From the NCBI GenBank assembly GCA_963971405.1, contig OZ020492.1:310001-374000 (forward strand): a DNA stretch of 64,000 nt, written 5' to 3'. Positions within the stretch are counted from its first letter, which is position 1. Every line of letters begins with the position of its first letter. The DNA comes from Psococerastis gibbosa. Lineage: Eukaryota; Arthropoda; Insecta; Psocodea; Psocidae. The position numbers were made by a program, and so were the translations under genes. This document shows, in pieces, positions 1 through 64,000 of the stretch. Under the pieces are notes generated by a model. It ran no database searches, was not told where the DNA came from, and saw nothing but the letters and a program-made list of their open reading frames with translations.

Positions 1-1161
1 CTGCTGACACGAGGTAACCAAGAAAGCTGATTGACCCAACGCCGAGGGTACACTTGCTAGGATTAATGACTAGGCCATATTCTCGGAATCGTTGGAAGAG
101 TTGACGTAGGTGTGATTCGTGCTCCTGCTTATCACTCGATGCAACCAGTACGTCGTCGATGTATGAATATGCCCACGGGAGGTCGCGTAGGATGTTATCC
201 ATGAAGCGTTGGAAGGTTTGAGCAGCATTGCGAAGACCGAATGTCATGAATGGGAATTCGAAAAGGCCGAACGGAGTATTTATTGCTGTCTTTGGAATGT
301 CACCATTGGAAACTGGTATCTGGGTGAATGCTTTGACCAGGTCTATTTTGCTGAATACGGTTTTTCCTCGCAATTCTGCACTGAAATCTGCGATGTGGCG
401 GACTGGGTACGCGTCAGGAATTGTTCGAGCATTGAGCCGTCTGTAGTCCCCGCATGGGCGCCATGAATGGTCGCTTTTAGGTACTAGGTGTAATGGTGAG
501 GCCCATGGGCTGTCGGACGGACGACATACGCCGGTCTGGATCATGTCGTTGAACTCCTTTTTGGCGATAATAAACTTGTCCGGGGCCAACCGGCGTGGGC
601 GAGCGGAGACGGGAGGTCCGTCTGTCGTTCTAATGTAGTGGACCGTGGAGTGTTTGACCTGGTCTGTGGGTTGTCTCGGCCGCGTGAGGTCGCTAAACTC
701 CTCAATTATTACTTTTAGACTGGCCGGGGTACTGTGCGGTATTGTTAAGGTAGAAACGCTAGGTTGCTTGGAGGGGCTTTGACACAGGTTCGCCTTGCGA
801 TGCGTTGTCCCGTCGATCAGCTTTGAGTTCTGGAGATCCACCAGCAAATTAGAGGCTGCGAGAAAGTCTGCACCGATGATGGGTTGCGTGACATCGGCAA
901 TGATGAAATTCCAACGGAAACTGCGTCGTAATCCCAGGTCCAGTTGTTGAGCTGTTGTTCCGTACGTATTGATGATTGTGCCATTGGCGGCAGTCAGCTC
1001 GAGTTGAGTACGACGGAGCGGTAGGTTGAGACGGGCACGTGGAAAAACGCAGATGTCGGACCCTGTGTCAATGAGATAACGTATCTTGGTGCAAGGGTCC
1101 GTGATAAGAAGGCGATGTGAGGTTTTAAGCAGGTGTGTAGTGGCGCAGGCAGGCCCTGCCT
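1..1161 (-). CDS. Pol of the Gypsy element: protease and reverse transcriptase (partial)
   Basis: The minus strand encodes an aspartic protease with LIDTGSD near 1070, then a linker, then a reverse transcriptase with PWASPLHLVPK, the IDLVKAF palm motif, FGLRNAAQTFQRFMD and the catalytic YIDD near 155. The frame runs off the left edge, so RNase H and integrase are not visible. The domain order is that of Ty3/Gypsy pol. Confidence 0.88.
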
Positions 1162-2082
1162 TTACTGGCTGCGATCGTCGTTTTTCGGAAATCTGCATGG
1201 CTGCTGGCACTTTCTGGCCTTCCTCCCATAGGTTTGGTGGTAAAAACACCAAGTTGGGTCTTGTTTAGGCGCTGGTGAACGGAACTGGCGCTGGAACCGT
1301 GGCTGTGTGGCACGTTGTCCGTATCTGTCGGCGAACTGTGCCTGTAGAGCCGCGACGTTCTCTGTTAACGTCTTCAATAGGTCCACAGGGGCCATTGTGC
1401 ACTCAAGAATCCGGTCACGTGTTGCTGAATTGATGGTGGCCATCTTGTCGGCGAGGTTCGCGACGTCACCTAGTGACAGGTGATCATGACCGATGATTGC
1501 CAATTGTATAGCGTGCGGGAGGCGAGACGTCCAAATGGTGCGTAAAACCGAGTCTGATATGGCTTTCTCTGCGAGGGCCCGCAGTCTCCGGAGAAAAGAG
1601 CTGGGAGTTTTGTCCCCTATGTCTTCCGACATTAGTAGCTGAATGCGACTGCTTGCTGGAAGACTCATTCGTTGGATTAACTGCGTTTTTAGCTCAGTGT
1701 ATGGGTTTACTGGTACTGGGGCAGCTAACAAATCTGAGATCTCGCTGAGGGTACTTTGGTCGAGCGCTGAAAGGACGTGGTAATATTTCGTCGTTTCCAT
1801 TGTGACCCCAGCAAGTGCGAACTGAGCCTCCGCTTGAGTGAACCACAGTGCCGGTGACAGGTTGGCCGACTGTGTCCAGAAGGGTGGAAGCTTGACCGAG
1901 ACTGCCATCGTACTAGCAGGGCCTGTCATCTTGGTTGTAGCCGTGGGTGTCGGTGTTGTGGCTGTAGCAGTTGTAGCTGTAGCGGTTGTAGCTGTAGCGG
2001 TCGTAGCTGTAGCGGTTGTAGCTGTAGCGGTTGTAGCTGTAGCGGTCGTAGCTGTAGCGGTTGTGGCTGTGGTCTGCGGCAT
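1162..2082 (-). CDS. Gag polyprotein of the Gypsy element
   Basis: This 306-codon frame encodes a capsid-type gag. After a low-complexity Thr/Ala N-terminus comes the KLPPFW...PALWFTQAEAQF block, typical of arthropod Gypsy gag, then a helical capsid region and a C-terminal zinc-knuckle-like CFYHQTYG segment. The Thr/Ala head is produced by a 15-bp tandem repeat, so the true start is uncertain. Pol follows in a different frame, as is common in the family. Confidence 0.85.
   Translation of the reverse strand: MPQTTATTATATTATATTATATTATATTATATTATATTATATTPTPTATTKMTGPASTMAVSVKLPPFWTQSANLSPALWFTQAEAQFALAGVTMETTKYYHVLSALDQSTLSEISDLLAAPVPVNPYTELKTQLIQRMSLPASSRIQLLMSEDIGDKTPSSFLRRLRALAEKAISDSVLRTIWTSRLPHAIQLAIIGHDHLSLGDVANLADKMATINSATRDRILECTMAPVDLLKTLTENVAALQAQFADRYGQRATQPRFQRQFRSPAPKQDPTWCFYHQTYGRKARKCQQPCRFPKNDDRSQ
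1951..2079. repeat. 15-bp tandem repeat inside gag
   Basis: About eight copies of a 15-bp unit, GCTGTAGCGGTTGTA on the plus strand with one or two variable bases, lie at the gag N-terminus. They keep the reading frame and encode a Thr/Ala run. Confidence 0.85.
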
Positions 2083-2162
2083 CTTGCAGGTTGTGGCTGT
2101 GCTGCTGCGGTGAATGTAGCTGCTCCGGGGTGGTTTCCACCGCCTATGGCCGGATGAGACGT

Positions 2163-2460
2163 TCTGGAGGCTGGAACTGGAACTGGAACGGGCTGGAACT
2201 GGCTGGAAGCTGGAACTGGCTGGAACTGGAACTGGCTGGAAGCTGGAAGCTGGAACTGGCTGGAACTGGAACTGGCTGGAACTGGAACTGGCTGGAACTG
2301 GAGCTGGCTGGAACTGGAGCTGGCTGGAACTGGAGCTGGCTGGAACTGGCTGGAACTGGCTGGAATTGGCTGGAACTGGAATTGGCTGGAACTGGAATTG
2401 GCTGGAACTGGAACTGGCTGGAACTGGAGCTGGAACTGGAGCTGGAACTGGAATCTGGAA
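2163..2460. repeat. GGAACTGGCT minisatellite in the Gypsy leader
   Basis: About 300 bp are built from GGCTGGAACT and GGAACT subunits in variable order, between the gag start and the LTR. Reading frames across it, rich in Gln/Phe/Ser on one strand and Trp/Leu/Glu on the other, are by-products of the repeat. Confidence 0.9.
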
Positions 2461-2491
2461 GGCTGCTTGTTCCGTTGTCGAGGGTCACCAA

Positions 2492-2878
2492 TGTAGCTTG
2501 TCGAAGGACGATGCAATTGAATAGGCAGTGTAGACTTGAATTGGTTTGTATTGCAGTGCTTCGACTCAAGTTAGAGTAATTTAACACACAGTGGTTACAA
2601 TATGAGCTGTGAGACGAGAACGATACATGCTTACAATTAATATTGAATTTGATCCAGCCTGCTTCCATATAGAAAAACCAACTCTGTGTCCACAGCTAAA
2701 GGAGCTGATGAGACACAGAGGGTAGATTAAAGATATTATTGAATAAGAGAAATAAATACGTAAAAGGAAGATTGAGGAATATTGAATTATCTGAATGTGA
2801 ACAGCGCCATCTAACGGGAAAAAGGTGAAGCTGGAAGCAGACTGGTTATTACACATGTGGGACTAAGTGGTCCCCACA
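2492..2878 (-). repeat. 5' LTR of the Gypsy element (387 bp)
   Basis: Read on the minus strand it begins TGTGGGGACC and ends GCTACA, giving the TG...CA ends of an LTR, and it is followed at once by the TTGGTGACCC leader. The outer 25 bp are nearly self-complementary around an ACTTAGT core. The bases outside it (AGCT, 2879-2882) would be the target duplication, but the other end is not in the window. Confidence 0.75.
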
Positions 2879-4285
2879 AGCTAAATACAAGTGGCTTAGG
2901 TCAGAAAAAAATACACAAGGTAGACTGTATTAATGGTTTTATTATTCAAGTTGCTACTGCTTCACTCAACGTTTGTTAACAATCGTAAAAATGTAATGGG
3001 GCGGGTAATGCGGATAAAAAATCTTGTTATCCTAAGAGTTTTTAGTGAAGAACTAGGTGTACTATACCCCAACAAACAGTGATTTAAAGAGGAAAGTGTG
3101 ACAAACCACCTCCCCCCCTCCCCCTTGGCTCTTACATATATTATCTTTTTTGGTTTTGAAAATCTGGCCATCTTAGGTAAGTGATAAATAATAAAAATGA
3201 AAAATAAACATATATTTGCAAACAGACCTAAAACAGGGGCGTTTAACTTCAATGGAGGTTTTCGTTATACGCGGGAACTGTTCTGATTGGCCCTGACCCA
3301 AACCCACGATAGCCAACCGTGAAATTGTATTTTTTTTTTAATTTGATGTTGGTAAAACCTGTTTGTGATTTACTACAAACATCCCGTGGCTGCAGATCCT
3401 TGTCAACATGGCGGCTAGTGTAGCCTCTATAAGCTAAGTACAGGGTTGAGACTGAGTCAGATATCCGTTCTGCAATGTGTAAGACTTCGACATATTTAAC
3501 GTTGATACTTATCTCTGATATTTGGCTTATGGTTAAGGGGTGCCCCGTAAGGGTTACTATGCCTCCCGCCGTTCTAGTTAATAAATTTCTATGAAAACAA
3601 CGGACATTCCGACATTGGACAACACACAGCGGCCTTTAATAATATTATAAATTTTTAATAAGTTTTGTGAGCCAATATAAATTTGAACTACGACGGGAAG
3701 TGAGGTGAGTAAACATATTTCATGTGCCTGTTTTTTTAAACATTTTCAGTTGTATACCATCCAACACCTTACATATATTACATGGTTTTAATTTTCAAAA
3801 TGGAAAATCGTTAGCATGTGCAACTCATTTGTGTAGCAAAACAACTAAAATTTGTTTAATTCATCATTCATTCCTTGTTTGTGAAGTGTTCAAGTGAGAA
3901 GGAAAAATAGTAAAAGGTACATTTGGTAAATTACAATTTTTTAAATAAATTTTTTTTAAACCTACGCACTCACTTTGTTAGATCTCTTGTCAGTGCTATG
4001 AGATATGCCCGTAAGATGTTAGCACAACCATATATGCCTAGTTAACAAAAAAATGTGAAATGTGTGACCTACAATAATTTAATCACGTTAAGTTGGACAC
4101 TTACGAGTCAGTTTCGACCATGTGTAAGAGGTTATTTGAACCCACAACGTGGAAGTAATTGTTTGAAAAAGGAAAATTACGTTACAATTGCATTTTAATC
4201 TACACAATAACTTGATACACAAATTGCACCTTAATGTAGCTGGCATATACAACCTAACTTGTGTGTTGACAGTGACCTTATTCCA
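2879..4285. other. Gene-free AT-rich stretch
   Basis: I see no convincing exon here. A CAACATGGCGGC sequence at 3404-3415 matches the YY1-type motif found in some animal promoters, and a GTGAGT donor-like site lies near 3703, but the ATG at 3408 opens only a ten-codon frame. Confidence 0.5.
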
Positions 4286-4500
4286 CTAACATTTTAACTG
4301 TGGAATGGATGAAGAAACTCTTGAGCATATTCTCCTGCAATGGTCCATTCCAAGCAGGGAGAAGGACTTACTCGTGACGGCAGTGGGAGGAGGAGGAATA
4401 GAAAAAATTCTGGGACGGAAGAATCTTTGGGCACTGGTGAATGAATCATCTGGCCATCGGCATCACCTGAAGCTGGAACCCAGTAGTAAGAAGTAAGAAA
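4286..4500 (+). pseudogene. LINE ORF2 C-terminal remnant
   Basis: The frame reads CGMDEETLEHILLQ near 4300, which resembles the Cys/His-rich tail (C..D.ETLEHIL..C) at the end of I/R1/Jockey-type LINE polyproteins. The expected Cys after LLQ is a Trp. The rest of the LINE is absent, so this is a short 5'-truncated copy. Confidence 0.5.
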
Positions 4501-4587
4501 ATGGCAGTCGTCGGTGCTGACAAGTTGAACTCCATAGTGCAAAGTAAGTATTTTCTAGCAATCTCAGATAGGGGTGACGATAGTATA

Positions 4588-4891
4588 TTAAGGGTGTACA
4601 GCCCGTAGGAAATTGGCAGCCCGAGATAATTAACTAATCATGTTATTTAACATTTGTCTCATTAAAGTTGTAAAAGACTACTTCATGCATCCTATGATAA
4701 GATATAGTATTTCTAATATTTTAAATTGTAGCTTTTTCATCGACATGATAATATTTTGTAAACAATAACCTTATTATATGATGCATAAAGTAGACTTCTA
4801 CAACTGAAATGAGCCAAATCTTTAATAACTTGCTAAGTTAATTAAATAAAGTTTTAAATTTCGGGCTGACAATTTCCTATGGGCTCTTTAA
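4588..4891. mobile_element. TTAA-flanked palindromic MITE, copy 1
   Basis: The element lies between TTAA at 4588-4591 and TTAA at 4888-4891. The ends are inverted: GGGTGTACAGCCCGTAGGAA on the left, and a matching CCTATGGGCTC end on the right. Inner parts also pair, for example around TTCATGCATC on the left and GATGCATAAAGTAG on the right. A TTAA duplication points to the piggyBac or Kolobok superfamily. There is no coding capacity. Confidence 0.75.
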
Positions 4892-5224
4892 CTAATCTGC
4901 TATTTTTCCTTTCCTATGTGTAGACCTACGCTATTATAACGAAAGCATTGGCATTTCGAGTACCTATTCGACAGATTTACATGCTGCTTTTACGGTTCCA
5001 GAAACAGGAAAAGTGACACTATCTATGTTGTTAGATTTGTGGAAATATCCTTGTGTAACGGACTGGTGCGAGTTTACCCAAATATGCTTTCATTTTTATT
5101 AATTAGTGTAGGTAATGTCAAATTTCCATGGTCAGTAATTGTACCATCGCTGCCTACTCATGTTCCGATCAATTAGAAACCTATAATGGAAATTAATATA
5201 TAAATGATCAATTACGGTACCTAC

Positions 5225-5292
5225 AGTATATGAAGTGGCAAGGTATTAAGATGCGCAGGTCTCTACACACCATGTGATCGGAGAAAGGAGAA
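5225..5292 (+). repeat. SINE family B fragment
   Basis: The segment GTCTCTACACACCATGTGAT and its flanks match the middle of SINE family B (fuller copies at 31675-31842 and 32187-32366). Both ends are lost. Confidence 0.6.
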
Positions 5293-5379
5293 GCATCGTT
5301 ACTTTTTCTTCTTCATATTTGTGCGGGTAGTTTGGCTTATCATATCATTTGAACTTTCAGGAGATGTCATGTCAGCGAT

Positions 5380-5625
5380 TTATTAAGAGAATCTAGTTCG
5401 GGATGATCATGCATGCCGCCTTGATAAGGAGGAGAAAGATAGACGTGATGCTGGAAGAAGAAGACATTGTTCGCTATGCAAAAGCCTGAAGGATTCGGTT
5501 TATTGGCGGCGAATGGCTCATCACCGAGCAAGGGAAGGCTCGCAACCGATGAAGAGTATAGGTGGAACCTGCACAAGATGTCAGTCTCGACTTTCCAGAA
5601 GAAGAGCAAGGACGAGAATGTATTC
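5380..5625 (+). pseudogene. LINE ORF2 remnant
   Basis: One frame shows EEDIVRYAKA near 5455, followed in the same region by RIRLIGGEW, resembling the (D/E)DI.RYIKA.RIRWLGH block near the end of RTE/Jockey-like LINE reverse transcriptases. A stop interrupts it, and the later part reads open only in another frame (5467-5736), so it is decayed. I do not believe the 89-codon frame is a gene. Confidence 0.5.
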
Positions 5626-5739
5626 CTATTTCCACATAACAATCTATTTCGACGTGTTGATACATTACATTTCGAGCTATTCACGTTATCACAAATAATT
5701 TGTAGATGGATTTTGTATGGACTGAGTTCAATTTAGTAA

Positions 5740-6590
5740 TAAAAAGAAATGTATATTTCTTAATAAGTATAATGTGCGTTGGTCATTGAGTATTTCTTAA
5801 TTTTGTATTTAATATGTTAGGTACGGCTTAGTGTGGAACTATGAAAAAAAAATAGTTTGTTTAAAATAAGGTGAATACTAACAACGTTGTCAGAGTACAT
5901 ACCAGAGTAGTCATTAAAAATCAATTATATAATACAAAATAGGTCAATATAATATTAAATAGGAAGGGAGCGCGAGCCGGGCCGGCCGGGGCCCCGGCCA
6001 CACAAAATTTGAAAAAAGGAGCGAATGATTCAGACGCGGGAGGGCCAACGTTATTATTATTTTTTTTTTTGGCAGTTGGCAGTCTTTCCCTAACAAAATA
6101 TTAACATTGAGTTAACGTTCTTATATATTATGTTGTTCTGTGACCTAAAAGTCCAATAAAATGCAAATCTATTGTAGTTCGACAGCCTACGGCTATAGAG
6201 ATTAAGAATAAACATGGTAAATCTACACTTAAATAATTTTTTATTAAAATTGTTTAAATGGACGAAATAACGTTAGTCTTATCAAATATGTAATTTTATT
6301 TAATTTTTTTTAATCATGGTTATTATTGTTAATGGTAATCAAATGATGAATTGTTTTAGTGTGTAACTCAAATAGCATCTGTAGGCTATGTCTACGAATT
6401 GTAATTGGAATTGTAACGCAATTTCTTATATATTATGAATGGTATGACCTTGGTCTCTCATATCATTTATATAATGAAAATAAAGGCTTATTATTATTAT
6501 TATTTATGACTAAACACAAAACACTCAACATTAATGAATGCTGTTTGCATATGCATAAAAGTGCAGGCGTTCTCCTGTAAATGGTCCAGC
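5740..6590. other. Gene-free stretch with a GC island and LINE-like tail
   Basis: The stretch is mostly AT-rich. A GC-only patch at 5976-5999 contains the perfect palindrome GGCCGGGGCCCCGGCC (5984-5999). The (ATT)n run near 6490-6510, preceded by AATAAAGGC, looks like a LINE 3' tail. Confidence 0.5.
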
Positions 6591-6592
6591 CC

Positions 6593-6862
6593 GGTACACA
6601 CGGACGATCCTCGCAGTCGCGATTACCCGACGTCTTTTCCATTGTAAGGATTAGGGCTTGGTAAATGGTTGGCGCAAACCCACTGAATCTACTTCAGAAG
6701 ATTCCTATGGTCTGACGTGTCTATGGGAAAACCGTGCACTAAACGTGCTGTCGGCACTCGGCTTCACGCCAGTTTCCAAAATCGTCAAGAAATAATCTGA
6801 TAGCTGGTTACAATGGACAAAACGCCGGCAAATCGCGACTGCGAGAATCATCCGTGCGTATC
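6593..6862. mobile_element. 270-bp TIR element (MITE)
   Basis: The ends form an inverted repeat of about 32 bp with roughly five mismatches: the left end contains CCTCGCAGTCGCGATT and the right end AATCGCGACTGCGAGAAT. The interior has no long frame. No target duplication is clear, so the superfamily is open. Confidence 0.75.
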
Positions 6863-7014
6863 ATTGTTATAATCGTCATCGTTTTATCATGATTGCCACT
6901 TGGCAATTTAAAGCCGAACTGCTCTATATGCACTAATTCCGAAAAATATTTTCTTTTCATGGTTATAATAAATTTTTCTTTTCTTATTTTTTTAAATTTT
7001 TTAAAGGATTATTC

Positions 7015-7168
7015 GCATACAAACAATTCAATGAATGCATCGAAATAACCTCTACAATCGTCTTTGTAGGTAATACCTGTATTGAGTTACGACAGGTCAC
7101 CGATCGCATGATGTGTAGAGACTCGCACAAGTACGAGCAACCTACCACTATGTCATCGAAGGAATTAG
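7015..7168 (-). repeat. SINE family B copy
   Basis: This is a minus-strand copy. It holds the recognisable core CGATCGCATGATGTGTAGAG, the ACAAACAATTCAATGAATG end and the CACTATGTCATCGAAG head, all diverged from the other copies. Confidence 0.7.
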
Positions 7169-7227
7169 TATTTGCATATTAAGATACACTTGGGCATCAT
7201 CCGTTTTTATTATTATCCTAATCCTTT

Positions 7228-7355
7228 GGGAGAGGTAAGCAGTTTTGTTGGCAGAATTCAGTTGTCGTTGCGTGCGGCAAGAAGTTGATAGCTGGATGCG
7301 ATCTGGTTTTGCTCGATCCCAAATAATTTTTTTGTATACGCCACAGAACCATTTG
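7228..7355 (+). repeat. Dispersed repeat D copy
   Basis: It shares TTGGTAGAATTC-like, AGAAGTTGATAGCT and GCGATCTGGT blocks with copies at 17200-17365, 55785-55915 and 61395-61480. The class is unknown; it may be a SINE or a LINE 3' end. Confidence 0.6.
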
Positions 7356-7769
7356 CTATTGGACAGATTACTGGTCTGGCTTTACGAGGATCCACAGTAC
7401 AATGACTGCACTGTTAAAGTTAACCAACGATACAACAAGCTAAGGGCGAACGACGAAGCAATGTTAGTTATCCTTGTTATATGTTACAGTGTTGCTTTGA
7501 AAAAAAACAGGCGCGAAATATTGGGAGTTTTCAAATTTTAACTGCAGTTTAGACATCAGTGATTTATTAACGACCATGACTTATTCATATTACTGCAAAG
7601 AGAGGAGCCGAGGGGACATTAATACATTTTTAAAAAAATGTTTTTAGTGTTTTTAATACTCATCGTTAGGCCATGCGCGAGGCCTATACCAAAGCGTGAA
7701 ATGGCGACAAAGGAAAGCAGTTTCCATATTGGCCTTAATTATTTCAATATGAGTAAAACTAAAACTAAA

Positions 7770-8561
7770 ACTATCTGTGAAAATAATGGAGAATTCCAAG
7801 TGATGCTCATGGATGTATAAAAGAGCCTGTAATATTGCAAATAGTTCAGCTGAATAAACCGTTGTGTATGGTAAGAGAGTGTACATATACTTTTCCTTTC
7901 CTATCACAAAAGCTGCACCGACTCTGTCATCTTTTTTGGATCCGTATGTATATAAATGGGTCCACTTAGGTTCAGGGTGTCCATTTTTAATCTCAGCAAA
8001 GTGGGCCAAATATAAGGAAGTATGGGTAGTTTGTTTTGAATGGCTATTTAGGGATAGGTTGATACACAGCTTTGGCGCAAGCCACGAAGGAGTCCCATCG
8101 TTCAGATCAGCATAAGAGGGCCACAGTGTAAGGCGGGATAAATCTATTCTACTTGCCATGTTGTAGTACCGTATACATACAGGTTTAGAAGCTCTAGGTC
8201 GGTGGAGGTATATTTCATCGCATGCATTTGAGTGTATCGAGGGATACGCAGGGTGGTCAGGGCTATTGTCAACGCGGATACAGTATTTTAATGTTGCCCT
8301 TATAATTCTGTAGCGCAGTGGGGGTTCGTTTGCCTCCACACAAAGACTTGCAACGGGGCTTGTTTTGAACGCTCCCAAGCATATTCTGAGTGCATTATGA
8401 TGGATAGAATTCAGACTCTGTAGTAACACATTACTAGCGGAATTATATACTATACAGCCGTAATCCAGGCGCGACCTAATGAGTGCGCGGTAAAGAATAA
8501 GCAATGTTTCCCTATTTTGTTCTTGCCTTCCTATATGTATACGTAGCATAAGCAGGCGCAT
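7770..8561 (-). pseudogene. I-clade-like LINE remnant: RT end plus RNase H
   Basis: About 264 codons are open on the minus strand. The N-terminal half has YRALIRSRLDYGCIVYNSAS, the thumb-side signature of I/Jockey-type reverse transcriptases. The C-terminal half is an RNase H domain with YTYGSKKDDRVGAAFV, YSAELFAILQAL and IIFTDS. The first catalytic Asp of RNase H (normally YTDGSK) is Tyr here, so the domain would be inactive. The frame then runs into an unrelated AAAACT repeat at 7755-7775. The endonuclease and RT core are missing. Confidence 0.8.
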
Positions 8562-8678
8562 CTAGAATGAGTCCAAGGAGGGGGCTAAGATTAAATTTCT
8601 ATTTTTTTTTTTTTTTTAATAGGGCTGAAATATTGGGGTTTTACGCATTTTCAGAGCAATAAAGGTTCTATATTATTA

Positions 8679-8724
8679 TGCTCGATTGTATTAATTACCT
8701 ATAGGTAATTAATACAATCGAGCA
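8679..8724. repeat. Perfect 46-bp palindrome
   Basis: Bases 8679-8701 are followed, with no spacer, by their exact reverse complement at 8702-8724. The centre is TACCTATAGGTA. It sits in gene-free DNA next to a G-rich run (8727-8742). Confidence 0.95.
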
Positions 8725-8789
8725 CAAGGGGGGCCCGGGGGTCTTACGTATTTTGAGGACCCTAATGCGTTCCAAACGTTAATGAAGCA

Positions 8790-8855
8790 TTGTTGGTTCG
8801 ATTCCCACACTTGCTGCATTTTTTGATTATTTGACCATTTGTTTCCTAGTCAAAT
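8790..8855 (+). repeat. SINE family A head remnant
   Basis: GCATTGTTGGTTCGATTCCC followed by ACACTTGCTGCATTTT matches the box B region and flank of SINE family A. The box A half is not recognisable. Confidence 0.55.
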
Positions 8856-10890
8856 CAAGCTTCTGCTTTGACTTCCATCACTACTACACTACTCAATATA
8901 GAGTTTCCCAGGATCTACCAGCCTCCGACCTTCGTTGCGTTGTTGTGCCACAGTCGTTGTTTCAGAGCCCCCCCCCCCCCATGGCGATGTTGACGACTTT
9001 ATAATCTAATCCAGCAGCCACGTACCTGGGGGCTAGGAGGCTGCACACTGGATAGAATTGGACTTTGCAGACGTGCACGTTTTACTACATACTATAGAGT
9101 GGCAACTCCCCCCCCCCTTCCAAAAAAAATCCTGGTTACGGTCCTGCGGAACCCAGAGCTCAACAGTATAGTTGTCGCAGTCCTGTCTATGAAAGTAATG
9201 CGAGGCATAAATTAAGAGTGAGTGACGGGTTTTGTGGGCCATAGTAATATAAAAACAAAGCCGAGTGGCAGGTAGACGAATGCGGCAATCAAATGCCCGT
9301 ACAAATTAGCCTGTTAGTTGGTGTTTGTTAAAAATAATGGCGTCGCTTACTCTGGCGCAATGCCACCCCTGCACGCCACTCCATCATACCGTCAAAGTGG
9401 CCCCACTTCATCGAAATTGTGGCCAAAATTTGGAGAATGTGAACGAGCTCTTGCTTATCGATACATTACGAGCGGGCGGACCCATATATGCATTGGCGTC
9501 CAAAATATTTGGGGGTGCTTTGAGCTCCAATATTTAACTTTCCCTACACTATTACCGCGGTTTTTAAATAAATAAATAAATAAAATAAATAATAATCATT
9601 TATTTGCAAACAGATCTAAAAGTAAAAAAAATTCAAATTTTGTACTGATCACTGACAGCTGACAAACCCTCATTCTAGCTAGTCGGAGAGGTGCAATTGC
9701 ATCCTAGTTGGAATCAGACGGCAATGCAATATAATATATGACCTGGCTAGCCTACACAGCATTAAACTGTCGTAATATGAAAATCAAGAGCTTAATCCCC
9801 TCAGCAAATTAAAAATCTGCGCAACTGACCGTGTGTGACATTGGGACCCACCACAGAAATTGACCGCGAAAAGACTTATAAAAGGTTCTTTTTTCATTTT
9901 CGAACTTTTATTTCGAGTTTATTTTCCGAGGGGTCCGATTTCTCATTGGGACTCACTGATCTTGCCCATGCACCTGAGAAAATGAGGCACCCAAGAATAC
10001 TCTTTTTACACAGAATTAAATTTCCTGAAAAATTGTAGAGGGATCATTTGGATAACGCACCAATTAGAAGAAATTTTCTTATAAAAGAACCGGCGGAGTT
10101 CTATATAGACTTCCACCTCCACCAAAATAAGTTTTGAATTTCAGGTGCCACTTTTTGCTCAGGCAATTAAGAAATTCACAGTCATACAGCCATTTCCATT
10201 CCATTGGTTTTATCTGTTGAATGAATGAATTAATTAATTGCTTATCTCCAATCTTTACAAATACAATATAAGCTTAGTATACAAAAAAGAACAGGTTTTC
10301 CATATGGGCTAGGCCAGTTTTAGGGAGAATTTTTAAAGTTATGATAAGATTTTAAAGATAAGATTAACTGATATAAAGCAACATAAACTTTGTTGCATGT
10401 ATGTATCCTATGTAAATATATATGTATGGTATTGTATTGTATCGTATTGTATGGAGTACGAGGTGTGTGCGTGATGGGTTGAGGACATTTTTTATTTTTT
10501 ATATTACATCTGTCCGATTTGGTAATGCAAAACTGCAGTCCCGCACTGGACATAGAGGTTGCCCAGGGACCATCTAAAACGGTTTGCCTAACTTTCTACC
10601 ACATTTGTCAGTTCTGAACCACCACTGTTAATATCCCTGTTCAGTTCTTGAGGTGATGAATGAATTAATGAATTAATATATTTTAATACAATAATACTAT
10701 GCAATAATATACAATACAACAACAATTTATAAAAATCACGCCACTGGGCAAATGCCCGAGTGGGGCCTACATCCGTTAACACAACGAAATACTATACTAA
10801 AAGTTAGGTAGGTCGAGACATGCTGTCTGTGCCCTCGATCCCGTAGCAGGGCGACCAATTCTCCCTTCTCTGAGTCGTAGTGACGTACCG
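8856..10890. other. Gene-free stretch with MITE debris
   Basis: I found no exon. C runs at 8970-8982 and 9108-9118, and TCCTGGTTACGGTCCTG ending near 9147, look like right ends of the G/C-run MITEs described elsewhere in this window. AT-rich simple repeats (AAAT at 9568-9590, TTAA/TGAA near 10225 and 10660) make up much of the rest. Confidence 0.5.
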
Positions 10891-10899
10891 TACCTTCGT

Positions 10900-11015
10900 T
10901 CCACCTGAAGAATGTCAGAAGACTGCAGGGGCGTCCACGAAACCACTTGAAGGATGAACAAACAGACCTCCGCATGTTGGGAGTCCGCATAGATGGTGGA
11001 AGAGTACAGTTTGTC
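10900..11015 (+). pseudogene. Short LINE ORF2 remnant
   Basis: The plus-strand frame reads RPRNHLKDEQTDLRMLGVR, close to the [17 protein letters not shown] block near the C-terminus of RTE/Jockey-like LINE polyproteins. Nothing else of the element is visible. Confidence 0.45.
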
Positions 11016-11279
11016 AAGGGAAGTAGAGCAGGTAGAAGAACATGAACAAGAACAAAGAAAAGGAAGATGAAGAATAGGATATGAACGTTTTCTTCCAGCA
11101 TCTACAGGACTACTCCTGATCCTGATGTGAGATGGAAGTGGTTTTTAGATTGGGTCGGCAAAGTGGCCTTGCAAAAGATTGAACGCTCAGTCAGACCCTC
11201 ACTACCTGGATGCTACCCTGAATCACACATGTATTGATACCATGCTAGTGACGAAAGGGGGCAAGTAAAGGCACAGGTG

Positions 11280-11425
11280 CTTGGCTTTACAAGTTTTCCC
11301 ACTTCCACTGGAAAAAAGAAACAGGAAGATGAAGACCATGAAGAGGAAGAAGATGAAGAACAAGAGGAAGGACAAGAAGGAGAACATTAAGGAGAAGAAG
11401 AACAAGAAGGAGAAGAAGAACAGAA
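11280..11425. repeat. GAA-rich purine tract
   Basis: Irregular GAAGAAGA(T) repeats fill about 140 bp. The Leu/Phe-rich frames on the opposite strand come from this tract. Confidence 0.8.
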
Positions 11426-11502
11426 GGCCTGATGTATGAATAGCGTTTCTGCTTTGTGGCAGCTCCCCCTTCTTCAATGGATCCGCAATAACTAGTGTTC
11501 GC

Positions 11503-11615
11503 CCGGTACCGGGGCTCAGTACCGGTACCAGTCCCGATCCCCGGTACCGAATCGGGACCGGGACCAAGTTTAAGTCCCGATTTCGGGACCGGTACCAGTA
11601 CCACGCATTTCGGGA
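11503..11615. repeat. Left subterminal GGTACC/CGGGACC array of the hAT element
   Basis: At least ten overlapping CGGTACC, GGTACCAG, CGGGACC or TCCCGAT motifs lie in both orientations just inside the left terminus. Confidence 0.8.
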
Positions 11616-12538
11616 CCCAAATAATAACTACCTAAGAACTACTAGTCTCGGACTCGTCTCGAAATAGTCTCGGATTGGGCTTGAAGAATCTGTAACAGTA
11701 ACACATTCTGTGCAAGAACTCAGTTGTCAGTTTGTCACTCGTATAATGACGCCCCTGCTAACGAATGAATGATCTCTATCTATGGCCTATGCACTATGTG
11801 TTTACACCAGGTTCGGAGTTTTGCTTAGCTATTGGCGATAATCTTGCTTATCTTCTATACAGGTATAGGTATAGTTGAGTATGCGAAATATGAGGACCGC
11901 ATTCTGTAAATAGTTTTCAAATCAGAAAAGCATGCAGATTATGATTCTCGATGTTGCCAGGGGGTTGTTGGTCCAATTTTTTTTTCACCCTAAGTAAAAG
12001 GACTACAAAAATATTTTGGACCCATTTTAATGATTCTTTTTTGTTAATTTTAAGAGTGGGCCGAAAGGCCCAAAATTCGCCCACATGGAAAATAAAGACA
12101 ATTTTCTTTCTTTCTTTCTTTCAATATCCAATTGTCTCTTATGATTAATGATACTTATAGCTTTTCAATTTAAAAGCTTTTTAAAAATAAAAACAACAAA
12201 TTATTGTTGATTTATTGTATATTTAATAGCATACGAAAAATCAAATTATGACATAATTCATTGAAAAAAAAAACATAATTTTTTTAAATTTTGATAGTCG
12301 TTATTATTACATTTGCATCACAGCATCAGCATTTATCCATAAACAGTATATATCGTATTTGTGCCAGTGAGGGCCACAAGGGTGAAGACTAGATAAACTT
12401 GCCATGTAAAACAATTCAAAAAGTTACCCCCCCCACTCGAGAAATATTTCTGGGTCCCCCTTGGCGTGTGCTGAAGGCTGAAGCTCTGTCACAATAATTG
12501 TAAATGTATAATAGAGCATCCGATGTGTCAGTAGCGCC

Positions 12539-12657
12539 ATTTGGGGGGGAGGGGGCGGTCGCCCTATGAAAAATATGCACTGTGTACCTATTTTAACCCT
12601 TCTCGTCCCCCAAAGCCACCCTGCCACCCTTAAGGAAAATCAGCAATGGCGCCACTG
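12539..12657. mobile_element. Short hAT-type MITE (119 bp) nested in the larger element
   Basis: The ends CAGTAGCGCCATTTG and CAATGGCGCCACTG are inverted repeats, with G7/GA-rich runs just inside the left end. No exact target duplication is seen. Confidence 0.6.
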
Positions 12658-12700
12658 TTTGAGGTCCACCTATACTTGTAAGTAGAAGTGATGGGACAGC

Positions 12701-12906
12701 AGACATGTAGCGTAGTGGTACGGACTCTGACTTTCACCCGAAAGGTTGTTGGTTCGAGTCCCATACTGGCTACATTTTCTGGCCATGCTTCGGAGGGCAT
12801 GTAAAGCAGGCGGTCCCGGGCCTTCCTAGTTGATTGTAAGAGAGGGCTTTATATCCCTAACTCCGCTAGGTAGGCTTAGTAATAGAAACAATATTTATTT
12901 ATTTAC
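12701..12906 (+). repeat. SINE family A, near full length
   Basis: A tRNA-like head has box A-like TAGCGTAGTGG and box B GGTTCGAGTCC. It is followed by the family body (TGCTTCGGAGGGCATGTAAA, CTAACTCCGCTAGGTAGGCT) and a TATTTATTTA tail. It is one of the best-kept copies here and sits inside the hAT element. Confidence 0.88.
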
Positions 12907-13324
12907 TTGTAGGGGCTGATCCTCGAAATGTTAGCAAATGTTAGCTAACGTCATGACAACCCCCCCCCCCCCTATTATTTATTCTTTTGTACATACATTT
13001 TGCAATTAATTGTAACAAGTATATATAATACATTTTGCTCGTGACTTTTTTTATTTAAGCGCGGGTCCCTGTTTGGAATTTATTGCGCTAGGAAATTGGG
13101 GATGTTTACCTATTATTTTGTGGGAGAGGGTTATCCTTTCTGTTCGGTTTTTAAGTAGGGCCTACTGTGTGAAAATGATATTTTCACGAAAAATAACAGG
13201 TATACTTACAGTATTTTATTCCACGCGAAATAGTTTTCTGTTTTCCAGTACTGTATTTCCTTGCAGTTTTCAGTAGAATACAGTACTTAAAAAAAATTGA
13301 TAATGATTCGTTAACAATATTTTT

Positions 13325-13456
13325 CGGTACTTTCGGGACCGGGACCGGGATCGAGACCGGGACCAAGGCATTTTTTCGGGACCGGTACCGGTACCAAGTT
13401 GCTCGGGACCGGTACCGGGACCGGTACCACCCCAGTACCGTACCGGTCCCGGTCTC
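13325..13456. repeat. Right subterminal GGTACC/CGGGACC array of the hAT element
   Basis: It mirrors the left array, with repeated CGGGACCGG, GGTACCGG and CGAGACCGG motifs ending at the right terminus. Confidence 0.8.
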
Positions 13457-13762
13457 GGGCGAACACAAGCAATAACCGCCTCATTGACAATCTTGAACCA
13501 GCTACTACTACGAATAGTCCCTGTATGTTATGACAGCAGTAAAGCGCACAGCTACCCACAATAGACGTAATACATTCACTGAGGCGTTAAACAACAATAA
13601 ATTATAACAACAAAACAACTCCAGCGAACATGCTGGGTACATATCCGGAGGAAGAAGGCCCAGCATTCACTAACAGCTCTATTTCCCAAAAGCACGCGAT
13701 GTACCCAATAAATAGGAAAAAAATCAGGAAACCCTGTCTATTCAGTTCCATCGTAGTCCAGA

Positions 13763-14075
13763 ATGAAGTTCACTATGTGTGTAACTTTGTTGTTCATATC
13801 ATTAATTGCAGACTCCGTGGGAAGTCCGCCGCGTTCGAGCAGTTGGCTTACATATACTGTGCACAAGTCAGAGGGCGGTGGGCCAGGCGGGAATTGGGGC
13901 AACAGGAGTAAATTACCTGGCGAATTAGTGCCTATCGGGAGTACTAGGTGTGATCTCAATGTTCTGTTGCCGGAGGAAACTGCTGCTGTTAGTGCCCCAG
14001 GGGGCCAGTCTGGTGGAACTTTGAACGGAGGACATCAGGCAGACGATCAGACTTATGGAGGCCAAGAAGGTGCTG
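13763..14075 (+). CDS. Exon 1 of the Gly-rich secreted protein
   Basis: The ATG at 13763 opens a frame with a short charged start, a hydrophobic core (CVTLLFISLIA) and a likely cleavage after the small residues DSVGS near residue 21. The mature part contains EGGGPGGNWGN, one Cys (CDLNVLLPEE) and a Gly-rich end. The donor is CTG|GTACGT at 14076. Without splicing the frame would stop at 14188, giving a 141-residue secreted protein, so that form is also possible. Confidence 0.65.
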
Positions 14076-16432
14076 GTACGTACCCTTCTTTATACTGTGG
14101 AAAGAAGCCATTAGCATTGTTGGAACTCATGGAGGAGGCAGCGACAGGGCAGGAGAACAATCTGAATCACGTGCACGCTATATTTTGACAGCCAGTGGGG
14201 CAGTTGCAGGGTTGATGCTATCAGCCAATCATAGTTCTAGTTCTGCATCCCCCAGGGACCGGCCAACAGTATCAGATAGGTCGGTCTCAACCTGTCCAAA
14301 CCATCATTGGTGGAGACACCGTCCCTCTGCAAGTCTACCACCATATCATGTCTCGACCGGTAGGTAACCAGAAGTTGAAACGTCCCTTTTGGAGAAAGGA
14401 GACGCCACAATCCCTAGCCCAAGCCTATGCAAATAATGAGACGGAGTAAAGTTGTAGTGTGACCCAGGAGCATTCTTATAAGGTTTGTGAGTAGCCTATT
14501 CACCATGCACGTTTCCACACATTAGGCTGCATGCGAACGAATCAGCCATTCCTGTATGCTTTATGGCTGCAGTACGACCAGGACTACCAAGTTTTCAGCA
14601 GTTTGAAGCACGCCCTACACTTACTGAATCTCCATGCGACTATTCGCTTCTGCCTTCTATAACAGCGTCCGAGTGGGTGCCAATCGAGCCATCAGTTTAA
14701 TTCATTGCTTTCTTATTTTTATGTTAGTATAAGGAAAGCTTAGTGATGGTTTTCGATTTCGCTTAGTGATCCCACGAACCAAAAAAATGGTGTTGCCGAA
14801 ATGTTGTAATTGTAATTCTTCTTGAAGGACTTTACTTATAGTGGCTTATGACGTTTTCCAATGCCAACGACCCCATGGATTGTTTCCGTATGAGTTTTTG
14901 GCCATAACCAAACTGGCATACGTTCTCGATGTCAACCTGGTAGAATTTGATTAAATTTTGCATTTAGGTACACAAAAATATTACCTAGATAACTCAGTTT
15001 TTGAGGGGGTTTCTTCTTCTTGAGTTGCAATCTAGGGATTGGTTTGCAGCGAATGTTGTATTTTTCTCTTCCACTCTTGTCTGTTTTGTGCGGTCCTTTT
15101 CAGTTCTTTGTAAGTGTCGCACGCTAGGTCCTTCATGACATCCTCTAGGTACTCCTTCCTCGGTCGTCCTCTTGAGTTGGTGCCTTCAGCCATACCCTCA
15201 ATTATGTTCTTGAGGAGCCCTTCGTGTCAGGGACGGTTTCAGAAAAAGTTTTCGGGGAGGGGGGTGGATTTCCTTCAAAAGTCCATTCTATCTAGTATAA
15301 AACTTTTTCTCTCGGGGGGGGGGGGACCCTGACATGTAGATTAGTGGTACATAGTGTACTGTATGTAACCCGAAAGGTTGTTGGTTCGAGTCCCACACTT
15401 GCTTAATTTTCTGGCCATGCTTCGGAGGGCATGTAAAGCAGGCGGTCCTGGGCTTTCATAGTTTAGTGCAAGGGAGGGCTCTATAGCCCTAACTCCACTA
15501 GGTTGGCTTAGTGATAGAACAGAGAAAATCTTAATCTAAAGGTAGCCAATTTGCTGATATGAAACCATGGGACAATTATTTACCATGGAATTATTACGGC
15601 ACACCTAACTTATGCTAATTGATAGATGGGGAGCATGTATGGGTTTGCTCGTAACGGTTTCTCATGTACTTCAGGCAAATGGTCTCTGAGGTCCCTCCCC
15701 TACAGAAATATGCAGAAGAAATGCCCATCTGAAAACATCATTGTTTCAGGTCCACCTGCAACCCAACAGTCGGGAGCAAGAGCAGATTCGAGTTTTGAGC
15801 AACTAGGAGGAGCATCTGAATACGTAGGGTGGACAATTCCTCAGCAACGAATCCGTCAAAGAAGCCAGCAAGGAAGTCCACAGGATGGTGTGACTGCTTG
15901 TGGTGAGCAACAAGAGGATAGCACAGGCTCTGGCAGAAGGACTAGAAGGGATAGTAATGGTGGAGGTCAGACCATGCAATCGGGGGGTGGAAGCATGGGT
16001 GCGATGGATGGTAGTTCAGGAAGAGGCATGAACTCAGGTGGTGGAAGCAGTGGGGGTCGGAATGGAGGAGGTGTAGGGGGTGGGAGCTCAGGGGGAAGTA
16101 GCCCAAGTGGAGGAGGAATGAAAGGGGGTAGTTCAGGGGGAGGCATGCACTCACGAGGCGGAAGCGGTGGGGGTCGGAATGGAAGAGGTATAGGGGGTGG
16201 GAGCTCAGGGGGAAGTAGCCCAAGTGGAGGAGGAATGAAAGGGGGTAGTTCAGGGGGAGGCATGCACTCAGGAGGCGGTAGCGGTGGGGGTCCAAGCGGA
16301 GGAGGTTTGGGAGGCAGAAGATCGGGGGGTAGCAGCTCCATTGGGAGAGGCTTGATCGGAGGTGGTTTAGAAGGAGGCATTTCAGGAGGTAATAGTGAAC
16401 TAGGGCAGGAAGGCAGGCAACAAATTGGATAA
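13763..16432 (+). CDS. Secreted Gly/Ser-rich protein gene (spliced model)
   Basis: Exons 13763-14075, optionally 14256-14363, and 15750-16432 join in frame by GT/AG sites, all in phase 1. The product is about 331 residues without the middle exon and about 367 with it. It begins MKFTMCVTLLFISLIADSVG, a clear signal peptide, so the protein is likely secreted. The body is hydrophilic, Gln/Ser-rich, then dominated by Gly, Ser and Met. RTRR near the start of the Gly-rich part fits a furin-type cleavage site. The stop TAA at 16430 is followed by an ATTAAA signal. I do not recognise the family; cuticle, silk, cement or mucus proteins can look like this. The intron holds a SINE and LINE debris, but the exons are free of repeats. 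Confidence 0.65.
14256..14449 (+). CDS. Optional second or alternative last exon
   Basis: The acceptor is TTCTGCATCCCCCAG|GG, after an intron of only 180 bp, and it restores the phase-1 frame from exon 1. The frame reads TGQQYQIGRSQ...VPLQVYHHIMSRPVG. A donor at GTAG|GTAACC (14364) would join it in frame to the 15750 exon. If that donor is skipped, the frame ends at TAA 14447-14449 after a basic tail (LKRPFWRK), giving a different C-terminus with no Gly-rich domain. Confidence 0.45.
14713..14815 (+). repeat. 5' fragment of the Helitron-like family E
   Basis: GTATAAGGAAAGCTTAGTGA followed by a GATTTCG/CCCA block matches the 5' end of the family whose fuller copies are at 45034, 47594 and 51016. 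Confidence 0.65.
15003..15222 (-). pseudogene. LINE ORF2 C-terminal remnant
   Basis: The minus strand reads as a LINE polyprotein end (RPRKEYLEDVMKDLA, then TYKELKRT). It resembles the 22134-22631 copy (RPKKEFMDQVKED...YQELKRTIED). It lies in the intron of the Gly-rich gene. Confidence 0.6.
15224..15330. mobile_element. G-run MITE remnant
   Basis: TGTCAGGGACGG at the left and GGGACCCTGACA at the right are inverted, with G runs at 15256-15268 and 15314-15325. The right edge abuts the next SINE. Confidence 0.5.
15331..15525 (+). repeat. SINE family A copy
   Basis: It keeps the GACATGTAG start, box B GGTTCGAGTCC and the full body to CTAGGTTGGCTTAGTGATAG. The tail is short. Confidence 0.88.
15750..16432 (+). 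CDS. Last exon: Gln/Ser region and Gly/Ser/Met-rich repeat domain
   Basis: The acceptor TTGTTTCAG|GTCC gives phase 1. The first 70 residues are Gln/Ser/Arg-rich, then comes GRRTRRDSNGGG, with an RTRR furin-like motif. About 150 residues of GGSSGGS, GGGMKGGSSGGGMHS and GGG(R/P) units follow. A 117-bp (39-residue) unit is tandemly duplicated. The domain should be disordered and flexible. On the other strand the same DNA reads as a Pro-rich frame, which is a shadow. Confidence 0.7.
16083..16300. repeat. 117-bp coding tandem repeat
   Basis: GAGCTCAGGGGGAAGTAGCC recurs exactly 117 bp apart (16084 and 16201). The two units are nearly identical and in frame, so the protein repeat of 39 residues arose by recent duplication. 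Confidence 0.85.
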
Positions 16433-16529
16433 ATTTATACATGGTTACATTTTTAACGTATTTTTGATTTGTTGTACATTCAATACCGTTAAAATGTACA
16501 GTATGTAATTTTTAAAAAAAAATTGTCGC

Positions 16530-16535
16530 ATTAAA
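16530..16535 (+). terminator. Candidate polyadenylation signal ATTAAA
   Basis: It lies about 98 bp after the stop of the Gly-rich gene. It is the common ATTAAA variant with AT-rich flanks. No GT-rich element was checked. Confidence 0.4.
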
Positions 16536-16799
16536 AACGGAATTTCTTTGAAATTTTCAATTTTTATTTTCATAAACTACTCCCAGTCAAGTTGAGTACG
16601 AGTAGAAGACGTCGTAGTCTAGTAGTAGGCCTAGTCGTAAGTAGTTACAACAATACAATTTCATTGGTTCAGTTTCAACATGAGGAGCATGTGCATCCCA
16701 AAGGCGATTTGTTAAAAAAAATTTGAGTTGGTTTTTTTTTTAACCAATTCCTATATTATTACAGAAAATTAATAAATTGGAATATTACATCCCATAATG

Positions 16800-16912
16800 T
16801 ACTTCGGTTGCAAGGTGGTAGCGTACTTGTACTTATATGCGTTTCCCTACACACCTTGCGATCGGAGACGTGTCGCAACTCGACACAAGTGCCTTTTAGG
16901 TTTGTTAACTTT
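16800..16912 (+). repeat. SINE family B copy
   Basis: It holds the AAGGTGGTAGCGTACTTGTA head and TGCGATCGGAGACGTGTCGC core. The 3' third is missing. Confidence 0.75.
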
Positions 16913-17199
16913 TTAAAACCTTTTTAAAATTAAAATAAATAAAAAACATTTAGATATTCAAATTTTTTGTCTCTCCTGCATTTAAAGTTTCAAGTCACAA
17001 ATCACCTTTTGCTCCTAACACATGCTCCCGAAAATTTGAGATATTATTTATCTTATTACACCGTTATACGTATTTCTAATTGAACCTTCAATAGGTATCC
17101 TTGCTATGTGCCATTGTTTCGCCAGGGGCGTATTTCTATCATATATTTATTTTAAATGGTAAACTGTAGTAGGAAATCAAATAATATGATTTGTTGTAA

Positions 17200-17365
17200 T
17201 GCATAATTTTCCTGATCTAATAGATGTTTGGGTCAGCAGTGGGCGGAAAGCGGTTCGGTTGGTAGAATTCATCGTCTCCGGGTCCTCTGCTCTCAAGAAG
17301 TTGATAGCTAGAGGCGATCTGGTCCAGCCCCCCAATTTTTTTTATTTATACATGCCACTGGTTTG
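17200..17365 (+). repeat. Dispersed repeat D copy
   Basis: This is the clearest copy of repeat D: GATCTAATAGATG, GGTTCGGTTGGTAGAATTC, CAAGAAGTTGATAGCTAGAG and a TTTATACATGCCACTGG end. Confidence 0.65.
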
Positions 17366-18270
17366 GCCTACCTGCGAAATACCTTCTGCATACCTGTCGA
17401 GTTATTTATAAGTAGGCTATGTTGATTCTTGACACCACGATTTACGATGAGGCCCATGAGGCCCTGGCCACGAAAAAGCTGTTAAAAATAGACATTAGCA
17501 AGCAAAAATCATTCGAAAATTTCTAAAAAATAAAAAATAAAAAATAAAAAACTATAAAAACTTTTGAAATTGGCGGATAGTCAACTAACCGATACGGTTA
17601 GGCCGCCAACTACCAGTTTTCTCTTTCTTATTATTAATTGTAGGTAGGGGTGTCTCCGTATTGGGTGGGCCTCAGGGTTAATCCGGGCCTGGTTGACACG
17701 TTCATTGAACAAAAGAAGCCGTCATTAGTATTAAGTTAATATACTTTCTATGGTTTTGCACCGGAATCGAATAGGTCGACATCCAATATTGATCGGTTTC
17801 CAAATTGCGACAATGTAATGAAGAGATGTGTGAAAAATAAATAAATAAATTATTGACATTAACATGGCTAAGCGAGTCCCGCCTGAGAGACTCTTCATGC
17901 AGAAATAAACGGTTGTCAATTGTTTTCAATCGTTTGTTTATTTACGTGCATGTATATCATTGTCAAAGTGTTTACTGTATGCAAGGGCCGGCAATTCTGT
18001 TTACATGTGGAGGTCGGCTAATGTGACCGCAGATTTTATGTTTCTTTCCCGAGTTCCCATGGACGTTTTTAAAGCTCTTGCCTCGTATCAATCCGTCTCA
18101 TTCATTAAAAATAGCCCTTAGGATTAATGGGGGGGGGGGCGCATCAACCATATGTAGAGCATGGTATTATTGTCATTATTATTATTATTATTATTATTTG
18201 AATGCTCGATAAGTGGGAGCTTGAGCGAGATAGTTACATGCATTAATTTTTTTCAATGTATTGCACCTTG
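17366..18270. other. Gene-free stretch
   Basis: No exon is recognisable. It contains ATAAA simple repeats (17525-17550), an (ATT)n run at 18175-18198 and a G run at 18130-18139. Confidence 0.5.
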
Positions 18271-18281
18271 TCCGGGGTAAT

Positions 18282-18449
18282 CTTGGCCGTGCTCAGGGGG
18301 GTGGTCCATGCCCATGCCCCCCCCCCCCCGAAATAAATTTTTGTATGTAAACCTGTATGGTTTGTCGAATTTATCCATTAATTCATTAATAAATTACGTT
18401 AAAAAAATTATTTGTACCCCCCCGAAATCAAAACCTGGGCACGGCCTTG
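18282..18449. mobile_element. G-run hAT-type MITE
   Basis: Ends CTTGGCCGTGCTCAGG and CCTGGGCACGGCCTTG are inverted repeats. A C run (14 C at 18316-18329) lies inside. The flanks CCGGGGTAAT and CCGGGGTTAAT look like an imperfect duplication. Confidence 0.7.
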
Positions 18450-18549
18450 CCGGGGTTAATGGACAAGGAATAATGTGAAAGTGATTTTTTTTGTGCCACA
18501 GGTCTATGTGCAGTAGCCCATTTAACCGTGCCCTGCCACCGACCCCGTC

Positions 18550-18690
18550 AGTTTTTCATTAATTTTATACCATTGGCGAACTGGCTCATTCTTTGATCTC
18601 AACACACACCAATTACCAGTGACAATGGACAAGCTGAGACATGCTTACAATTGAAATTGTAACAGGCGTCAGCTTGACCAATGGCAACTA
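18550..18690 (+). repeat. Dispersed repeat F copy
   Basis: GACAATGGACAAGCTGAGAC, ATGCTTACAATTG and GTAACAGGCGTCAG match the right half of repeat F (copies at 39313, 46492, 56150). Confidence 0.6.
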
Positions 18691-18694
18691 GTCA

Positions 18695-18852
18695 GTGCCA
18701 TAGTAAGGACCCAGATTTTCACTTGAGAGGTCGTTGGTTCAAATCCCACACTTGCTACATTTTCTGGCCTCGCTTTGGAGGATGTACAAAACAGGTGGTT
18801 CCTGGTTGAGCGTAAAATCTAACTATGCTAGGTTGGTATAGTACCAAAAAAT
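18695..18852 (+). repeat. SINE family A, old copy
   Basis: The box B GGTTCAAATCC and CTACATTTTCTGGCC body are recognisable but diverged; the head is damaged. Confidence 0.7.
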
Positions 18853-18870
18853 TAACCAGCTAAAACTGTA

Positions 18871-19075
18871 GTGAGGTGGTATGGATTCTTCAAATTTACA
18901 CAAGGAAGGGTACGTATCTGACTTTCACCTGAAAGGTTGTTGGTTCCAGTCGCACGCTTTCTAAATTTTTTGACCATGCCTCGGAGGACAATTAAGTAAA
19001 GCAGGTGGTCTCTGGCCTTTTCACTTCACTGTAAGAGAGAGCCCTAACTCAGCTATGTCGGCTTGTAATACTTTC
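18871..19075 (+). repeat. SINE family A, old copy
   Basis: CTGACTTTCACCTGAAAGGT, TTGTTGGTTCCAGTC and the body to CAGCTATGTCGGCTTG are present, with an insertion in the head. It lies tandem to the previous copy. Confidence 0.75.
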
Positions 19076-19840
19076 TTTTACTTGTCGTCGCCTTTGCTGA
19101 CGGCACGGGAGTGGTGTTTCCTGACGACTTTGTTGAGAGTGTCTTTTCTGTTAACTGTTAAGGGTCCTCAGGTTGATTTTTCTGGGGAGTTCATCTTCGG
19201 TCTTCCCCGGAAGTGATGTCCTCGGAGCGCCATATTTTGATTTATTTATTTATTTGTAGGGAACAAATTTATTTATTTACTTATTTATATAAGTTAGGGT
19301 TAATTATTCTTATTATAACAGTGGACCCAATCTGTAATTGTATAAACACAATTTTCTTTTTCCCATATTTTTCTAGAAGTTTGTGGGTTCCAGCTTGCTA
19401 GATTTTTATTCATAAGACATGTAAAGAACGGAGTATAGTGCTGGAGTACAAAAAACACTATGGAGTCCCAACTCTACTGGGTAAATTAAGTAGCCCACTT
19501 TTTTTTAGAAAAATGCATTACCTATTTAAACGACAATGTTTATTTACAGTACTTACCTTCTCGCTGGGCGCATTTTTAATGAGTTGCCGCATGTCTCAAG
19601 AGACTGAGTTGGGAGAACTACGTATTAATGGTATTATGATGAACAAGAAGATACACAGTCCACAGCATAGCCTATTAGTAGGAAGATGACAGAAAGAACA
19701 GAGAGAAAAAAAAAAGACGGTGTTGAATAAAATGAAATGAATGTAAATACGTACGGCTACTCTTCCAACTAACCTAGTTTATATTACAAGTACAATACAA
19801 TTTGAACAATCTATGTTCCTGGAAAACAAAAAAATACAAA
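19076..19840. other. Gene-free stretch
   Basis: I see no supported exon. The 83-codon frame at 19438-19689 has no splice or family support. A SINE A fragment (GGGTTCCAGCTTGCTAGATT, 19384-19403) is present. Confidence 0.45.
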
Positions 19841-19844
19841 AAGA

Positions 19845-20545
19845 GGTAGCAGAAAAACAGGTGTTGATGATGAAGGTAAAGGTGCAGATGTAGCTGAAGA
19901 ATTTGTAAAAGGTCAATTCTACAATCACATTAATTACTTAACTTAATAAATTACTTCTCAAGCGAATGTGCAAACACATTGAGATGCACATGTCTTTCGA
20001 GGCGTGAGGCGTGATACTGACAGTCGGGCAAGAGATAGTGACAAAGAAGTTCCAGAAGATGCAAAAGAGTTCTATATTATTACATAAATTGAAGAAGAAT
20101 GCGGGGAAGGTATTGACGATGCGTTAGAAACAGAAGAACTAATAAAATGTCAAATCAGTGCCTGTATGTGTAGTGGAGACAAAGTTTCATCTCAAACGAA
20201 TGTCCCATGCACGTGGTGCCCCTCGAGCTTGGTTCAATATTACGTGCTGGAATGGTTACCTAGCTGTCTGTTGGTGCTTGATAAGAAGTTGGGCGATACG
20301 GACAAAGAAGTAATTCAAGAAGGTATATAGGAGGCCTATATGATTAACAAAATTATAGAAAGAGGGGAGGAAGGTATCGATGACGAAGGAGAAATAAAAG
20401 AATTTATTAAAGGTCAAATCAATAATCACATGCTTGAACGTGTAGCTGAGAAAAAAGTTTCAAATCACTTCTCAAACGAATGTCAACACATTGAGATGCA
20501 CATGTCCCTTGAGGCTTGATGTGAATGTTGGGCAAGCGATAGGGC
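19845..20545 (+). repeat. Three degenerate direct repeats of about 250-262 bp
   Basis: Blocks recur at roughly 246-262 bp: GGTGTTGATGATGAAGG (19860), GGTATTGACGATGCG (20109) and GGTATCGATGACGAAGG (20371). The blocks ACAAAGAAGTTCC (20041) and ACAAAGAAGTAATTC (20302) recur likewise, as does the ACACATTGAGATGCACATG block (19974, 20478). Unit 3 can be read as EEGIDDEGEIKEFIKGQINN, an acidic coding-like string. No continuous frame spans the units, so this may be a decayed internally repeated gene. Confidence 0.55.
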
Positions 20546-20847
20546 CCATCTGGGTCATAAACATGCTCAAGTGGCCACAAGTTGACGCGTTTGTCATAAC
20601 TTAGCACGGTACAAGCCCCCTCACTATAAATAGCTCTCCTATCAACTTCCAACCGAGATACAATGATGCCGGTTGCTGCTCCCTCGCGTAATCTTCCCCT
20701 TTTAGTCGCTGCCTCAGGGCTAAACGGTGGATTTTTTTAGAGAGGGAGAGAGAGGCAAGACCAGAAAATGACGTCCCTGTCCGAACAAAGCAATTACATG
20801 ACACAAGTCACACAACCAAAATTAGAGGATTTAGAAAAAAAATGGAC

Positions 20848-20921
20848 TTGGCGGGATTCGAACCCACGATCTACCCCTAACTGGGGCGTTGTTTTAACCG
20901 CTGGACCACAAGCCCCGCCAA
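20848..20921 (-). repeat. SINE family C: tRNA-like head
   Basis: On the minus strand 72 nt can be folded towards a cloverleaf: a 7-bp acceptor stem (GGGCTTG/CAAGTCC) and a good T arm (GTGGG TTCGAAT CCCGC). The D stem does not pair, the anticodon stem has a mismatch, and position 33 is C instead of T. A second copy with the same downstream AAATAGA-rich flank lies at 36555-36632, so this is a SINE head rather than a tRNA gene. Confidence 0.65.
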
Positions 20922-21136
20922 GTGCAGCAAACTGCAAAATGCATTGAATAAAGTATTGCCTTTATGCAATAAAGTAAGCTCACAGACCTGTTCGGTTAGA
21001 TAGTTGTGCAGCTGTGCTAACTTGTGGAGGTTACCTCTTCAACCAAAGTTAATTTAATGACAGTGTTATACAATATATACTATTATATATATATGTAGAG
21101 AGAGAGGTCGAATCCCCTCTAGTTTTCAGCCCTTCA

Positions 21137-21520
21137 TTAAGGCTACGTAGAAAATGTGCACCCCAAAATTTGTTGTTTTTGTTGACTTTTTATTCTTGTA
21201 TCTCGTTAACAAAGCAAGTCATTAAAGATTTGGCTCATGGAAGTTGTAGAAGACTGCTTCATGCATCATGTAATAGGACATATTAAATTTTTGGTACCTT
21301 AGTTTTTTCATAAATACCAGAACGGACTAAAATTACGAGTATTCTGGGATTTTTGGAAGAACTACAAAATCGAAAATTAAAAATACCCGATTATATGATG
21401 CACGAAGTAGTCTTCTACAACTTAGATGAGCCAAGTTTTTTAATAACTTGCTGAGTTAATTTAAAAAAAAAAAGTATTTAATTTTGGGGTGCCAATTTTC
21501 TACGTGACATATCCTCTTAA
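21137..21520. mobile_element. TTAA-flanked palindromic MITE, copy 2
   Basis: TTAA at 21137-21140 and 21517-21520 bracket inverted ends (GGCTACGTAGAAAATGTGCA left, TGCCAATTTTCTACGTGAC right). GTAGAAGACTGCTTCATGCA on the left pairs with TGCACGAAGTAGTCTTCTAC on the right, so most of the element is one hairpin. Confidence 0.8.
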
Positions 21521-21829
21521 GGAAAAGGGTCTTGCGGAACACGGTTGTAGTACTCAGCAGCCCGTACCCCGAAATAAGGCAAAATTAGGGGTGACCCTTG
21601 GAGGGCTTGCTGGTATCCCACATCGAAAGCATTGTTTGTGTCAATTTTAGCGCCATTACAACAAAAATGTATTTGATTCATCCATGTCAAAAGGTAGAAC
21701 TATTAACATCTGGAATACACAAACGGGGCCCCCTCACTGTGTGGTCCTCATGATGTATTGACCTAATTTTTCTCATGTCCAAGAGACGCTCCCGTACTTG
21801 GTAAAGTCGATCTAACGTCTGTTACAATG

Positions 21830-22010
21830 ACAGTGGTAAGTTAAGCATTTCTGAGTTTCCCTCTTTGTCACTTGTAGTTGGAGTGGGTTGACATTGAGGT
21901 GTGAACCAGTTTCAGGCTGGTGATTAATTCTAGAACAATGCCAGTAATATCCTAAGAACGTTGGGGTCGTTGGCAGGGCAAGGAACAATGAGCCATTACA
22001 GCCTAAAGGT
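21830..22010 (-). repeat. Dispersed repeat F copy
   Basis: CACTTGTAGTTGGAGTGGGT and TTGACATTGAGG, then AACGTTGGGGTCGTTGGCA, match repeat F in reverse. Confidence 0.5.
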
Positions 22011-22133
22011 ATAAAATGGTAATAAAATTTCCAATGCATTTTTATAGCCCATAGAGTGTAGGTCACAAATTAGTCACCCAAGCCTTGTAAAGTAATTATA
22101 CTCAGGTCCATTCTTCTTCTTAAGGTTAAAATC

Positions 22134-22631
22134 TTAGCGATTGGTTGGCAGCAACTCCCTGCATATCTTCTTCCAGTTTACTTGGTCCTCGATCGTCCTC
22201 TTCAGTTCTTGATATGATATTGCTCCTGCGTCTTCTTTTACTTGATCCATGAATTCCTTCTTCGGCCGTCCTCTTCGGTTATTTCCCTCTACTGTGCCCT
22301 CGATAATAGTGTGTACCAGATTTTCGTGCCTTAGCAAATGCCCCATCCATTTCGCTCTCCTGATTCGTACCTGGGCTACTAACTGTCTTTCTTCCCCGAT
22401 AGCGTCTAGCACTCTTTCATTTGTCACATGGTCCCTCCAGCTGATCCGTAGCATCCTTCTGTAACACCACATTTCGAAAGCTTCGAGTTTCTTTAGTTCC
22501 TTATCTGCTATAGTCCAGGTTTCACAGCCGTACAATAAAACACTCCACACACATGTTTTTAGAAATTGCTTCCTGATGGTTAGTTTTATGGTATAGGATT
22601 CCAGAATCTTGGATTTTTTATTGAATGCCAC
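22134..22631 (-). pseudogene. LINE reverse-transcriptase C-terminal fragment, open
   Basis: A 165-codon frame carries KTCVWSVLLYGCETWT, EAFEMWCYRRMLRISWRDHV, WMGHLLRHE and NNRRGRPKKEF in order. This is the C-terminal region of a widespread RTE/Jockey-like endonuclease-reverse transcriptase family. It is a 5'-truncated insertion that is still open, so it is probably young compared with the other LINE pieces here. The ATG is internal to the original polyprotein. Confidence 0.88.
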
Positions 22632-22689
22632 CTTGGCTTGTTGGATACAGCTCCATTACATTGTTTCAATTTCAAATTAGTTTCAGCGT

Positions 22690-22830
22690 TTCACATTATC
22701 GCTTGTGGCCGGTGTAGGTTGACTTACCAGATTGTAAAACCCCAAATAACACATTCGGAAACATTACCGATAATCCCTGGAAATACATAGGGTCGTTGGC
22801 ATTGGGCAAAGGTCAGTGGTCTAAGTAGGT
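22690..22830 (-). repeat. Dispersed repeat F copy
   Basis: CGCTTGTGGCCGGTGTAGGT and TTGACTTACCAG, then GGTCGTTGGCATTGGGCA, match repeat F in reverse. Confidence 0.5.
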
Positions 22831-23500
22831 CTACCTCTTTAGAAACCCCTTCCAAAAACAATAGAACCTAAATGCTGTGCCTAACATTCTTGGGGATATT
22901 GTACATTACTGTATACAGGTGGTCAGCATTCCTTAGTGAAATAGTAAGTAAGTAATAGAACAAAAAAGTCAATATTTATTATTTTCTTTATTTATTAATT
23001 TTAAAAGGAATGTTCAAAGGTGTCAATCCCAGTGACCCTTTGATCACAAGATGAAATCGCAATTGTATCGCCATTGTAGTCACGTTTATATACTGTGGTA
23101 AAATTAGAATTCTGTTGCTGAATCGAGCTTTAATTAATTCTCATTTATTAGCCAAGAAAAATGGAAAAAAGAAATATTTGGATTAACTAATTAACTAATT
23201 TAAATACATTAACTATATCCTAATCTCCTTCCACAGTGCAAGCACCTTCACAGAACAGTGGCGGACACAGATTTTTATTTTGGCTGCCGCATCAAGAATA
23301 AACTGAGAATAAAAACAATTTCGGTATTTGATTTAAGTTAATGATTTAGTTTATCCAAACAATACTGGTTGGTACAAACAGAACGATACGAAACCATTTA
23401 AAGATGTAATAAAGTACAATAGGCCCTAACACTCTTCATATTTAACGTTTAGAAAAAAATTAAGTTGTCATTTTTTTATTTTTTTTTATTAAAAAAAAAA
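22831..23500. other. Gene-free AT-rich stretch
   Basis: Nothing coding is visible. There are A/T homopolymers and LINE-tail-like (TTTATTA) sequence near 22975. Confidence 0.45.
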
Positions 23501-23504
23501 GGTA

Positions 23505-23672
23505 AATCCCATACAAACAATTCAATGAATGTATCCGATTGACCTCTTCAGTCGCCTCACTAAGTTACCTAATAGGTACTTGTGTCGAGTAACGACACGT
23601 CTCCGATCGCATGGCGTGTAGAGACTCGCACATGTACAAGCACGCTACCACCTGGCCATCGAAGTCGATTTT
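23505..23672 (-). repeat. SINE family B, near full length
   Basis: It holds CATACAAACAATTCAATGAA, CCGATTGACCTCTTCAGTCG, the core CTCCGATCGCATGGCGTGTA and the CACCTGGCCATCGAAGTCGA head. Confidence 0.88.
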
Positions 23673-23689
23673 GCCGCCTTCTTAAAATT

Positions 23690-24020
23690 TTGAGGGGGGG
23701 GGGGGGTGTCATGACCTGTTAAAAAATCAAGGAGAAAAGCGGCAGAGGGAAAGCCCTGGGAACAGGGGCGGATTTGGCTATGTGCGGATATAGGCACTGC
23801 CCTTGTCGCCAAGGGCGGATTTTGCCTCCAAGTTAGGGGGGGGGGGTCAGCGGTCATGTTCAGTGGATTATAACGTTAAAAAACATGATTATTTTTAATT
23901 CCCACTGTAAACCCATTGTTATCTAGTGTAAGTTAATTTTTTTTTTTTTTTTTGGGGGGGGGGTCTGCCCTTGCTTGTCGGGGACATTAATAATTGTTGC
24001 ATGCATAGTAAGGGGGGGGG
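23690..24020. mobile_element. Cluster of G-run MITE remnants
   Basis: Four G runs (23694-23706, 23836-23845, 23956-23965, 24012-24021) lie among hAT-like end sequences such as CAGGGGCGGATTTGGC (23764) and AAGGGCGGATTTTGCC. Individual boundaries could not be resolved. Confidence 0.45.
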
Positions 24021-24269
24021 GGGTGGTAGTTCACTAATCAGACCACTATTTTTTTATGTTTATAATTAAAATAATCTAGGTAATTTCTTATCCTTCTAAA
24101 ATGTTATAAATAATTAATTTAATTTTTTTACTTATAATGCACACAATGAAATATTTAATGTACGCGCGCGCAGATATGGGCATTTGCGGGAATTGCTTCA
24201 GGTGCCAATTGGTAAATCTGCCACTGCAAGAGAAGCCATCGTTTCATCAAATAAACCACGAGTTCTTCC

Positions 24270-24520
24270 GACTGCCGTGGCAGTGGCGACTCTCCGAATG
24301 GCGACCGGACACGACTTCGGGACGTCCTTCAGAAGCACTTGCAGACTGTGTTCCAATGCTGAAGGAGCTGCAACGCCTGCAAGACACCTGTGATGGCCTT
24401 AGGGACGTCGCTTGTGAGGCAACTTTGGAGGGACGAGCATCTTTGAACTGGGTGGCACGTACGGCGTCGGATGGCCAAAAGGCCACGTACGGGCGTTGGC
24501 TGAAGTAAGAAGTAAGTAAG
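24270..24520 (+). pseudogene. LINE 3'-end remnant
   Basis: A frame reading RMATGHDFGT then STCRLCSN matches the end of RNase H-bearing LINE polyproteins (ATGHD.....CPLC). It ends with GGCGTCGGATGGCCAAAAGG and GGGCGTTGGCTGAAGTAAG, like 62700-62935. The tail is a GAAGTAAGTAAGTAA repeat. Confidence 0.6.
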
Positions 24521-24828
24521 TAATATCCTAGCTTCTGCAAAATCCGTTGATTCAACATTTAGCCATATCATGATAAGGGTGACTTTCAAACCATAAAAAA
24601 CTGAGTTCTTCAACGCATTGAAGGGCTAGGACTGTGAGCACTTTAAGGGCTTCGAGAGCTCTTATGGAGTAGAAGAGGCGCTTCAACAGAATTATTCTGG
24701 TCTGCATATACACTTACCTACGGGCTCAGACGTGATATGATGGTAGACTTGCAAATGGTGGTTTGGACAAGTTGTTTGCCTGCACCGTGAGACCGGTCAA
24801 GCTGATACTTGGTCGGTTCCTGAAGAAT

Positions 24829-25244
24829 GACGAAAACATAAATGCTGGGCTGCCTCCTTGTTACTGCGCATGTGTCAGGACTTAGTTCCATTGGCTCTAC
24901 ACCTCCAACGAGGAAGGTGTACAACAAGTCAAAATTCCAGAATTTAAAAATATAGCTTAAAAGTAAAACCTATAGGTAGGTATGCTATGATCAAAATGAT
25001 TTTGATTTTGACAAAATCCAGTACATTAATTCTGGTTGCATTTAGGCTTATAATAACGTTTATGGACCATGAAAATCTATTGATAAAAATGAGTGCTGGC
25101 GGTTTTACTTTTAGGCTATATTTTAAAATTCTGGAACTTGTAAGTTGTACACCTTCCTCGTTGGAGGGGCAGAGCCAATTGGACTAAGTCCTGACACATG
25201 CGCAGTAACAAGGAGGCACTCCAGCATTTATGTTTTCGTGAAGA
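24829..25244. repeat. Large inverted repeat (arms about 145 bp)
   Basis: The left arm, about 24829-24972, is the near reverse complement of the right arm, about 25099-25244. Paired blocks are CATAAATGCTGG/CCAGCATTTATG, CTGCGCATGTGTCAGGACTT/CCTGACACATGCGCAG and TCCAACGAGGAAGGTGTACA/GTACACCTTCCTCGTTGGAG. The AT-rich spacer is about 125 bp. It could be a foldback MITE. Confidence 0.85.
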
Positions 25245-25249
25245 ATGCA

Positions 25250-26210
25250 GGGTTGAAAGTTGAAACTGTGATCAGCTGGCAGTATAAACCCTGGCACTGG
25301 CAAGCACAAAAGGTGTGTGCTTGTGACCACACGATTTTTTTTAAAGTTTGTTTTTTTGGACCCAGGTCCCAGGCCTAGTCTACTTACTTGTATAGTGTAA
25401 GTTACACTTCAAAAATCCAGAGCTTACCGCAGCAGTTTTAAACATCACTTCACAGTTCGCAGTTCGCACAGACTTCTTGTTGCAGACTATAGCTGCGAGA
25501 ATAGACAAATTATCTGCGCTACAACAGCTCAAAGTATTTTTATTATGTAGAACAAATGAGGTTTCTACTGTTTCTTTAATAACAATAAACCCAGTTAATG
25601 CGCATAGCTGCACCCATGTGTATGTGAAATGGATTTCTTTGAAACCAACGCCGCTTTCTGCATTATAGTTGTAACTAAACAGTTTTTAATAGACAATTTT
25701 TGCCAAAGCTTATGTAGCTGTACACAAGAGAGCACATTTGTCGTGGAGCGATAACTTCAAAGCGGTGCGGCTGAGAATTTATGTGTTTCTTTTGAAATAC
25801 GAGCCCATGCAGCCACCGTTAGCTTACTTTGATTATTTTTATGACATGTGGTTGTTGGAAGGGAAGGGGGGTGCTTTGACATTTAAGCTATACGGCTAAA
25901 TCAACAAACACTTTAAATGTATTTCTATATGCGAAAGTTTTATATATTGGCAAAGCTTGTGCGGAAACACGGTCAGTGTCGGATTTACCCAGTAACCCCT
26001 GACCATGGCAAAGACCCCCTATCAAATCCTACCTATAATATTCAGCTAAGGCTACTGGGTGGTATTTTGTTTACTTAAAATAAATCAAACTGCACACATG
26101 GGGTATCTACACTTTCCCTTTTAATTAAATAAAAATCCCTGCTATTTTTCGCCTCAATTTTCGAAAAAAACCCTTGCCGGTCTGATTGGAGTTGACAAGT
26201 TTGTGAGACG
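25250..26210. other. Gene-free stretch
   Basis: No exon is supported. CAGTGTCGGATTTACCCAG at 25974-25992 looks like the left end of the hAT family seen complete at 53685-54155. Confidence 0.45.
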
Positions 26211-26215
26211 GATTT

Positions 26216-26542
26216 TTGAGTGGGTACTCTACGCCCTTTGGGGAAGAATGGTACCGGGGCTATAGCAAAGCAAAAACAGGATTTATAGCCCATGGGCTGA
26301 CAGAACTACCTGAGTTATGGAGATTTGTAAAACCAGAGGGACGCATTGTGAAACTTCATGTTACAAAAAGCAAGCAAGCCAAGGTACAAGAACCCAAAAG
26401 GCAGGAAAGGCAGCTAAGCCCGGCCAGTTTCAACGAAAATAAAAAGTCCTCTTATAAAAATGGTCGCAAACCTGGCCTGTATGCAGACCGTGCTCGCACA
26501 AGTCAAAGTTTCCACAACCTTGCCACCACTAGAGTTCTTTAA
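26216..26542 (+). CDS. Unrecognised open frame, 108 codons, no ATG start
   Basis: The frame starts at a TTG just after a stop and reads EEWYRGYSKAKTGFIAHGLT, then a Lys/Gln-rich part. There is no ATG in the first residues, no splice site that I trust, and the 3' end runs into the adjacent inverted repeat. It could be an exon or a transposon scrap. Confidence 0.15.
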   Translation: MSGYSTPFGEEWYRGYSKAKTGFIAHGLTELPELWRFVKPEGRIVKLHVTKSKQAKVQEPKRQERQLSPASFNENKKSSYKNGRKPGLYADRARTSQSFHNLATTRVL

Positions 26543-26637
26543 ACGGCAGATGGGACATCAGAAATCAATCTAAAAAAATTTTTTTAATGGAAACAAACGT
26601 CCCATCTCTCCAATATAGAACTCTAGCCACCACTTTT
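26529..26637. mobile_element. Short palindromic MITE
   Basis: TAGAGTTCTTTAAACGGCAG followed by ATGGGAC on the left pairs with GTCCCATCTCTCC then AGAACTCTA on the right. The spacer is about 50 bp and T-rich. Confidence 0.6.
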
Positions 26638-26639
26638 TT

Positions 26640-28950
26640 AACGCACGTGGCAGATATCGTAGGCGCATGCGCCAGTAGGTAAAGTGTAAACAGTTTTATT
26701 GCGGCGCCTGGCGGAGACGGTCGGCGCCTTTTCTTCTGACCTTTAGGCACAATCATTTAAGATTATGAGACCCACTCAAACTACATCGTAAAACTAGGGC
26801 CAAAGTTTAAACTACGTTTACGGCATTTTTTATTAGAAAAACCAATTCGATCTAGAAGTGTCACAGTTTCTTGTGTAGGCCTATGGTCTTATGAATAAGG
26901 AAATGTAATGCTTCTTAAGAGATATCTGAGCAGAGTCGGTTGGGTAAAATATACAAATACTGGTAGTGTGGTAGAATCCTCTTTATTAAGTAAGTATGAA
27001 GAAATGCTCCTCTACATATCGATACGTATTGGGTAGCTGGCTCCGTATGGCAACAGTTTTTGAAGGCCGTGAATTTAGCCTAAGCCTGCATTTTGTTTTT
27101 CATTCTTCTACTTCTTCTGTTCTGATTTATTTTTCTATGATCTATATTTCCTCAAATTTGACTTTGTACAAAAAACGTGTAATGGGAGTGTTCGGTTCTA
27201 CTCTTAACCACTGCTTTCTGCCCAGGAGCCGAGTTTTCGCCCTACCGGTGAAGTTAAGGCACCCACTAAGGTTGGGTAAGTCTTGGCTTCTTCGGCAAGC
27301 CTCCTACTTCAAAGAACGTCCTAGGTGAAACACCTGAGGCAGTGGTTTGTAGAGAGCACGACTTCCCTTTTCAGAGTAGCAGTGTCCAAGGCCGAAATCG
27401 CCATGATGAATGCAAATCTTCGATAGTAGCTAGGCATTTAGAGAAGGAACATGGTTGTAGTAAAGGCCTTGCAGCTTAACGTAGCTTGGGAGTCGCTACA
27501 AACCATGCGGTAGGAGGCCTGTCGTAACTCAACCCAGCCCTTACCTACAGAGGCAACTGAAGAGGTTATTCATAAAATTGCCGGTACATTGGCAGCCCCC
27601 TCCCCCTCCCGATAAGTTTCGCACGTCACTACAGTTACAGGACAATGTCTCCACGTTCTACATATTGGAATACGGAAAGAGCATGGAACTGACCCCCCCG
27701 CCTCCCTACCGAGAGGTTTTCCCGGTTCCACCCTTGCGCCGTATGCAATTAATCTTTTATTTTTTTAGAAAGTAATGCGGTAAATGTAAATAAAACGTGC
27801 AGTATATTATATGGGAAAGCTCGTGAAGTATTAAGGGTATAACCGTATACGTAGCTATGGAGTCATTATGTCTAAGGGTAGGAATGTGGAAGGGATGAAG
27901 GGATGAGCGCACGACCTCGCCCTGGTAACCTCATTTGTAAAATGTGACAGCCCGATATTGCTGCCAGATTGCCAGACCCCCCGTCTTGTCCTATCCCACA
28001 CGTGTTTAGTATACGACATTGTAGCAAATTATAGTCATTATCAGCGGGATTTTGATATAGTTCCTTAAGGCAGAGATTGCAAAAAAAAAACTTTTATGTC
28101 CTTGTTGATATGAAGAAATTAATCGAAGTTCACATTCAAACCACGGCCCATTAACTCGGACTCTCCACCATCAGACCTCTCATAAAAATTACGCCATGGC
28201 ACGACCACCCAATGAGGGTCTAGGCCTGAGGAATAGTAGACCTTACCTCTTAAGAGGATTTGGAATGCAGAATTTTCCCAATTTTTCGTTATTTATTTTG
28301 GGATTCCGGGTATTTTATTTCCGGGAATTTTCAAAAGGTTTCCATGAATTTAAAAAAAAAAAAATAGGCTTAAGAATACTTCAAGAAACATTTGTAGAAT
28401 AAATATTAGAATCGGTAGAAACATTTACAGAAAACTTTATATATAATTATAAATAATTGGTGTCACTTCATGGAGTATTTTCAGAAATTTGATGGAAAAG
28501 AATAAATAATCAATGCAATTTTCAAAATGTACAATTTAAATTTAAATATGGAATTTTTAAAAATTGTATAAGTTATAGAATCTTATTTTCCTTCAAATAT
28601 ATAATATAATAATAGATAATATGTCCGGGAATTTCTTGAAAACAATTGTGTACATTGGCAACGCATGATCACGTAAAAATTTCAGTTTATATTTTTTATA
28701 TAATTTTTCCACGTAAGTTGTATAGGTCTATCCAAGTTGTATAAAACTAGAACACACGCAATTTCACAGTGTATTAATTCTTACTTTTTGGTGCTGGCTT
28801 TTCTCCAAGAAATTTACAATTTATTAGTAATAGCCGCTCAAGATAATGCCTTACGGCACGAGGGAGCGCAGATATTAAAAAAATTGTAATGTAAATATAC
28901 GTAAATTATTATTATTACATTAAATTTCAGAGTCCGTTAAGTTAATTAAA
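26640..28950. other. Gene-free stretch
   Basis: Nothing coding can be supported. A SINE B remnant lies at 27479-27580. C-rich MITE-end-like patches occur at 27595-27612 and 27693-27706. The 28260-28740 part is AT-rich. Confidence 0.45.
27479..27580 (+). repeat. SINE family B remnant
   Basis: TGTCGTAACTCAACCCAG and CTACAGAGGCAACTGAAGAG match the 3' half of family B; the rest is diverged. Confidence 0.55.
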
Positions 28951-28957
28951 TAATTAA

Positions 28958-29127
28958 AAGACCGAAAATTAAAAATACCCTATGGTATTGCGGATAAGAA
29001 GTAGTCCTGTACAATGTCCATTGTCCTATAATTAAATAAATGACGAAAAATTAAAAATACCCTATGGTATTGCGGATAAGAAGTAGACTAGTCCTGTACA
29101 ATGTCCATTGTCCTAATTAAATAAAAA
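28958..29127. repeat. Tandem duplication of an 80-bp segment
   Basis: AAAATACCCTATGGTATTGC then GGATAAGAAGTAG recurs about 81-83 bp later with only small indels. The sequence resembles the inner right arm of the TTAA palindromic MITE. Confidence 0.8.
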
Positions 29128-29209
29128 ATAACAACCGATTATTTGAGAGGTGACCAGTTTGTACGTTCCACTTTGGGATTTTATGGTAAAAACCATGTCC
29201 GGCAGCTGC

Positions 29210-29325
29210 CAAGGGCGGACCCAGAAATAATTTTAAGGGGGGGGGGGGTGGTTCCATGTTATGGTACCCATGTTATGGTACCCATGTTATGGTACCCATG
29301 TTATGGTACCCATGTTATGGTAACC
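29210..29325. repeat. G-run MITE end followed by a 14-bp minisatellite
   Basis: AAGGGCGGACCCAGAAATAA and a G run (29237-29248) look like a hAT MITE end. About five copies of CATGTTATGGTACC follow. Confidence 0.7.
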
Positions 29326-29329
29326 ATTT

Positions 29330-30180
29330 GTATTTGTTTTACTTGGCAAGTGCAGTTTAACTAGTCTTCACTGGTTTTGGGGCCGCCACTGGCAGCAGCG
29401 TTTTCCCCTTTGAAGGTAAGGTGTCCATTAGGGTTGGGTGGACCCAGGCCGGGGGGTAATTATTTCCTTTTACGTCGAGTCTCAAACACGGACCCTTCGT
29501 TACATAGTCCAGTATTCTGCCTCTTCAGACACATTTTGACCCTGGATTTCGCAGTGATTTATTATCATGAGAATGAATTCACACAGTCCCATCGTGACCC
29601 GATATTTTTCTAAGAATCCAACCGTTATTGACTTGGGAGGCCCACTAGAGAGCTACCCCATCCCCCCCCCCCCACCTCACCCATGTAATTTCCGGGCCAG
29701 ACCGGAAGGGCCTTGTACGGCTAACAGGCCTACAATCTATACTCATGAGACACGCTGTCTGTTGACACTGGCGTCTTAGACAAACGATTTGAATACAGCT
29801 AAACCAACACAAGCGTGAGTATATGACAGTTGGTCCCTTGTTCCTTTGACATGTCCTCATGACATCTTTATGACAAAATTTATTAAATATATTTCACTAT
29901 TAGACAGTATTCTCAAAACAGAACATGTCCCCTTCCTTTGCGATGTGAGTTACTTTGAAAATACTGACAGCTCATTGCTTTGTTTCCATTTAAATTGTTT
30001 TTTATTATAGACTATTATGTGAAATCGCAACTAGTGATGGACCTGGTTTTAGTTCAGAGGCAATCCTACACGTCCACAGTTTGTATTTTTAATAAAACTC
30101 AATTTTATCGAACGTAGGGTCTTAATCCCATAATCATTCAATAGAAGAGGGCAAATTAAATAGACGTCTTATAGGGTTGA
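29330..30180. other. Gene-free stretch
   Basis: I see nothing beyond a C run at 29661-29671 and unremarkable sequence. Confidence 0.45.
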
Positions 30181-30185
30181 TTTCG

Positions 30186-30405
30186 GACATGTAGAGTAGT
30201 GGTACGGACTCTGACTTTCACCCGAAAGGCTGTTGGTTCGAGCCCCCACACTAGCCAAATTTACTGACCATGCTTCGGAGGGCATGTAAAGCAGGTGGTC
30301 CCGGGTCTTCCTAGTTGAGTGTAAGAGACGGCTTTATTTTCAGAACTGCGCTAGTTTGGCTAAATAATAGAACAAAAAGTCACTATTTATTTTTTATTTT
30401 TTCAT
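30186..30405 (+). repeat. SINE family A, near full length
   Basis: GGACATGTAGAGTAGTGGTA then CTTTCACCCGAAAGG, box B GGTTCGAGCCC, the full body, and a TTTATTTTTTATTTTTT tail. Confidence 0.88.
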
Positions 30406-30620
30406 TAGAAGAAGTGTTCCCCCACATTTTCACACATAGTATGTGGGCGTCACTAACACCAATTGGCCATAGTTTTGAAACTCATTCGATCTGCCTGCGC
30501 TACTGTTATATAAAATATCAAACCAAGATCAAGATTTGCGATCGGTTTTAATGACGGCCACATATCAAGCATCAAAATGTAGAGGAATATTTCTTCTACG
30601 TCATAACAATACCTTTACGG

Positions 30621-30810
30621 CAGGCCCGTACCCAAGGGGGGGGGGCAAAGGGGCCATGGCCCCCCTAAATTTGATAATAAATAATGTAAGAGTTTTAGCT
30701 AAAACTACTAAAATCACTACGGATGTTCCTATCATTTATAAAAATAAATAAAAATAAATAAAAATAAAAATTGCCCCCCCCCCCCAAATTAAATCCTGGG
30801 TAAGGGCCTG
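30621..30810. mobile_element. G-run hAT-type MITE, 190 bp
   Basis: Ends CAGGCCCGTACCCAAGG and CCTGGGTAAGGGCCTG are inverted. The flanking 8-mers CTTTACGG (30613-30620) and CTTTAGGG (30811-30818) agree at 7 of 8 positions. A G run and a C run lie just inside the ends. Confidence 0.85.
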
Positions 30811-30837
30811 CTTTAGGGCTCTGATCGGTAGTGTCAT

Positions 30838-31085
30838 TACATGTAGAGTAGTGGTACGGGCTCTCACGAAAGGTTGTCGGTTCGAGTCCCACACTTGCTA
30901 CATTTACTGGCATTGCTTCGGAGGGCATGTAAAACTAGATAGATAACTAGATTGATTGATAATTCGTGTATTTATCATAAATACAATACAATGCAAATTT
31001 CAAACCTGTGCCCCCTCAAGCGTGTGAGGGTTGCGCACACTCCGCTAGATTGGCTTAAAGTAATACAACAAAAAGTCATAATCTA
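30838..31085 (+). repeat. SINE family A interrupted by another insert
   Basis: The head and first body part run to about 30935 (GGAGGGCATGTAAAA). The family resumes near 31040 with CTCCGCTAGATTGGCTTAAA. The roughly 105 bp between contain ATAAATACAATACAATGCAA and look like a LINE tail. Confidence 0.75.
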
Positions 31086-31173
31086 TTTCCCTCTTCAGTT
31101 ATCTCTTGAGGTAAACAATAAATAAGCTTCCTAATATTTTATTATCTTTATTAATAAAATAAAATAGAAGTTT

Positions 31174-31346
31174 TCATCTTGGCGCAAATTCATGGTAAGG
31201 TTGATTTCGGTAAAACTGGTAGTTGCTTGGATATGGGGCTACTGAAGTTGTGGGATGCAGATGGTGATGGTGGTATATAGGACCATAGTTACATAGGTCC
31301 CCTGCATACGCCCCTGTCAGTGGAGGGCCAAGGTTCGTGCTCCCTA
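31174..31346 (-). CDS. Probable last exon of Tbx1/10
   Basis: The acceptor GTTATTTCAG|TAGG is in the phase left by the exon at 36843, giving GTA across the join. It encodes [13 protein letters not shown], a Tyr/Pro-rich stretch and the C-terminus [10 protein letters not shown] then TGA. His/Tyr-rich tails ending in (Y/F)-x-PR also occur in vertebrate Tbx1 (YDYCPR), which supports the assignment. AATAAA on the minus strand at 31152-31147 lies only about 22 bp after the stop. Confidence 0.75.
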
Positions 31347-34115
31347 CTGAAATAACATTCAAAATTTATAAACGATAGGCCTATGTGATGGAGCATGGGG
31401 ATTCGGCTACCGTCTCGCCAACAGCTGAGGGCTTCGGAGTCTACGCAACGTCTCTGAAGATGTCTACTGCTGCTGTTTGTAAGTTCACTTTCAAATTGCC
31501 ATCGCTTGTGGAAACACAGTGCTCCTTTTTGGCATTTCTGGCTAGCAGCAACTTCTCAAAGTGAACAATCTAAGCACTGTGCATTCAGCTGGTGTAACAC
31601 TGGATGACCTCATGGACCGTGTTGACCATGATGTTTAAATGTTGCAGACATTTTTTATTTTATTTTATTTTTTTTTAAAGATTAATAGCATACGAACAAT
31701 TTAATGAATGTATCCGATTGACCTCTTCAGTCGCCTCTGTAGGTTAGTACCCGTGTTAAGCTACGACACGTCTCCGATCGCATGGCGTGTAAAGACTTGG
31801 ACAAGTGCACGTTACCACCTGGCCATCGAAGTCGATTTGGGATTGTTTTTTGAGTTGTTGGAAATCGGTAGGTTAATGTTTGGTTGTTGTCTATGTTTAG
31901 TTAAAACCCGACTGCCAGAACTATTCAGACTTCCCTCGTAGACACTACAAAAGACCCTATCTAAATCACTAAATGTGCAAGAACATATGTAGGTCTGAAA
32001 GGAATTGATAAGTTTGAGGGGCATTCGCAACGCAATGTTATTCTTATATGGCTCGTAACCCAACCTTTTGTGTAGGCCTACCACGCCTGGTTTTGAGCCC
32101 GTTGGCTTCGAAGTAATATTTTCTCTTCGGGAGGGGAAGACTATACCCTAACTTCGAAAATATGATTGGGTACTGAGGGTCTAGCAGGAATGTTGGCATG
32201 TTGGTAGCGTGCTTATACTTGTGCGAGTCTCCACACACCTTGCCGTCGGAGACGTGTCGTAACTCGACACAAGTTCCTTCTAGGTAACTTAGTGAGGTGA
32301 TTGAAGGGGTTCATCGGATACATTCATTTAATTGTTTGTAGGCCTACGCGATTTAATCTTAAAATTTTATTTTATTTTATTTTATTAATATATTGGTCTA
32401 TTTGATTGGCCTCTGTTGTTGGCTTACCTGCTGTCAAGCATCTTCCGTCGACCAATGAGGTGTGCCCATTGCTGGGTTCCACAGTAGTGAGAGGGCAGCC
32501 TGAAGGCTGCAGAAAAGTATTGCTCGACTGCTCGGGACTGGAGACAGCCTCGTCATCTGGAGAAAATATATTACATCTCTACATTTTGACTTTTGCCATA
32601 GTGAGATAAAAAAATTCCACTTTCGGAACACGATAATTCCTATAACTGTTCCTACAATTGTTAATGAAACTCTAGTATTCTTTCTGAACTGTGATTGCCG
32701 CTTGTTAAATCTCAAACTGCAACTGTAAGAAGAATAAACACGTTTTCGTCTTTTGACAATTGGAATTAAGACTTGAGGCAACAATTACAGGCATATAATA
32801 GGCTAATTGTAGTTTGGTCGTTATAATTGAAACAGAGTCGCCAAAATTATAAATCAATAAAAGAACATTTTTGAACAATTCAGGCCAGGAAATGGGAGAA
32901 ACCCAAACTACCCAATTTAGAGTCAGAGAGGTTACCACTAAAGCACATGTTTACAGTTCAATAGAATAATAAAATATGCACATATATAAATATAAATTTC
33001 AAGTATGAATATCCAGGATTCGAACCAACAACCTTCCGAGACTCCAAGTTAGAGCCCGAGTATTTACCACATGTAGTAACAGTGGTTAGATAGTGTAATG
33101 TAGCGTGTCGCTTTGTGACAGTCGTCACATGGGACTCAACAAGGCGGAACAAATTTTGGGGCCACCGCCAATTCGGGGCAGGCCCCATTCAACGTAAAAC
33201 GATTAAAGTCAATACAATACAAATTTTTTTTTTTTTTTTTTTAACTTCCGTGCAACATAACATTTTATATTGTTATTCTCTCGCTTGGATTAATAGAAAT
33301 GGGTGATTTACTACTGTGCGTATTGTACAATACAATACTAATATTTTCTTAAATTAAAAAACAATAAGACCTGAGGGCTGGTAGAGGGTCCACTTTCTGT
33401 TTGGAGATGCTGTGGTTAGCAACATACCCGGTGTTCTCGAGTTTCCCCTGTAACGGTTATTCAGGTACGGTAGCCATTAGGGTTGTATGGACTCCGAGTA
33501 AGCGGGAAAAATATACTTTATTTATGTTGAGTCTCAAACCTTAACCTTCAGTTTCTTAGGGTAGTTCCCATTCAAATGGACTATTTATGATTATTGTTTA
33601 GTGATTTGTCCGGCGAAATACCCTGAAGCGTATAGCCAATTGATGAAAAATGGGATGTGTGTCGTAAAGACAAACGATAGATTTTGAGTCACAGAGAATT
33701 TTTTTTTTAAATTATAATTCTTAATACTTTTGGGTAGCAATCACAGACAAAGGGAAAGAAAGCGAGAAGGGCGTATGTCTCACTTTCCTCCGATCCCCGA
33801 AGGCTCGCAGGTCACCTATAGGGCAACCGCACCACTGAGTTGACTCCCGACAAACAGGATGGTGGAGCTATTTTTTGTCACTCAAAAAGGTTGTAGTTCA
33901 AAATTTCAAAGCTCATAAAACGTTTTACTTCAAAAATACTATTCAAAGACAGTTTAATGGATATAACAACTGGAAAATAGCTTCCAAATTAGGATCAATA
34001 GAAGTAACAGTGCTCTGTGTCTATACGTTCAATGTCAAGACAAATTCCAATTGTTACAATTACTGTGGATTTGAAAAGCAATGGCCAAGCTCAAGGTGGT
34101 TGCATCCGAGCGGGT

Positions 34116-34146
<31 letters not shown>

Positions 34147-37100
34147 AAGAAGAAGAAGAAGAAGAAGAAGATGAAGAAGAAGATGAAGAAGAAGAAGAAG
34201 AAGAAGAAGTAGAAGTAGAAGAAGAAGATGAAGATGAAGAAGAAGAAGAAGTGAATTTGTTTGCTTTATGTTTCAATTCACGTTTACTTAGTTACTTACA
34301 ATTTGCTAGAAAGTTCGCTTGTTTCGCCGTTTATTGGAAATAGGAAAATATAATGAAACCGTACGATCCGGGCTGATCGGCCGTGGTCGACCCTTTCGTC
34401 AATATCAAACCATATTAAATTGGGTCTCATCTTGTGGCGGCGCTGCATAATTTGTTTGGACTTCTGAGTTCTGATAATGAAATAAATTTAACTACTAATT
34501 TGTTTTGAGCGCAGCGCTTAATGGGATGAATTATTTTATTGAGCTATAAACATACAGATATACACAGCTATTTAACTATTATTGATAAGGAAAAGAAATA
34601 TTGTAGAATTATCTAGGGCTAAGGTCATTACAGTTCATAGTTTCTATTATATATGTGCCTAAGTTATTGATTCTTCGGCATGTAGACTGTCTTGTCATCA
34701 AGGTTTTCAATATTAGATATACAATAAAATAAACGTGTTTTACACGAAGAATGCACATTAATATTTTGTGCAAACTAGTTCGCCGGATATCATCGTATAA
34801 TGTATAACTTCAAATAAATAATTCATAAATAAATATTGACTTAGTGGAGTTAGGGGTATAAAGCCCACTCATCCACTCAACTAGGAAGACCCGGGACCGC
34901 CTGCTTTACATGCCCACCGAAGCATGGCCTGAAATTATAGCAAATGCGGGACTCAAACCTTTTGGGTGAATGTCGGAGGCTGTACCACTACTCTACATGT
35001 CCTGACTGTACATATGTATGACTGTATACTGTATAACTGGAATCCAGGCGTGGATTTAGAGTTGCTGAGGTCTTTGCCTGGGCTCCAGCGTCGTATTCGA
35101 TCCTACAGGGCCACTATACACATCAAAGTGTAGAGCAACATTATTAATTTTTTTATTGACCACCTTAGGACAATATATTCGAAAATAGAGTATCAAGTAA
35201 GGCATACGAGATTGACTAATTCCCGCACTTGGTTATGTGTCGAGCCTGTTTCAACGTCAATGGTAAGCTTGTCTATGAGCTTGTTCACTGGACACTGGCA
35301 CTAGTGGCACTTGTAGTCGGCGTGGGGTGACATTGAGGAGGGAACCAGTTTGTCAATGGGTAGCAACTCATTTGGAAACAATACCAATGACGTTTCAATA
35401 CCGGAGCCGGAGTAGGGGTTCAGTGGGCCACTAGAAGTAAGGCTACGTCCATAAAAGACCCTATCGTGATATAATCGTGAATAGATTGTGGGTTCGAGTG
35501 CCGCCTAGTCCAATTTATTTTTGATTCTTTATTTTCCGATATTTATTTATTTTTTTATAAAATGGCTAATCGCATGCAAACAATTAAATGACTGCATCCG
35601 ATTTACCTCATCAGTCACCTCTGTAGGTTAGTACCTAGAGTAACTACACGTCTCCGATCGCATGGCGTGTAGAGCCTCGCACAATTGCAAGCACGCTACC
35701 ACCTTGCTAACGAAGTCAATTATAAATATGCATATCATGTAGAGGAACATTTCCTCTATCTCCCTCATCCTCAATGAAATAGTTACGCGATGAATATTTT
35801 CTGCGAAACTTGATTATGAATAACCAAAAATACGGTGAGGTGTCCAATTTTCTTTTTAAATAGTCGATAAGCCAAGTGATTAGCATCGATAAGGTGTCTT
35901 ATGTACACCCCTGGCCCCCTCAAAATCACTTCGGGCCAATCCATCACTGTCTCATACTGTCGCTCCGTAACAAATGCCTCCCGCAGCAGCTCACCAAAAA
36001 TTTAGACCCCGCACCGTCCCCCCATTACTCAGCCCAAGTCCCAATTTCGGGGAGGTCACGGCCCCCTATACTTGAGCACAAAAAGTCCCCACGCGTGATT
36101 AATATATTTATTTATTTTTGAAGCCCATATGTTTACTTAGGGTTGTTGCAAAGGTAGAATGGGCTAAGGGCAACTAATGTCTATCTATTTTTTATTTATA
36201 TCGTTCCAGTCAGTAGCTTATAAACAAGTAATCAGTCTTTTCGGAATTGTTTATTGGGGGTCTAGAGAGAAGTTTTGCAATTTTTACTTCAACGTCCGTA
36301 TTAGTAGCAATGGCTCATAAGGGCTGTTTGCCCTTACGTGTGTTTTTTAAGATTTGTTTTTTAAGCCGTGATTGTCTGTAACTAAAGTTGATGAATGAAC
36401 TAAAGCAGAAACGGGAGAAGGAGCTATAGCAGCTGGAAGTAGTTTATTAACAAGTAATTAGTCTTTCTTGATTTTTTGTTTTGTTTGGATCTACAGGGAA
36501 ATTTTGCAATGTTAACTATGTGTTCTGTCTATTAATTCGTTGGTTTGTTTTCCAACAGAAATTAGAGGAAATAGAAAAAACTGGACTTGACGGGATCCGA
36601 ACCCACGATCTACGCCTATCCGGGGCGTTGTCTTGTTTTTCAACGCCTGCCTTCAGCATTTCTGCTTTTAGCAACCCTGTCAACCTGGCGGGGGGAGTGA
36701 GTCTGTTTAATAACTTCAGGCACCATAAAGGCAGACTCGTTTACCTCAGCATGTGATTTAAAAAAATTGTTGCAGCCGTTTTTTAGAAATAATTTTGTTA
36801 TTTGTTTTTCTGGAGGGGGGAGGAGGGTTGGGGATAACTTACCTTTACCAGAGGAACCAGAAGTTCTCGCGACTGGTGTTCTCTGAATTTGGTTCATAAC
36901 TTCCCCGCTGCAATCTTCAGAGTCACAATCCCGAAATCCCTTCGCAAATGGGTTACTCGCAATTTTTAGTTGTGTTATCTGAATAAGAAGGAGGGTTATT
37001 AGCCAAAGAATTAAAAAAAAAAAAAATGAAGTACCAAAATCAAAAACACAAAAAATATGTTTGCGACCATAGCTGGTGAAAACATAATTTCCGGGATTAA

Positions 37101-40100
37101 TTGAGTAAGCAGAGCCTGATTTAGGAATTTGCCACCCCGGGGCTACTTCCTTAGAATTTTTTTTTCATTATAAGTAATTGAGAACAAACATAGGGTCGAC
37201 ACCGCCGACGACAAATTTAATCATTAATGGAGTTACAATTCTGGTACCTACTCAAGCGAGAATTGGCCGCCGCCCTGGGCTGTAGTCCAGTTCGCCTAGT
37301 GGGTAAATCAGGCCCTGATTAAAAGAGTGGGACAAATGTAAAAATAAAGACAACTTTCTTTCTTTCTTTCTTGTATTTCCAGATTACTAAATTGACACTA
37401 GGTATGTGGTCTGTAGCTTACCCTATGGTTTTGATATGCTGTGACGGCGGTAAATTTGGTTTCAGTAAATATAAAAGTCTTAAAGTTATCGGTATTGCTG
37501 GTGACCACCTCACATTTGGGTGGAATGTACAGGACGTGGAACCTTGGCTGGTACCTATGCATTGAGTTAAGAATTATCTGAAACAACAAAGTTATTAATT
37601 CGAACCTAATTAATTGTTTCACGTTGATGTACGAAAACAAATGCGAATTGGCGCGATAGGATGCGAACTTGGTACATCTACTAAGGGTTAAAGAAATAAT
37701 ACTTTAATAAAAATTACATAAATAACTAATAATTTCATTGATATTCAGTATTAAAAAGTTAGTGGAGTCGGAGTCAGATGAGGGAACAGCGGCTAATGGG
37801 GTCTTTCTGAAATCTTACTTGCTAATTGCCCGTAACGGATTTTTTCGGGGGAGGGGGCGCGATTCTATATAGTATGTAGTAAAATATCACACGTCTGGAA
37901 AGTTCTATAACGTGTAAAGGAAAACAATACGGAGGGGGGTCAGAGATACAAACTTCTGTCCACGTAGTGCCACTACACATTTATTTATTTATTTATTACT
38001 GCAGATGCCGATCGCAGCTGTTGACAAAACGTTCGGAAGTGTGGCAAGGACATCCGACTCCACTACTTTTTTTCCTTTAACTCGATTGTGTATTATAATG
38101 TAAATAATTATTACTTTTTCTTTAAATTGACAATGTTCCATGTATTCCTTATGGGGAAAGTTCATGTCTGTAACTCAATCAATTTTTTATAAATATTAAT
38201 TTTAATTTATTTAATAATTTTTAGGCGCGGGACTCTTTCGAGTATTTGCGCCGGTCAAATATTAATTCTTAATTTTGTTATTAATTATTTAATAAAAAAT
38301 ATGTAATATTAATTATTAAGCCATAATCATCTCCCCCTCTTGAACAGCTTTCCATACCAGAAATTAATTTGAAAATCCGTCGGTTAGAACTTAGAACTCG
38401 AACCACAATATAAGAGTGTAAGTATGTCAGCATGTCTTAGTTGGAGACATAAATTATGATATTTATCCTAGCAATGTAATACATGCAGACAAGAGCGGAT
38501 CCATTGGAAAATGTAGGGGGGGGGGGGTCACAAGTTGCAAGTTTAAAAGTTTTTTTTAAATTTGAGTTTTATTCAGTTTAAAAAAAAAAAATTGCTATCA
38601 AATTAATTTACTCATTTAGGGGGTCATGACCCCCCTGACCACCCCCCCCCCCTGTGGATCCGCCATTGCATGCAGATAGCTTAGATTATTTGAGTGTTTT
38701 GAGTTATTTGATTATTTGAGATATTACTGGACTTTGTATGGTGTATCCCGCACGCCTCTATGAAGGCATGGGAGCCCTAATTGCATTTTGATGTATATTT
38801 ATTGGAAATAAAGAATTTTTATTCTTATTATTATTACTATAGCGCGCACGGAATCGGGGAATTGGTACCGGTAGGCGGTATATTGTCATTGACTCTCTTA
38901 GTAGACATGTGCATAGCTTATGACACAGGAGGGGGACAGACAGACAGACCAGTTTAGCGACGAATTAATGAGTGGCGATTCTTATTTTTAGTTATGATTA
39001 ATAAAGTGTATTTTTGGCTTACATGGCCATTATCATCAAGCTGATTATTAGTAAGCTTCAGTTTGTCGAAGGAAACCACTTGCTTCATCCACTGTGTACC
39101 GGAAGCCGGGGAGTCGGGGTGAACGTGGATTCTGGGAGGGGAAATCGGGTCTGCTTTGCCAGCCACAACCCAACTAGAACTGAAAATAACATTAAATAAA
39201 TAAATAAATAAAATCTGCCCTGTTGCTATACCAACCAAATACCAATTACCTAACCTCAATTGTGTAATACAATATTAATAATAATCCTGAAGGACGTTTC
39301 TATGACCCTAGGCCTACTTACAGTGGCCCATTGGTCTCTTGTTCAATGCCAAAAAAGACCCCATGAATTTCGGACATTATTTATATATTTTCCGTAAGAA
39401 TTTTGGACCATTGGTATACGGGTATACGTCCTCGATGTCAACCTATATCGGTTTCAAGCGATAATGGGCAAGCTGTGATAAGCTTACGCAGGCCCCAGTG
39501 TAACAGGTGGAAGCATGACTTATGCAGTACATATACGAGTCGGTCTAATACTATAGAGGCGTTTATTTCGGTTCCCTATAATATGTTAACTACTGCGCAC
39601 GCCTCTTTCTACTTTCCTCCTCTTTGGCTTAGTCCTTATGTTAAACTTACGCGTTCAACCCATGTTTCAATAGAGTAAATATTTAAATAATGAATTTTTG
39701 TTCTATTACAAAACCGGTCTAGCGGAGTCACTTACACTAAACTGGGACCGCCTGCTTTACATGCCTCCAACGCATGTCCAGACAATGTAGCAAGTGTGGG
39801 ACTCGAACCAACAACCTTTCGGATGATAGTCGAAGTCCGTACCACTACTCTACATGCCCCGACGGCGGGCAATAAATGAGCGTCTTGCGATTCTCGTTGC
39901 TCATTAGTTATCCGCAAATTGAACATGAAAATTGAACGTGAAAGTTGAACGTGAAAGTTGAACGTGAAAGTTGAACGTGAAAGTTGAACACGAATGTTGA
40001 ACACGAATGTTGAACGTAAAGTACAGTGTTTCGAGAATAAGTGTTTCAACTTCAAGCCTTTCAAAAAAATTGAAAACGAAATCGGATAGTTGTTGCGCTA

Positions 40101-42070
40101 GGGGTAGTGCCGATTAGATTATAGATCTATCTGCACTTAATTTTGAAATTCTTCTCTGTATAACTTTTGACTTTGGTTTGAATTTTTTTTCCTTTTAGTG
40201 TCTATAGATTTTTTCGTCACTTACCAGTTCTCAAAATGATTCAGGCCTACCTGTGAAACGCGTATCTATATCGTTTATCGTCTACCGGGACGAAATCCAT
40301 CATAAGCATGTAGTCGGCATTGGGATCCAAGCCGTAGAGCCTGGTTTGGAATGTTGGAAACATGCGCCTGAAATCAATCAAACTTATATACTTCCACCCA
40401 GGGAAAAGTATTTTCTTCTGGTATAAGCTTGAATGAACGGTGGGGGGGGGGGGCTGCCCCTTGGTTACGGGCCTAGACAAGCAAGGCCAGACTCGAACAA
40501 TGTTTTCGTCCAATTTTCATATCTTTCTCTGCCTACATTTAGGAGGCTCGCTACAAACTGGAAACTAAGAGAACTGGGGAAAAGGTTGGAAATACAGCCA
40601 TGCGAAGAACTTACAGGCTTACATGCATTTTTTTAGCCTGCGGGGAGCTGTGTGTTGCATATATCTTTCATTTTAATATTATTGCAAAGGCTTTCACGGC
40701 CTGAGTTACGTGATGAATCAGTAGAATCCGGGATGATAGTTCGTTCAGAAAGTGTACTTCCAAATGTTTCGTCAACATCTGCGGTTGACATCGTCAGTGG
40801 AACTACGTAGACTTCTAAGATTGTATCTCGGAGGCTCAGCAGCAACTGTGCAGTCTACGCAGTTCCACTGAAGATGTCGACCGCAGATGTTGACGAAACG
40901 TTTGGAAGTACACTTTCTGAACGACCACGGCCTATCATTCCGGATTGTACTGATTCATCACAATCATTTTCAATTAGATAAACAACCCGATTCTCCATTT
41001 TGAACTACAATTTTCCATTACTATATGGACGAAAAGCCGAAAAGTGCATTTTTAAAGAGGTAGAAAGACCATCCATGACTAACGCGGCGGAGTACTGGCA
41101 ACTGAAGAACGAGGAAGAGCAATTGCTGCATGTGGTGGAGGCCCGAAGACACAACTCCCACGGGTATAAACTATAATGGACTGGAAGAGATGAACTAAGA
41201 ACCCGAGTGGAGATGCAGGTTGCTGGCATCACCGTGAAAGTCTGAGAGAGGAGGTTAGCATGTCACACGAAGATGAGAGAAGATCGCCACCTGATTAGGG
41301 ACGGGTCCTGCCTATTTGGGGGGGGGGGGGGGGAGTTGTGGGTCAAAATAGAACAACTATATGTAGTATCGAGCAGCGTAAAAAAATCAACTTACAACAG
41401 ATTTACTAAATTTTGTTGGGGCAGATACCCACCTCCCCCCTCCCCCTGTACCCGTCCCTCGTCCATGCACCTGATACAATGTGTGAGTGAGTGTGCGGTT
41501 GTTCTTAGAAAGAAAGGTGAGGGGGTTCTCAGGACCCTGGATCAGTCATCAAAAGATGGACAACGAAAGCCGCCAACCCAGTGGAAGGGATAAAACGCCA
41601 CTACAGCCCAGCCTCGGTTGAAAACAGGAAAGACCAAACGGACGACACCTAGACACCTATAGAGGAGACTGAAGAGGTCACTCGGATATATTCATTAGAT
41701 TGTTTGTATGCGATTAATCTTTCCTTAAATAAATAATTAAATCAAATCAAACAAATCTTCTGGGAGACAGTAATGTAGGCTAACCTGCCAAGGGTGGGCG
41801 TTGGCTAGCAAGTAAATGGAAGGAAAGTTAGACTAACTTACCTGCCAGCTTTAGTAACAATCATTTCGGTGCCTAATTCGTGAAATTCGTCCCACAGGGA
41901 TTTCATTTCTAGAACAGCTCCACAGCCAAGCAGCTTAGGGTGCTTTCTGCCCCCCGCACTTGCACTTTTTCCCATTTCTGTCCTGTCCGATGCTTGTTCC
42001 CTCAACTGCTCTAATTTTTTAAGGGATGCGTAGTCGTCCCTCCTTGACTTTCCGACGGTAACCAAGCATG
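31174..42070 (-). CDS. T-box transcription factor, Tbx1/10 (org-1) subfamily, 5' exon missing
   Basis: Six exons on the minus strand are recognised: 42070-41842, 40367-40251, 39179-39023, 37577-37422, 36978-36843 and 31346-31174. All have GT/AG sites and consistent phases, and together give 322 codons. The T-box is complete from [18 protein letters not shown] to [44 protein letters not shown] and [11 protein letters not shown] are typical of Tbx1/10 rather than Tbx20 or Tbx2/3. Such proteins bind T-box DNA sites in the nucleus; org-1 and Tbx1 act in muscle and pharyngeal development. The first exon supplies one base of a split codon and was not found. A further exon may lie in the 5.5-kb last intron. 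Confidence 0.93.
31425..31480 (+). repeat. Penelope-like terminal fragment
   Basis: TCTACGCAACGTCTCTGAAG and ATGTCTACTGCTGCTGTTTG resemble the PLE-type motif kept better at 40865-40910 (CACTGAAGATGTCGACCGC). The GAAACG part is lost. Confidence 0.4.
31675..31842 (-). repeat. SINE family B, near full length
   Basis: It has CATACGAACAATTTAATGAA, CTCCGATCGCATGGCGTGTA and CACCTGGCCATCGAAGTCGA. It forms an inverted pair with the copy at 32187. Confidence 0.88.
32187..32366 (+). repeat. SINE family B, near full length
   Basis: It has a GTTGGTAGCGTGCTTATACT head, the GTCGGAGACGTGTCGTAACT core and the GATACATTCATTTAATTGTT end. The tail is ATTTTATTTTATTTTATT. The 345 bp separating it from the inverted copy hold no recognisable repeat. 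Confidence 0.88.
32985..33085 (-). repeat. tRNA-like SINE head
   Basis: On the minus strand a box A-like CTACATGTGGTAAATACTC and box B GGTTCGAATCC lie about 40 bp apart, with AAGGTTGTTGG before box B as in family A. It is diverged and lacks the family A body. Confidence 0.5.
34117..34252. repeat. (GAA)n microsatellite
   Basis: About 135 bp of AGA/GAA repeats with GAT and GTA interruptions lie in the last intron of the Tbx1/10 gene. The poly-Arg frame across it is not a gene. Confidence 0.95.
34837..35003 (-). repeat. SINE family A copy
   Basis: A reverse copy with GGACCGCCTGCTTTACATGC, GGGACTCAAACC (box B) and GTACCACTACTCTACATGTC (box A). Confidence 0.85.
35245..35430 (-). repeat. Dispersed repeat F copy
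   Basis: GCACTTGTAGTCGGCGTGGG then GTGACATTGAGG, and TTTGTCAATGGGTAGC, match repeat F in reverse. Confidence 0.5.
35480..35530 (+). repeat. SINE family C fragment
   Basis: GATTGTGGGTTCGAGTGCCG then CCTAGTCCAATTT matches the T arm and acceptor of family C (20848, 36555). Confidence 0.5.
35565..35722 (-). repeat. SINE family B copy
   Basis: GCATGCAAACAATTAAATGA, CTCCGATCGCATGGCGTGTA and CACGCTACCACCTTGCTAAC are present. Confidence 0.85.
36555..36632 (-). repeat. SINE family C copy
   Basis: CGGGATCCGAACCCACGATC preceded by TGGACTTGA, then CCGGGGCGTTGTCTTG. It shares both the tRNA-like part and the AAATTAGAGGAAATAG flank with 20848-20921. Confidence 0.65.
36843..36978 (-). CDS. Tbx1/10 exon: T-box end and linker
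   Basis: A 136-bp exon between CTTATTCAG|ATAA and GGTAAAG|GTAAGT. It encodes [20 protein letters not shown], the DNA-contacting end of the T-box, followed by a Ser-rich linker. It ends with one base of a codon. Confidence 0.93.
37110..37317. mobile_element. hAT-type MITE, 208 bp, in a Tbx1/10 intron
   Basis: Ends CAGAGCCTGATTTAGG and GGGTAAATCAGGCCCTG are inverted repeats with the CAGGGCCTGATTTA form often seen in hAT elements. No exact target duplication is visible. Confidence 0.7.
37340..37375. repeat. LINE or SINE tail with (TTTC)n
   Basis: AAAAATAAAGACAACTTTCT then TTCTTTCTTTC closely matches 12082-12121 (AAAATAAAGACAATTTTCTT), so both are 3' tails of one retroelement family. Confidence 0.6.
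37422..37577 (-). CDS. Tbx1/10 exon: T-box part 4
   Basis: A 156-bp exon between TTGTTTCAG|ATAA and CATAGG|GTAAGC. It encodes [20 protein letters not shown], a family-variable [10 protein letters not shown] loop and the conserved [13 protein letters not shown]. Confidence 0.95.
37995..38045 (+). repeat. Penelope-like terminal fragment
   Basis: CTGCAGATGCCGATCGCAGC, TGTTGACAAAACGTTCGGAA matches the motif at 40868-40910 with substitutions in the hammerhead-like core. Confidence 0.5.
38490..38668. mobile_element. hAT-type MITE, 179 bp, perfect 8-bp target duplication
   Basis: CATGCAGA is duplicated at 38482-38489 and 38669-38676. The ends CAAGAGCGGATCC and GGATCCGCCATTG are inverted, with a G12 run inside the left end and a C run inside the right. 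It lies in the Tbx1/10 intron between exons 37577 and 39023. Confidence 0.92.
39023..39179 (-). CDS. Tbx1/10 exon: T-box part 3
   Basis: A 157-bp exon between TTATTTTCAG|TTCT and GGCCAT|GTAAGC. It encodes [20 protein letters not shown] then [20 protein letters not shown] and the DDNGH end. Confidence 0.95.
39313..39505 (+). repeat. Dispersed repeat F, long copy
   Basis: GGCCCATTGGTCTCTTGTTC, AATGCCAAAAAAGACCCCAT, CCTCGATGTCAACCTATATC, AGCGATAATGGGCAAGCTG and GTAACAGGTGG occur in order. The same order is seen at 46492-46675 and 56150-56360. The class is unknown. Confidence 0.65.
39700..39860 (-). repeat. SINE family A copy
   Basis: It has GGGACCGCCTGCTTTACATG, GGGACTCGAACC and GTACCACTACTCTACATGCC. 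Confidence 0.88.
39920..40012. repeat. 13-bp minisatellite
   Basis: About seven copies of TTGAACGTGAAAG and variants lie in a Tbx1/10 intron. Confidence 0.85.
40251..40367 (-). CDS. Tbx1/10 exon: T-box part 2
   Basis: A 117-bp exon between GATTTCAG|GCGC and CACAG|GTAGGC. It encodes [20 protein letters not shown] and [19 protein letters not shown], the highly conserved T-box core. Confidence 0.95.
40690..40975. mobile_element. Head-to-head pair of Penelope-like element termini
   Basis: Two arms of about 115 bp are inverted around a 50-bp centre. Each arm carries, read outward, CTGA(A/C)GATGTC, an 8-9-nt loop and GTTGACGAAAC(G/A). This combination (CTGANGA, short stem, GAAACG) occurs in the terminal repeats of many Penelope-like elements, where it forms a hammerhead ribozyme. 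The reverse transcriptase itself is absent. Confidence 0.6.
41296..41467. mobile_element. G/C-run hAT-type MITE, 172 bp, perfect 8-bp target duplication
   Basis: CACCTGAT is duplicated at 41288-41295 and 41468-41475. AGGGACGGGTCC near the left end pairs with GTACCCGTCCCT near the right end. G16 and C-rich runs lie inside. It is in the first visible intron of Tbx1/10. Confidence 0.85.
41655..41740 (+). repeat. SINE family B 3' fragment
   Basis: GAGACTGAAGAGGTCACTCG then GATATATTCATTAGATTGTT matches the 3' end of family B, with an AAATAAATAATT tail. Confidence 0.75.
41842..42070 (-). CDS. Tbx1/10 exon: pre-T-box and T-box start
   Basis: The acceptor is TTCCTCTGTTTCAG|CATG and the donor GGCAG|GTAAGT. 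It encodes a basic/acidic segment ([20 protein letters not shown]), then [20 protein letters not shown], the first T-box strand. The exon starts in phase 1, so an upstream coding exon must exist beyond 42070. Confidence 0.92.
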
Positions 42071-42820
42071 CTGAAACAGAGGAATAAAGAAATAAATGCA
42101 AGACTCCAGGTAGCCTCGTGCAGCCTCGCCTTATCTCAGCGGGTGTCTGAAGCCTTGCATTCTAACTTCGTCACTCGCGGTTTTCGCGAAGAAAAATTGT
42201 CCCAAACCGGTACTTGAACTCAGTTCACCTGGGTGATAGTTACTTATTAAAAATAATTTATTAATATTAATTGTTCAAGTTTTTGGAGAGTCCATGGACC
42301 CCCGGATCCCCCATTTAACAGGGATATAATTTAATTCACTTGAATCAAGACGGTAAGACATGAAGAATTGGCTAGTATTATTCAGCGGAGTAGTCAGAAT
42401 TTTCTTTTTAATGGTGGGTCCGGTGTAAAACAGTTTACTCACTTACGAGTACCCCAGGCGACACGAATGGCCCATATAAATCGAATTAAATGTTACCTTG
42501 TCCCAGGGGTTTCTTACATGTGACTTAATCCGTTTCAACGATGAAAACGTACTGGAAAATTAGCTATTTTGCTAAATTTGGGGGGAGGGGTCCGCTTGAT
42601 AATATATTTGTATTTAAGTGAAAAGTACCATACCTGACGGATTTCGATTTAGAAAAAAACGTCGTTTTCGCGTTTTGGTCCGCAGCTTGAGCCGTCCCTG
42701 TGACGGATGTAAATCCAACCACAAACAAGCTTCAAAAGAATATAAATAGATCGAAAAGAGTCTTGCCGCGAGAGGCCTGCATTCGGAATGTTACAGAGAA
42801 ATCGCTCGAGTTCCATTGCA
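42071..42820. other. Stretch upstream of the first visible Tbx1/10 exon
   Basis: I looked for the missing 5' exon on the minus strand and found none. C/G-run patches at 42298-42312 and 42579-42593 suggest MITE remnants. Confidence 0.4.
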
Positions 42821-44386
42821 TTGTAACCGCACTGCCCTACTAATTATTCAGCTTCTCAGGGGTGACTAAACATGTCAAGGACGCCTAATTATTGTACAAG
42901 ACGATAGCTGCAAAGTTAATAAACAGATAGCAGCACTGTTTAAATGGAACTTTAAAGACTGATGTCTTATTGTAACCGCACTGCCCAAATAATTATTCAG
43001 CTTCTCAGGGGTGACCTGACATGTCAAGGACGCCTAATTATTGTACAAGACGAAAGCTGCAAAGTTAATAAACAGATAGCAGCACTGTTTAAATGGAACT
43101 TTTAAGACTGATTTCTTATTGTAACCGCACTGCCCAACTAATTATTCAGCTTCTCAGGGGTGACCAGACATGTCAAGGACGCCTAATTATTGTACAAGAC
43201 GATAGCTGCAAAGTTAATAAACAGATAGCAGCACTGTCTAAATGGAACTTTTAAGACTGATTTCTTATTGTAACCGCACTGCCCAACTAATTATTCAGCT
43301 TCTCAGGGGTGACCAGACATGTCAAGGACGCCTAATTATTGTACAAGACGATAGCTGCAAAGTTAATAAACAGATAGCAGCACTGTTTAAATGGAACTTT
43401 AAAGACTGATTTCTTATTGTAACCGCACTGCCCAACTAATTATTCAGCTTCTCAGGGGTGACCAGACATGTCAAGGACGCCTAATTATTGTACAAGACGA
43501 TAGCTGCAAAGTTAATAAACAGATAGCAGCACTGTTTAAATGGAACTTTAAAGACTGATTTCTTATTGTAACCGCACTGCCCAACTAATTATTCAGCTTC
43601 TCAGGGGTGACCAGACATGTCAAGGACGCCTAATTATTGTACAAGACGATAGCTGCAAAGTTAATAAACAGATAGCAGCACTGTTTAAATGGAACTTTTA
43701 AGACTGATTTCTTATTGTAACCGCACTGCCCAACTAATTATTCAGCTCCTCAGGGGTGACCAGACATGTCAAGGACGCCTAATTATTGTACAAGACGATA
43801 GCTGCAAAGTTAATAAACAGATAGCAGCCCTGTTTAAATGGAACTTTAAAGACTGATGTCTTATTGTAACCGCACTGCCCAACTAATTATTCAGCTTCTC
43901 AGGGGTGACTAAACATGTCAAGGACGCCTAATTATTGTACAAGACGATAGCTGCAAAGTTAATAAACAGATAGCAGCACTGTTTAAATGGAACTTTAAAG
44001 ACTGATTTCTTATTGTAACCGCACTGCCCAACTAATTATTCAGCTCCTCAGGGGTGACCAGACATGTCAAGGACGCCTAATTATTGTACAAGACGATAGC
44101 TGCAAAGTTAATAAACAGATAGCAGCACTGTTTAAATGGAACTTTAAAGACTGATTTCTTATTGTAACCGCACTGCCCAACTAATTATTCAGCTTCTCAG
44201 GGGTGACTAAACATGTCAAGGACGCCTAATTATTGTACAAGACGATAGCTGCAAAGTTACTTAACAGATAGCAGCACTGTATAAATGGAACTTTACAGAC
44301 TGTCGTCTTATTGTAACCGCACAGCCCTAATAATTATTCAGTTACTCAGGGATGCTGACTAAACATACAAAAGCCACCTAATTATA
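42821..44386. repeat. 149-bp tandem satellite, ten units plus a partial
   Basis: TTGTAACCGC recurs at 42821, 42970, 43119, 43268, 43417, 43566, 43715, 43864, 44013, 44162 and 44311: ten intervals of exactly 149 bp. The central units differ at a few sites only (for example TTCTCAG versus TCCTCAG). The first unit, unit 10 and the partial unit after 44311 are more diverged. Confidence 0.97.
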
Positions 44387-44870
44387 AATAAATCAATAAA
44401 TAAATAAATAAATAAGGACTTTTTTTGTTCTATTGCTAAGCCAATTATTTTACAGGATGATTCAAATTCAAATTCAAATATATTTGTATATATATATATA
44501 TATATATATGTGTTAGTGTTTGTGATTCAGAGGGGCACCTTTGGGCATTCCCGTGATGGGCCCCTCAATCTAATCCTAAAATAAAGTCTAATCCTAAAAT
44601 TAATTATTCCTAAAATTACTCCTAAAATAAAATTAAAATTAAAATAGAAAAAAATTGTAAAGTTTAAAAAATTACAATTAAGGAATAAAACTAATCACAC
44701 CGTGAACAAATTACTTTAAATTTTTAATTTTTAATTTAGATTTGGCTTACAATAATGGGACGGGACTTTTCCGTTGGGTCCCCCTTCCATTTTTAATACT
44801 GTGAATGTTGTTGTTTGATTTAATAATAAATTTTGATTTGATTTGATTTGAAAATACACGTAGTACCCTC
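44387..44870. repeat. LINE-like 3' tails and (TA)n
   Basis: TTCAAATTCAAATTCAAATA at the left and TTTTGATTTGATTTGATTTG at the right end look like opposing LINE tails. A (TA) run lies at 44488-44509. A GGGGCACC...GGGCCCCTC hairpin-like pair lies near 44530-44570. No exon is visible. Confidence 0.5.
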
Positions 44871-45033
44871 AGTTGGCATTCATTTGGTTCCTTATTGTTT
44901 CTGTAATACTTTGAGGTTTTGCGAAGTATAACAATTAAATTTGCGTTTTAACAGTTGTATTGGCATGGCGTTCTTAAGGTCTAATGGCAGGCTGTTTTAT
45001 TAATGTATTATTGAACAGTGTTGTGTTTGTTGA

Positions 45034-45873
45034 TTTCCAATTTATACGTAGTATAAGGAAAGCTTTGTGATGGTCCAAATTTTCGATTCCGAGATTTCAA
45101 TGGATTTACACGTTCTGAGGTCCCAGGAACCCAAAAAAGTGATTTTTACGAAATGTCTGTCTGTCTATCTGTTCATCGATTTCCGGGCAAACTACTCGGT
45201 CGATTATGATGAAATTTTGCATGTAGGTTCACAAGAATCATACCTCGGGACCATTGTTTTTATTTTGGGCAAACTCAATTTCGGGGGGTTTTATTCTCAA
45301 AAAAACTCCAAAAAAACGTCTAAAAACATTATTTCTCAAAAACGGCTCCAACGATTTCTTTTAAATTCCCATATGTTGTAGTTGTTATTAGTGTTAATAT
45401 AAACCGGGGGTCACTTGCCCCTTGATAGTTTGCTTCTGGGGGTAAAAAAATAAAAATAACTAAATTTTTATGAAAAATGACTAAAAAAATAATTTTTCTG
45501 TGAAACCTTTCTATCGATTATTTCTACCTTCAGGCATGTTTTAGTTGTTGAATTGCGTAACGAAACCGGATAGGTCGCTTCCCCAAAAAACAATTTGGTT
45601 TTGTGCAAAAAAAATGTTTTTGAAAAAATGATAGAAAATTCACGGTCAAATGCATTGCGTGCCCTGCCATTATTGCTGTGTGGTAATGTGTTGGTCTGAC
45701 CTATCTAGAATTTACCTCACCTCCAGTAGTGACGTCAGGTGGACAACCCCCCCCCCCCCTGAGATGCCCGAAATTTAACTATAGGAAATTTATTTACCAT
45801 GAAATTACTCATTTTCACTATCTACTAATTGATAAATTGGAAAGCATGTTCGAGTAAACTCGGACCGGTTCTT
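45034..45873 (+). mobile_element. Helitron-like family E, full-length copy (840 bp)
   Basis: It starts TTTCCAATTTATACGTAGTA then TAAGGAAAGC, has TCTGTCTG repeats and TTCATCGATTTCCGGGCAAA, and ends with a small palindrome CGAGTAAACTCG about 8 bp before CCGGTTCTT. The same two ends recur in copies at 47594-48285 and 51016-51880. A terminal hairpin without inverted termini suggests a non-autonomous Helitron or Helentron, but the CTRR end is not exact. Frames across the TCTG repeat are not genes. Confidence 0.65.
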
Positions 45874-45885
45874 TTTATTGTTCTT

Positions 45886-46206
45886 ATGTTGCAAAGTAAC
45901 TTAATAGATAGCAGCACTCATGGCCGTGCTCAGAGGGGTGGTCCAAGGGGTCCGCCCCCCCCCCCCCCGAATTAAAAGGGCTTTACACAAATTTAAATTT
46001 AATTTTATATTTTAGGGATACAATTTATCATTTTATGTACACCTGTATTGTTTGAAGAATTGGAATAAATTTATTTGAGTTTAAACACTGTATAGAATGG
46101 ACTTTTATTAATAAATTACGTAAAAAAAGTTTTGGACAGCCCCCATCCACCGAAACCAATACCTGGGCCGGGCCACTATAAATGGCACTTTACAGACTGA
46201 TGTCTT
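45886..46206. repeat. Stray satellite unit split by a MITE
   Basis: GTTGCAAAGTAACTTAATAG then ATAGCAGCACT (45888-45918) and ATAAATGGCACTTTACAGAC then TGATGTCTTATT (46178-46209) are the two halves of a 149-bp satellite segment. They resemble unit 10, the divergent edge unit. The insert between is a C-run MITE. Confidence 0.85.
45919..46177. mobile_element. C-run MITE inserted in the stray satellite unit
   Basis: Ends CATGGCCGTGCTCAG and CCTGGGCCGGGCCACTA are inverted and match the family of 18282-18449. A C14 run follows the left end. Confidence 0.75.
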
Positions 46207-46491
46207 ATTCTGAGTCTGGCTGTCATTTTCATTTAAATGTTTTTTTTGTATTAATAAAAAACTAGATTTGTCCCTCAAAGGGTTAAGGTTATGCTGCAAT
46301 CACGAACCAATTTGTCAACGATGGTATTCTTACGCCACACCCACCGTGTGTCGGTAAACTGAAATCTGACAGATTCTGCAGTCGTATGCATTGGAACAGG
46401 GTAAAACATAGTCCACAGCATACGGTGCATAGCGTTTCACCGGTAGGTTTATAACATAGTAAGTCCTGATGGAACGTACTTAAAAGGGGCC

Positions 46492-46675
46492 ATTGGTCCA
46501 TGCCCTATGCCAAAAAACCCATAGTTTTTCTGACATTACTGGTTTTGTTTCCGAATAAATTTCTTGCTAGTGACAAAATGGTTCACTCCTAGATGTCAAC
46601 CCACACCGACTGCAAGTGTCAACAGGCTAGGTCAGACATGCTTACTATTGGCACCAGGTGTAACAAAACTTAAGA
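46492..46675 (+). repeat. Dispersed repeat F copy
   Basis: GGCCATTGGTCCATGCCCTA, GATGTCAACCCACACCGACT and AGGTGTAACA in the family order. Confidence 0.65.
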
Positions 46676-47590
46676 GAGTCAACGAGTACGGTAGGCCTAC
46701 TCCAAATCTCCGGTTACATTTCTAACTAATAGCGTAAAAATGAGAAATTAATTATTTGGCTGCAACAGTAGAATTTATTTTGGCTGTGGGCCAGCATTGT
46801 GGCTTGTCGCTGTGACAAGCTTCGGTAAACATTAGTTAAAAATGACAAACCTCATTACTTCATCATTTTACGTTAGCGTGACAGAAAGGTAAGGTGCCGC
46901 AAGAGTGCCAACAAAACAACAATGTACACCATGTTCTTTATGCATAAGGCTTGTTGTAAAAATGCATAACAACGTAGAAGATTTTTTTTAAACGAAGATA
47001 GGCCGAGTGAAATTGATTAATTCCTTATTACATCCTAAAATAGGGAATCAAGAAAAATCTGGTCAATGAGGGACTCGAACCCATGGTGCCTCTTTTTACG
47101 ACTAATCCGGCTTGATTTGAATCTCTATTAGATTCTTATTGACAAGATTTAAATTGATGGACAGGTCACCACAGTTACAAAAGCATCTAACTGAACAGGC
47201 TGCCTAATTCCAGGTTCGAGGAAAGCTTTCAAGCCTGAACCTGGGCACACCGTAATGGGTACCTTACAGGCAAAGATGAGACCTTGTAAGGTCAGCACCA
47301 CGCACAGTCAAGTGTGAGCGACTGAATCCTATACTACAAGGATTCACCTGCCTTAGAAGATTCCCAAGTGAACTGAGAGCTGCGGGAAATGCTACAAACT
47401 TCCCTAAATTGCTTAGAGACCATCTCTTAGGGAAAGCTTTCTACACTGTCACTGAGGCACTACCACAATGACAATGACAGAACTACATGATTTTGATGAT
47501 ATGTTGACGATTTTAGCTTTCTTGCTGATTACTTATTGTACTTGTTGATTGCTTAATTGTATAATTTAACAGGAATTCATATTTATTTAT
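46676..47590. other. Gene-free stretch with LINE and tRNA-like debris
   Basis: A tRNA-like head on the minus strand lies at 47060-47110 (box B GGTTCGAGTCC). At 47330-47475 the plus strand reads RRFPSELRAAGN then LLRDHLLGKAFYTV, which resembles the extreme C-terminus of some LINE polyproteins. Confidence 0.45.
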
Positions 47591-47593
47591 TGC

Positions 47594-48285
47594 TTTCCAA
47601 TTTATACGTAGTATAAAGTAAGCTTTGTGATGGTCAAAATTTTCAATTCCGAGATTTCAACAGATTTACAAGTTTTCAGGTCCCAGGAACCTAAAAAAGT
47701 GGTTTTTACGAAATGTCTCTCTGTCACTCTGTATGTCTGTCTGTCGCTCTGTATGTCTGTCTGTCTGTCTGTCTGTCGCTCTGTCTGTTCATCGATTTCC
47801 GGGCAAACTACTCGGTCGATTTTGATAAAATTTGCCATGTAGGTTCACTAAAATCATGTCTCGGGATTTTTATTTTTATTTTGGGGGTGAGTCACTTGCC
47901 CCTTGGTAGTTTTTTTCTAGGGGTAAAAAAATAAAAATAAGTCAACTTTCAGGAAAAACGACTAAAAAATAATTATTCTGGGGAACATTTCTATCGATAT
48001 CTGGTGGGTCCGGACCCCCCGCCCCCCGAAACGTTTGAAGCGTACACTAGATAGAATGGAGTTTTAAGGATTTTTAAATACGATTATATTTGCGTATATT
48101 GAGGTTACCTCACCTCTGGTGATGTCAGATGGACCCCCCCCCCTCCCCCGAAGGATCTGAAACTTAACCATAGGGAAATTATTTACTGAAATAATTAATA
48201 ATATATATTTATGAAATAATTCATTATCTCTATCTACTAATTGATCAATTGGAAAGCATGTTCGAGTATACTCGGACCGGTTCTT
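47594..48285 (+). mobile_element. Helitron-like family E copy (692 bp)
   Basis: It has the same ends as 45034-45873, including the palindrome CGAGTATACTCG before GACCGGTTCTT. It is shorter in the middle. The section 47997-48140 is a reversed relative of the MITE at 60711-60865 (ACTCCATTCTA, GGTGAGGTAA strings in complement). Confidence 0.65.
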
Positions 48286-50205
48286 ATTTATTTATAGGTA
48301 GGAAAGAGCACGGCTGCTGGATATGTTGCTAACCACATCACCTCAAATAGAGTTGCGAAAGAAGATCTTCTACCGGTCCCAAATGACCGTCTTTTCCATT
48401 TTAAGGAGCAATCGGGGCAATCGTAGGTGGAAAAGCCTTACAGGAGTACAAAACCAAATATAACTTGAAATATCGATGAGCTGTCATCTCTGTGTAGAAA
48501 TGCTCATCTACATTTTGACAAGTTAATAATAATAATAATAATAATAGTAATGTTAATCACTGGCTCTCGAATCGTCCTTCTATACCGAGGCTAACTGTAG
48601 GTACTTTTGCCTGAATTAGATTGAGGTTCTTCTATCAAGTATTTCCAGGCTGAAAGAACTCCATGACACGACAAGTCAGCGATGCAGAAAATTTCTGGAG
48701 ATGTTTTTTTTAAAACTTATCAATGACTTTTTTCTTACCTTCTATTTGCTTCATAGGCGTAGTATAAGGCTGAACTCCAGGCGTCGTGCACCAGTCATAG
48801 CAGCATTCCGACCCAGGCTCCGCAAGTCCTGTATAGTGTATCATAGCGACAAAAAACTTGCAGAAAACTTTAGAAAATTTCACAGATTATTTAATTTAGT
48901 TCTTTTTTACACAAGTATTATTATTGGCTGAGTCAATTTTTCAACTTCCGTAGGAGATTCACTTCACATCGTATTTACATGTTCATTTAGTACAAATACG
49001 TTCTCATTAGGTAGACTAAGCTACAGTTGACGGGCTGAAATTAATACAATGAAAATGAGTGGTTAGTAAATAATAAATAAATAATGACTTTTAGATCTGA
49101 TACTAAGCCAACCTAGTAAAGTTGTATATAAAATATTTGATTATATTACATTAGGAATATTGCCATTTATCTGATTTAGGGCTTGCAAATCTTGTTCCAA
49201 TTCATTATGAAAATTTTTATGTTAATTGCAAAATTGGGATAACCAATGAGCCAAGAAACAAGTTTTCTGCAGTTTATCGTTAGTCTACTGTAATTAACAG
49301 TTAATAATATAAAATAATATGCAATATGTTAAGCAGTTGAATTTTTATATTTCGGTTTCACTTGTTAATTTTAATTACTACTAATTTAAATGCAATATTT
49401 TTTTTTTAAAGTTGTAAAATGGGCAAGACCCTTGTATTTTGATTTTAAAAAAAATAATAACACTTTAGCAGGATATCCTCAAACACAGCCTTACTTCCGA
49501 TGGGCTCTCAACATCTGAACCATCGTACCTAATTTATTTATTTATACCATTTGTTAAATTGTTAGTCAATTTTATCCGACTTGCATAAATCATTTATGGA
49601 AAGTCTGTCTAATAAATTTTTTCAGACTTTGCATTAATTTTAGACTCACTGATCGGATTAGCAATAGTTCAGTTAAGCTACGCTACATTTGTAAAATTAT
49701 ACTGCTGGAGGAAGTGTTAATTAAAATTAAAAGTATATAATAGCCTAAAAATTAATCGTTCAATTATTTTTTACCGGTAAATAGGCTAACAATATCCCAT
49801 ATTAACAAATTTACGTTTTAAATATTAAATGTTATTACTATTATTTCTCCAATAGAAACAAGTGCTGTCTAATAGTGGTATTAGCATATAGGATAGGTAG
49901 TGTTTTAGGTGAACGTCGGGTCGGGAAACTTCTCAGGCGCATTTACCGTTCAAATTTTGTTGTTGTTGTTAACGCGTTAAGGTTGGATGGTAACCTTGTC
50001 AACTAATTTCTGATATTCTCATTATGTTCCTCGATGCTTATAGATTTGTTGCGTATTACCTGTGCGTGTGACAGTCGTGTGTTATATATATATATGTATA
50101 TATGTGTATATGTTAAAATTAAATAGTAGTTGTCAACACAATAAAACAATGCAGACTTTTTTCTATTATTATTATTATTTTTTACATATATATAAAAATA
50201 TAAAA
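48286..50205. other. Gene-free stretch
   Basis: I found no exon to support. An AG acceptor at 48757-48758 opens a 55-codon Arg-rich frame to 48931 with no recognisable family. The rest is AT-rich with (AAT)n at 48527-48546 and (TA)n near 50083. Confidence 0.4.
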
Positions 50206-50209
50206 CAAA

Positions 50210-50372
50210 CAATATAATACAAACAATTTAATGAATGTATCCGATTGATCTCTTCAGTCGCCTCTGTAGGTTAGTATACCCGTGTTGAGTTACCACACGT
50301 CTCCGATCGCATGGCGAGTAAAGACTCGCCTAAATGCAAGCACGTTACCACCTGGCCACCGAAGTGGATTAT
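50210..50372 (-). repeat. SINE family B, near full length
   Basis: It has CAAACAATTTAATGAATGTA, CTCCGATCGCATGGCGAGTA and TACCACCTGGCCACCGAAGT. Confidence 0.88.
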
Positions 50373-50689
50373 AAATAAATAAATATTGACTTTTTTGTTC
50401 TAATATGTTCTATTCTATTGTAATTTGGAGCTAAAATAACCGAAATATTATACCTACCTTCGCGATTTCCAATCCAGGTTGAAGTTTACCCAATGTCACC
50501 TTATAATGTTCATGAACTAGGCCTAGATATTTTAGATACAATTTTAGATGTTGGCATTGAAAATGAAAATTAAATTGTTAGCATCAGTTAATTAAATTGA
50601 GAGCATAAGAGAAGGTTTTTTCTATTCTGCTTTGCCTTATGTTCTGATCGTGTCTTTACAGATCTCAAAGTTTCCTACACAAAACCCAG

Positions 50690-50830
50690 TGAATGAAATG
50701 AAATGAAAATCGTATATTTATATACATAAGCGTACAATTAATAATAAGGTAGTTTTACAATTGTGAAGGGGGGATCCCAAAGGAATGGTTCCCGTGCTGG
50801 GCCCCCCTGCAACTCATCGAGCTTTACCTA
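50690..50830. repeat. LINE-like 3' end with GAAAT tail
   Basis: ATGAAATGAAATGAAAATCG then a GGGATCCCAAAGG...CCGTGCTGGGCCCC pair. A close relative is at 59310-59375 (GACCCCAAAGAATTAACCCG, TGTTGGGGCCCC). Confidence 0.5.
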
Positions 50831-51015
50831 TAAGAAACCCTAACGTATGTATTGTATGTGTGTGCATTATATTATTTTTCTAATAATTCTGAACTTTCGT
50901 GACGTTTCTTTGCTCCTATCAATAAATGTAGGCTTATAGGTCAATTGGAAGAATATTTGTCAACTGTAGTCTACGGGACGTACACAATAACTTCCAACGC
51001 GAGACATCATGATGA

Positions 51016-51880
51016 AAGAACCGGTCCGAGTTCACTCGAACATGTTTTCCAATTTATAAATTAGTAGATATAGACATGTGTAATTTCATGGGAAATAATT
51101 TCCCTGTGGTTAAATTTCAGATCCCTCGAGAGGGGGGGGGGCACCTCAATATAGTAAAAAACCCCTTAAAACTTAATTGCATATTCTGGAACGAACAGAC
51201 CAATACATTGCAACAGTAGTAACAATGACACACACATGGCATGTAATGTATTGGAGCGTGAATTTTCCATAATTTTTCAAAAAATAATTTTTTGCACAGA
51301 AGCAAATATTTTTTTGGGAATGCAACCTGTTCGTTTTTGTTACCCTATTGAACACCTAAAACATACCTGAAGGTAGAAATCATCGATAGAAAGGTTCCAC
51401 AGAAAATATATTTTTTAGTCATTTTTCATGAAAATTGAGTAATTTTTATTTTATTACCCCCTGAAGCAAACTATCAAGGAGCAAGCGACCCCACGCATTT
51501 TGTTAAAATTAATAACGACTATAATATATGTGAATTTAAAAGAAATCGTTGGAGCCGTTTTTGAGAAATAATTTTTTTAGACTTTTTTCGAGTTTTTTGA
51601 AAATAAATCCCCCCCAACTTGAGTTAGCCCAAATAAAAAAATTATCTCGAGGCATGATTTTTGTGAACCTACATGCAAAATTTCATCATAATCGACCGAG
51701 TATTTTGCCCGGAAATCGATGAACAGACAGACAGACATACAGACAGAGCGACAGACAGACATTTCGTAAAAAACACTTTTTGGGTTCCTGGGACCTCAAA
51801 ACGTGTAAATCCGTTGAAATCTCGGAAACAAAAATTTGGAACATCACAAAGCTTTCCTTATACTACTTATAAATTGGAAA
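51016..51880 (-). mobile_element. Helitron-like family E, full-length copy (865 bp)
   Basis: Reverse copy with AAGAACCGGTCCGAGTTCAC at its 3' end and TTTCCAATTTATAAGTAGTA (minus strand) at its 5' end. It shares CATCGATAGAAAGGTTCCAC and TCGATTTCCGGGCAAAATAC with the other copies. Confidence 0.7.
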
Positions 51881-52300
51881 GAAAAAACGTATATTTAATT
51901 ATTAATTTAAATTGACTAAGTTTGAAAAGGAAACCTCCCCGTTGTAACTAATGTTGGCCCATAGGCGTATCAAGGGTTTTGTGATGAGTAAATTACTATA
52001 TGCGTACGTAAATACAACATAAAAATATTTGGAAAACGCTGGAGAATTTTACAGCTCACAATGAAAATGTATTCCATATTTTATATTTCTCACGTTATCC
52101 CAGCCAAAATTATGATGGGTCTACATAAGAAACTACACAAAGCTTATTTCTTTGCAAAAGCGCTAAAAAAATAAATAAATATTATGATCGTGTATTGTTA
52201 CCTACTTTCCGGTTTTGCAGTTTTTCCAAAAATCCCAGATTACGCAAAATTTTAGTATCTTACTCAGAATGAACTAAGGTACGAAAAATTTAATATTTCC
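51881..52300. other. Gene-free AT-rich stretch
   Basis: Nothing is visible beyond AT-rich sequence and the probable decayed left part of the next MITE. Confidence 0.4.
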
Positions 52301-52457
52301 CATTAGGCCTATATAATGCATGAAGTAGACTTCTACAACTTGCATTAGCTAGATCTTTAATTACTTGCTTTGTTAATTAATTTTTAAAAAATTAATAAAA
52401 ACAACTAATTTTGGATTGCTAAATTTCTACATAGCATGTCCATGTCCTCTTAAGAAT
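52300..52457. mobile_element. TTAA palindromic MITE, right half
   Basis: TATATAATGCATGAAGTAGA then CTTCTACAACTTGCATTAGC and TTTCTACATAGCATG lead to a TTAA at 52454-52457. The left end is not clear. Confidence 0.6.
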
Positions 52458-52589
52458 ATTTTAAAGTAACTGAGTATTTAAAATGACCGAGGATGGGCTA
52501 AATGGTTTCGGTTTGGCTTTGATGCATGTTGCCATTAATGTGAAGAAGATCCCTCGACCAGTCATCATCTGCTCTTTTTTACTTTCCTA

Positions 52590-53270
52590 TTTACGCATAC
52601 GCCAGTAAAAGGAAAGCTCTCTGATTCTCGAAATGTTCTTTTTCGTGATTTCAACGAATTTCAACGAATTACAAAAAGATTTTCCCCATTAGTAAAACCT
52701 AAACCTTGCTGCATCAAGATGCATAAAACGTCAATATTTAAAGCCTATTTTATAATTTAAAAAAACCCGGCTGGAACTCACAGGCCCCTTGTCTCCAATT
52801 AAATGAATCCCCGTCGGTAAAATCTAAACATGCAATAACCAGTCAATATCTGCTCTTTTTTACTTTCCCATTTTTACGTAAGTAAAAGAAAAGTTCTGTG
52901 CCTCTCGAAGTTTTTTGTTGTTGTTGAGATTTCAACGAATTTCAAGCTTCGAGGTCTCAGGTTTTTATTAATATTTTACTTGCGCCTTGCTACATTCAAA
53001 ATTCATGTAAACGCAATATTTCAGTCCTATTTTTTTTAATGTAGTTATGCACATGTATCTTCGTCTGTTAAGCCTAAAATGCTGTCAAAATGCGTAAAAC
53101 ACCAGTTTTGTAATTTTTTATTTGTTACATTTCCCCGGGCCCCCTGTTAACGGTTTTATGAATCTTCGTCGGTAAAATCTAAACCTTACTGCTGTCAAAA
53201 TGTTTAAAACCCGACTATTTTAGGCCTATTTTTAAGTTATTGGTTTTTCATCGGGGCATAATATGGGTAT
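52590..53270 (+). repeat. Diverged relatives of family E, at least two in tandem
   Basis: ACGCATACGCCAGTAAAAGG then AAAGCTCTCTGATTCTCGAA (52590) and TACGTAAGTAAAAGAAAAGT then TCTGTGCCTCTCGAAG (52870) are 280 bp apart. Each is followed by GATTTCAACGAATTTCAA. They resemble the family E 5' end. Confidence 0.5.
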
Positions 53271-53684
53271 ATTAGTTACTTATACTAGTAAGTTGAATAC
53301 ATAAGCTACATTTATTTTACAGTATTGTAATATAGACTGAAACTCCCTCTCTAAATTTGTGGGTACCTTCAGTACCTTAGGTACGTTCGCCTACCGAAAA
53401 TATAATTGTTCAATTGACCAAGCTAATGCTTTAGGCTTATCCCCCCCCCCCAGAAATATTTCTGTTGTAAGAAGAGCTTTAACGAAGTATTAGTGGACAA
53501 AATAATAACAAAATTTCAATTGAATTCAAAATGAATATTGCACAGGCCAAAATTTTGAAACTGATTGAAAGAGTCACGATGAAATCTGGTGTGATATAAA
53601 TATAGCTGACAAGTATTCGAGATAACAATTTACACGATTCAGTAAATACTAAGTAGCCCTTCCCTCAAATATGATAGAAGTGTT

Positions 53685-54155
53685 CAGTGCCGGATTTACA
53701 GCTGTTTTGGGGGCCTGTGGGTAATATATATGAGGGGCTATGCTGGTTTTGACTGAAGCTAATGAACTACAAAAAATTGCACTATAGCATTTTTTACATT
53801 TTATCACATACCATGAAAAACTTACAAATTTACTTTCTTCCAGCGGCAAACTCTTCTATTACGTCAGAGAAGTTAATTTGTCTCAAAATGTCTCTGTTCT
53901 CGTGAAGACCATTTAAGCGTTTTTGACTGCAAGGGTTTGCGGCGAGGGTTTTTGCAAAATTACCCCAGGTGGAGAGGTTTGTGTTTGCTTTTAGGCAACT
54001 GAAATGTTTTATTTTTCTACCAATTTCGTTCTAATTTCTTCAATTTCTTTACTAAATTACTGAAACTAAATTGTTTCACAAATATTTCAAAATATGTCGA
54101 TTTTTGTGGGGGCCTGTTTTGTGTCGGGGGCACGTGGACAAAATGCCCGGCACTG
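53685..54155 (-). mobile_element. hAT element keeping the transposase C-terminus
   Basis: The ends CAGTGCCGGATTTACAG and AATGCCCGGCACTG are inverted repeats of hAT form. On the minus strand near 53930-53830 the sequence reads QKRLNGLHENRDILRQINF then SDVIEEFAAGRK and a stop. This resembles the end of the hAT dimerisation domain in ZMYM-like hAT transposases (ERL.GLA...I......FSDVIDEFA). The rest of the transposase is deleted. Flanking 8-mers GAAGTGTT and GAAGTCAG share five bases. Confidence 0.75.
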
Positions 54156-54249
54156 GAAGTCAGGGAAAAACTTAAATTTAAAAAAAAATGAAAAAGACCC
54201 AATTGTATGGTACATGACGTTGTCTTCTACACCTTAAGAGCAAATTGGA

Positions 54250-54420
54250 GTACGGGGTACGCGCTCTTTTGTATAAAGTCAATTTTCACAGGAAATATAG
54301 ATCGTAGAGCCTTAAAAAATAGCATCAAAACAAGACTTTATAGTCTTATTGTTCGCCTTTTGTTTGCAATAAAGTCGTTTTTTTCATTTCATATTTCATT
54401 TCATTTCATTTCATTAAATT
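54250..54420 (+). pseudogene. LINE 3' end with (TTTCA)n tail
   Basis: A frame reading RRALKNSIKTRLYSLIVR resembles the last residues of CR1-like LINE polyproteins. GCAATAAAGTCG and an ATTTCATTTCATTTC tail follow. Confidence 0.5.
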
Positions 54421-54686
54421 AGCACCAATGCTCCTTTACATTTCAATGCATGACGTGTGGCCGTCACTAACACCAATTGGTCACAGTATTTGAACTAATT
54501 TCTCGGGACGACCACACCAATCCCTTTTTAATAGAAAATCAAATTCAATAATTGTGGCTGAAATGTGTTATAAAGAGGTTCATACCATACCTGTATGTCA
54601 AAATACTCACAAATGTTTCTCCCACTTGTTCTGCTATTTTCGACAACTATACCGTTGATGTTTCATAAGATATTTCATATTTACAC

Positions 54687-55071
54687 TTAAGAGTGTACAG
54701 CCCGTACGAAATTGGCAGCCTGAAAATTAATACTTTTTTTTTTTTTAAATTAACTAAGCATGTTATTAAAGATTTGGCTGATTAAAGTTGTAGAAGACTG
54801 GTTCATGCATCAAATAATAAGATATTTTTAATTTTCGAAATTGTGGTTTTTTCATAAACATATTTTATAAACAATAACTTTTCACGTATAATATCGGTTT
54901 TATAAAAAAACTACTATTTCGAAAACTGAAAATACCTTATTATATGACGCATGAAGTAGTAAATACAACGTTAATGAGCCAAATCTTTAATAACATGCTC
55001 AGTTAATTTAAAAATAAAATAAAAAGTGTTTAATTTTGGGCGCCAATTTTCTACGGGCTGTACATTCTTAA
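54687..55071. mobile_element. TTAA-flanked palindromic MITE, copy 3 (best ends)
   Basis: TTAA at 54687-54690 and 55068-55071 bracket GAGTGTACAGCCCGTACGAA on the left and CTACGGGCTGTACATTC on the right. Internal arms around GGTTCATGCATC and GACGCATGAAGTAG also pair. Confidence 0.85.
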
Positions 55072-55780
55072 AAGTCTTTTCCCCCTCCGATCGTCTTTTA
55101 AATAAATCAAGTATATAATAAATTGCTTAGTTTAATTAATAAGTTAAAATTTTTGGGAGCCAAATTTGAACGTATAAAACAATTATAAAATTTCATTAGA
55201 ATTCAAAATGAAAATTGCACTGACGAAATTTTTTGAAACTGATCAAAAGAGTCATGGTGAAATCAGGTGTGATATAAATACAGTTGACAGAGTATTCGAG
55301 ATAGCAATTTACACGAACCAGTATACGTAAGTAGTGATAGAAAATTTCACCAGTCCAGCTATTGTAACGGTATTAACGCCGTATTGGATGAAAGGACTAT
55401 TCACCACTTGCTCTGCATGTCACTCACGAACTCTCTACTAATACACACCTAAACATTTCCGACTCCTAATCAGCCATATTAAAGCTTTATGAACTCTTAA
55501 TAGATTACAGATGGAAAATGGTGTGAGTGATTTACACGCGGCCCGCAGCATCCAACAGCGTCTTCTTAGTTTCAAGATCTTTTCGGATCGTAGTGCTTGC
55601 TGTTTAATTTGTTGAATGAGGCAAGCGAATAATTTTTTAAGAAAGTTTCTTGGTGAGTGACATCACCTGATACATGAGAGTAGTGTATATAAGGGAGGAA
55701 ATCCCTCCCCCCCCCCCCCGAATTGGGAAAATTGAAGACGAAATTGATTAATGTGAGTAATGTTGTAATTGTGCATACCG
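55072..55780. other. Gene-free stretch
   Basis: No exon is visible. ATTCAAAATGAAAATTGCAC and the following GAAATC.GGTGTGATATAAAT block (55200-55325) repeats 53523-53645 at moderate identity, so it is another dispersed repeat. Confidence 0.45.
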
Positions 55781-55784
55781 TGAG

Positions 55785-55915
55785 GGGTGGACTAAGCGGT
55801 TTGCTTGGTAGAATTCAAGATGGTCTCGAGTCTTAGCCTCGAGCCAAAGTAAGTAGATAGCCAGAGGCGATTCGGTCTTGGCCCCTTTCAAAAATATTTT
55901 ATATTTACGCCACTG
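55785..55915 (+). repeat. Dispersed repeat D copy
   Basis: GCGGTTTGCTTGGTAGAATT, AAGTAGATAGCCAGAGGCGA then TTCGGTC and a TTTACGCCACTGAT end. Confidence 0.6.
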
Positions 55916-56149
55916 ATACCTACTACCCCTAAATGTTAAGAGTTCACTCCAGAAAAGCTACCTGTTCATTGCACCTGTAGGACCGCGAACTAAATAGGGA
56001 GTGAAGAATTGTGACTGGAACGTTCTACATGATGTCAGGAGGCAACAAAGTGACGAAAAGAAGCGAAACTGCAATGTTTGTTGAGAGACTTTTTATTGGG
56101 TATCACGTGATTTATTCATTTGAAATAACCAATACTAGATGCCCTGTAT

Positions 56150-56360
56150 AGGTGTCTTGACTATTGACGTAAGTCCACTGAACCTTTCCCAATGCCAAGG
56201 ACCCCATGGATTTTCGGGATTTATTGGTATTGTTTCCGCATGAGTTTTTGGCCATTGGCAAACCGGTAGATATAGTTGATTTCAGCCGGCACCAGCTGCG
56301 AACGATAATGGTGATGCAGAGACAAGATGACCATTGACACAATGTAACAGGCGTAAGTAT
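56150..56360 (+). repeat. Dispersed repeat F, long copy
   Basis: CCAATGCCAAGGACCCCATG, TTTCCGCATGAGTTTTTGGC, GCGAACGATAATGGTGATGC and TGTAACAGGCG in the family order. Confidence 0.65.
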
Positions 56361-57000
56361 GAGTTCAGCAAGTATAGTTCCGATGATTTTTACAACTACA
56401 AGGTTTTTCCTACACCGCGGATCTTCTATTATTAGATATTGTAACAGCGCAGGGGGCGTGCGAGGAGGTGGCACCTTCCTAATGCACAGTAGTCAGTACC
56501 TACTGTTTTTTTTTCGATGTCTGAATAGTGACTCGTATATACCAAAGTTTAAAGTCAAAATTTAAAACTAATCTTCATTGCGGTTAACCAACAGCCGTCA
56601 GCAGATATCAAGCCCATGCTTAGACTATGAGTAGAGACCCAGCAGAATGCCAATACGAGGCGGGTCAGAGAATCATTCAGCTAGCAGTGGCCCCAACTTT
56701 GTTTTCGCCCCTCCCCCAGTTCAGCCCCGCTCAAAAAGAATGTAGGCCTAGTTTTTAAGTTATTCTTCCGTTTTTGTACCGCTTATGAGAGTGTCATGAT
56801 CGAGAAGTGGCATGACTTAGTGTTTGATCAGATAAAGAACCATTCCCAGTGTCATAAAGTGGAACCCACAGATACTGCAGTCCCTAGCCTTGCTTTATCC
56901 CATCCCAAAGCACGACTTAAACTGCAGTATTCGTCGGATATAAATAAATTTTGTTTTTTTCGAAACATGGCGGAAAAATGTCAAATTGTAAAATCATCAT
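56361..57000. other. Gene-free stretch
   Basis: I see no supported exon. The 77-codon frame at 56796-57029 ends in a Ser run made by a CTT microsatellite. Confidence 0.4.
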
Positions 57001-57080
57001 CTTCTTCTTCGACCGTCGTCTACTTCTAATTCTTCTTCCTCTTCGTCTTCTTCGTCTTCTTCTTCTTCTTCTTCTTCTTC
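57000..57080. repeat. (CTT)n microsatellite
   Basis: About 75 bp of CTT/CTC repeats, interrupted, abut the LINE remnant. Confidence 0.85.
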
Positions 57081-57084
57081 TGGC

Positions 57085-57470
57085 TCTACAGCCCTTGCCG
57101 AGCTTTGGCCTTCTCAACAGCACACCTCCAGTCATCTCGGTTTTGTACAACGTTCCACCATCTACGGACTCCCAACTAGCGACGGTCAGTTTCCAGCTCA
57201 TCCTTCCAGCGTTTTCGAGGACGTCCCTCCAGTCGTCTTCCTGTCATGCTTGCTGTGTACATCTTTTTCGGCATGCGGTCGTCTGACATTCTTTGCGCTT
57301 TTATGAACCGGGCCATGTCTTCTCCGTTGAGTATTGCGTCTATTTTGGCGTTGTCTCTAATACGTCACCCTCCATCTTCGCATAGGGGGTCCATATATCC
57401 CCCTTATTATCTTTCTTTCAAATACTCGCAGTTTGTTTGGGCCATTGACAGTTAAACTCCAGTTTTCCTA
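57085..57470 (-). pseudogene. LINE ORF2 C-terminal remnant
   Basis: On the minus strand pieces read [52 protein letters not shown] and WWNVVQNRDDWRCAVEKAKA. These are the ordered C-terminal motifs of an RTE/Jockey-like LINE polyprotein. At least one in-frame stop and probably a frame change interrupt it. Confidence 0.8.
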
Positions 57471-57689
57471 GTCGTGTGTTGCTATAGGATTGTAAAATAA
57501 TACGATTTCCAAAGAGTAAACCCGTACATGCTCTCCCATTTATCAATCTTAGTATAGATACTGAGATAGAAAATATGAGTAGTTTCAGGGTAAAAAAAAT
57601 TTCTTAGTATTAAATTTCATTTGCCTCGACTTTCCCTATCTAAAAACACTGAATTGATCTATATGACGATTCCGTAGTCTAAAACGGGC

Positions 57690-58405
57690 AGACAAAATTT
57701 TGTATTACAACATAATTTCTTCAGAAACGTTTTTTAATTTCAAAACCAAAGCTTTACTGGGGAAAGCAACCTGCTCGGTGTTGTTACTCTATTTAACACC
57801 AAAAACATACCTGACGTTACAAAGCATCGATGGAACGGTTCCACAGACAAATGTTTTTTTTTTAGTCATACGTGGAGCTGAAGAGGGCATGCCAGGATCA
57901 AGGGGAGTGGAGGCATCGATACCACATGTTGCTGCCAACCAGCCAGCCGGCTGTAACTTGAAGAAGAAGAAGTCATTTTTGATGAAATGGCATGGAGGCT
58001 ATTTTATTTATTTATTTTTCCCACAGACCCTAACTATCGATGAGTAGGTGACCTATTGCACTTCATTTACATTAACAACGCCTATAATGTATTTTTATAA
58101 CGAATTTTTCAAAAATCGCCGTGAAAGAAAAATATTTAGTCGTTTTTTTTTTTAGTTTTTGGAGGGGAAAATCACCAAAATTGAGTTAACACAAAATGAA
58201 AAGAGAATTAAAAGTTTTTTGTAAACCTAAATGCGAAATTTCATCAAAATCCACTGAGTAGTTTTCCCACAATTAGACGAACAGCCTTAAAAAACCATTT
58301 TTTTTTATTGCCTAGGATCTCAAAACCTGTTAATCCACTAACATCTCAAAAACGAACATTTCGGCCTTCACAAAGCTTTCCTCATACTAAGTATAAACAG
58401 GAAAG
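57690..58405 (-). mobile_element. Helitron-like family E, diverged copy
   Basis: AGCATCGATGGAACGGTTCC, TTCATCAAAATCCACTGAGT and CACAAAGCTTTCCTCATACT match family E in reverse. Internal pieces such as GGCATGCCAGGATCAAGGGG (57886) are foreign. Confidence 0.6.
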
Positions 58406-58559
58406 GAAAAAAAATGAACCGTCAAAATAATGGACTTAGGTAGCACAATGTTGAAACTATCTACCATCAATGGACATGGCCTCACTCACTGTGACGTCAC
58501 AATGACTGTTCCCGTTATAAGAAAATTTTGCGTGCTTTAAATTCACAAATATTGTAATC

Positions 58560-59060
58560 CATATTAACGTAAAAAAACCCACTAGGTGGCGTCTCCCTTG
58601 ACAGTTTGGTTTAGTTGGGCGTAAAAAACATAAAAATGCTAAATTTTCATGAAAAATGGCTAAAAAACCATTTTCCTGAGGATCTTTTTTATCGATGCTT
58701 TCTAACTTCCGGTATGTTTAAGGTGCTAAATGGAGTGAGGAACCAAATATGTTTGCTTTTCCAAGCTAGGTTTCGTTTTTGTAAAAACAATGAATAATCC
58801 ATGCCCCAATTGTATACACTGCCACTATATTATTACTATGTGTAGCATTACCTAGGTATATTGGTGTGCTCTTTCTAGACTATCTCATCGTCCATCGATT
58901 AATTCAGAAAATCGAGGCAGCTGAAATTGAACCCTAAGTGAATTATTTAGCATGGAACTACAGTACCTACCCGTAATTAGCTATTACGGTACCTGAATTA
59001 TTTATAAATGTTAAAGCATGTATACGGGTTCTCTCGTACCGATTGATTATTTTTTTGGTG
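58560..59060 (+). mobile_element. Helitron-like family E, 3' part, diverged
   Basis: CTAAATTTTCATGAAAAATG, TTTATCGATGCTTTCTAACT then TCCGG and a terminal AAAGCATGTATACGGGTTCT align with the 3' half of family E. Confidence 0.55.
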
Positions 59061-59700
59061 ATATTGAATGGGGTTTATAACATATTTCTGCCACTACTTC
59101 TTTCAATTTTTACAGAAATACTCGTTTCAAGACAAGTGACCTGTAAGTGTTATAGGAAAGTTGATTCAGGCAGATTCGATGAATTATAGTGAACTTTATT
59201 GGGGAATGAGGCCACCATATGGTTAACTGTATAAAGAACTTTATCGGACGCATTGCAGAATCCGCCCTAAGTGAATTAATAATATAATAATATAATAATT
59301 TTAAAGCATCACATGTTATATTAATTGGTGGTAGGCGGACCCCAAAGAATTAACCCGTGTTGGGGCCCCGTATTAATTTAAAACAGTTTAGAATTTAGTC
59401 CCACCGGGCTTGACGCGCCAGCCGAAGTCAAGTAAGTAAGTCAAGTTAGAATTTAGAACTATATGATACATTTAAAAAATGTATGTAAACATTTAAAAAG
59501 AAAAAGAAGGGAGAAAAAACACAATAAACATGAGAATGTAAGAAAAAGAAAAACCGCAATAAAGAACGATATAGGTGAATGTTGCCACTTTCCGAAGTGA
59601 GTTATAGGCCTAGAGAGGTTAAAGCTTGCGGATTTTGCTATAAAAATTGAGTTACTTTGTTTATGAAATGGCACATTACCTGGATTCCTTTTATTTCTTC
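59061..59700. other. Gene-free stretch before the candidate exon
   Basis: No other exon of the downstream candidate gene was recognised here. A LINE-like GACCCCAAAG/GGGGCCCC tail lies near 59338-59371. Confidence 0.4.
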
Positions 59701-59706
59701 CTGCAG

Positions 59707-59826
59707 ACAATTGTAAATTGTGATCAATTGCTAAATATGTTGAAAAAGAGCTGTATGGTGCTTAGGGATCTGAAGGTTGCGGCCGGTTGCGAGTCTTGTT
59801 TCACGCTGATGTACATATTCAATTTG
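59707..59826 (+). CDS. Candidate internal exon, possibly a chemoreceptor
   Basis: A strong acceptor (TTTATTTCTTCCTGCAG) and a donor (TTTG|GTAAGG) bracket exactly 40 codons in phase 0. The product begins TIVNCDQLLNMLKKSCMVLR and continues DLKVAAGCESCFTLMYIFNL. Its Leu-rich start, Cys, and hydrophobic end with a possible half transmembrane segment resemble the intracellular loop to late-TM region of arthropod gustatory receptors, where phase-0 introns are common. The similarity is by eye only, and no partner exon was found nearby. The alternative is a chance open frame. Confidence 0.4.
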
Positions 59827-59829
59827 GTA

Positions 59830-60100
59830 AGGCGGCAATTCCACCGGCGACTTAACTTCATTTGTGATTTTTTGTTTGTTTCATTTTAAGGAGGCCATTA
59901 TGTAGTTACTACACTTATCTATTATAAATTAAGTTATAATTTGGTAGAGACTTATTAATGATGTCTGCTACCATATTATAACTTAATTTATATAGATAAG
60001 ACTAATAAGTTAAGTATCTACATAATAGTCTCCTTAAAACAAAACAAGCGAAAAATCTCAAATCACAAATGAAGTTAAATCGCCGGTGGAATTGCCGCCT
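59830..60100. mobile_element. Palindromic MITE, 271 bp
   Basis: AGGCGGCAATTCCACCGGCG at the left pairs with CGCCGGTGGAATTGCCGCCT at the right. Pairing continues through CTTAACTTCATTTGTGATTT and TAAATTAAGTTATAATTTGG, so arms of about 120 bp meet near a small central loop. It begins four bases after the end of the candidate exon. Confidence 0.9.
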
Positions 60101-60705
60101 AAGTTCGTCAAGAACCGTTTTTGTCTGTATAAGTCTCAGTTAATTTTTAGTTCGTGTTAGAGAGTGTGGGAAGGGCACCTGTGTGGTTTGCTTCTAACAA
60201 CTTTCAGAGCACTACGTGATGCTACTTACTTAATACTGGTATAGGTACGTTATATACGTACAGCGTACGTATAGAAGTGATAGAGCATAAGCCCAAGAAG
60301 TCTGTTTACATTCTGGACCCTTCAGAAAATATTTATTATAAGCAACACTAACACCTCGTTTGCCAGACACACTTACTTAAAAACCGTATAAATAAGAAAG
60401 TAAATTTATGATTACCCAAAAAATTCGGTTTCACGCTTTGACACGGTCTCCTATAAATATTATTGAAATAAAATTCTGGCAAGGAAACTGTGAGAGAATT
60501 TCATGAGTAATAAAAGTCAAAAAACTCCAGCCCAGTCTTTCAACGAAGGCACATTTCCATCTGAACGCTATCCAAAAGGAATTTTTTGTCATATTTTTTT
60601 TATATTTTTTATGAAGTGTCGACGGGTGGTATCTCGATTCTTATTGGTCATTCAGTGAAATATTGGGCACAAGCCGCAAATTTGTAGTTTCAACCATCAG
60701 ACGTC
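60101..60705. other. Gene-free stretch
   Basis: I see nothing that can be supported as an exon or repeat. Confidence 0.4.
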
Positions 60706-60710
60706 ATTTG

Positions 60711-60865
60711 CAAGACCGTAGCCAGAAATTTTTCCGATGGGGGGTCCATCTGACGTCACCGGAGGTGAGGTAACTTCAATATATTTAAAACTCCATTCTA
60801 TGTAGTGTACGCTGAAAATATTTCGGGGGGGGGGGGGGGGTCCAGGGGGTCCAAACCCCCCTCTG
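60711..60865. mobile_element. G-run hAT-type MITE, 155 bp, perfect 8-bp target duplication
   Basis: GTCATTTG is duplicated at 60703-60710 and 60866-60873. The left end is CAAGACCGTAGCCAGAAATT; the right ends CCCCCCTCTG. A G18 run lies at 60823-60840. Confidence 0.85.
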
Positions 60866-61035
60866 GTCATTTGCTTACTGTGGTTCAGAAGACTGACGGT
60901 CGGTGCTTCCCGCTACGGAAGTAGATATCTACTTATTGGCTATGCAGGACGAATTAATGGAAGAATTCTATTTTCATAGTCTTCTTAACAGTCATGAGGA
61001 AAACTGGTTTCTACTAGTATATCATATAGTAATAT

Positions 61036-61209
61036 CAATAGCGAAACCACGGTGGAGGGAGTCAGGGGGGTCATGAACCCCCTAAATAAGTAAATTCATA
61101 AGATAGTTAACAAAAAAAATTAATTGAATAAAACTCAACTTTTCAAAAACAGATTACCTTTTAACCTTGTGACCCCCCTACATTTTTCCTTCCGCTGGAC
61201 CCGCCCTTG
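61036..61209. mobile_element. G-run hAT-type MITE, 174 bp, perfect 8-bp target duplication
   Basis: AGTAATAT is duplicated at 61028-61035 and 61210-61217. The ends CAATAGCGAAACCAC and GCTGGACCCGCCCTTG are imperfect inverted repeats. Confidence 0.88.
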
Positions 61210-61394
61210 AGTAATATCCTAACCCTGAAGACAGTACCGAGACTTTTTTAATTCCTTTAATTTACTATTAAATTTAATTTAATTATGGAAAATAGTGTAC
61301 ATGGGCCAGTGTCGCAAACATTTCCCGAAATGGAAAACATAAGACTAAATTAACTAATGTAATGGATAATTTGCAAGATCTAATAGATATGGTT

Positions 61395-61480
61395 ATTAGT
61401 GCGCGGTATGCGGTTTGGTTGGTAGAATTCAACGCCAGCACCTCGGGCCTCTGCCCGCATCAAGAGGTTGATGGCTACAA
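61395..61480 (+). repeat. Dispersed repeat D copy
   Basis: GCGGTTTGGTTGGTAGAATT, CATCAAGAGGTTGATGGCTA, preceded by GATCTAATAGATAT. Confidence 0.6.
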
Positions 61481-61885
61481 ATAAAGAAAAGAAAGAACAT
61501 TGTCTTTATTTTCCATATAGGAATGAACGAAATACAAACACTACTATACTAGGAGGTACATACTGCTGCAGCTATAGGTCTGTGTTAATATACAGTGTTA
61601 TGTGTAATGCGTATTGTATATCCATAGTTAACCTGTATCTACCATGTACGTACAGCCACATTCCTTGTTTGTTTATTAATTATTGTTTTTGTTTAAAAAA
61701 TGTGCATATTTTATTCAATCACATGCGACAACGAGTCAAGGTGAAGGAAACGCCGATAAATTAAATGAATCTCGGAAATTGACGTAATAACAGATGGGAT
61801 ACATTACAACGTAATTTGCTTTTCATTACAATAAGAAGAAAAAAAACAGGATGTGTCGTTAAGTGGTACGGGAACTCTTATCTGT
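61481..61885. other. Gene-free stretch
   Basis: The 98-codon frame at 61468-61764 has no start context, splice site or family that I can support. Confidence 0.4.
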
Positions 61886-61889
61886 ACTG

Positions 61890-62040
61890 TTTCATTGCGT
61901 CAATGGTAAGCTTGTCTCAGCTTGTCCATTATCACTTGTGGCCGGTGTTGGTTGACATCGAGAAACTTACAAGTTTGGCAATACATGGACCTAGGTCCGT
62001 AAAAAGTCCTTCAGAAAAGTGTAGAAAATGCTGAGGCTCG
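61890..62040 (-). repeat. Dispersed repeat F copy
   Basis: TGTCCATTATCACTTGTGGC, CGGTGTTGGTTGACATCGAG and AAGTTTGGCAATACATGGAC match repeat F in reverse. Confidence 0.6.
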
Positions 62041-62503
62041 ACACCCCTCTGAAGGTTTAAACCTGGGGACTTCCAGCCGTTTCTCACTCTTAAACGCTAC
62101 TTTGGATGTTATAGTCAGCAACATTCCTTGGAGACGTGATTCGCTGTGGCAGCTTTCGAATGGCCACAGAACACGACAGCCCGATTACGGCCATTTGGGG
62201 TTATTATAATACCGGGGTTTACTCAATTGTATTAACAATTGAGTGCAAAATGCGCGCGAAACTGAAATTGATAAATTTATATTTTTGATGACTTTTCAAT
62301 TTTTTTCTCCCATAGATGTAGACACATTAATTAAAATTCACATAGCATTTTAGTGATCATTGGTATTTTCATCAATTATTAAACAATGCAACCATTCTCA
62401 TACGTATTCTAATAATTTATTAATTTAAATTTCCCGCGCATATTTTATCACCGTCACGTGACACCTTACTACTGCGGTATTAAAAACTAAACTCCGGTAC
62501 TGT

Positions 62504-62690
62504 AGGACATATAGAGTACAGACTCCCACACTTGCTACATTTTCTGGCCATGCTTCGGAGGGCATGTAAAGCAGGCGGTCCCGGGTCTTCCTAGTTCCGT
62601 GCAAGACAGGACTTTATAGCCCTAACTCCGCTAGGTTGGCGTAGTAACAGAACAAAATATCAATATTTATTTATTTATTTATTACAATAA
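62504..62690 (+). repeat. SINE family A with deleted head
   Basis: The head is shortened between box A and box B (ATAGAGTACAGACTCCCACA), but the body GCTTCGGAGGGCATGTAAAG to CTAACTCCGCTAGGTTGGC and the TATTTATTTATTTATT tail are intact. Confidence 0.85.
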
Positions 62691-62699
62691 TTCCAAATC

Positions 62700-62935
62700 G
62701 CCGCGATCGGTCTGAAGAGAGAGCCACCTCCACAAAATTGGTATCGCTGATTCTTCCGAATGTCTCCTCTGCTTCCAAGGGGAAAGAAATGCCAATCAGC
62801 TATTCGGCTGCATTAGCATTGAGATAGGAAACCTAACTGCGAGATTGGAGGGAATAACTCAGCTCTACTATGCGGCACGGCGTCAAATGGCCTACCAGCC
62901 AAAGACGGGCGTTGGCTGAAGAAGAAGAATAATAA
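62700..62935 (+). pseudogene. LINE 3'-end remnant, open
   Basis: The frame from about 62728 reads HLHKIGIADSSECLLCFQGE then LFGCISIEIGN, which matches the last conserved block of RNase H-bearing LINE polyproteins (RIG..DSP.C..C...E....L..C). It is open to the TGA after PKTGVG at 62919. The GAAGAAGAAG tail at the 3' end matches 24500-24520 in position. Confidence 0.7.
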
Positions 62936-63065
62936 TTATACTAATTGTTTTGCTACTGAAAACGGAAAAAACAGGATACATTTTATTTAAGCCTATTCTT
63001 GTTGTTCTTTATAATATATTTGGTGCATTGGTATTGGTATACTAAAGATATGAATCGAAACATTT

Positions 63066-63453
63066 TAGGTGCCCATTCCATTGACCGGCTAGGGCTATTT
63101 CCAAAAACGGTGACGTGGTAGCAGACATTCAAGACTTAGGTGGCGTTTCCACCGACCTCGCATTGCAGAATTGACGGAAATGTTTATTTTCCTCTATGCT
63201 ATAGTTAAAATTGATCAATGATCATACAGTAAAATCACAAACAAACAAATAAAATTAAAAAATTGGCGTCATGGGATATGTTAAGTACAAACATTTTAAT
63301 AGATTTCTATAAAAAGAAAAATTCTAATTTCCGTCAATGTCATTTGCATTCTGCAATGCGAGGTCGATGGAAACGTTACCTAAGTCTTGAATGTCTGCTA
63401 CCACGTCACCGTTGTCGGAAATAGCCCTAGCCGGTCAATGGAATGGGCGCCTT
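63066..63453. mobile_element. Foldback MITE, about 390 bp
   Basis: GGTGCCCATTCCATTGACCG then GCTAGGGCTATTTCC at the left pairs with the mirrored CCTAGCCGGTCAATGGAATG at the right. GCAGACATTCAAGACTTAGG pairs with CTAAGTCTTGAATGTCTGC. GACCTCGCATTGCAGAAT pairs with ATTCTGCAATGCGAGGTC. Arms are about 115 bp each with an AT-rich 155-bp centre. Confidence 0.9.
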
Positions 63454-64000
63454 AAGAACATTTACAACAGGTGACGGTTCCAAATCCCCTTGAAAGGATC
63501 ATGGTTGCGTCCTGCATTTATTATGTAACTCATGTAACTTAATAGGTAACTTATGTAACTAATGTATTATTGTAGATTTTTTCTAATTTACTGTAGGCAT
63601 TTTTGCCTTCAGACGCGTCATTCCAATATTTTTCAGGGGGAGAGGACAATTAGGTACATTTTATAAAGGTTCCAACGATTTCTTCGTTAGTCAATGTCGT
63701 AATATTTCCGGTTGCTCCTGGGGCGGGAGGGTCAATGCCCCTGGGACCCAGATTGCCTTGTTCGGAAAAGGGTACAATTTTAAAATTTGCTTGATACTGA
63801 AAAAATCGACTGTATATACGACATCATAAGAAAGTAACATCCAGTGAGACAAAAAGTGAAGAAACAGGAGATATAGGCTAGTGAATGAACTACTTTGTCG
63901 AATGGAAACATTGCAGGATAGTTTCAAGCGGTATACCAGACATGGTGTTATAGAACATTGTTAATGGTTGTGTTGAAAGCGGGCTCCAAACCAAATTTAC
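63454..64000. other. Gene-free right end
   Basis: No exon is supported. The 78-codon minus-strand frame at 63691-63927 shows no family or splice support. Confidence 0.4.

What the first reader, a model, noticed from the sequence alone, without database searches (positions are those of the whole stretch)
30613..61217. A cohort of short hAT-type MITEs with G or C runs and 8-bp duplications
Copies at 38490, 41296, 60711 and 61036 have perfect 8-bp duplications, and 30621 a 7/8 match. All are 155-190 bp with long G or C runs just inside the ends. Their TIRs differ (CAAGAGCGGATCC, CAGGCCCGTACCC, CAAGACCGTAGCC), so several families share the same odd G-run design. Many more fragments are scattered from 9 kb to 61 kb.
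Basis: partly seen in the sequence, partly recalled or inferred. Interest (0 to 1): 0.7.

Follow-up and report, generated by a model that had tools for sequence, protein, structure and literature searches.

The report
Lopsided G-tract ends on miniature transposons
Many families of tiny jumping DNA elements in this (probably animal) genome carry a run of Gs near both tips, close to the tip at one end and about one helix turn further in at the other, which suggests that the two ends may have to differ for the element to move.

Summary
The window lies in a 409-Mb, probably animal, genome. The elements are short hAT-like MITEs with 8-bp target duplications. So the run belongs to the family. Its length does not: 3-9 in 16, 11-14 in 18, absent in 1.

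The new point is that the two ends differ. One has the G tract at about position 15, straight after the TIR, usually followed by a C tract. The other has it at about 27, behind an A/T-rich spacer. I noticed this in the window, then tested 200 kb of other genome scanned without a G condition: all 10 pairs (of 18) with a tract on both ends had one of each. Over 18 elements the offset is 11.2, sd 2.3 bp.

Hermes and Herves (hAT) are published cases of unequal ends. I read the G tract as a visible ruler for such asymmetry. Shared ancestry is the main rival. No transposase was identified; the genome search answered one request.

The parts
38490..38668 (+). Family A MITE, 179 bp; long end left (G12 at position 27), short end right (G11 at position 17, then GGGGGGTCATGACCCCC)
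   Evidence: perfect TSD CATGCAGA; genome copies
61036..61209 (-). Family A MITE, 174 bp, inverted relative to 38490; C6 and an interrupted tract where 38490 has 12 and 11
   Evidence: perfect TSD AGTAATAT
30621..30810 (+). MITE, 190 bp, TIR CAGGCCCGTACCC; short end left (G10 at 16), long end right (G12 at 26)
   Evidence: TSD CTTTACGG/CTTTAGGG
41296..41467 (+). MITE, TIR TAGGGACGGGTCC; long end left (G16 at 23), short end right (GGGGGAGGGGGG at 15); right CACCTGAT repeat is 7 bp outside the recognisable TIR end at 41460
60711..60865 (+). MITE, TIR CAAGACCGTAGCC; long end left (G6 at 29); outer right TIR missing
   Evidence: 8-bp repeat GTCATTTG on both sides
23810..23973 (+). MITE, TIR CAAGGGCGGATTT; long end left (G11 at 27); right end has a C run inside the TIR instead of a G tract
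   Evidence: TSD CTTGTCGC/CTTGTCGG
29210..29391 (+). MITE, TIR CAAGGGCGGACCC; long end left (G12 at 28); no G tract at right end; internal short tandem repeat
   Evidence: TSD GCAGCTGC/GCAGCAGC
18282..18449 (+). MITE, TIR CTTGGCCGTGCTC/CAAGGCCGTGCCC; short end left (G6 at 15, then C13), long end right (G7 at 27); no ungapped TSD (3/8)
45919..46178 (+). Relative of the 18282 element; short end left, long end right; no TSD (1/8), TIR 5/13
9015..9146 (+). MITE-like piece, short end left (G5 at 14), long end right (G10 at 30); no TSD
12529..12657 (+). MITE-like piece, TIR CAGTAGCGCCATT 12/13; short end left (G7 at 15), long end right (G-rich at 29); no TSD
15228..15336 (+). Fragment: long end only (CAGGGACGGTTTCAG, GGGGAGGGGGG at 27); right side abuts a SINE-like repeat
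40440..40475 (-). Single short-type end (TAGGCCCGTAACCAAGGGGCAGCCCCCC)

Best explanation
These are non-autonomous hAT-like MITEs from many families that share one asymmetric end plan. Short end: TIR of about 14 bp, then a G tract at about position 15, usually followed by a C tract that makes a quasi-palindrome. Long end: TIR of about 14 bp, 10-12 nt of A/T-rich spacer, then a G tract at about position 27, with no following C tract. SHOWN: 8-bp TSDs, the TIRs, the set positions, the pairing of one short with one long end, and unstable run length. INFERRED: the tract (or the site it lies in) is a subterminal binding site of one or a few related hAT transposases, and the two ends differ by about one helical turn because the transpososome works with two unlike ends, as in Hermes. 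Once a tract passes about 8-9 bases, replication slippage lengthens it to 10-16, so the length itself carries no function (also inferred).
For: Family A: 35 hits of one TIR pattern, tract at 26-29 in 33; 18 with a recognisable second end, 11 of these with TSD 7/8 or better, 5 perfect; 15 of 17 such copies outside the window are long+short. Blind scan of 200 kb: 18 TIR+TSD pairs against 1 in one Markov copy; all 10 with a G tract at both ends are one short (13-17) and one long (25-29). A looser mechanical scan of window plus sample: 12 long+short, 0 short+short, 0 long+long among 23 pairs; 11 of these 12 are elements already counted, one is new. 18 elements: short 15.4 sd 1.1, long 26.6 sd 2.0, offset 11.2 sd 2.3; within 62 nt a C tract follows the G tract on 14 of 18 short ends and 0 of 18 long ends; a block shuffle gives 3.2 on average, 9 at most, against 18. 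Of 116 testable G/C runs of 10 or more, 36 have a TIR-like 8-mer within 60 nt on the 5' side (random places 6.5%), most often at distance 16 (5 cases) and 26-27 (12 cases). Run length at the homologous family-A site: 3-9 or 11-14, none of 10; the genome sample has 6 runs of 8, 5 of 9, then 16, 20, 21 of 10-12. Published hAT parallels: Herves motif at right-end 15-22 and within left-end 31-47; Hermes LE/LE retains little activity, RE/RE none.
Against: No transposase or autonomous partner was found, so binding and a need for unlike ends are inference. Families may descend from one lopsided ancestor and so not be independent: with one row per family the window alone gives P = 0.07. The 8 window elements were curated partly by eye near G runs. 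The result depends somewhat on the G-tract rule: at 4 of 7 one short+short pair appears in the blind sample; at 6 of 7 one long+long pair appears there and two in family A. The offset runs from 7 to 16 bp, so 'one helical turn' fits only on average. Of the 116 long runs, 22 have a TIR-like 8-mer on the 3' side too, so polarity is a tendency. Hairpins at the 14 ends folded are not clearly stronger than dinucleotide shuffles; the best z is -1.76. In Hermes the right end is bound by no BED domain (abstract), unlike a plan with a site on each end, and restoring asymmetry in the first 50 bp did not rescue LE/LE.
Confidence: 0.6

Rival explanations
1. Shared ancestry without constraint: one ancestral hAT element happened to have unlike ends, and all families inherited them. 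The G tract has no role.
For: Many TIRs resemble each other (CARKGSCG start) and long-end spacers share A/T-rich stretches. Pairs without any G tract also have TIRs and perfect TSDs (L227 5498, L228 1982), so a G tract is not needed for every hAT-like element here.
Against: TIRs and spacers differ between families, yet the tract positions stay within sd 1.1 and 2.0. G tracts keep their place even where short or interrupted, though slippage could have blurred sites of no importance.
Confidence: 0.3
2. The G runs are later slippage products with no ancestral tract.
For: Homologous sites vary from 3 to 14 Gs, and one copy has none; one site is C6-G-C6 in one copy and C16 in another.
Against: The tract, short or long, starts at 26-29 in 33 of 35 hits of the family-A TIR. 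Run class is unrelated to copy divergence (17 long against 14 short, P = 0.92).
Confidence: 0.04
3. The long runs are a sequencing or assembly artefact of homopolymers.
For: The spectrum of run lengths is two-peaked for G/C but not for A/T, which could reflect a base-caller.
Against: An artefact of length would not place tracts at 15 and 27 from transposon tips, nor explain interrupted and 5-7 base tracts there. [quoted passage not shown]
Confidence: 0.06

Closest known systems
BmMITE-13 of silkworm (Pegasus-like; PMC2997013, table row and passages seen)
   Same: TIR CAAGGGCGGATCCAG (commonest family-A form here: CAAGAGCGGATCCAG, 14 of 15; the window copy 13 of 15), 8-bp TSD, 263 bp, MITE
   Different: Interior not compared: no full sequence was seen, and the strings GGGGG and G-rich occur 0 times in the main text. 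No end asymmetry was seen in the passages shown.
Herves (hAT, Anopheles; PMC3143072, passages including the abstract)
   Same: Transposase motif at 15-22 on the right end and within 31-47 on the left end, i.e. a near and a far site
   Different: Motif is CG/AATTCAT, not a G tract; the element codes for its transposase and has long ends; further binding at right 61-90
Hermes (hAT, housefly; PMC10368747, passages including the abstract)
   Same: Unlike ends matter for activity; the left end has a quasi-palindrome of two BED sites within bp 11-27
   Different: Sites are AAGT/AAGC repeats along both ends; the right end is bound by no BED domain in the structure; much longer ends are needed
12/23 recombination signals of V(D)J joining (recalled; PMC12205992 seen as a listing with the start of its abstract)
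   Same: One short and one long spacer whose difference (11 bp) is close to the offset here
   Different: Different enzyme and motifs (recalled); no heptamer or nonamer match was looked for; likeness in design only

Membership tests
hAT superfamily | 8-bp target-site duplication | tested here: met
   perfect at 38490 and 61036; 11 of 18 two-ended family-A copies at 7/8 or better, 5 perfect; 18 pairs in 200 kb against 1 in one Markov copy. Four of the 11 window elements show no TSD, and in 41296 it is offset
hAT superfamily | short TIR starting C/TA-RNG (consensus recalled) | tested here: met
   CAAGA, CAGGC, CAAGG, CAGTG, TAGGG and others fit; the left ends of 61036 (CAATA), 18282 (CTTGG), 45919 (CATGG), 9015 (CAGCC) and the right end of 41296 (GAGGG) depart
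hAT superfamily | transposase with BED finger and hAT dimerisation domain | tested here: inconclusive
   none found in 10 of the 21 window ORFs of 120 aa or more scanned with Pfam; no transposase search of the genome was made
MITE | short, non-coding, many copies, TIRs | tested here: met
   two-ended family-A copies 153-258 bp; 35 exact hits of one 18-nt TIR pattern, 0 for the reversed control; coding capacity not tested beyond their size
Pegasus-like BmMITE-13 | TIR CAAGGGCGGATCCAG with 8-bp TSD | tested here: met
   commonest family-A TIR 14 of 15; right TIR of 61036 CAAGGGCGGGTCCAG 14 of 15
Pegasus-like BmMITE-13 | shared interior sequence | not testable with these tools
   no full sequence seen in the paper; no collection of insect genomes on hand
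12/23 recombination signals | conserved heptamer and nonamer | not tested
   only spacing was compared

The most novel reading that the evidence does not exclude
A short/long end rule in hAT transposition: across many families a mobile element must pair one end whose subterminal G site lies about 15 bp in with one whose site lies about one helical turn further in, and like-with-like pairs are not mobilised. This would be a second, independent 12/23-type rule, written visibly in what the sampled density suggests are thousands of genomic copies.
Probability: 0.25. Interest if true: 0.8.

Novelty: new variant of a known kind. Interest (0 to 1): 0.58.

Why it matters
hAT ends are known to be unequal in the few elements studied in the laboratory, but why is open. 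Here the asymmetry can be read by eye in a G tract at two set distances, in many families of about 130-350 bp, so the minimal ends and the spacing rule could be tested with very small donors. The same copies also give many homologous poly-G sites for measuring where homopolymer instability sets in, since one site in one family shows lengths of 3-9 and 11-14 but not 10 (35 hits).

Tried and rejected
Three patterns with a following G run gave 0 in viral contigs. A window protein used to look for the host in viral contigs gave nothing. Hairpin energy of 14 ends: best z -1.76. Run length against copy divergence in family A: no relation (L203, which has no run, was left out of the alignment, rows L193 and L216 with divergence of 0.35 or more were dropped, and L222 with nine Gs falls in neither group; L216 looks like a chance TIR match rather than a copy). 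'Each element is its own family': rejected for 38490 and 61036. A plain perfect-TSD reading of 60711 and 41296: qualified as told. Literature: in ten searches no listed title was on a G-tract or short/long end rule in hAT MITEs; several lists were cut (for example 15 of 607, 12 of 23, 15 of 78), and one search used terms too loose to be of use. The library lacks most subscription journals and Repbase, where I recall invertebrate hAT consensus sequences with G runs near the tips, so the sequences themselves may well be on record.
Full report
Observation. The five elements exist. Two have perfect TSDs next to recognisable TIRs (38490, 61036), one has 7/8 (30621), one has a perfect repeat but lacks the outer right TIR (60711), and one has a perfect repeat that lies 7 bp outside the right TIR (41296). 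A scan for CA...TG pairs with TIR 9/13 and TSD 7/8 gave 8 hits against 5, 3, 0, 4 and 0 in five Markov copies; four of the 8 are G-run elements (23810, 29210, 30621, 38490) and the other four look like chance. 38490 and 61036 are one family.

G runs. The window has 25 G/C runs of 10 or more and none of exactly 9; the spectrum falls from 175 (length 4) to 1 (length 8) and 0 (length 9) and rises again to 7 at length 12, while A/T runs fall without a gap, with a mild excess of long ones (28 of 9 or more against 10.6 by extrapolation). Eleven elements (some picked by eye near G runs), 1,898 bp or 3.0% of the window, hold 12 of the 25 long G/C runs but 2 of 28 A/T runs of 9 or more. In 200 kb elsewhere in the genome the same two-peaked spectrum appears: 6 runs of 8, 5 of 9, then 16, 20, 21 of 10, 11, 12; 93 runs of 10 or more in all.

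One search placed the window in a 409-Mb genome (68 contigs) and found 35 exact hits of one 18-nt TIR pattern, 0 for the reversed control. All 35 were read (window copy plus L193-L226). The G tract starts at 27 in 24, 28 in 5, 29 in 3, 26 in 1, 31 in 1 (L216, probably not a true copy), and is absent in 1. Pure-run lengths are 3-9 in 16, 11-14 in 18, absent in 1. Eighteen have a recognisable second end; 11 of these have TSD 7/8 or better and 5 are perfect. So the tract is a fixed family feature and its length is not. Alignments show the same: C6-G-C6 against C16, C6 against C10-T-C5, 12 against 6. Human repeat data in print describe, for A runs, instability rising rapidly between roughly 5 and 10 nt, and an initial expansion bias (PMC12769509, passages); a like onset for G runs would give such a gap (inferred).

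Two unlike ends. In the window, the first heptamer with five or more Gs (beyond position 12) lies at 14-17 on one end and 23-31 on the other in all 8 elements that have it on both ends; 3 of the 11 lack it on one end. Random re-pairing gives P = 0.02, and 0.07 with one row per family (6 families), so this alone was weak. I noted the pattern before fetching test data.

Blind test. Twenty evenly spaced 10-kb stretches were scanned for TIR 10/13 and TSD 7/8, 80-800 bp, with no G condition: 18 pairs, against 1 in one Markov copy. Ten have the G tract on both ends; all ten are one short (13-17) and one long (25-29). The other eight: four with no tract, three with a long tract only, one with a short tract only; one of them, L239 314-990, looks like a chance pair. 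A looser mechanical scan of window plus sample gave 12 long+short and no like pairs among 23; the other 11 lack a tract on one or both ends. Eleven of those 12 are elements already counted, so this scan is a check of the rule, not new evidence of the same weight. Changing the rule to 4 of 7 yields one short+short pair in the sample, and to 6 of 7 one long+long pair in the sample and two in family A.

Size of the offset. Over the 18 elements (8 window, 10 sample) the short position is 15.4 (sd 1.1), the long 26.6 (sd 2.0), the offset 11.2 (sd 2.3, sem 0.55; range 7-16); if all pairs were independent, re-pairing would give 2.9e-5, but families are related. Shuffling the blocks inside each end gives 3.2 such elements on average and 9 at most, against 18. 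Within 62 nt a C tract follows the G tract on 14 of 18 short ends and no long end. Starting instead from all G/C runs of 10 or more (116 of 118, two too near a stretch end), 36 have a TIR-like 8-mer within 60 nt on the 5' side, 22 on the 3' side, against 6.5% of random places; 5' distances are most frequent at 16 (5 cases) and 26-27 (12 cases).

Mechanism. hAT transposases bind subterminal repeats; in Hermes through BED fingers, with two sites just inside the left TIR forming a quasi-palindrome; left/left donors retain little mobility and right/right none (PMC10368747, passages). In Herves the motif lies at 15-22 on the right end and within 31-47 on the left (PMC3143072, passages). The plan here, a near site with a following inverted tract on one end and a far site on the other, is the same kind of thing in a compact form. 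I infer that the G tract lies in the transposase's subterminal site and that unlike ends are selected at synapsis. The competing view is one lopsided ancestor. Two facts of the Hermes paper speak against a simple parallel: its right end is bound by no BED domain, and restoring asymmetry in the first 50 bp did not rescue left/left donors.

Comparison. The commonest TIR of family A is 14/15 identical to BmMITE-13 of silkworm. So the elements are members of a known kind. The short/long plan shared by many families, and the two-peaked poly-G lengths at homologous sites, were not found described in ten literature searches, with the limits told.

Limits. One genome of unknown species, taken as animal from a weak T-box match and the kind of repeats; no transposase; no count of like-end pairs across the whole genome, because the search service answered one request only.

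Noticed in passing
36640-37164 (-): ORF holding the end of a T-box domain (Pfam T-box, E 0.00088, below the curated cut-off); by recall most like Tbx1/10, so the host is probably an animal.
   Followed up: partly
1162-2484 (-): Retroelement-like ORF (by its look) with a DUF7041 domain (E 8.1e-20) and repetitive stretches.
   Followed up: no
42671-44460: Tandem array of about ten 149-bp units, 94-98% alike in the middle; one unit fragment recurs at 46179.
   Followed up: no
45034-45880, 47587-48292, 51015-51880 (-): Copies of a 0.7-0.9 kb repeat (two of them 81% alike) with CTTTCCAATTTAT-like inverted ends, each carrying a G/C tract; in the 47587-48292 copy this stretch matches the 60711 element at 71%.
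   Followed up: partly
12702-12887, 15331-15519, 30186-30374, 34839-35001 (-), 62492-62652: A SINE-like repeat family with a tRNA-like GTTCGAGTCCC box; one copy abuts the truncated MITE at 15228.
   Followed up: no
window and L227-L246 (264 kb): 118 G/C runs of 10 or more, about one per 2.2 kb; only 36 of 116 testable ones have a TIR-like 8-mer within 60 nt on the 5' side, so many lie in unrecognised pieces or elsewhere.
   Followed up: partly
41461-41467: The 7 bp between right TIR and right CACCTGAT repeat may resemble the element's own tip; perhaps a footprint of a second event.
   Followed up: no
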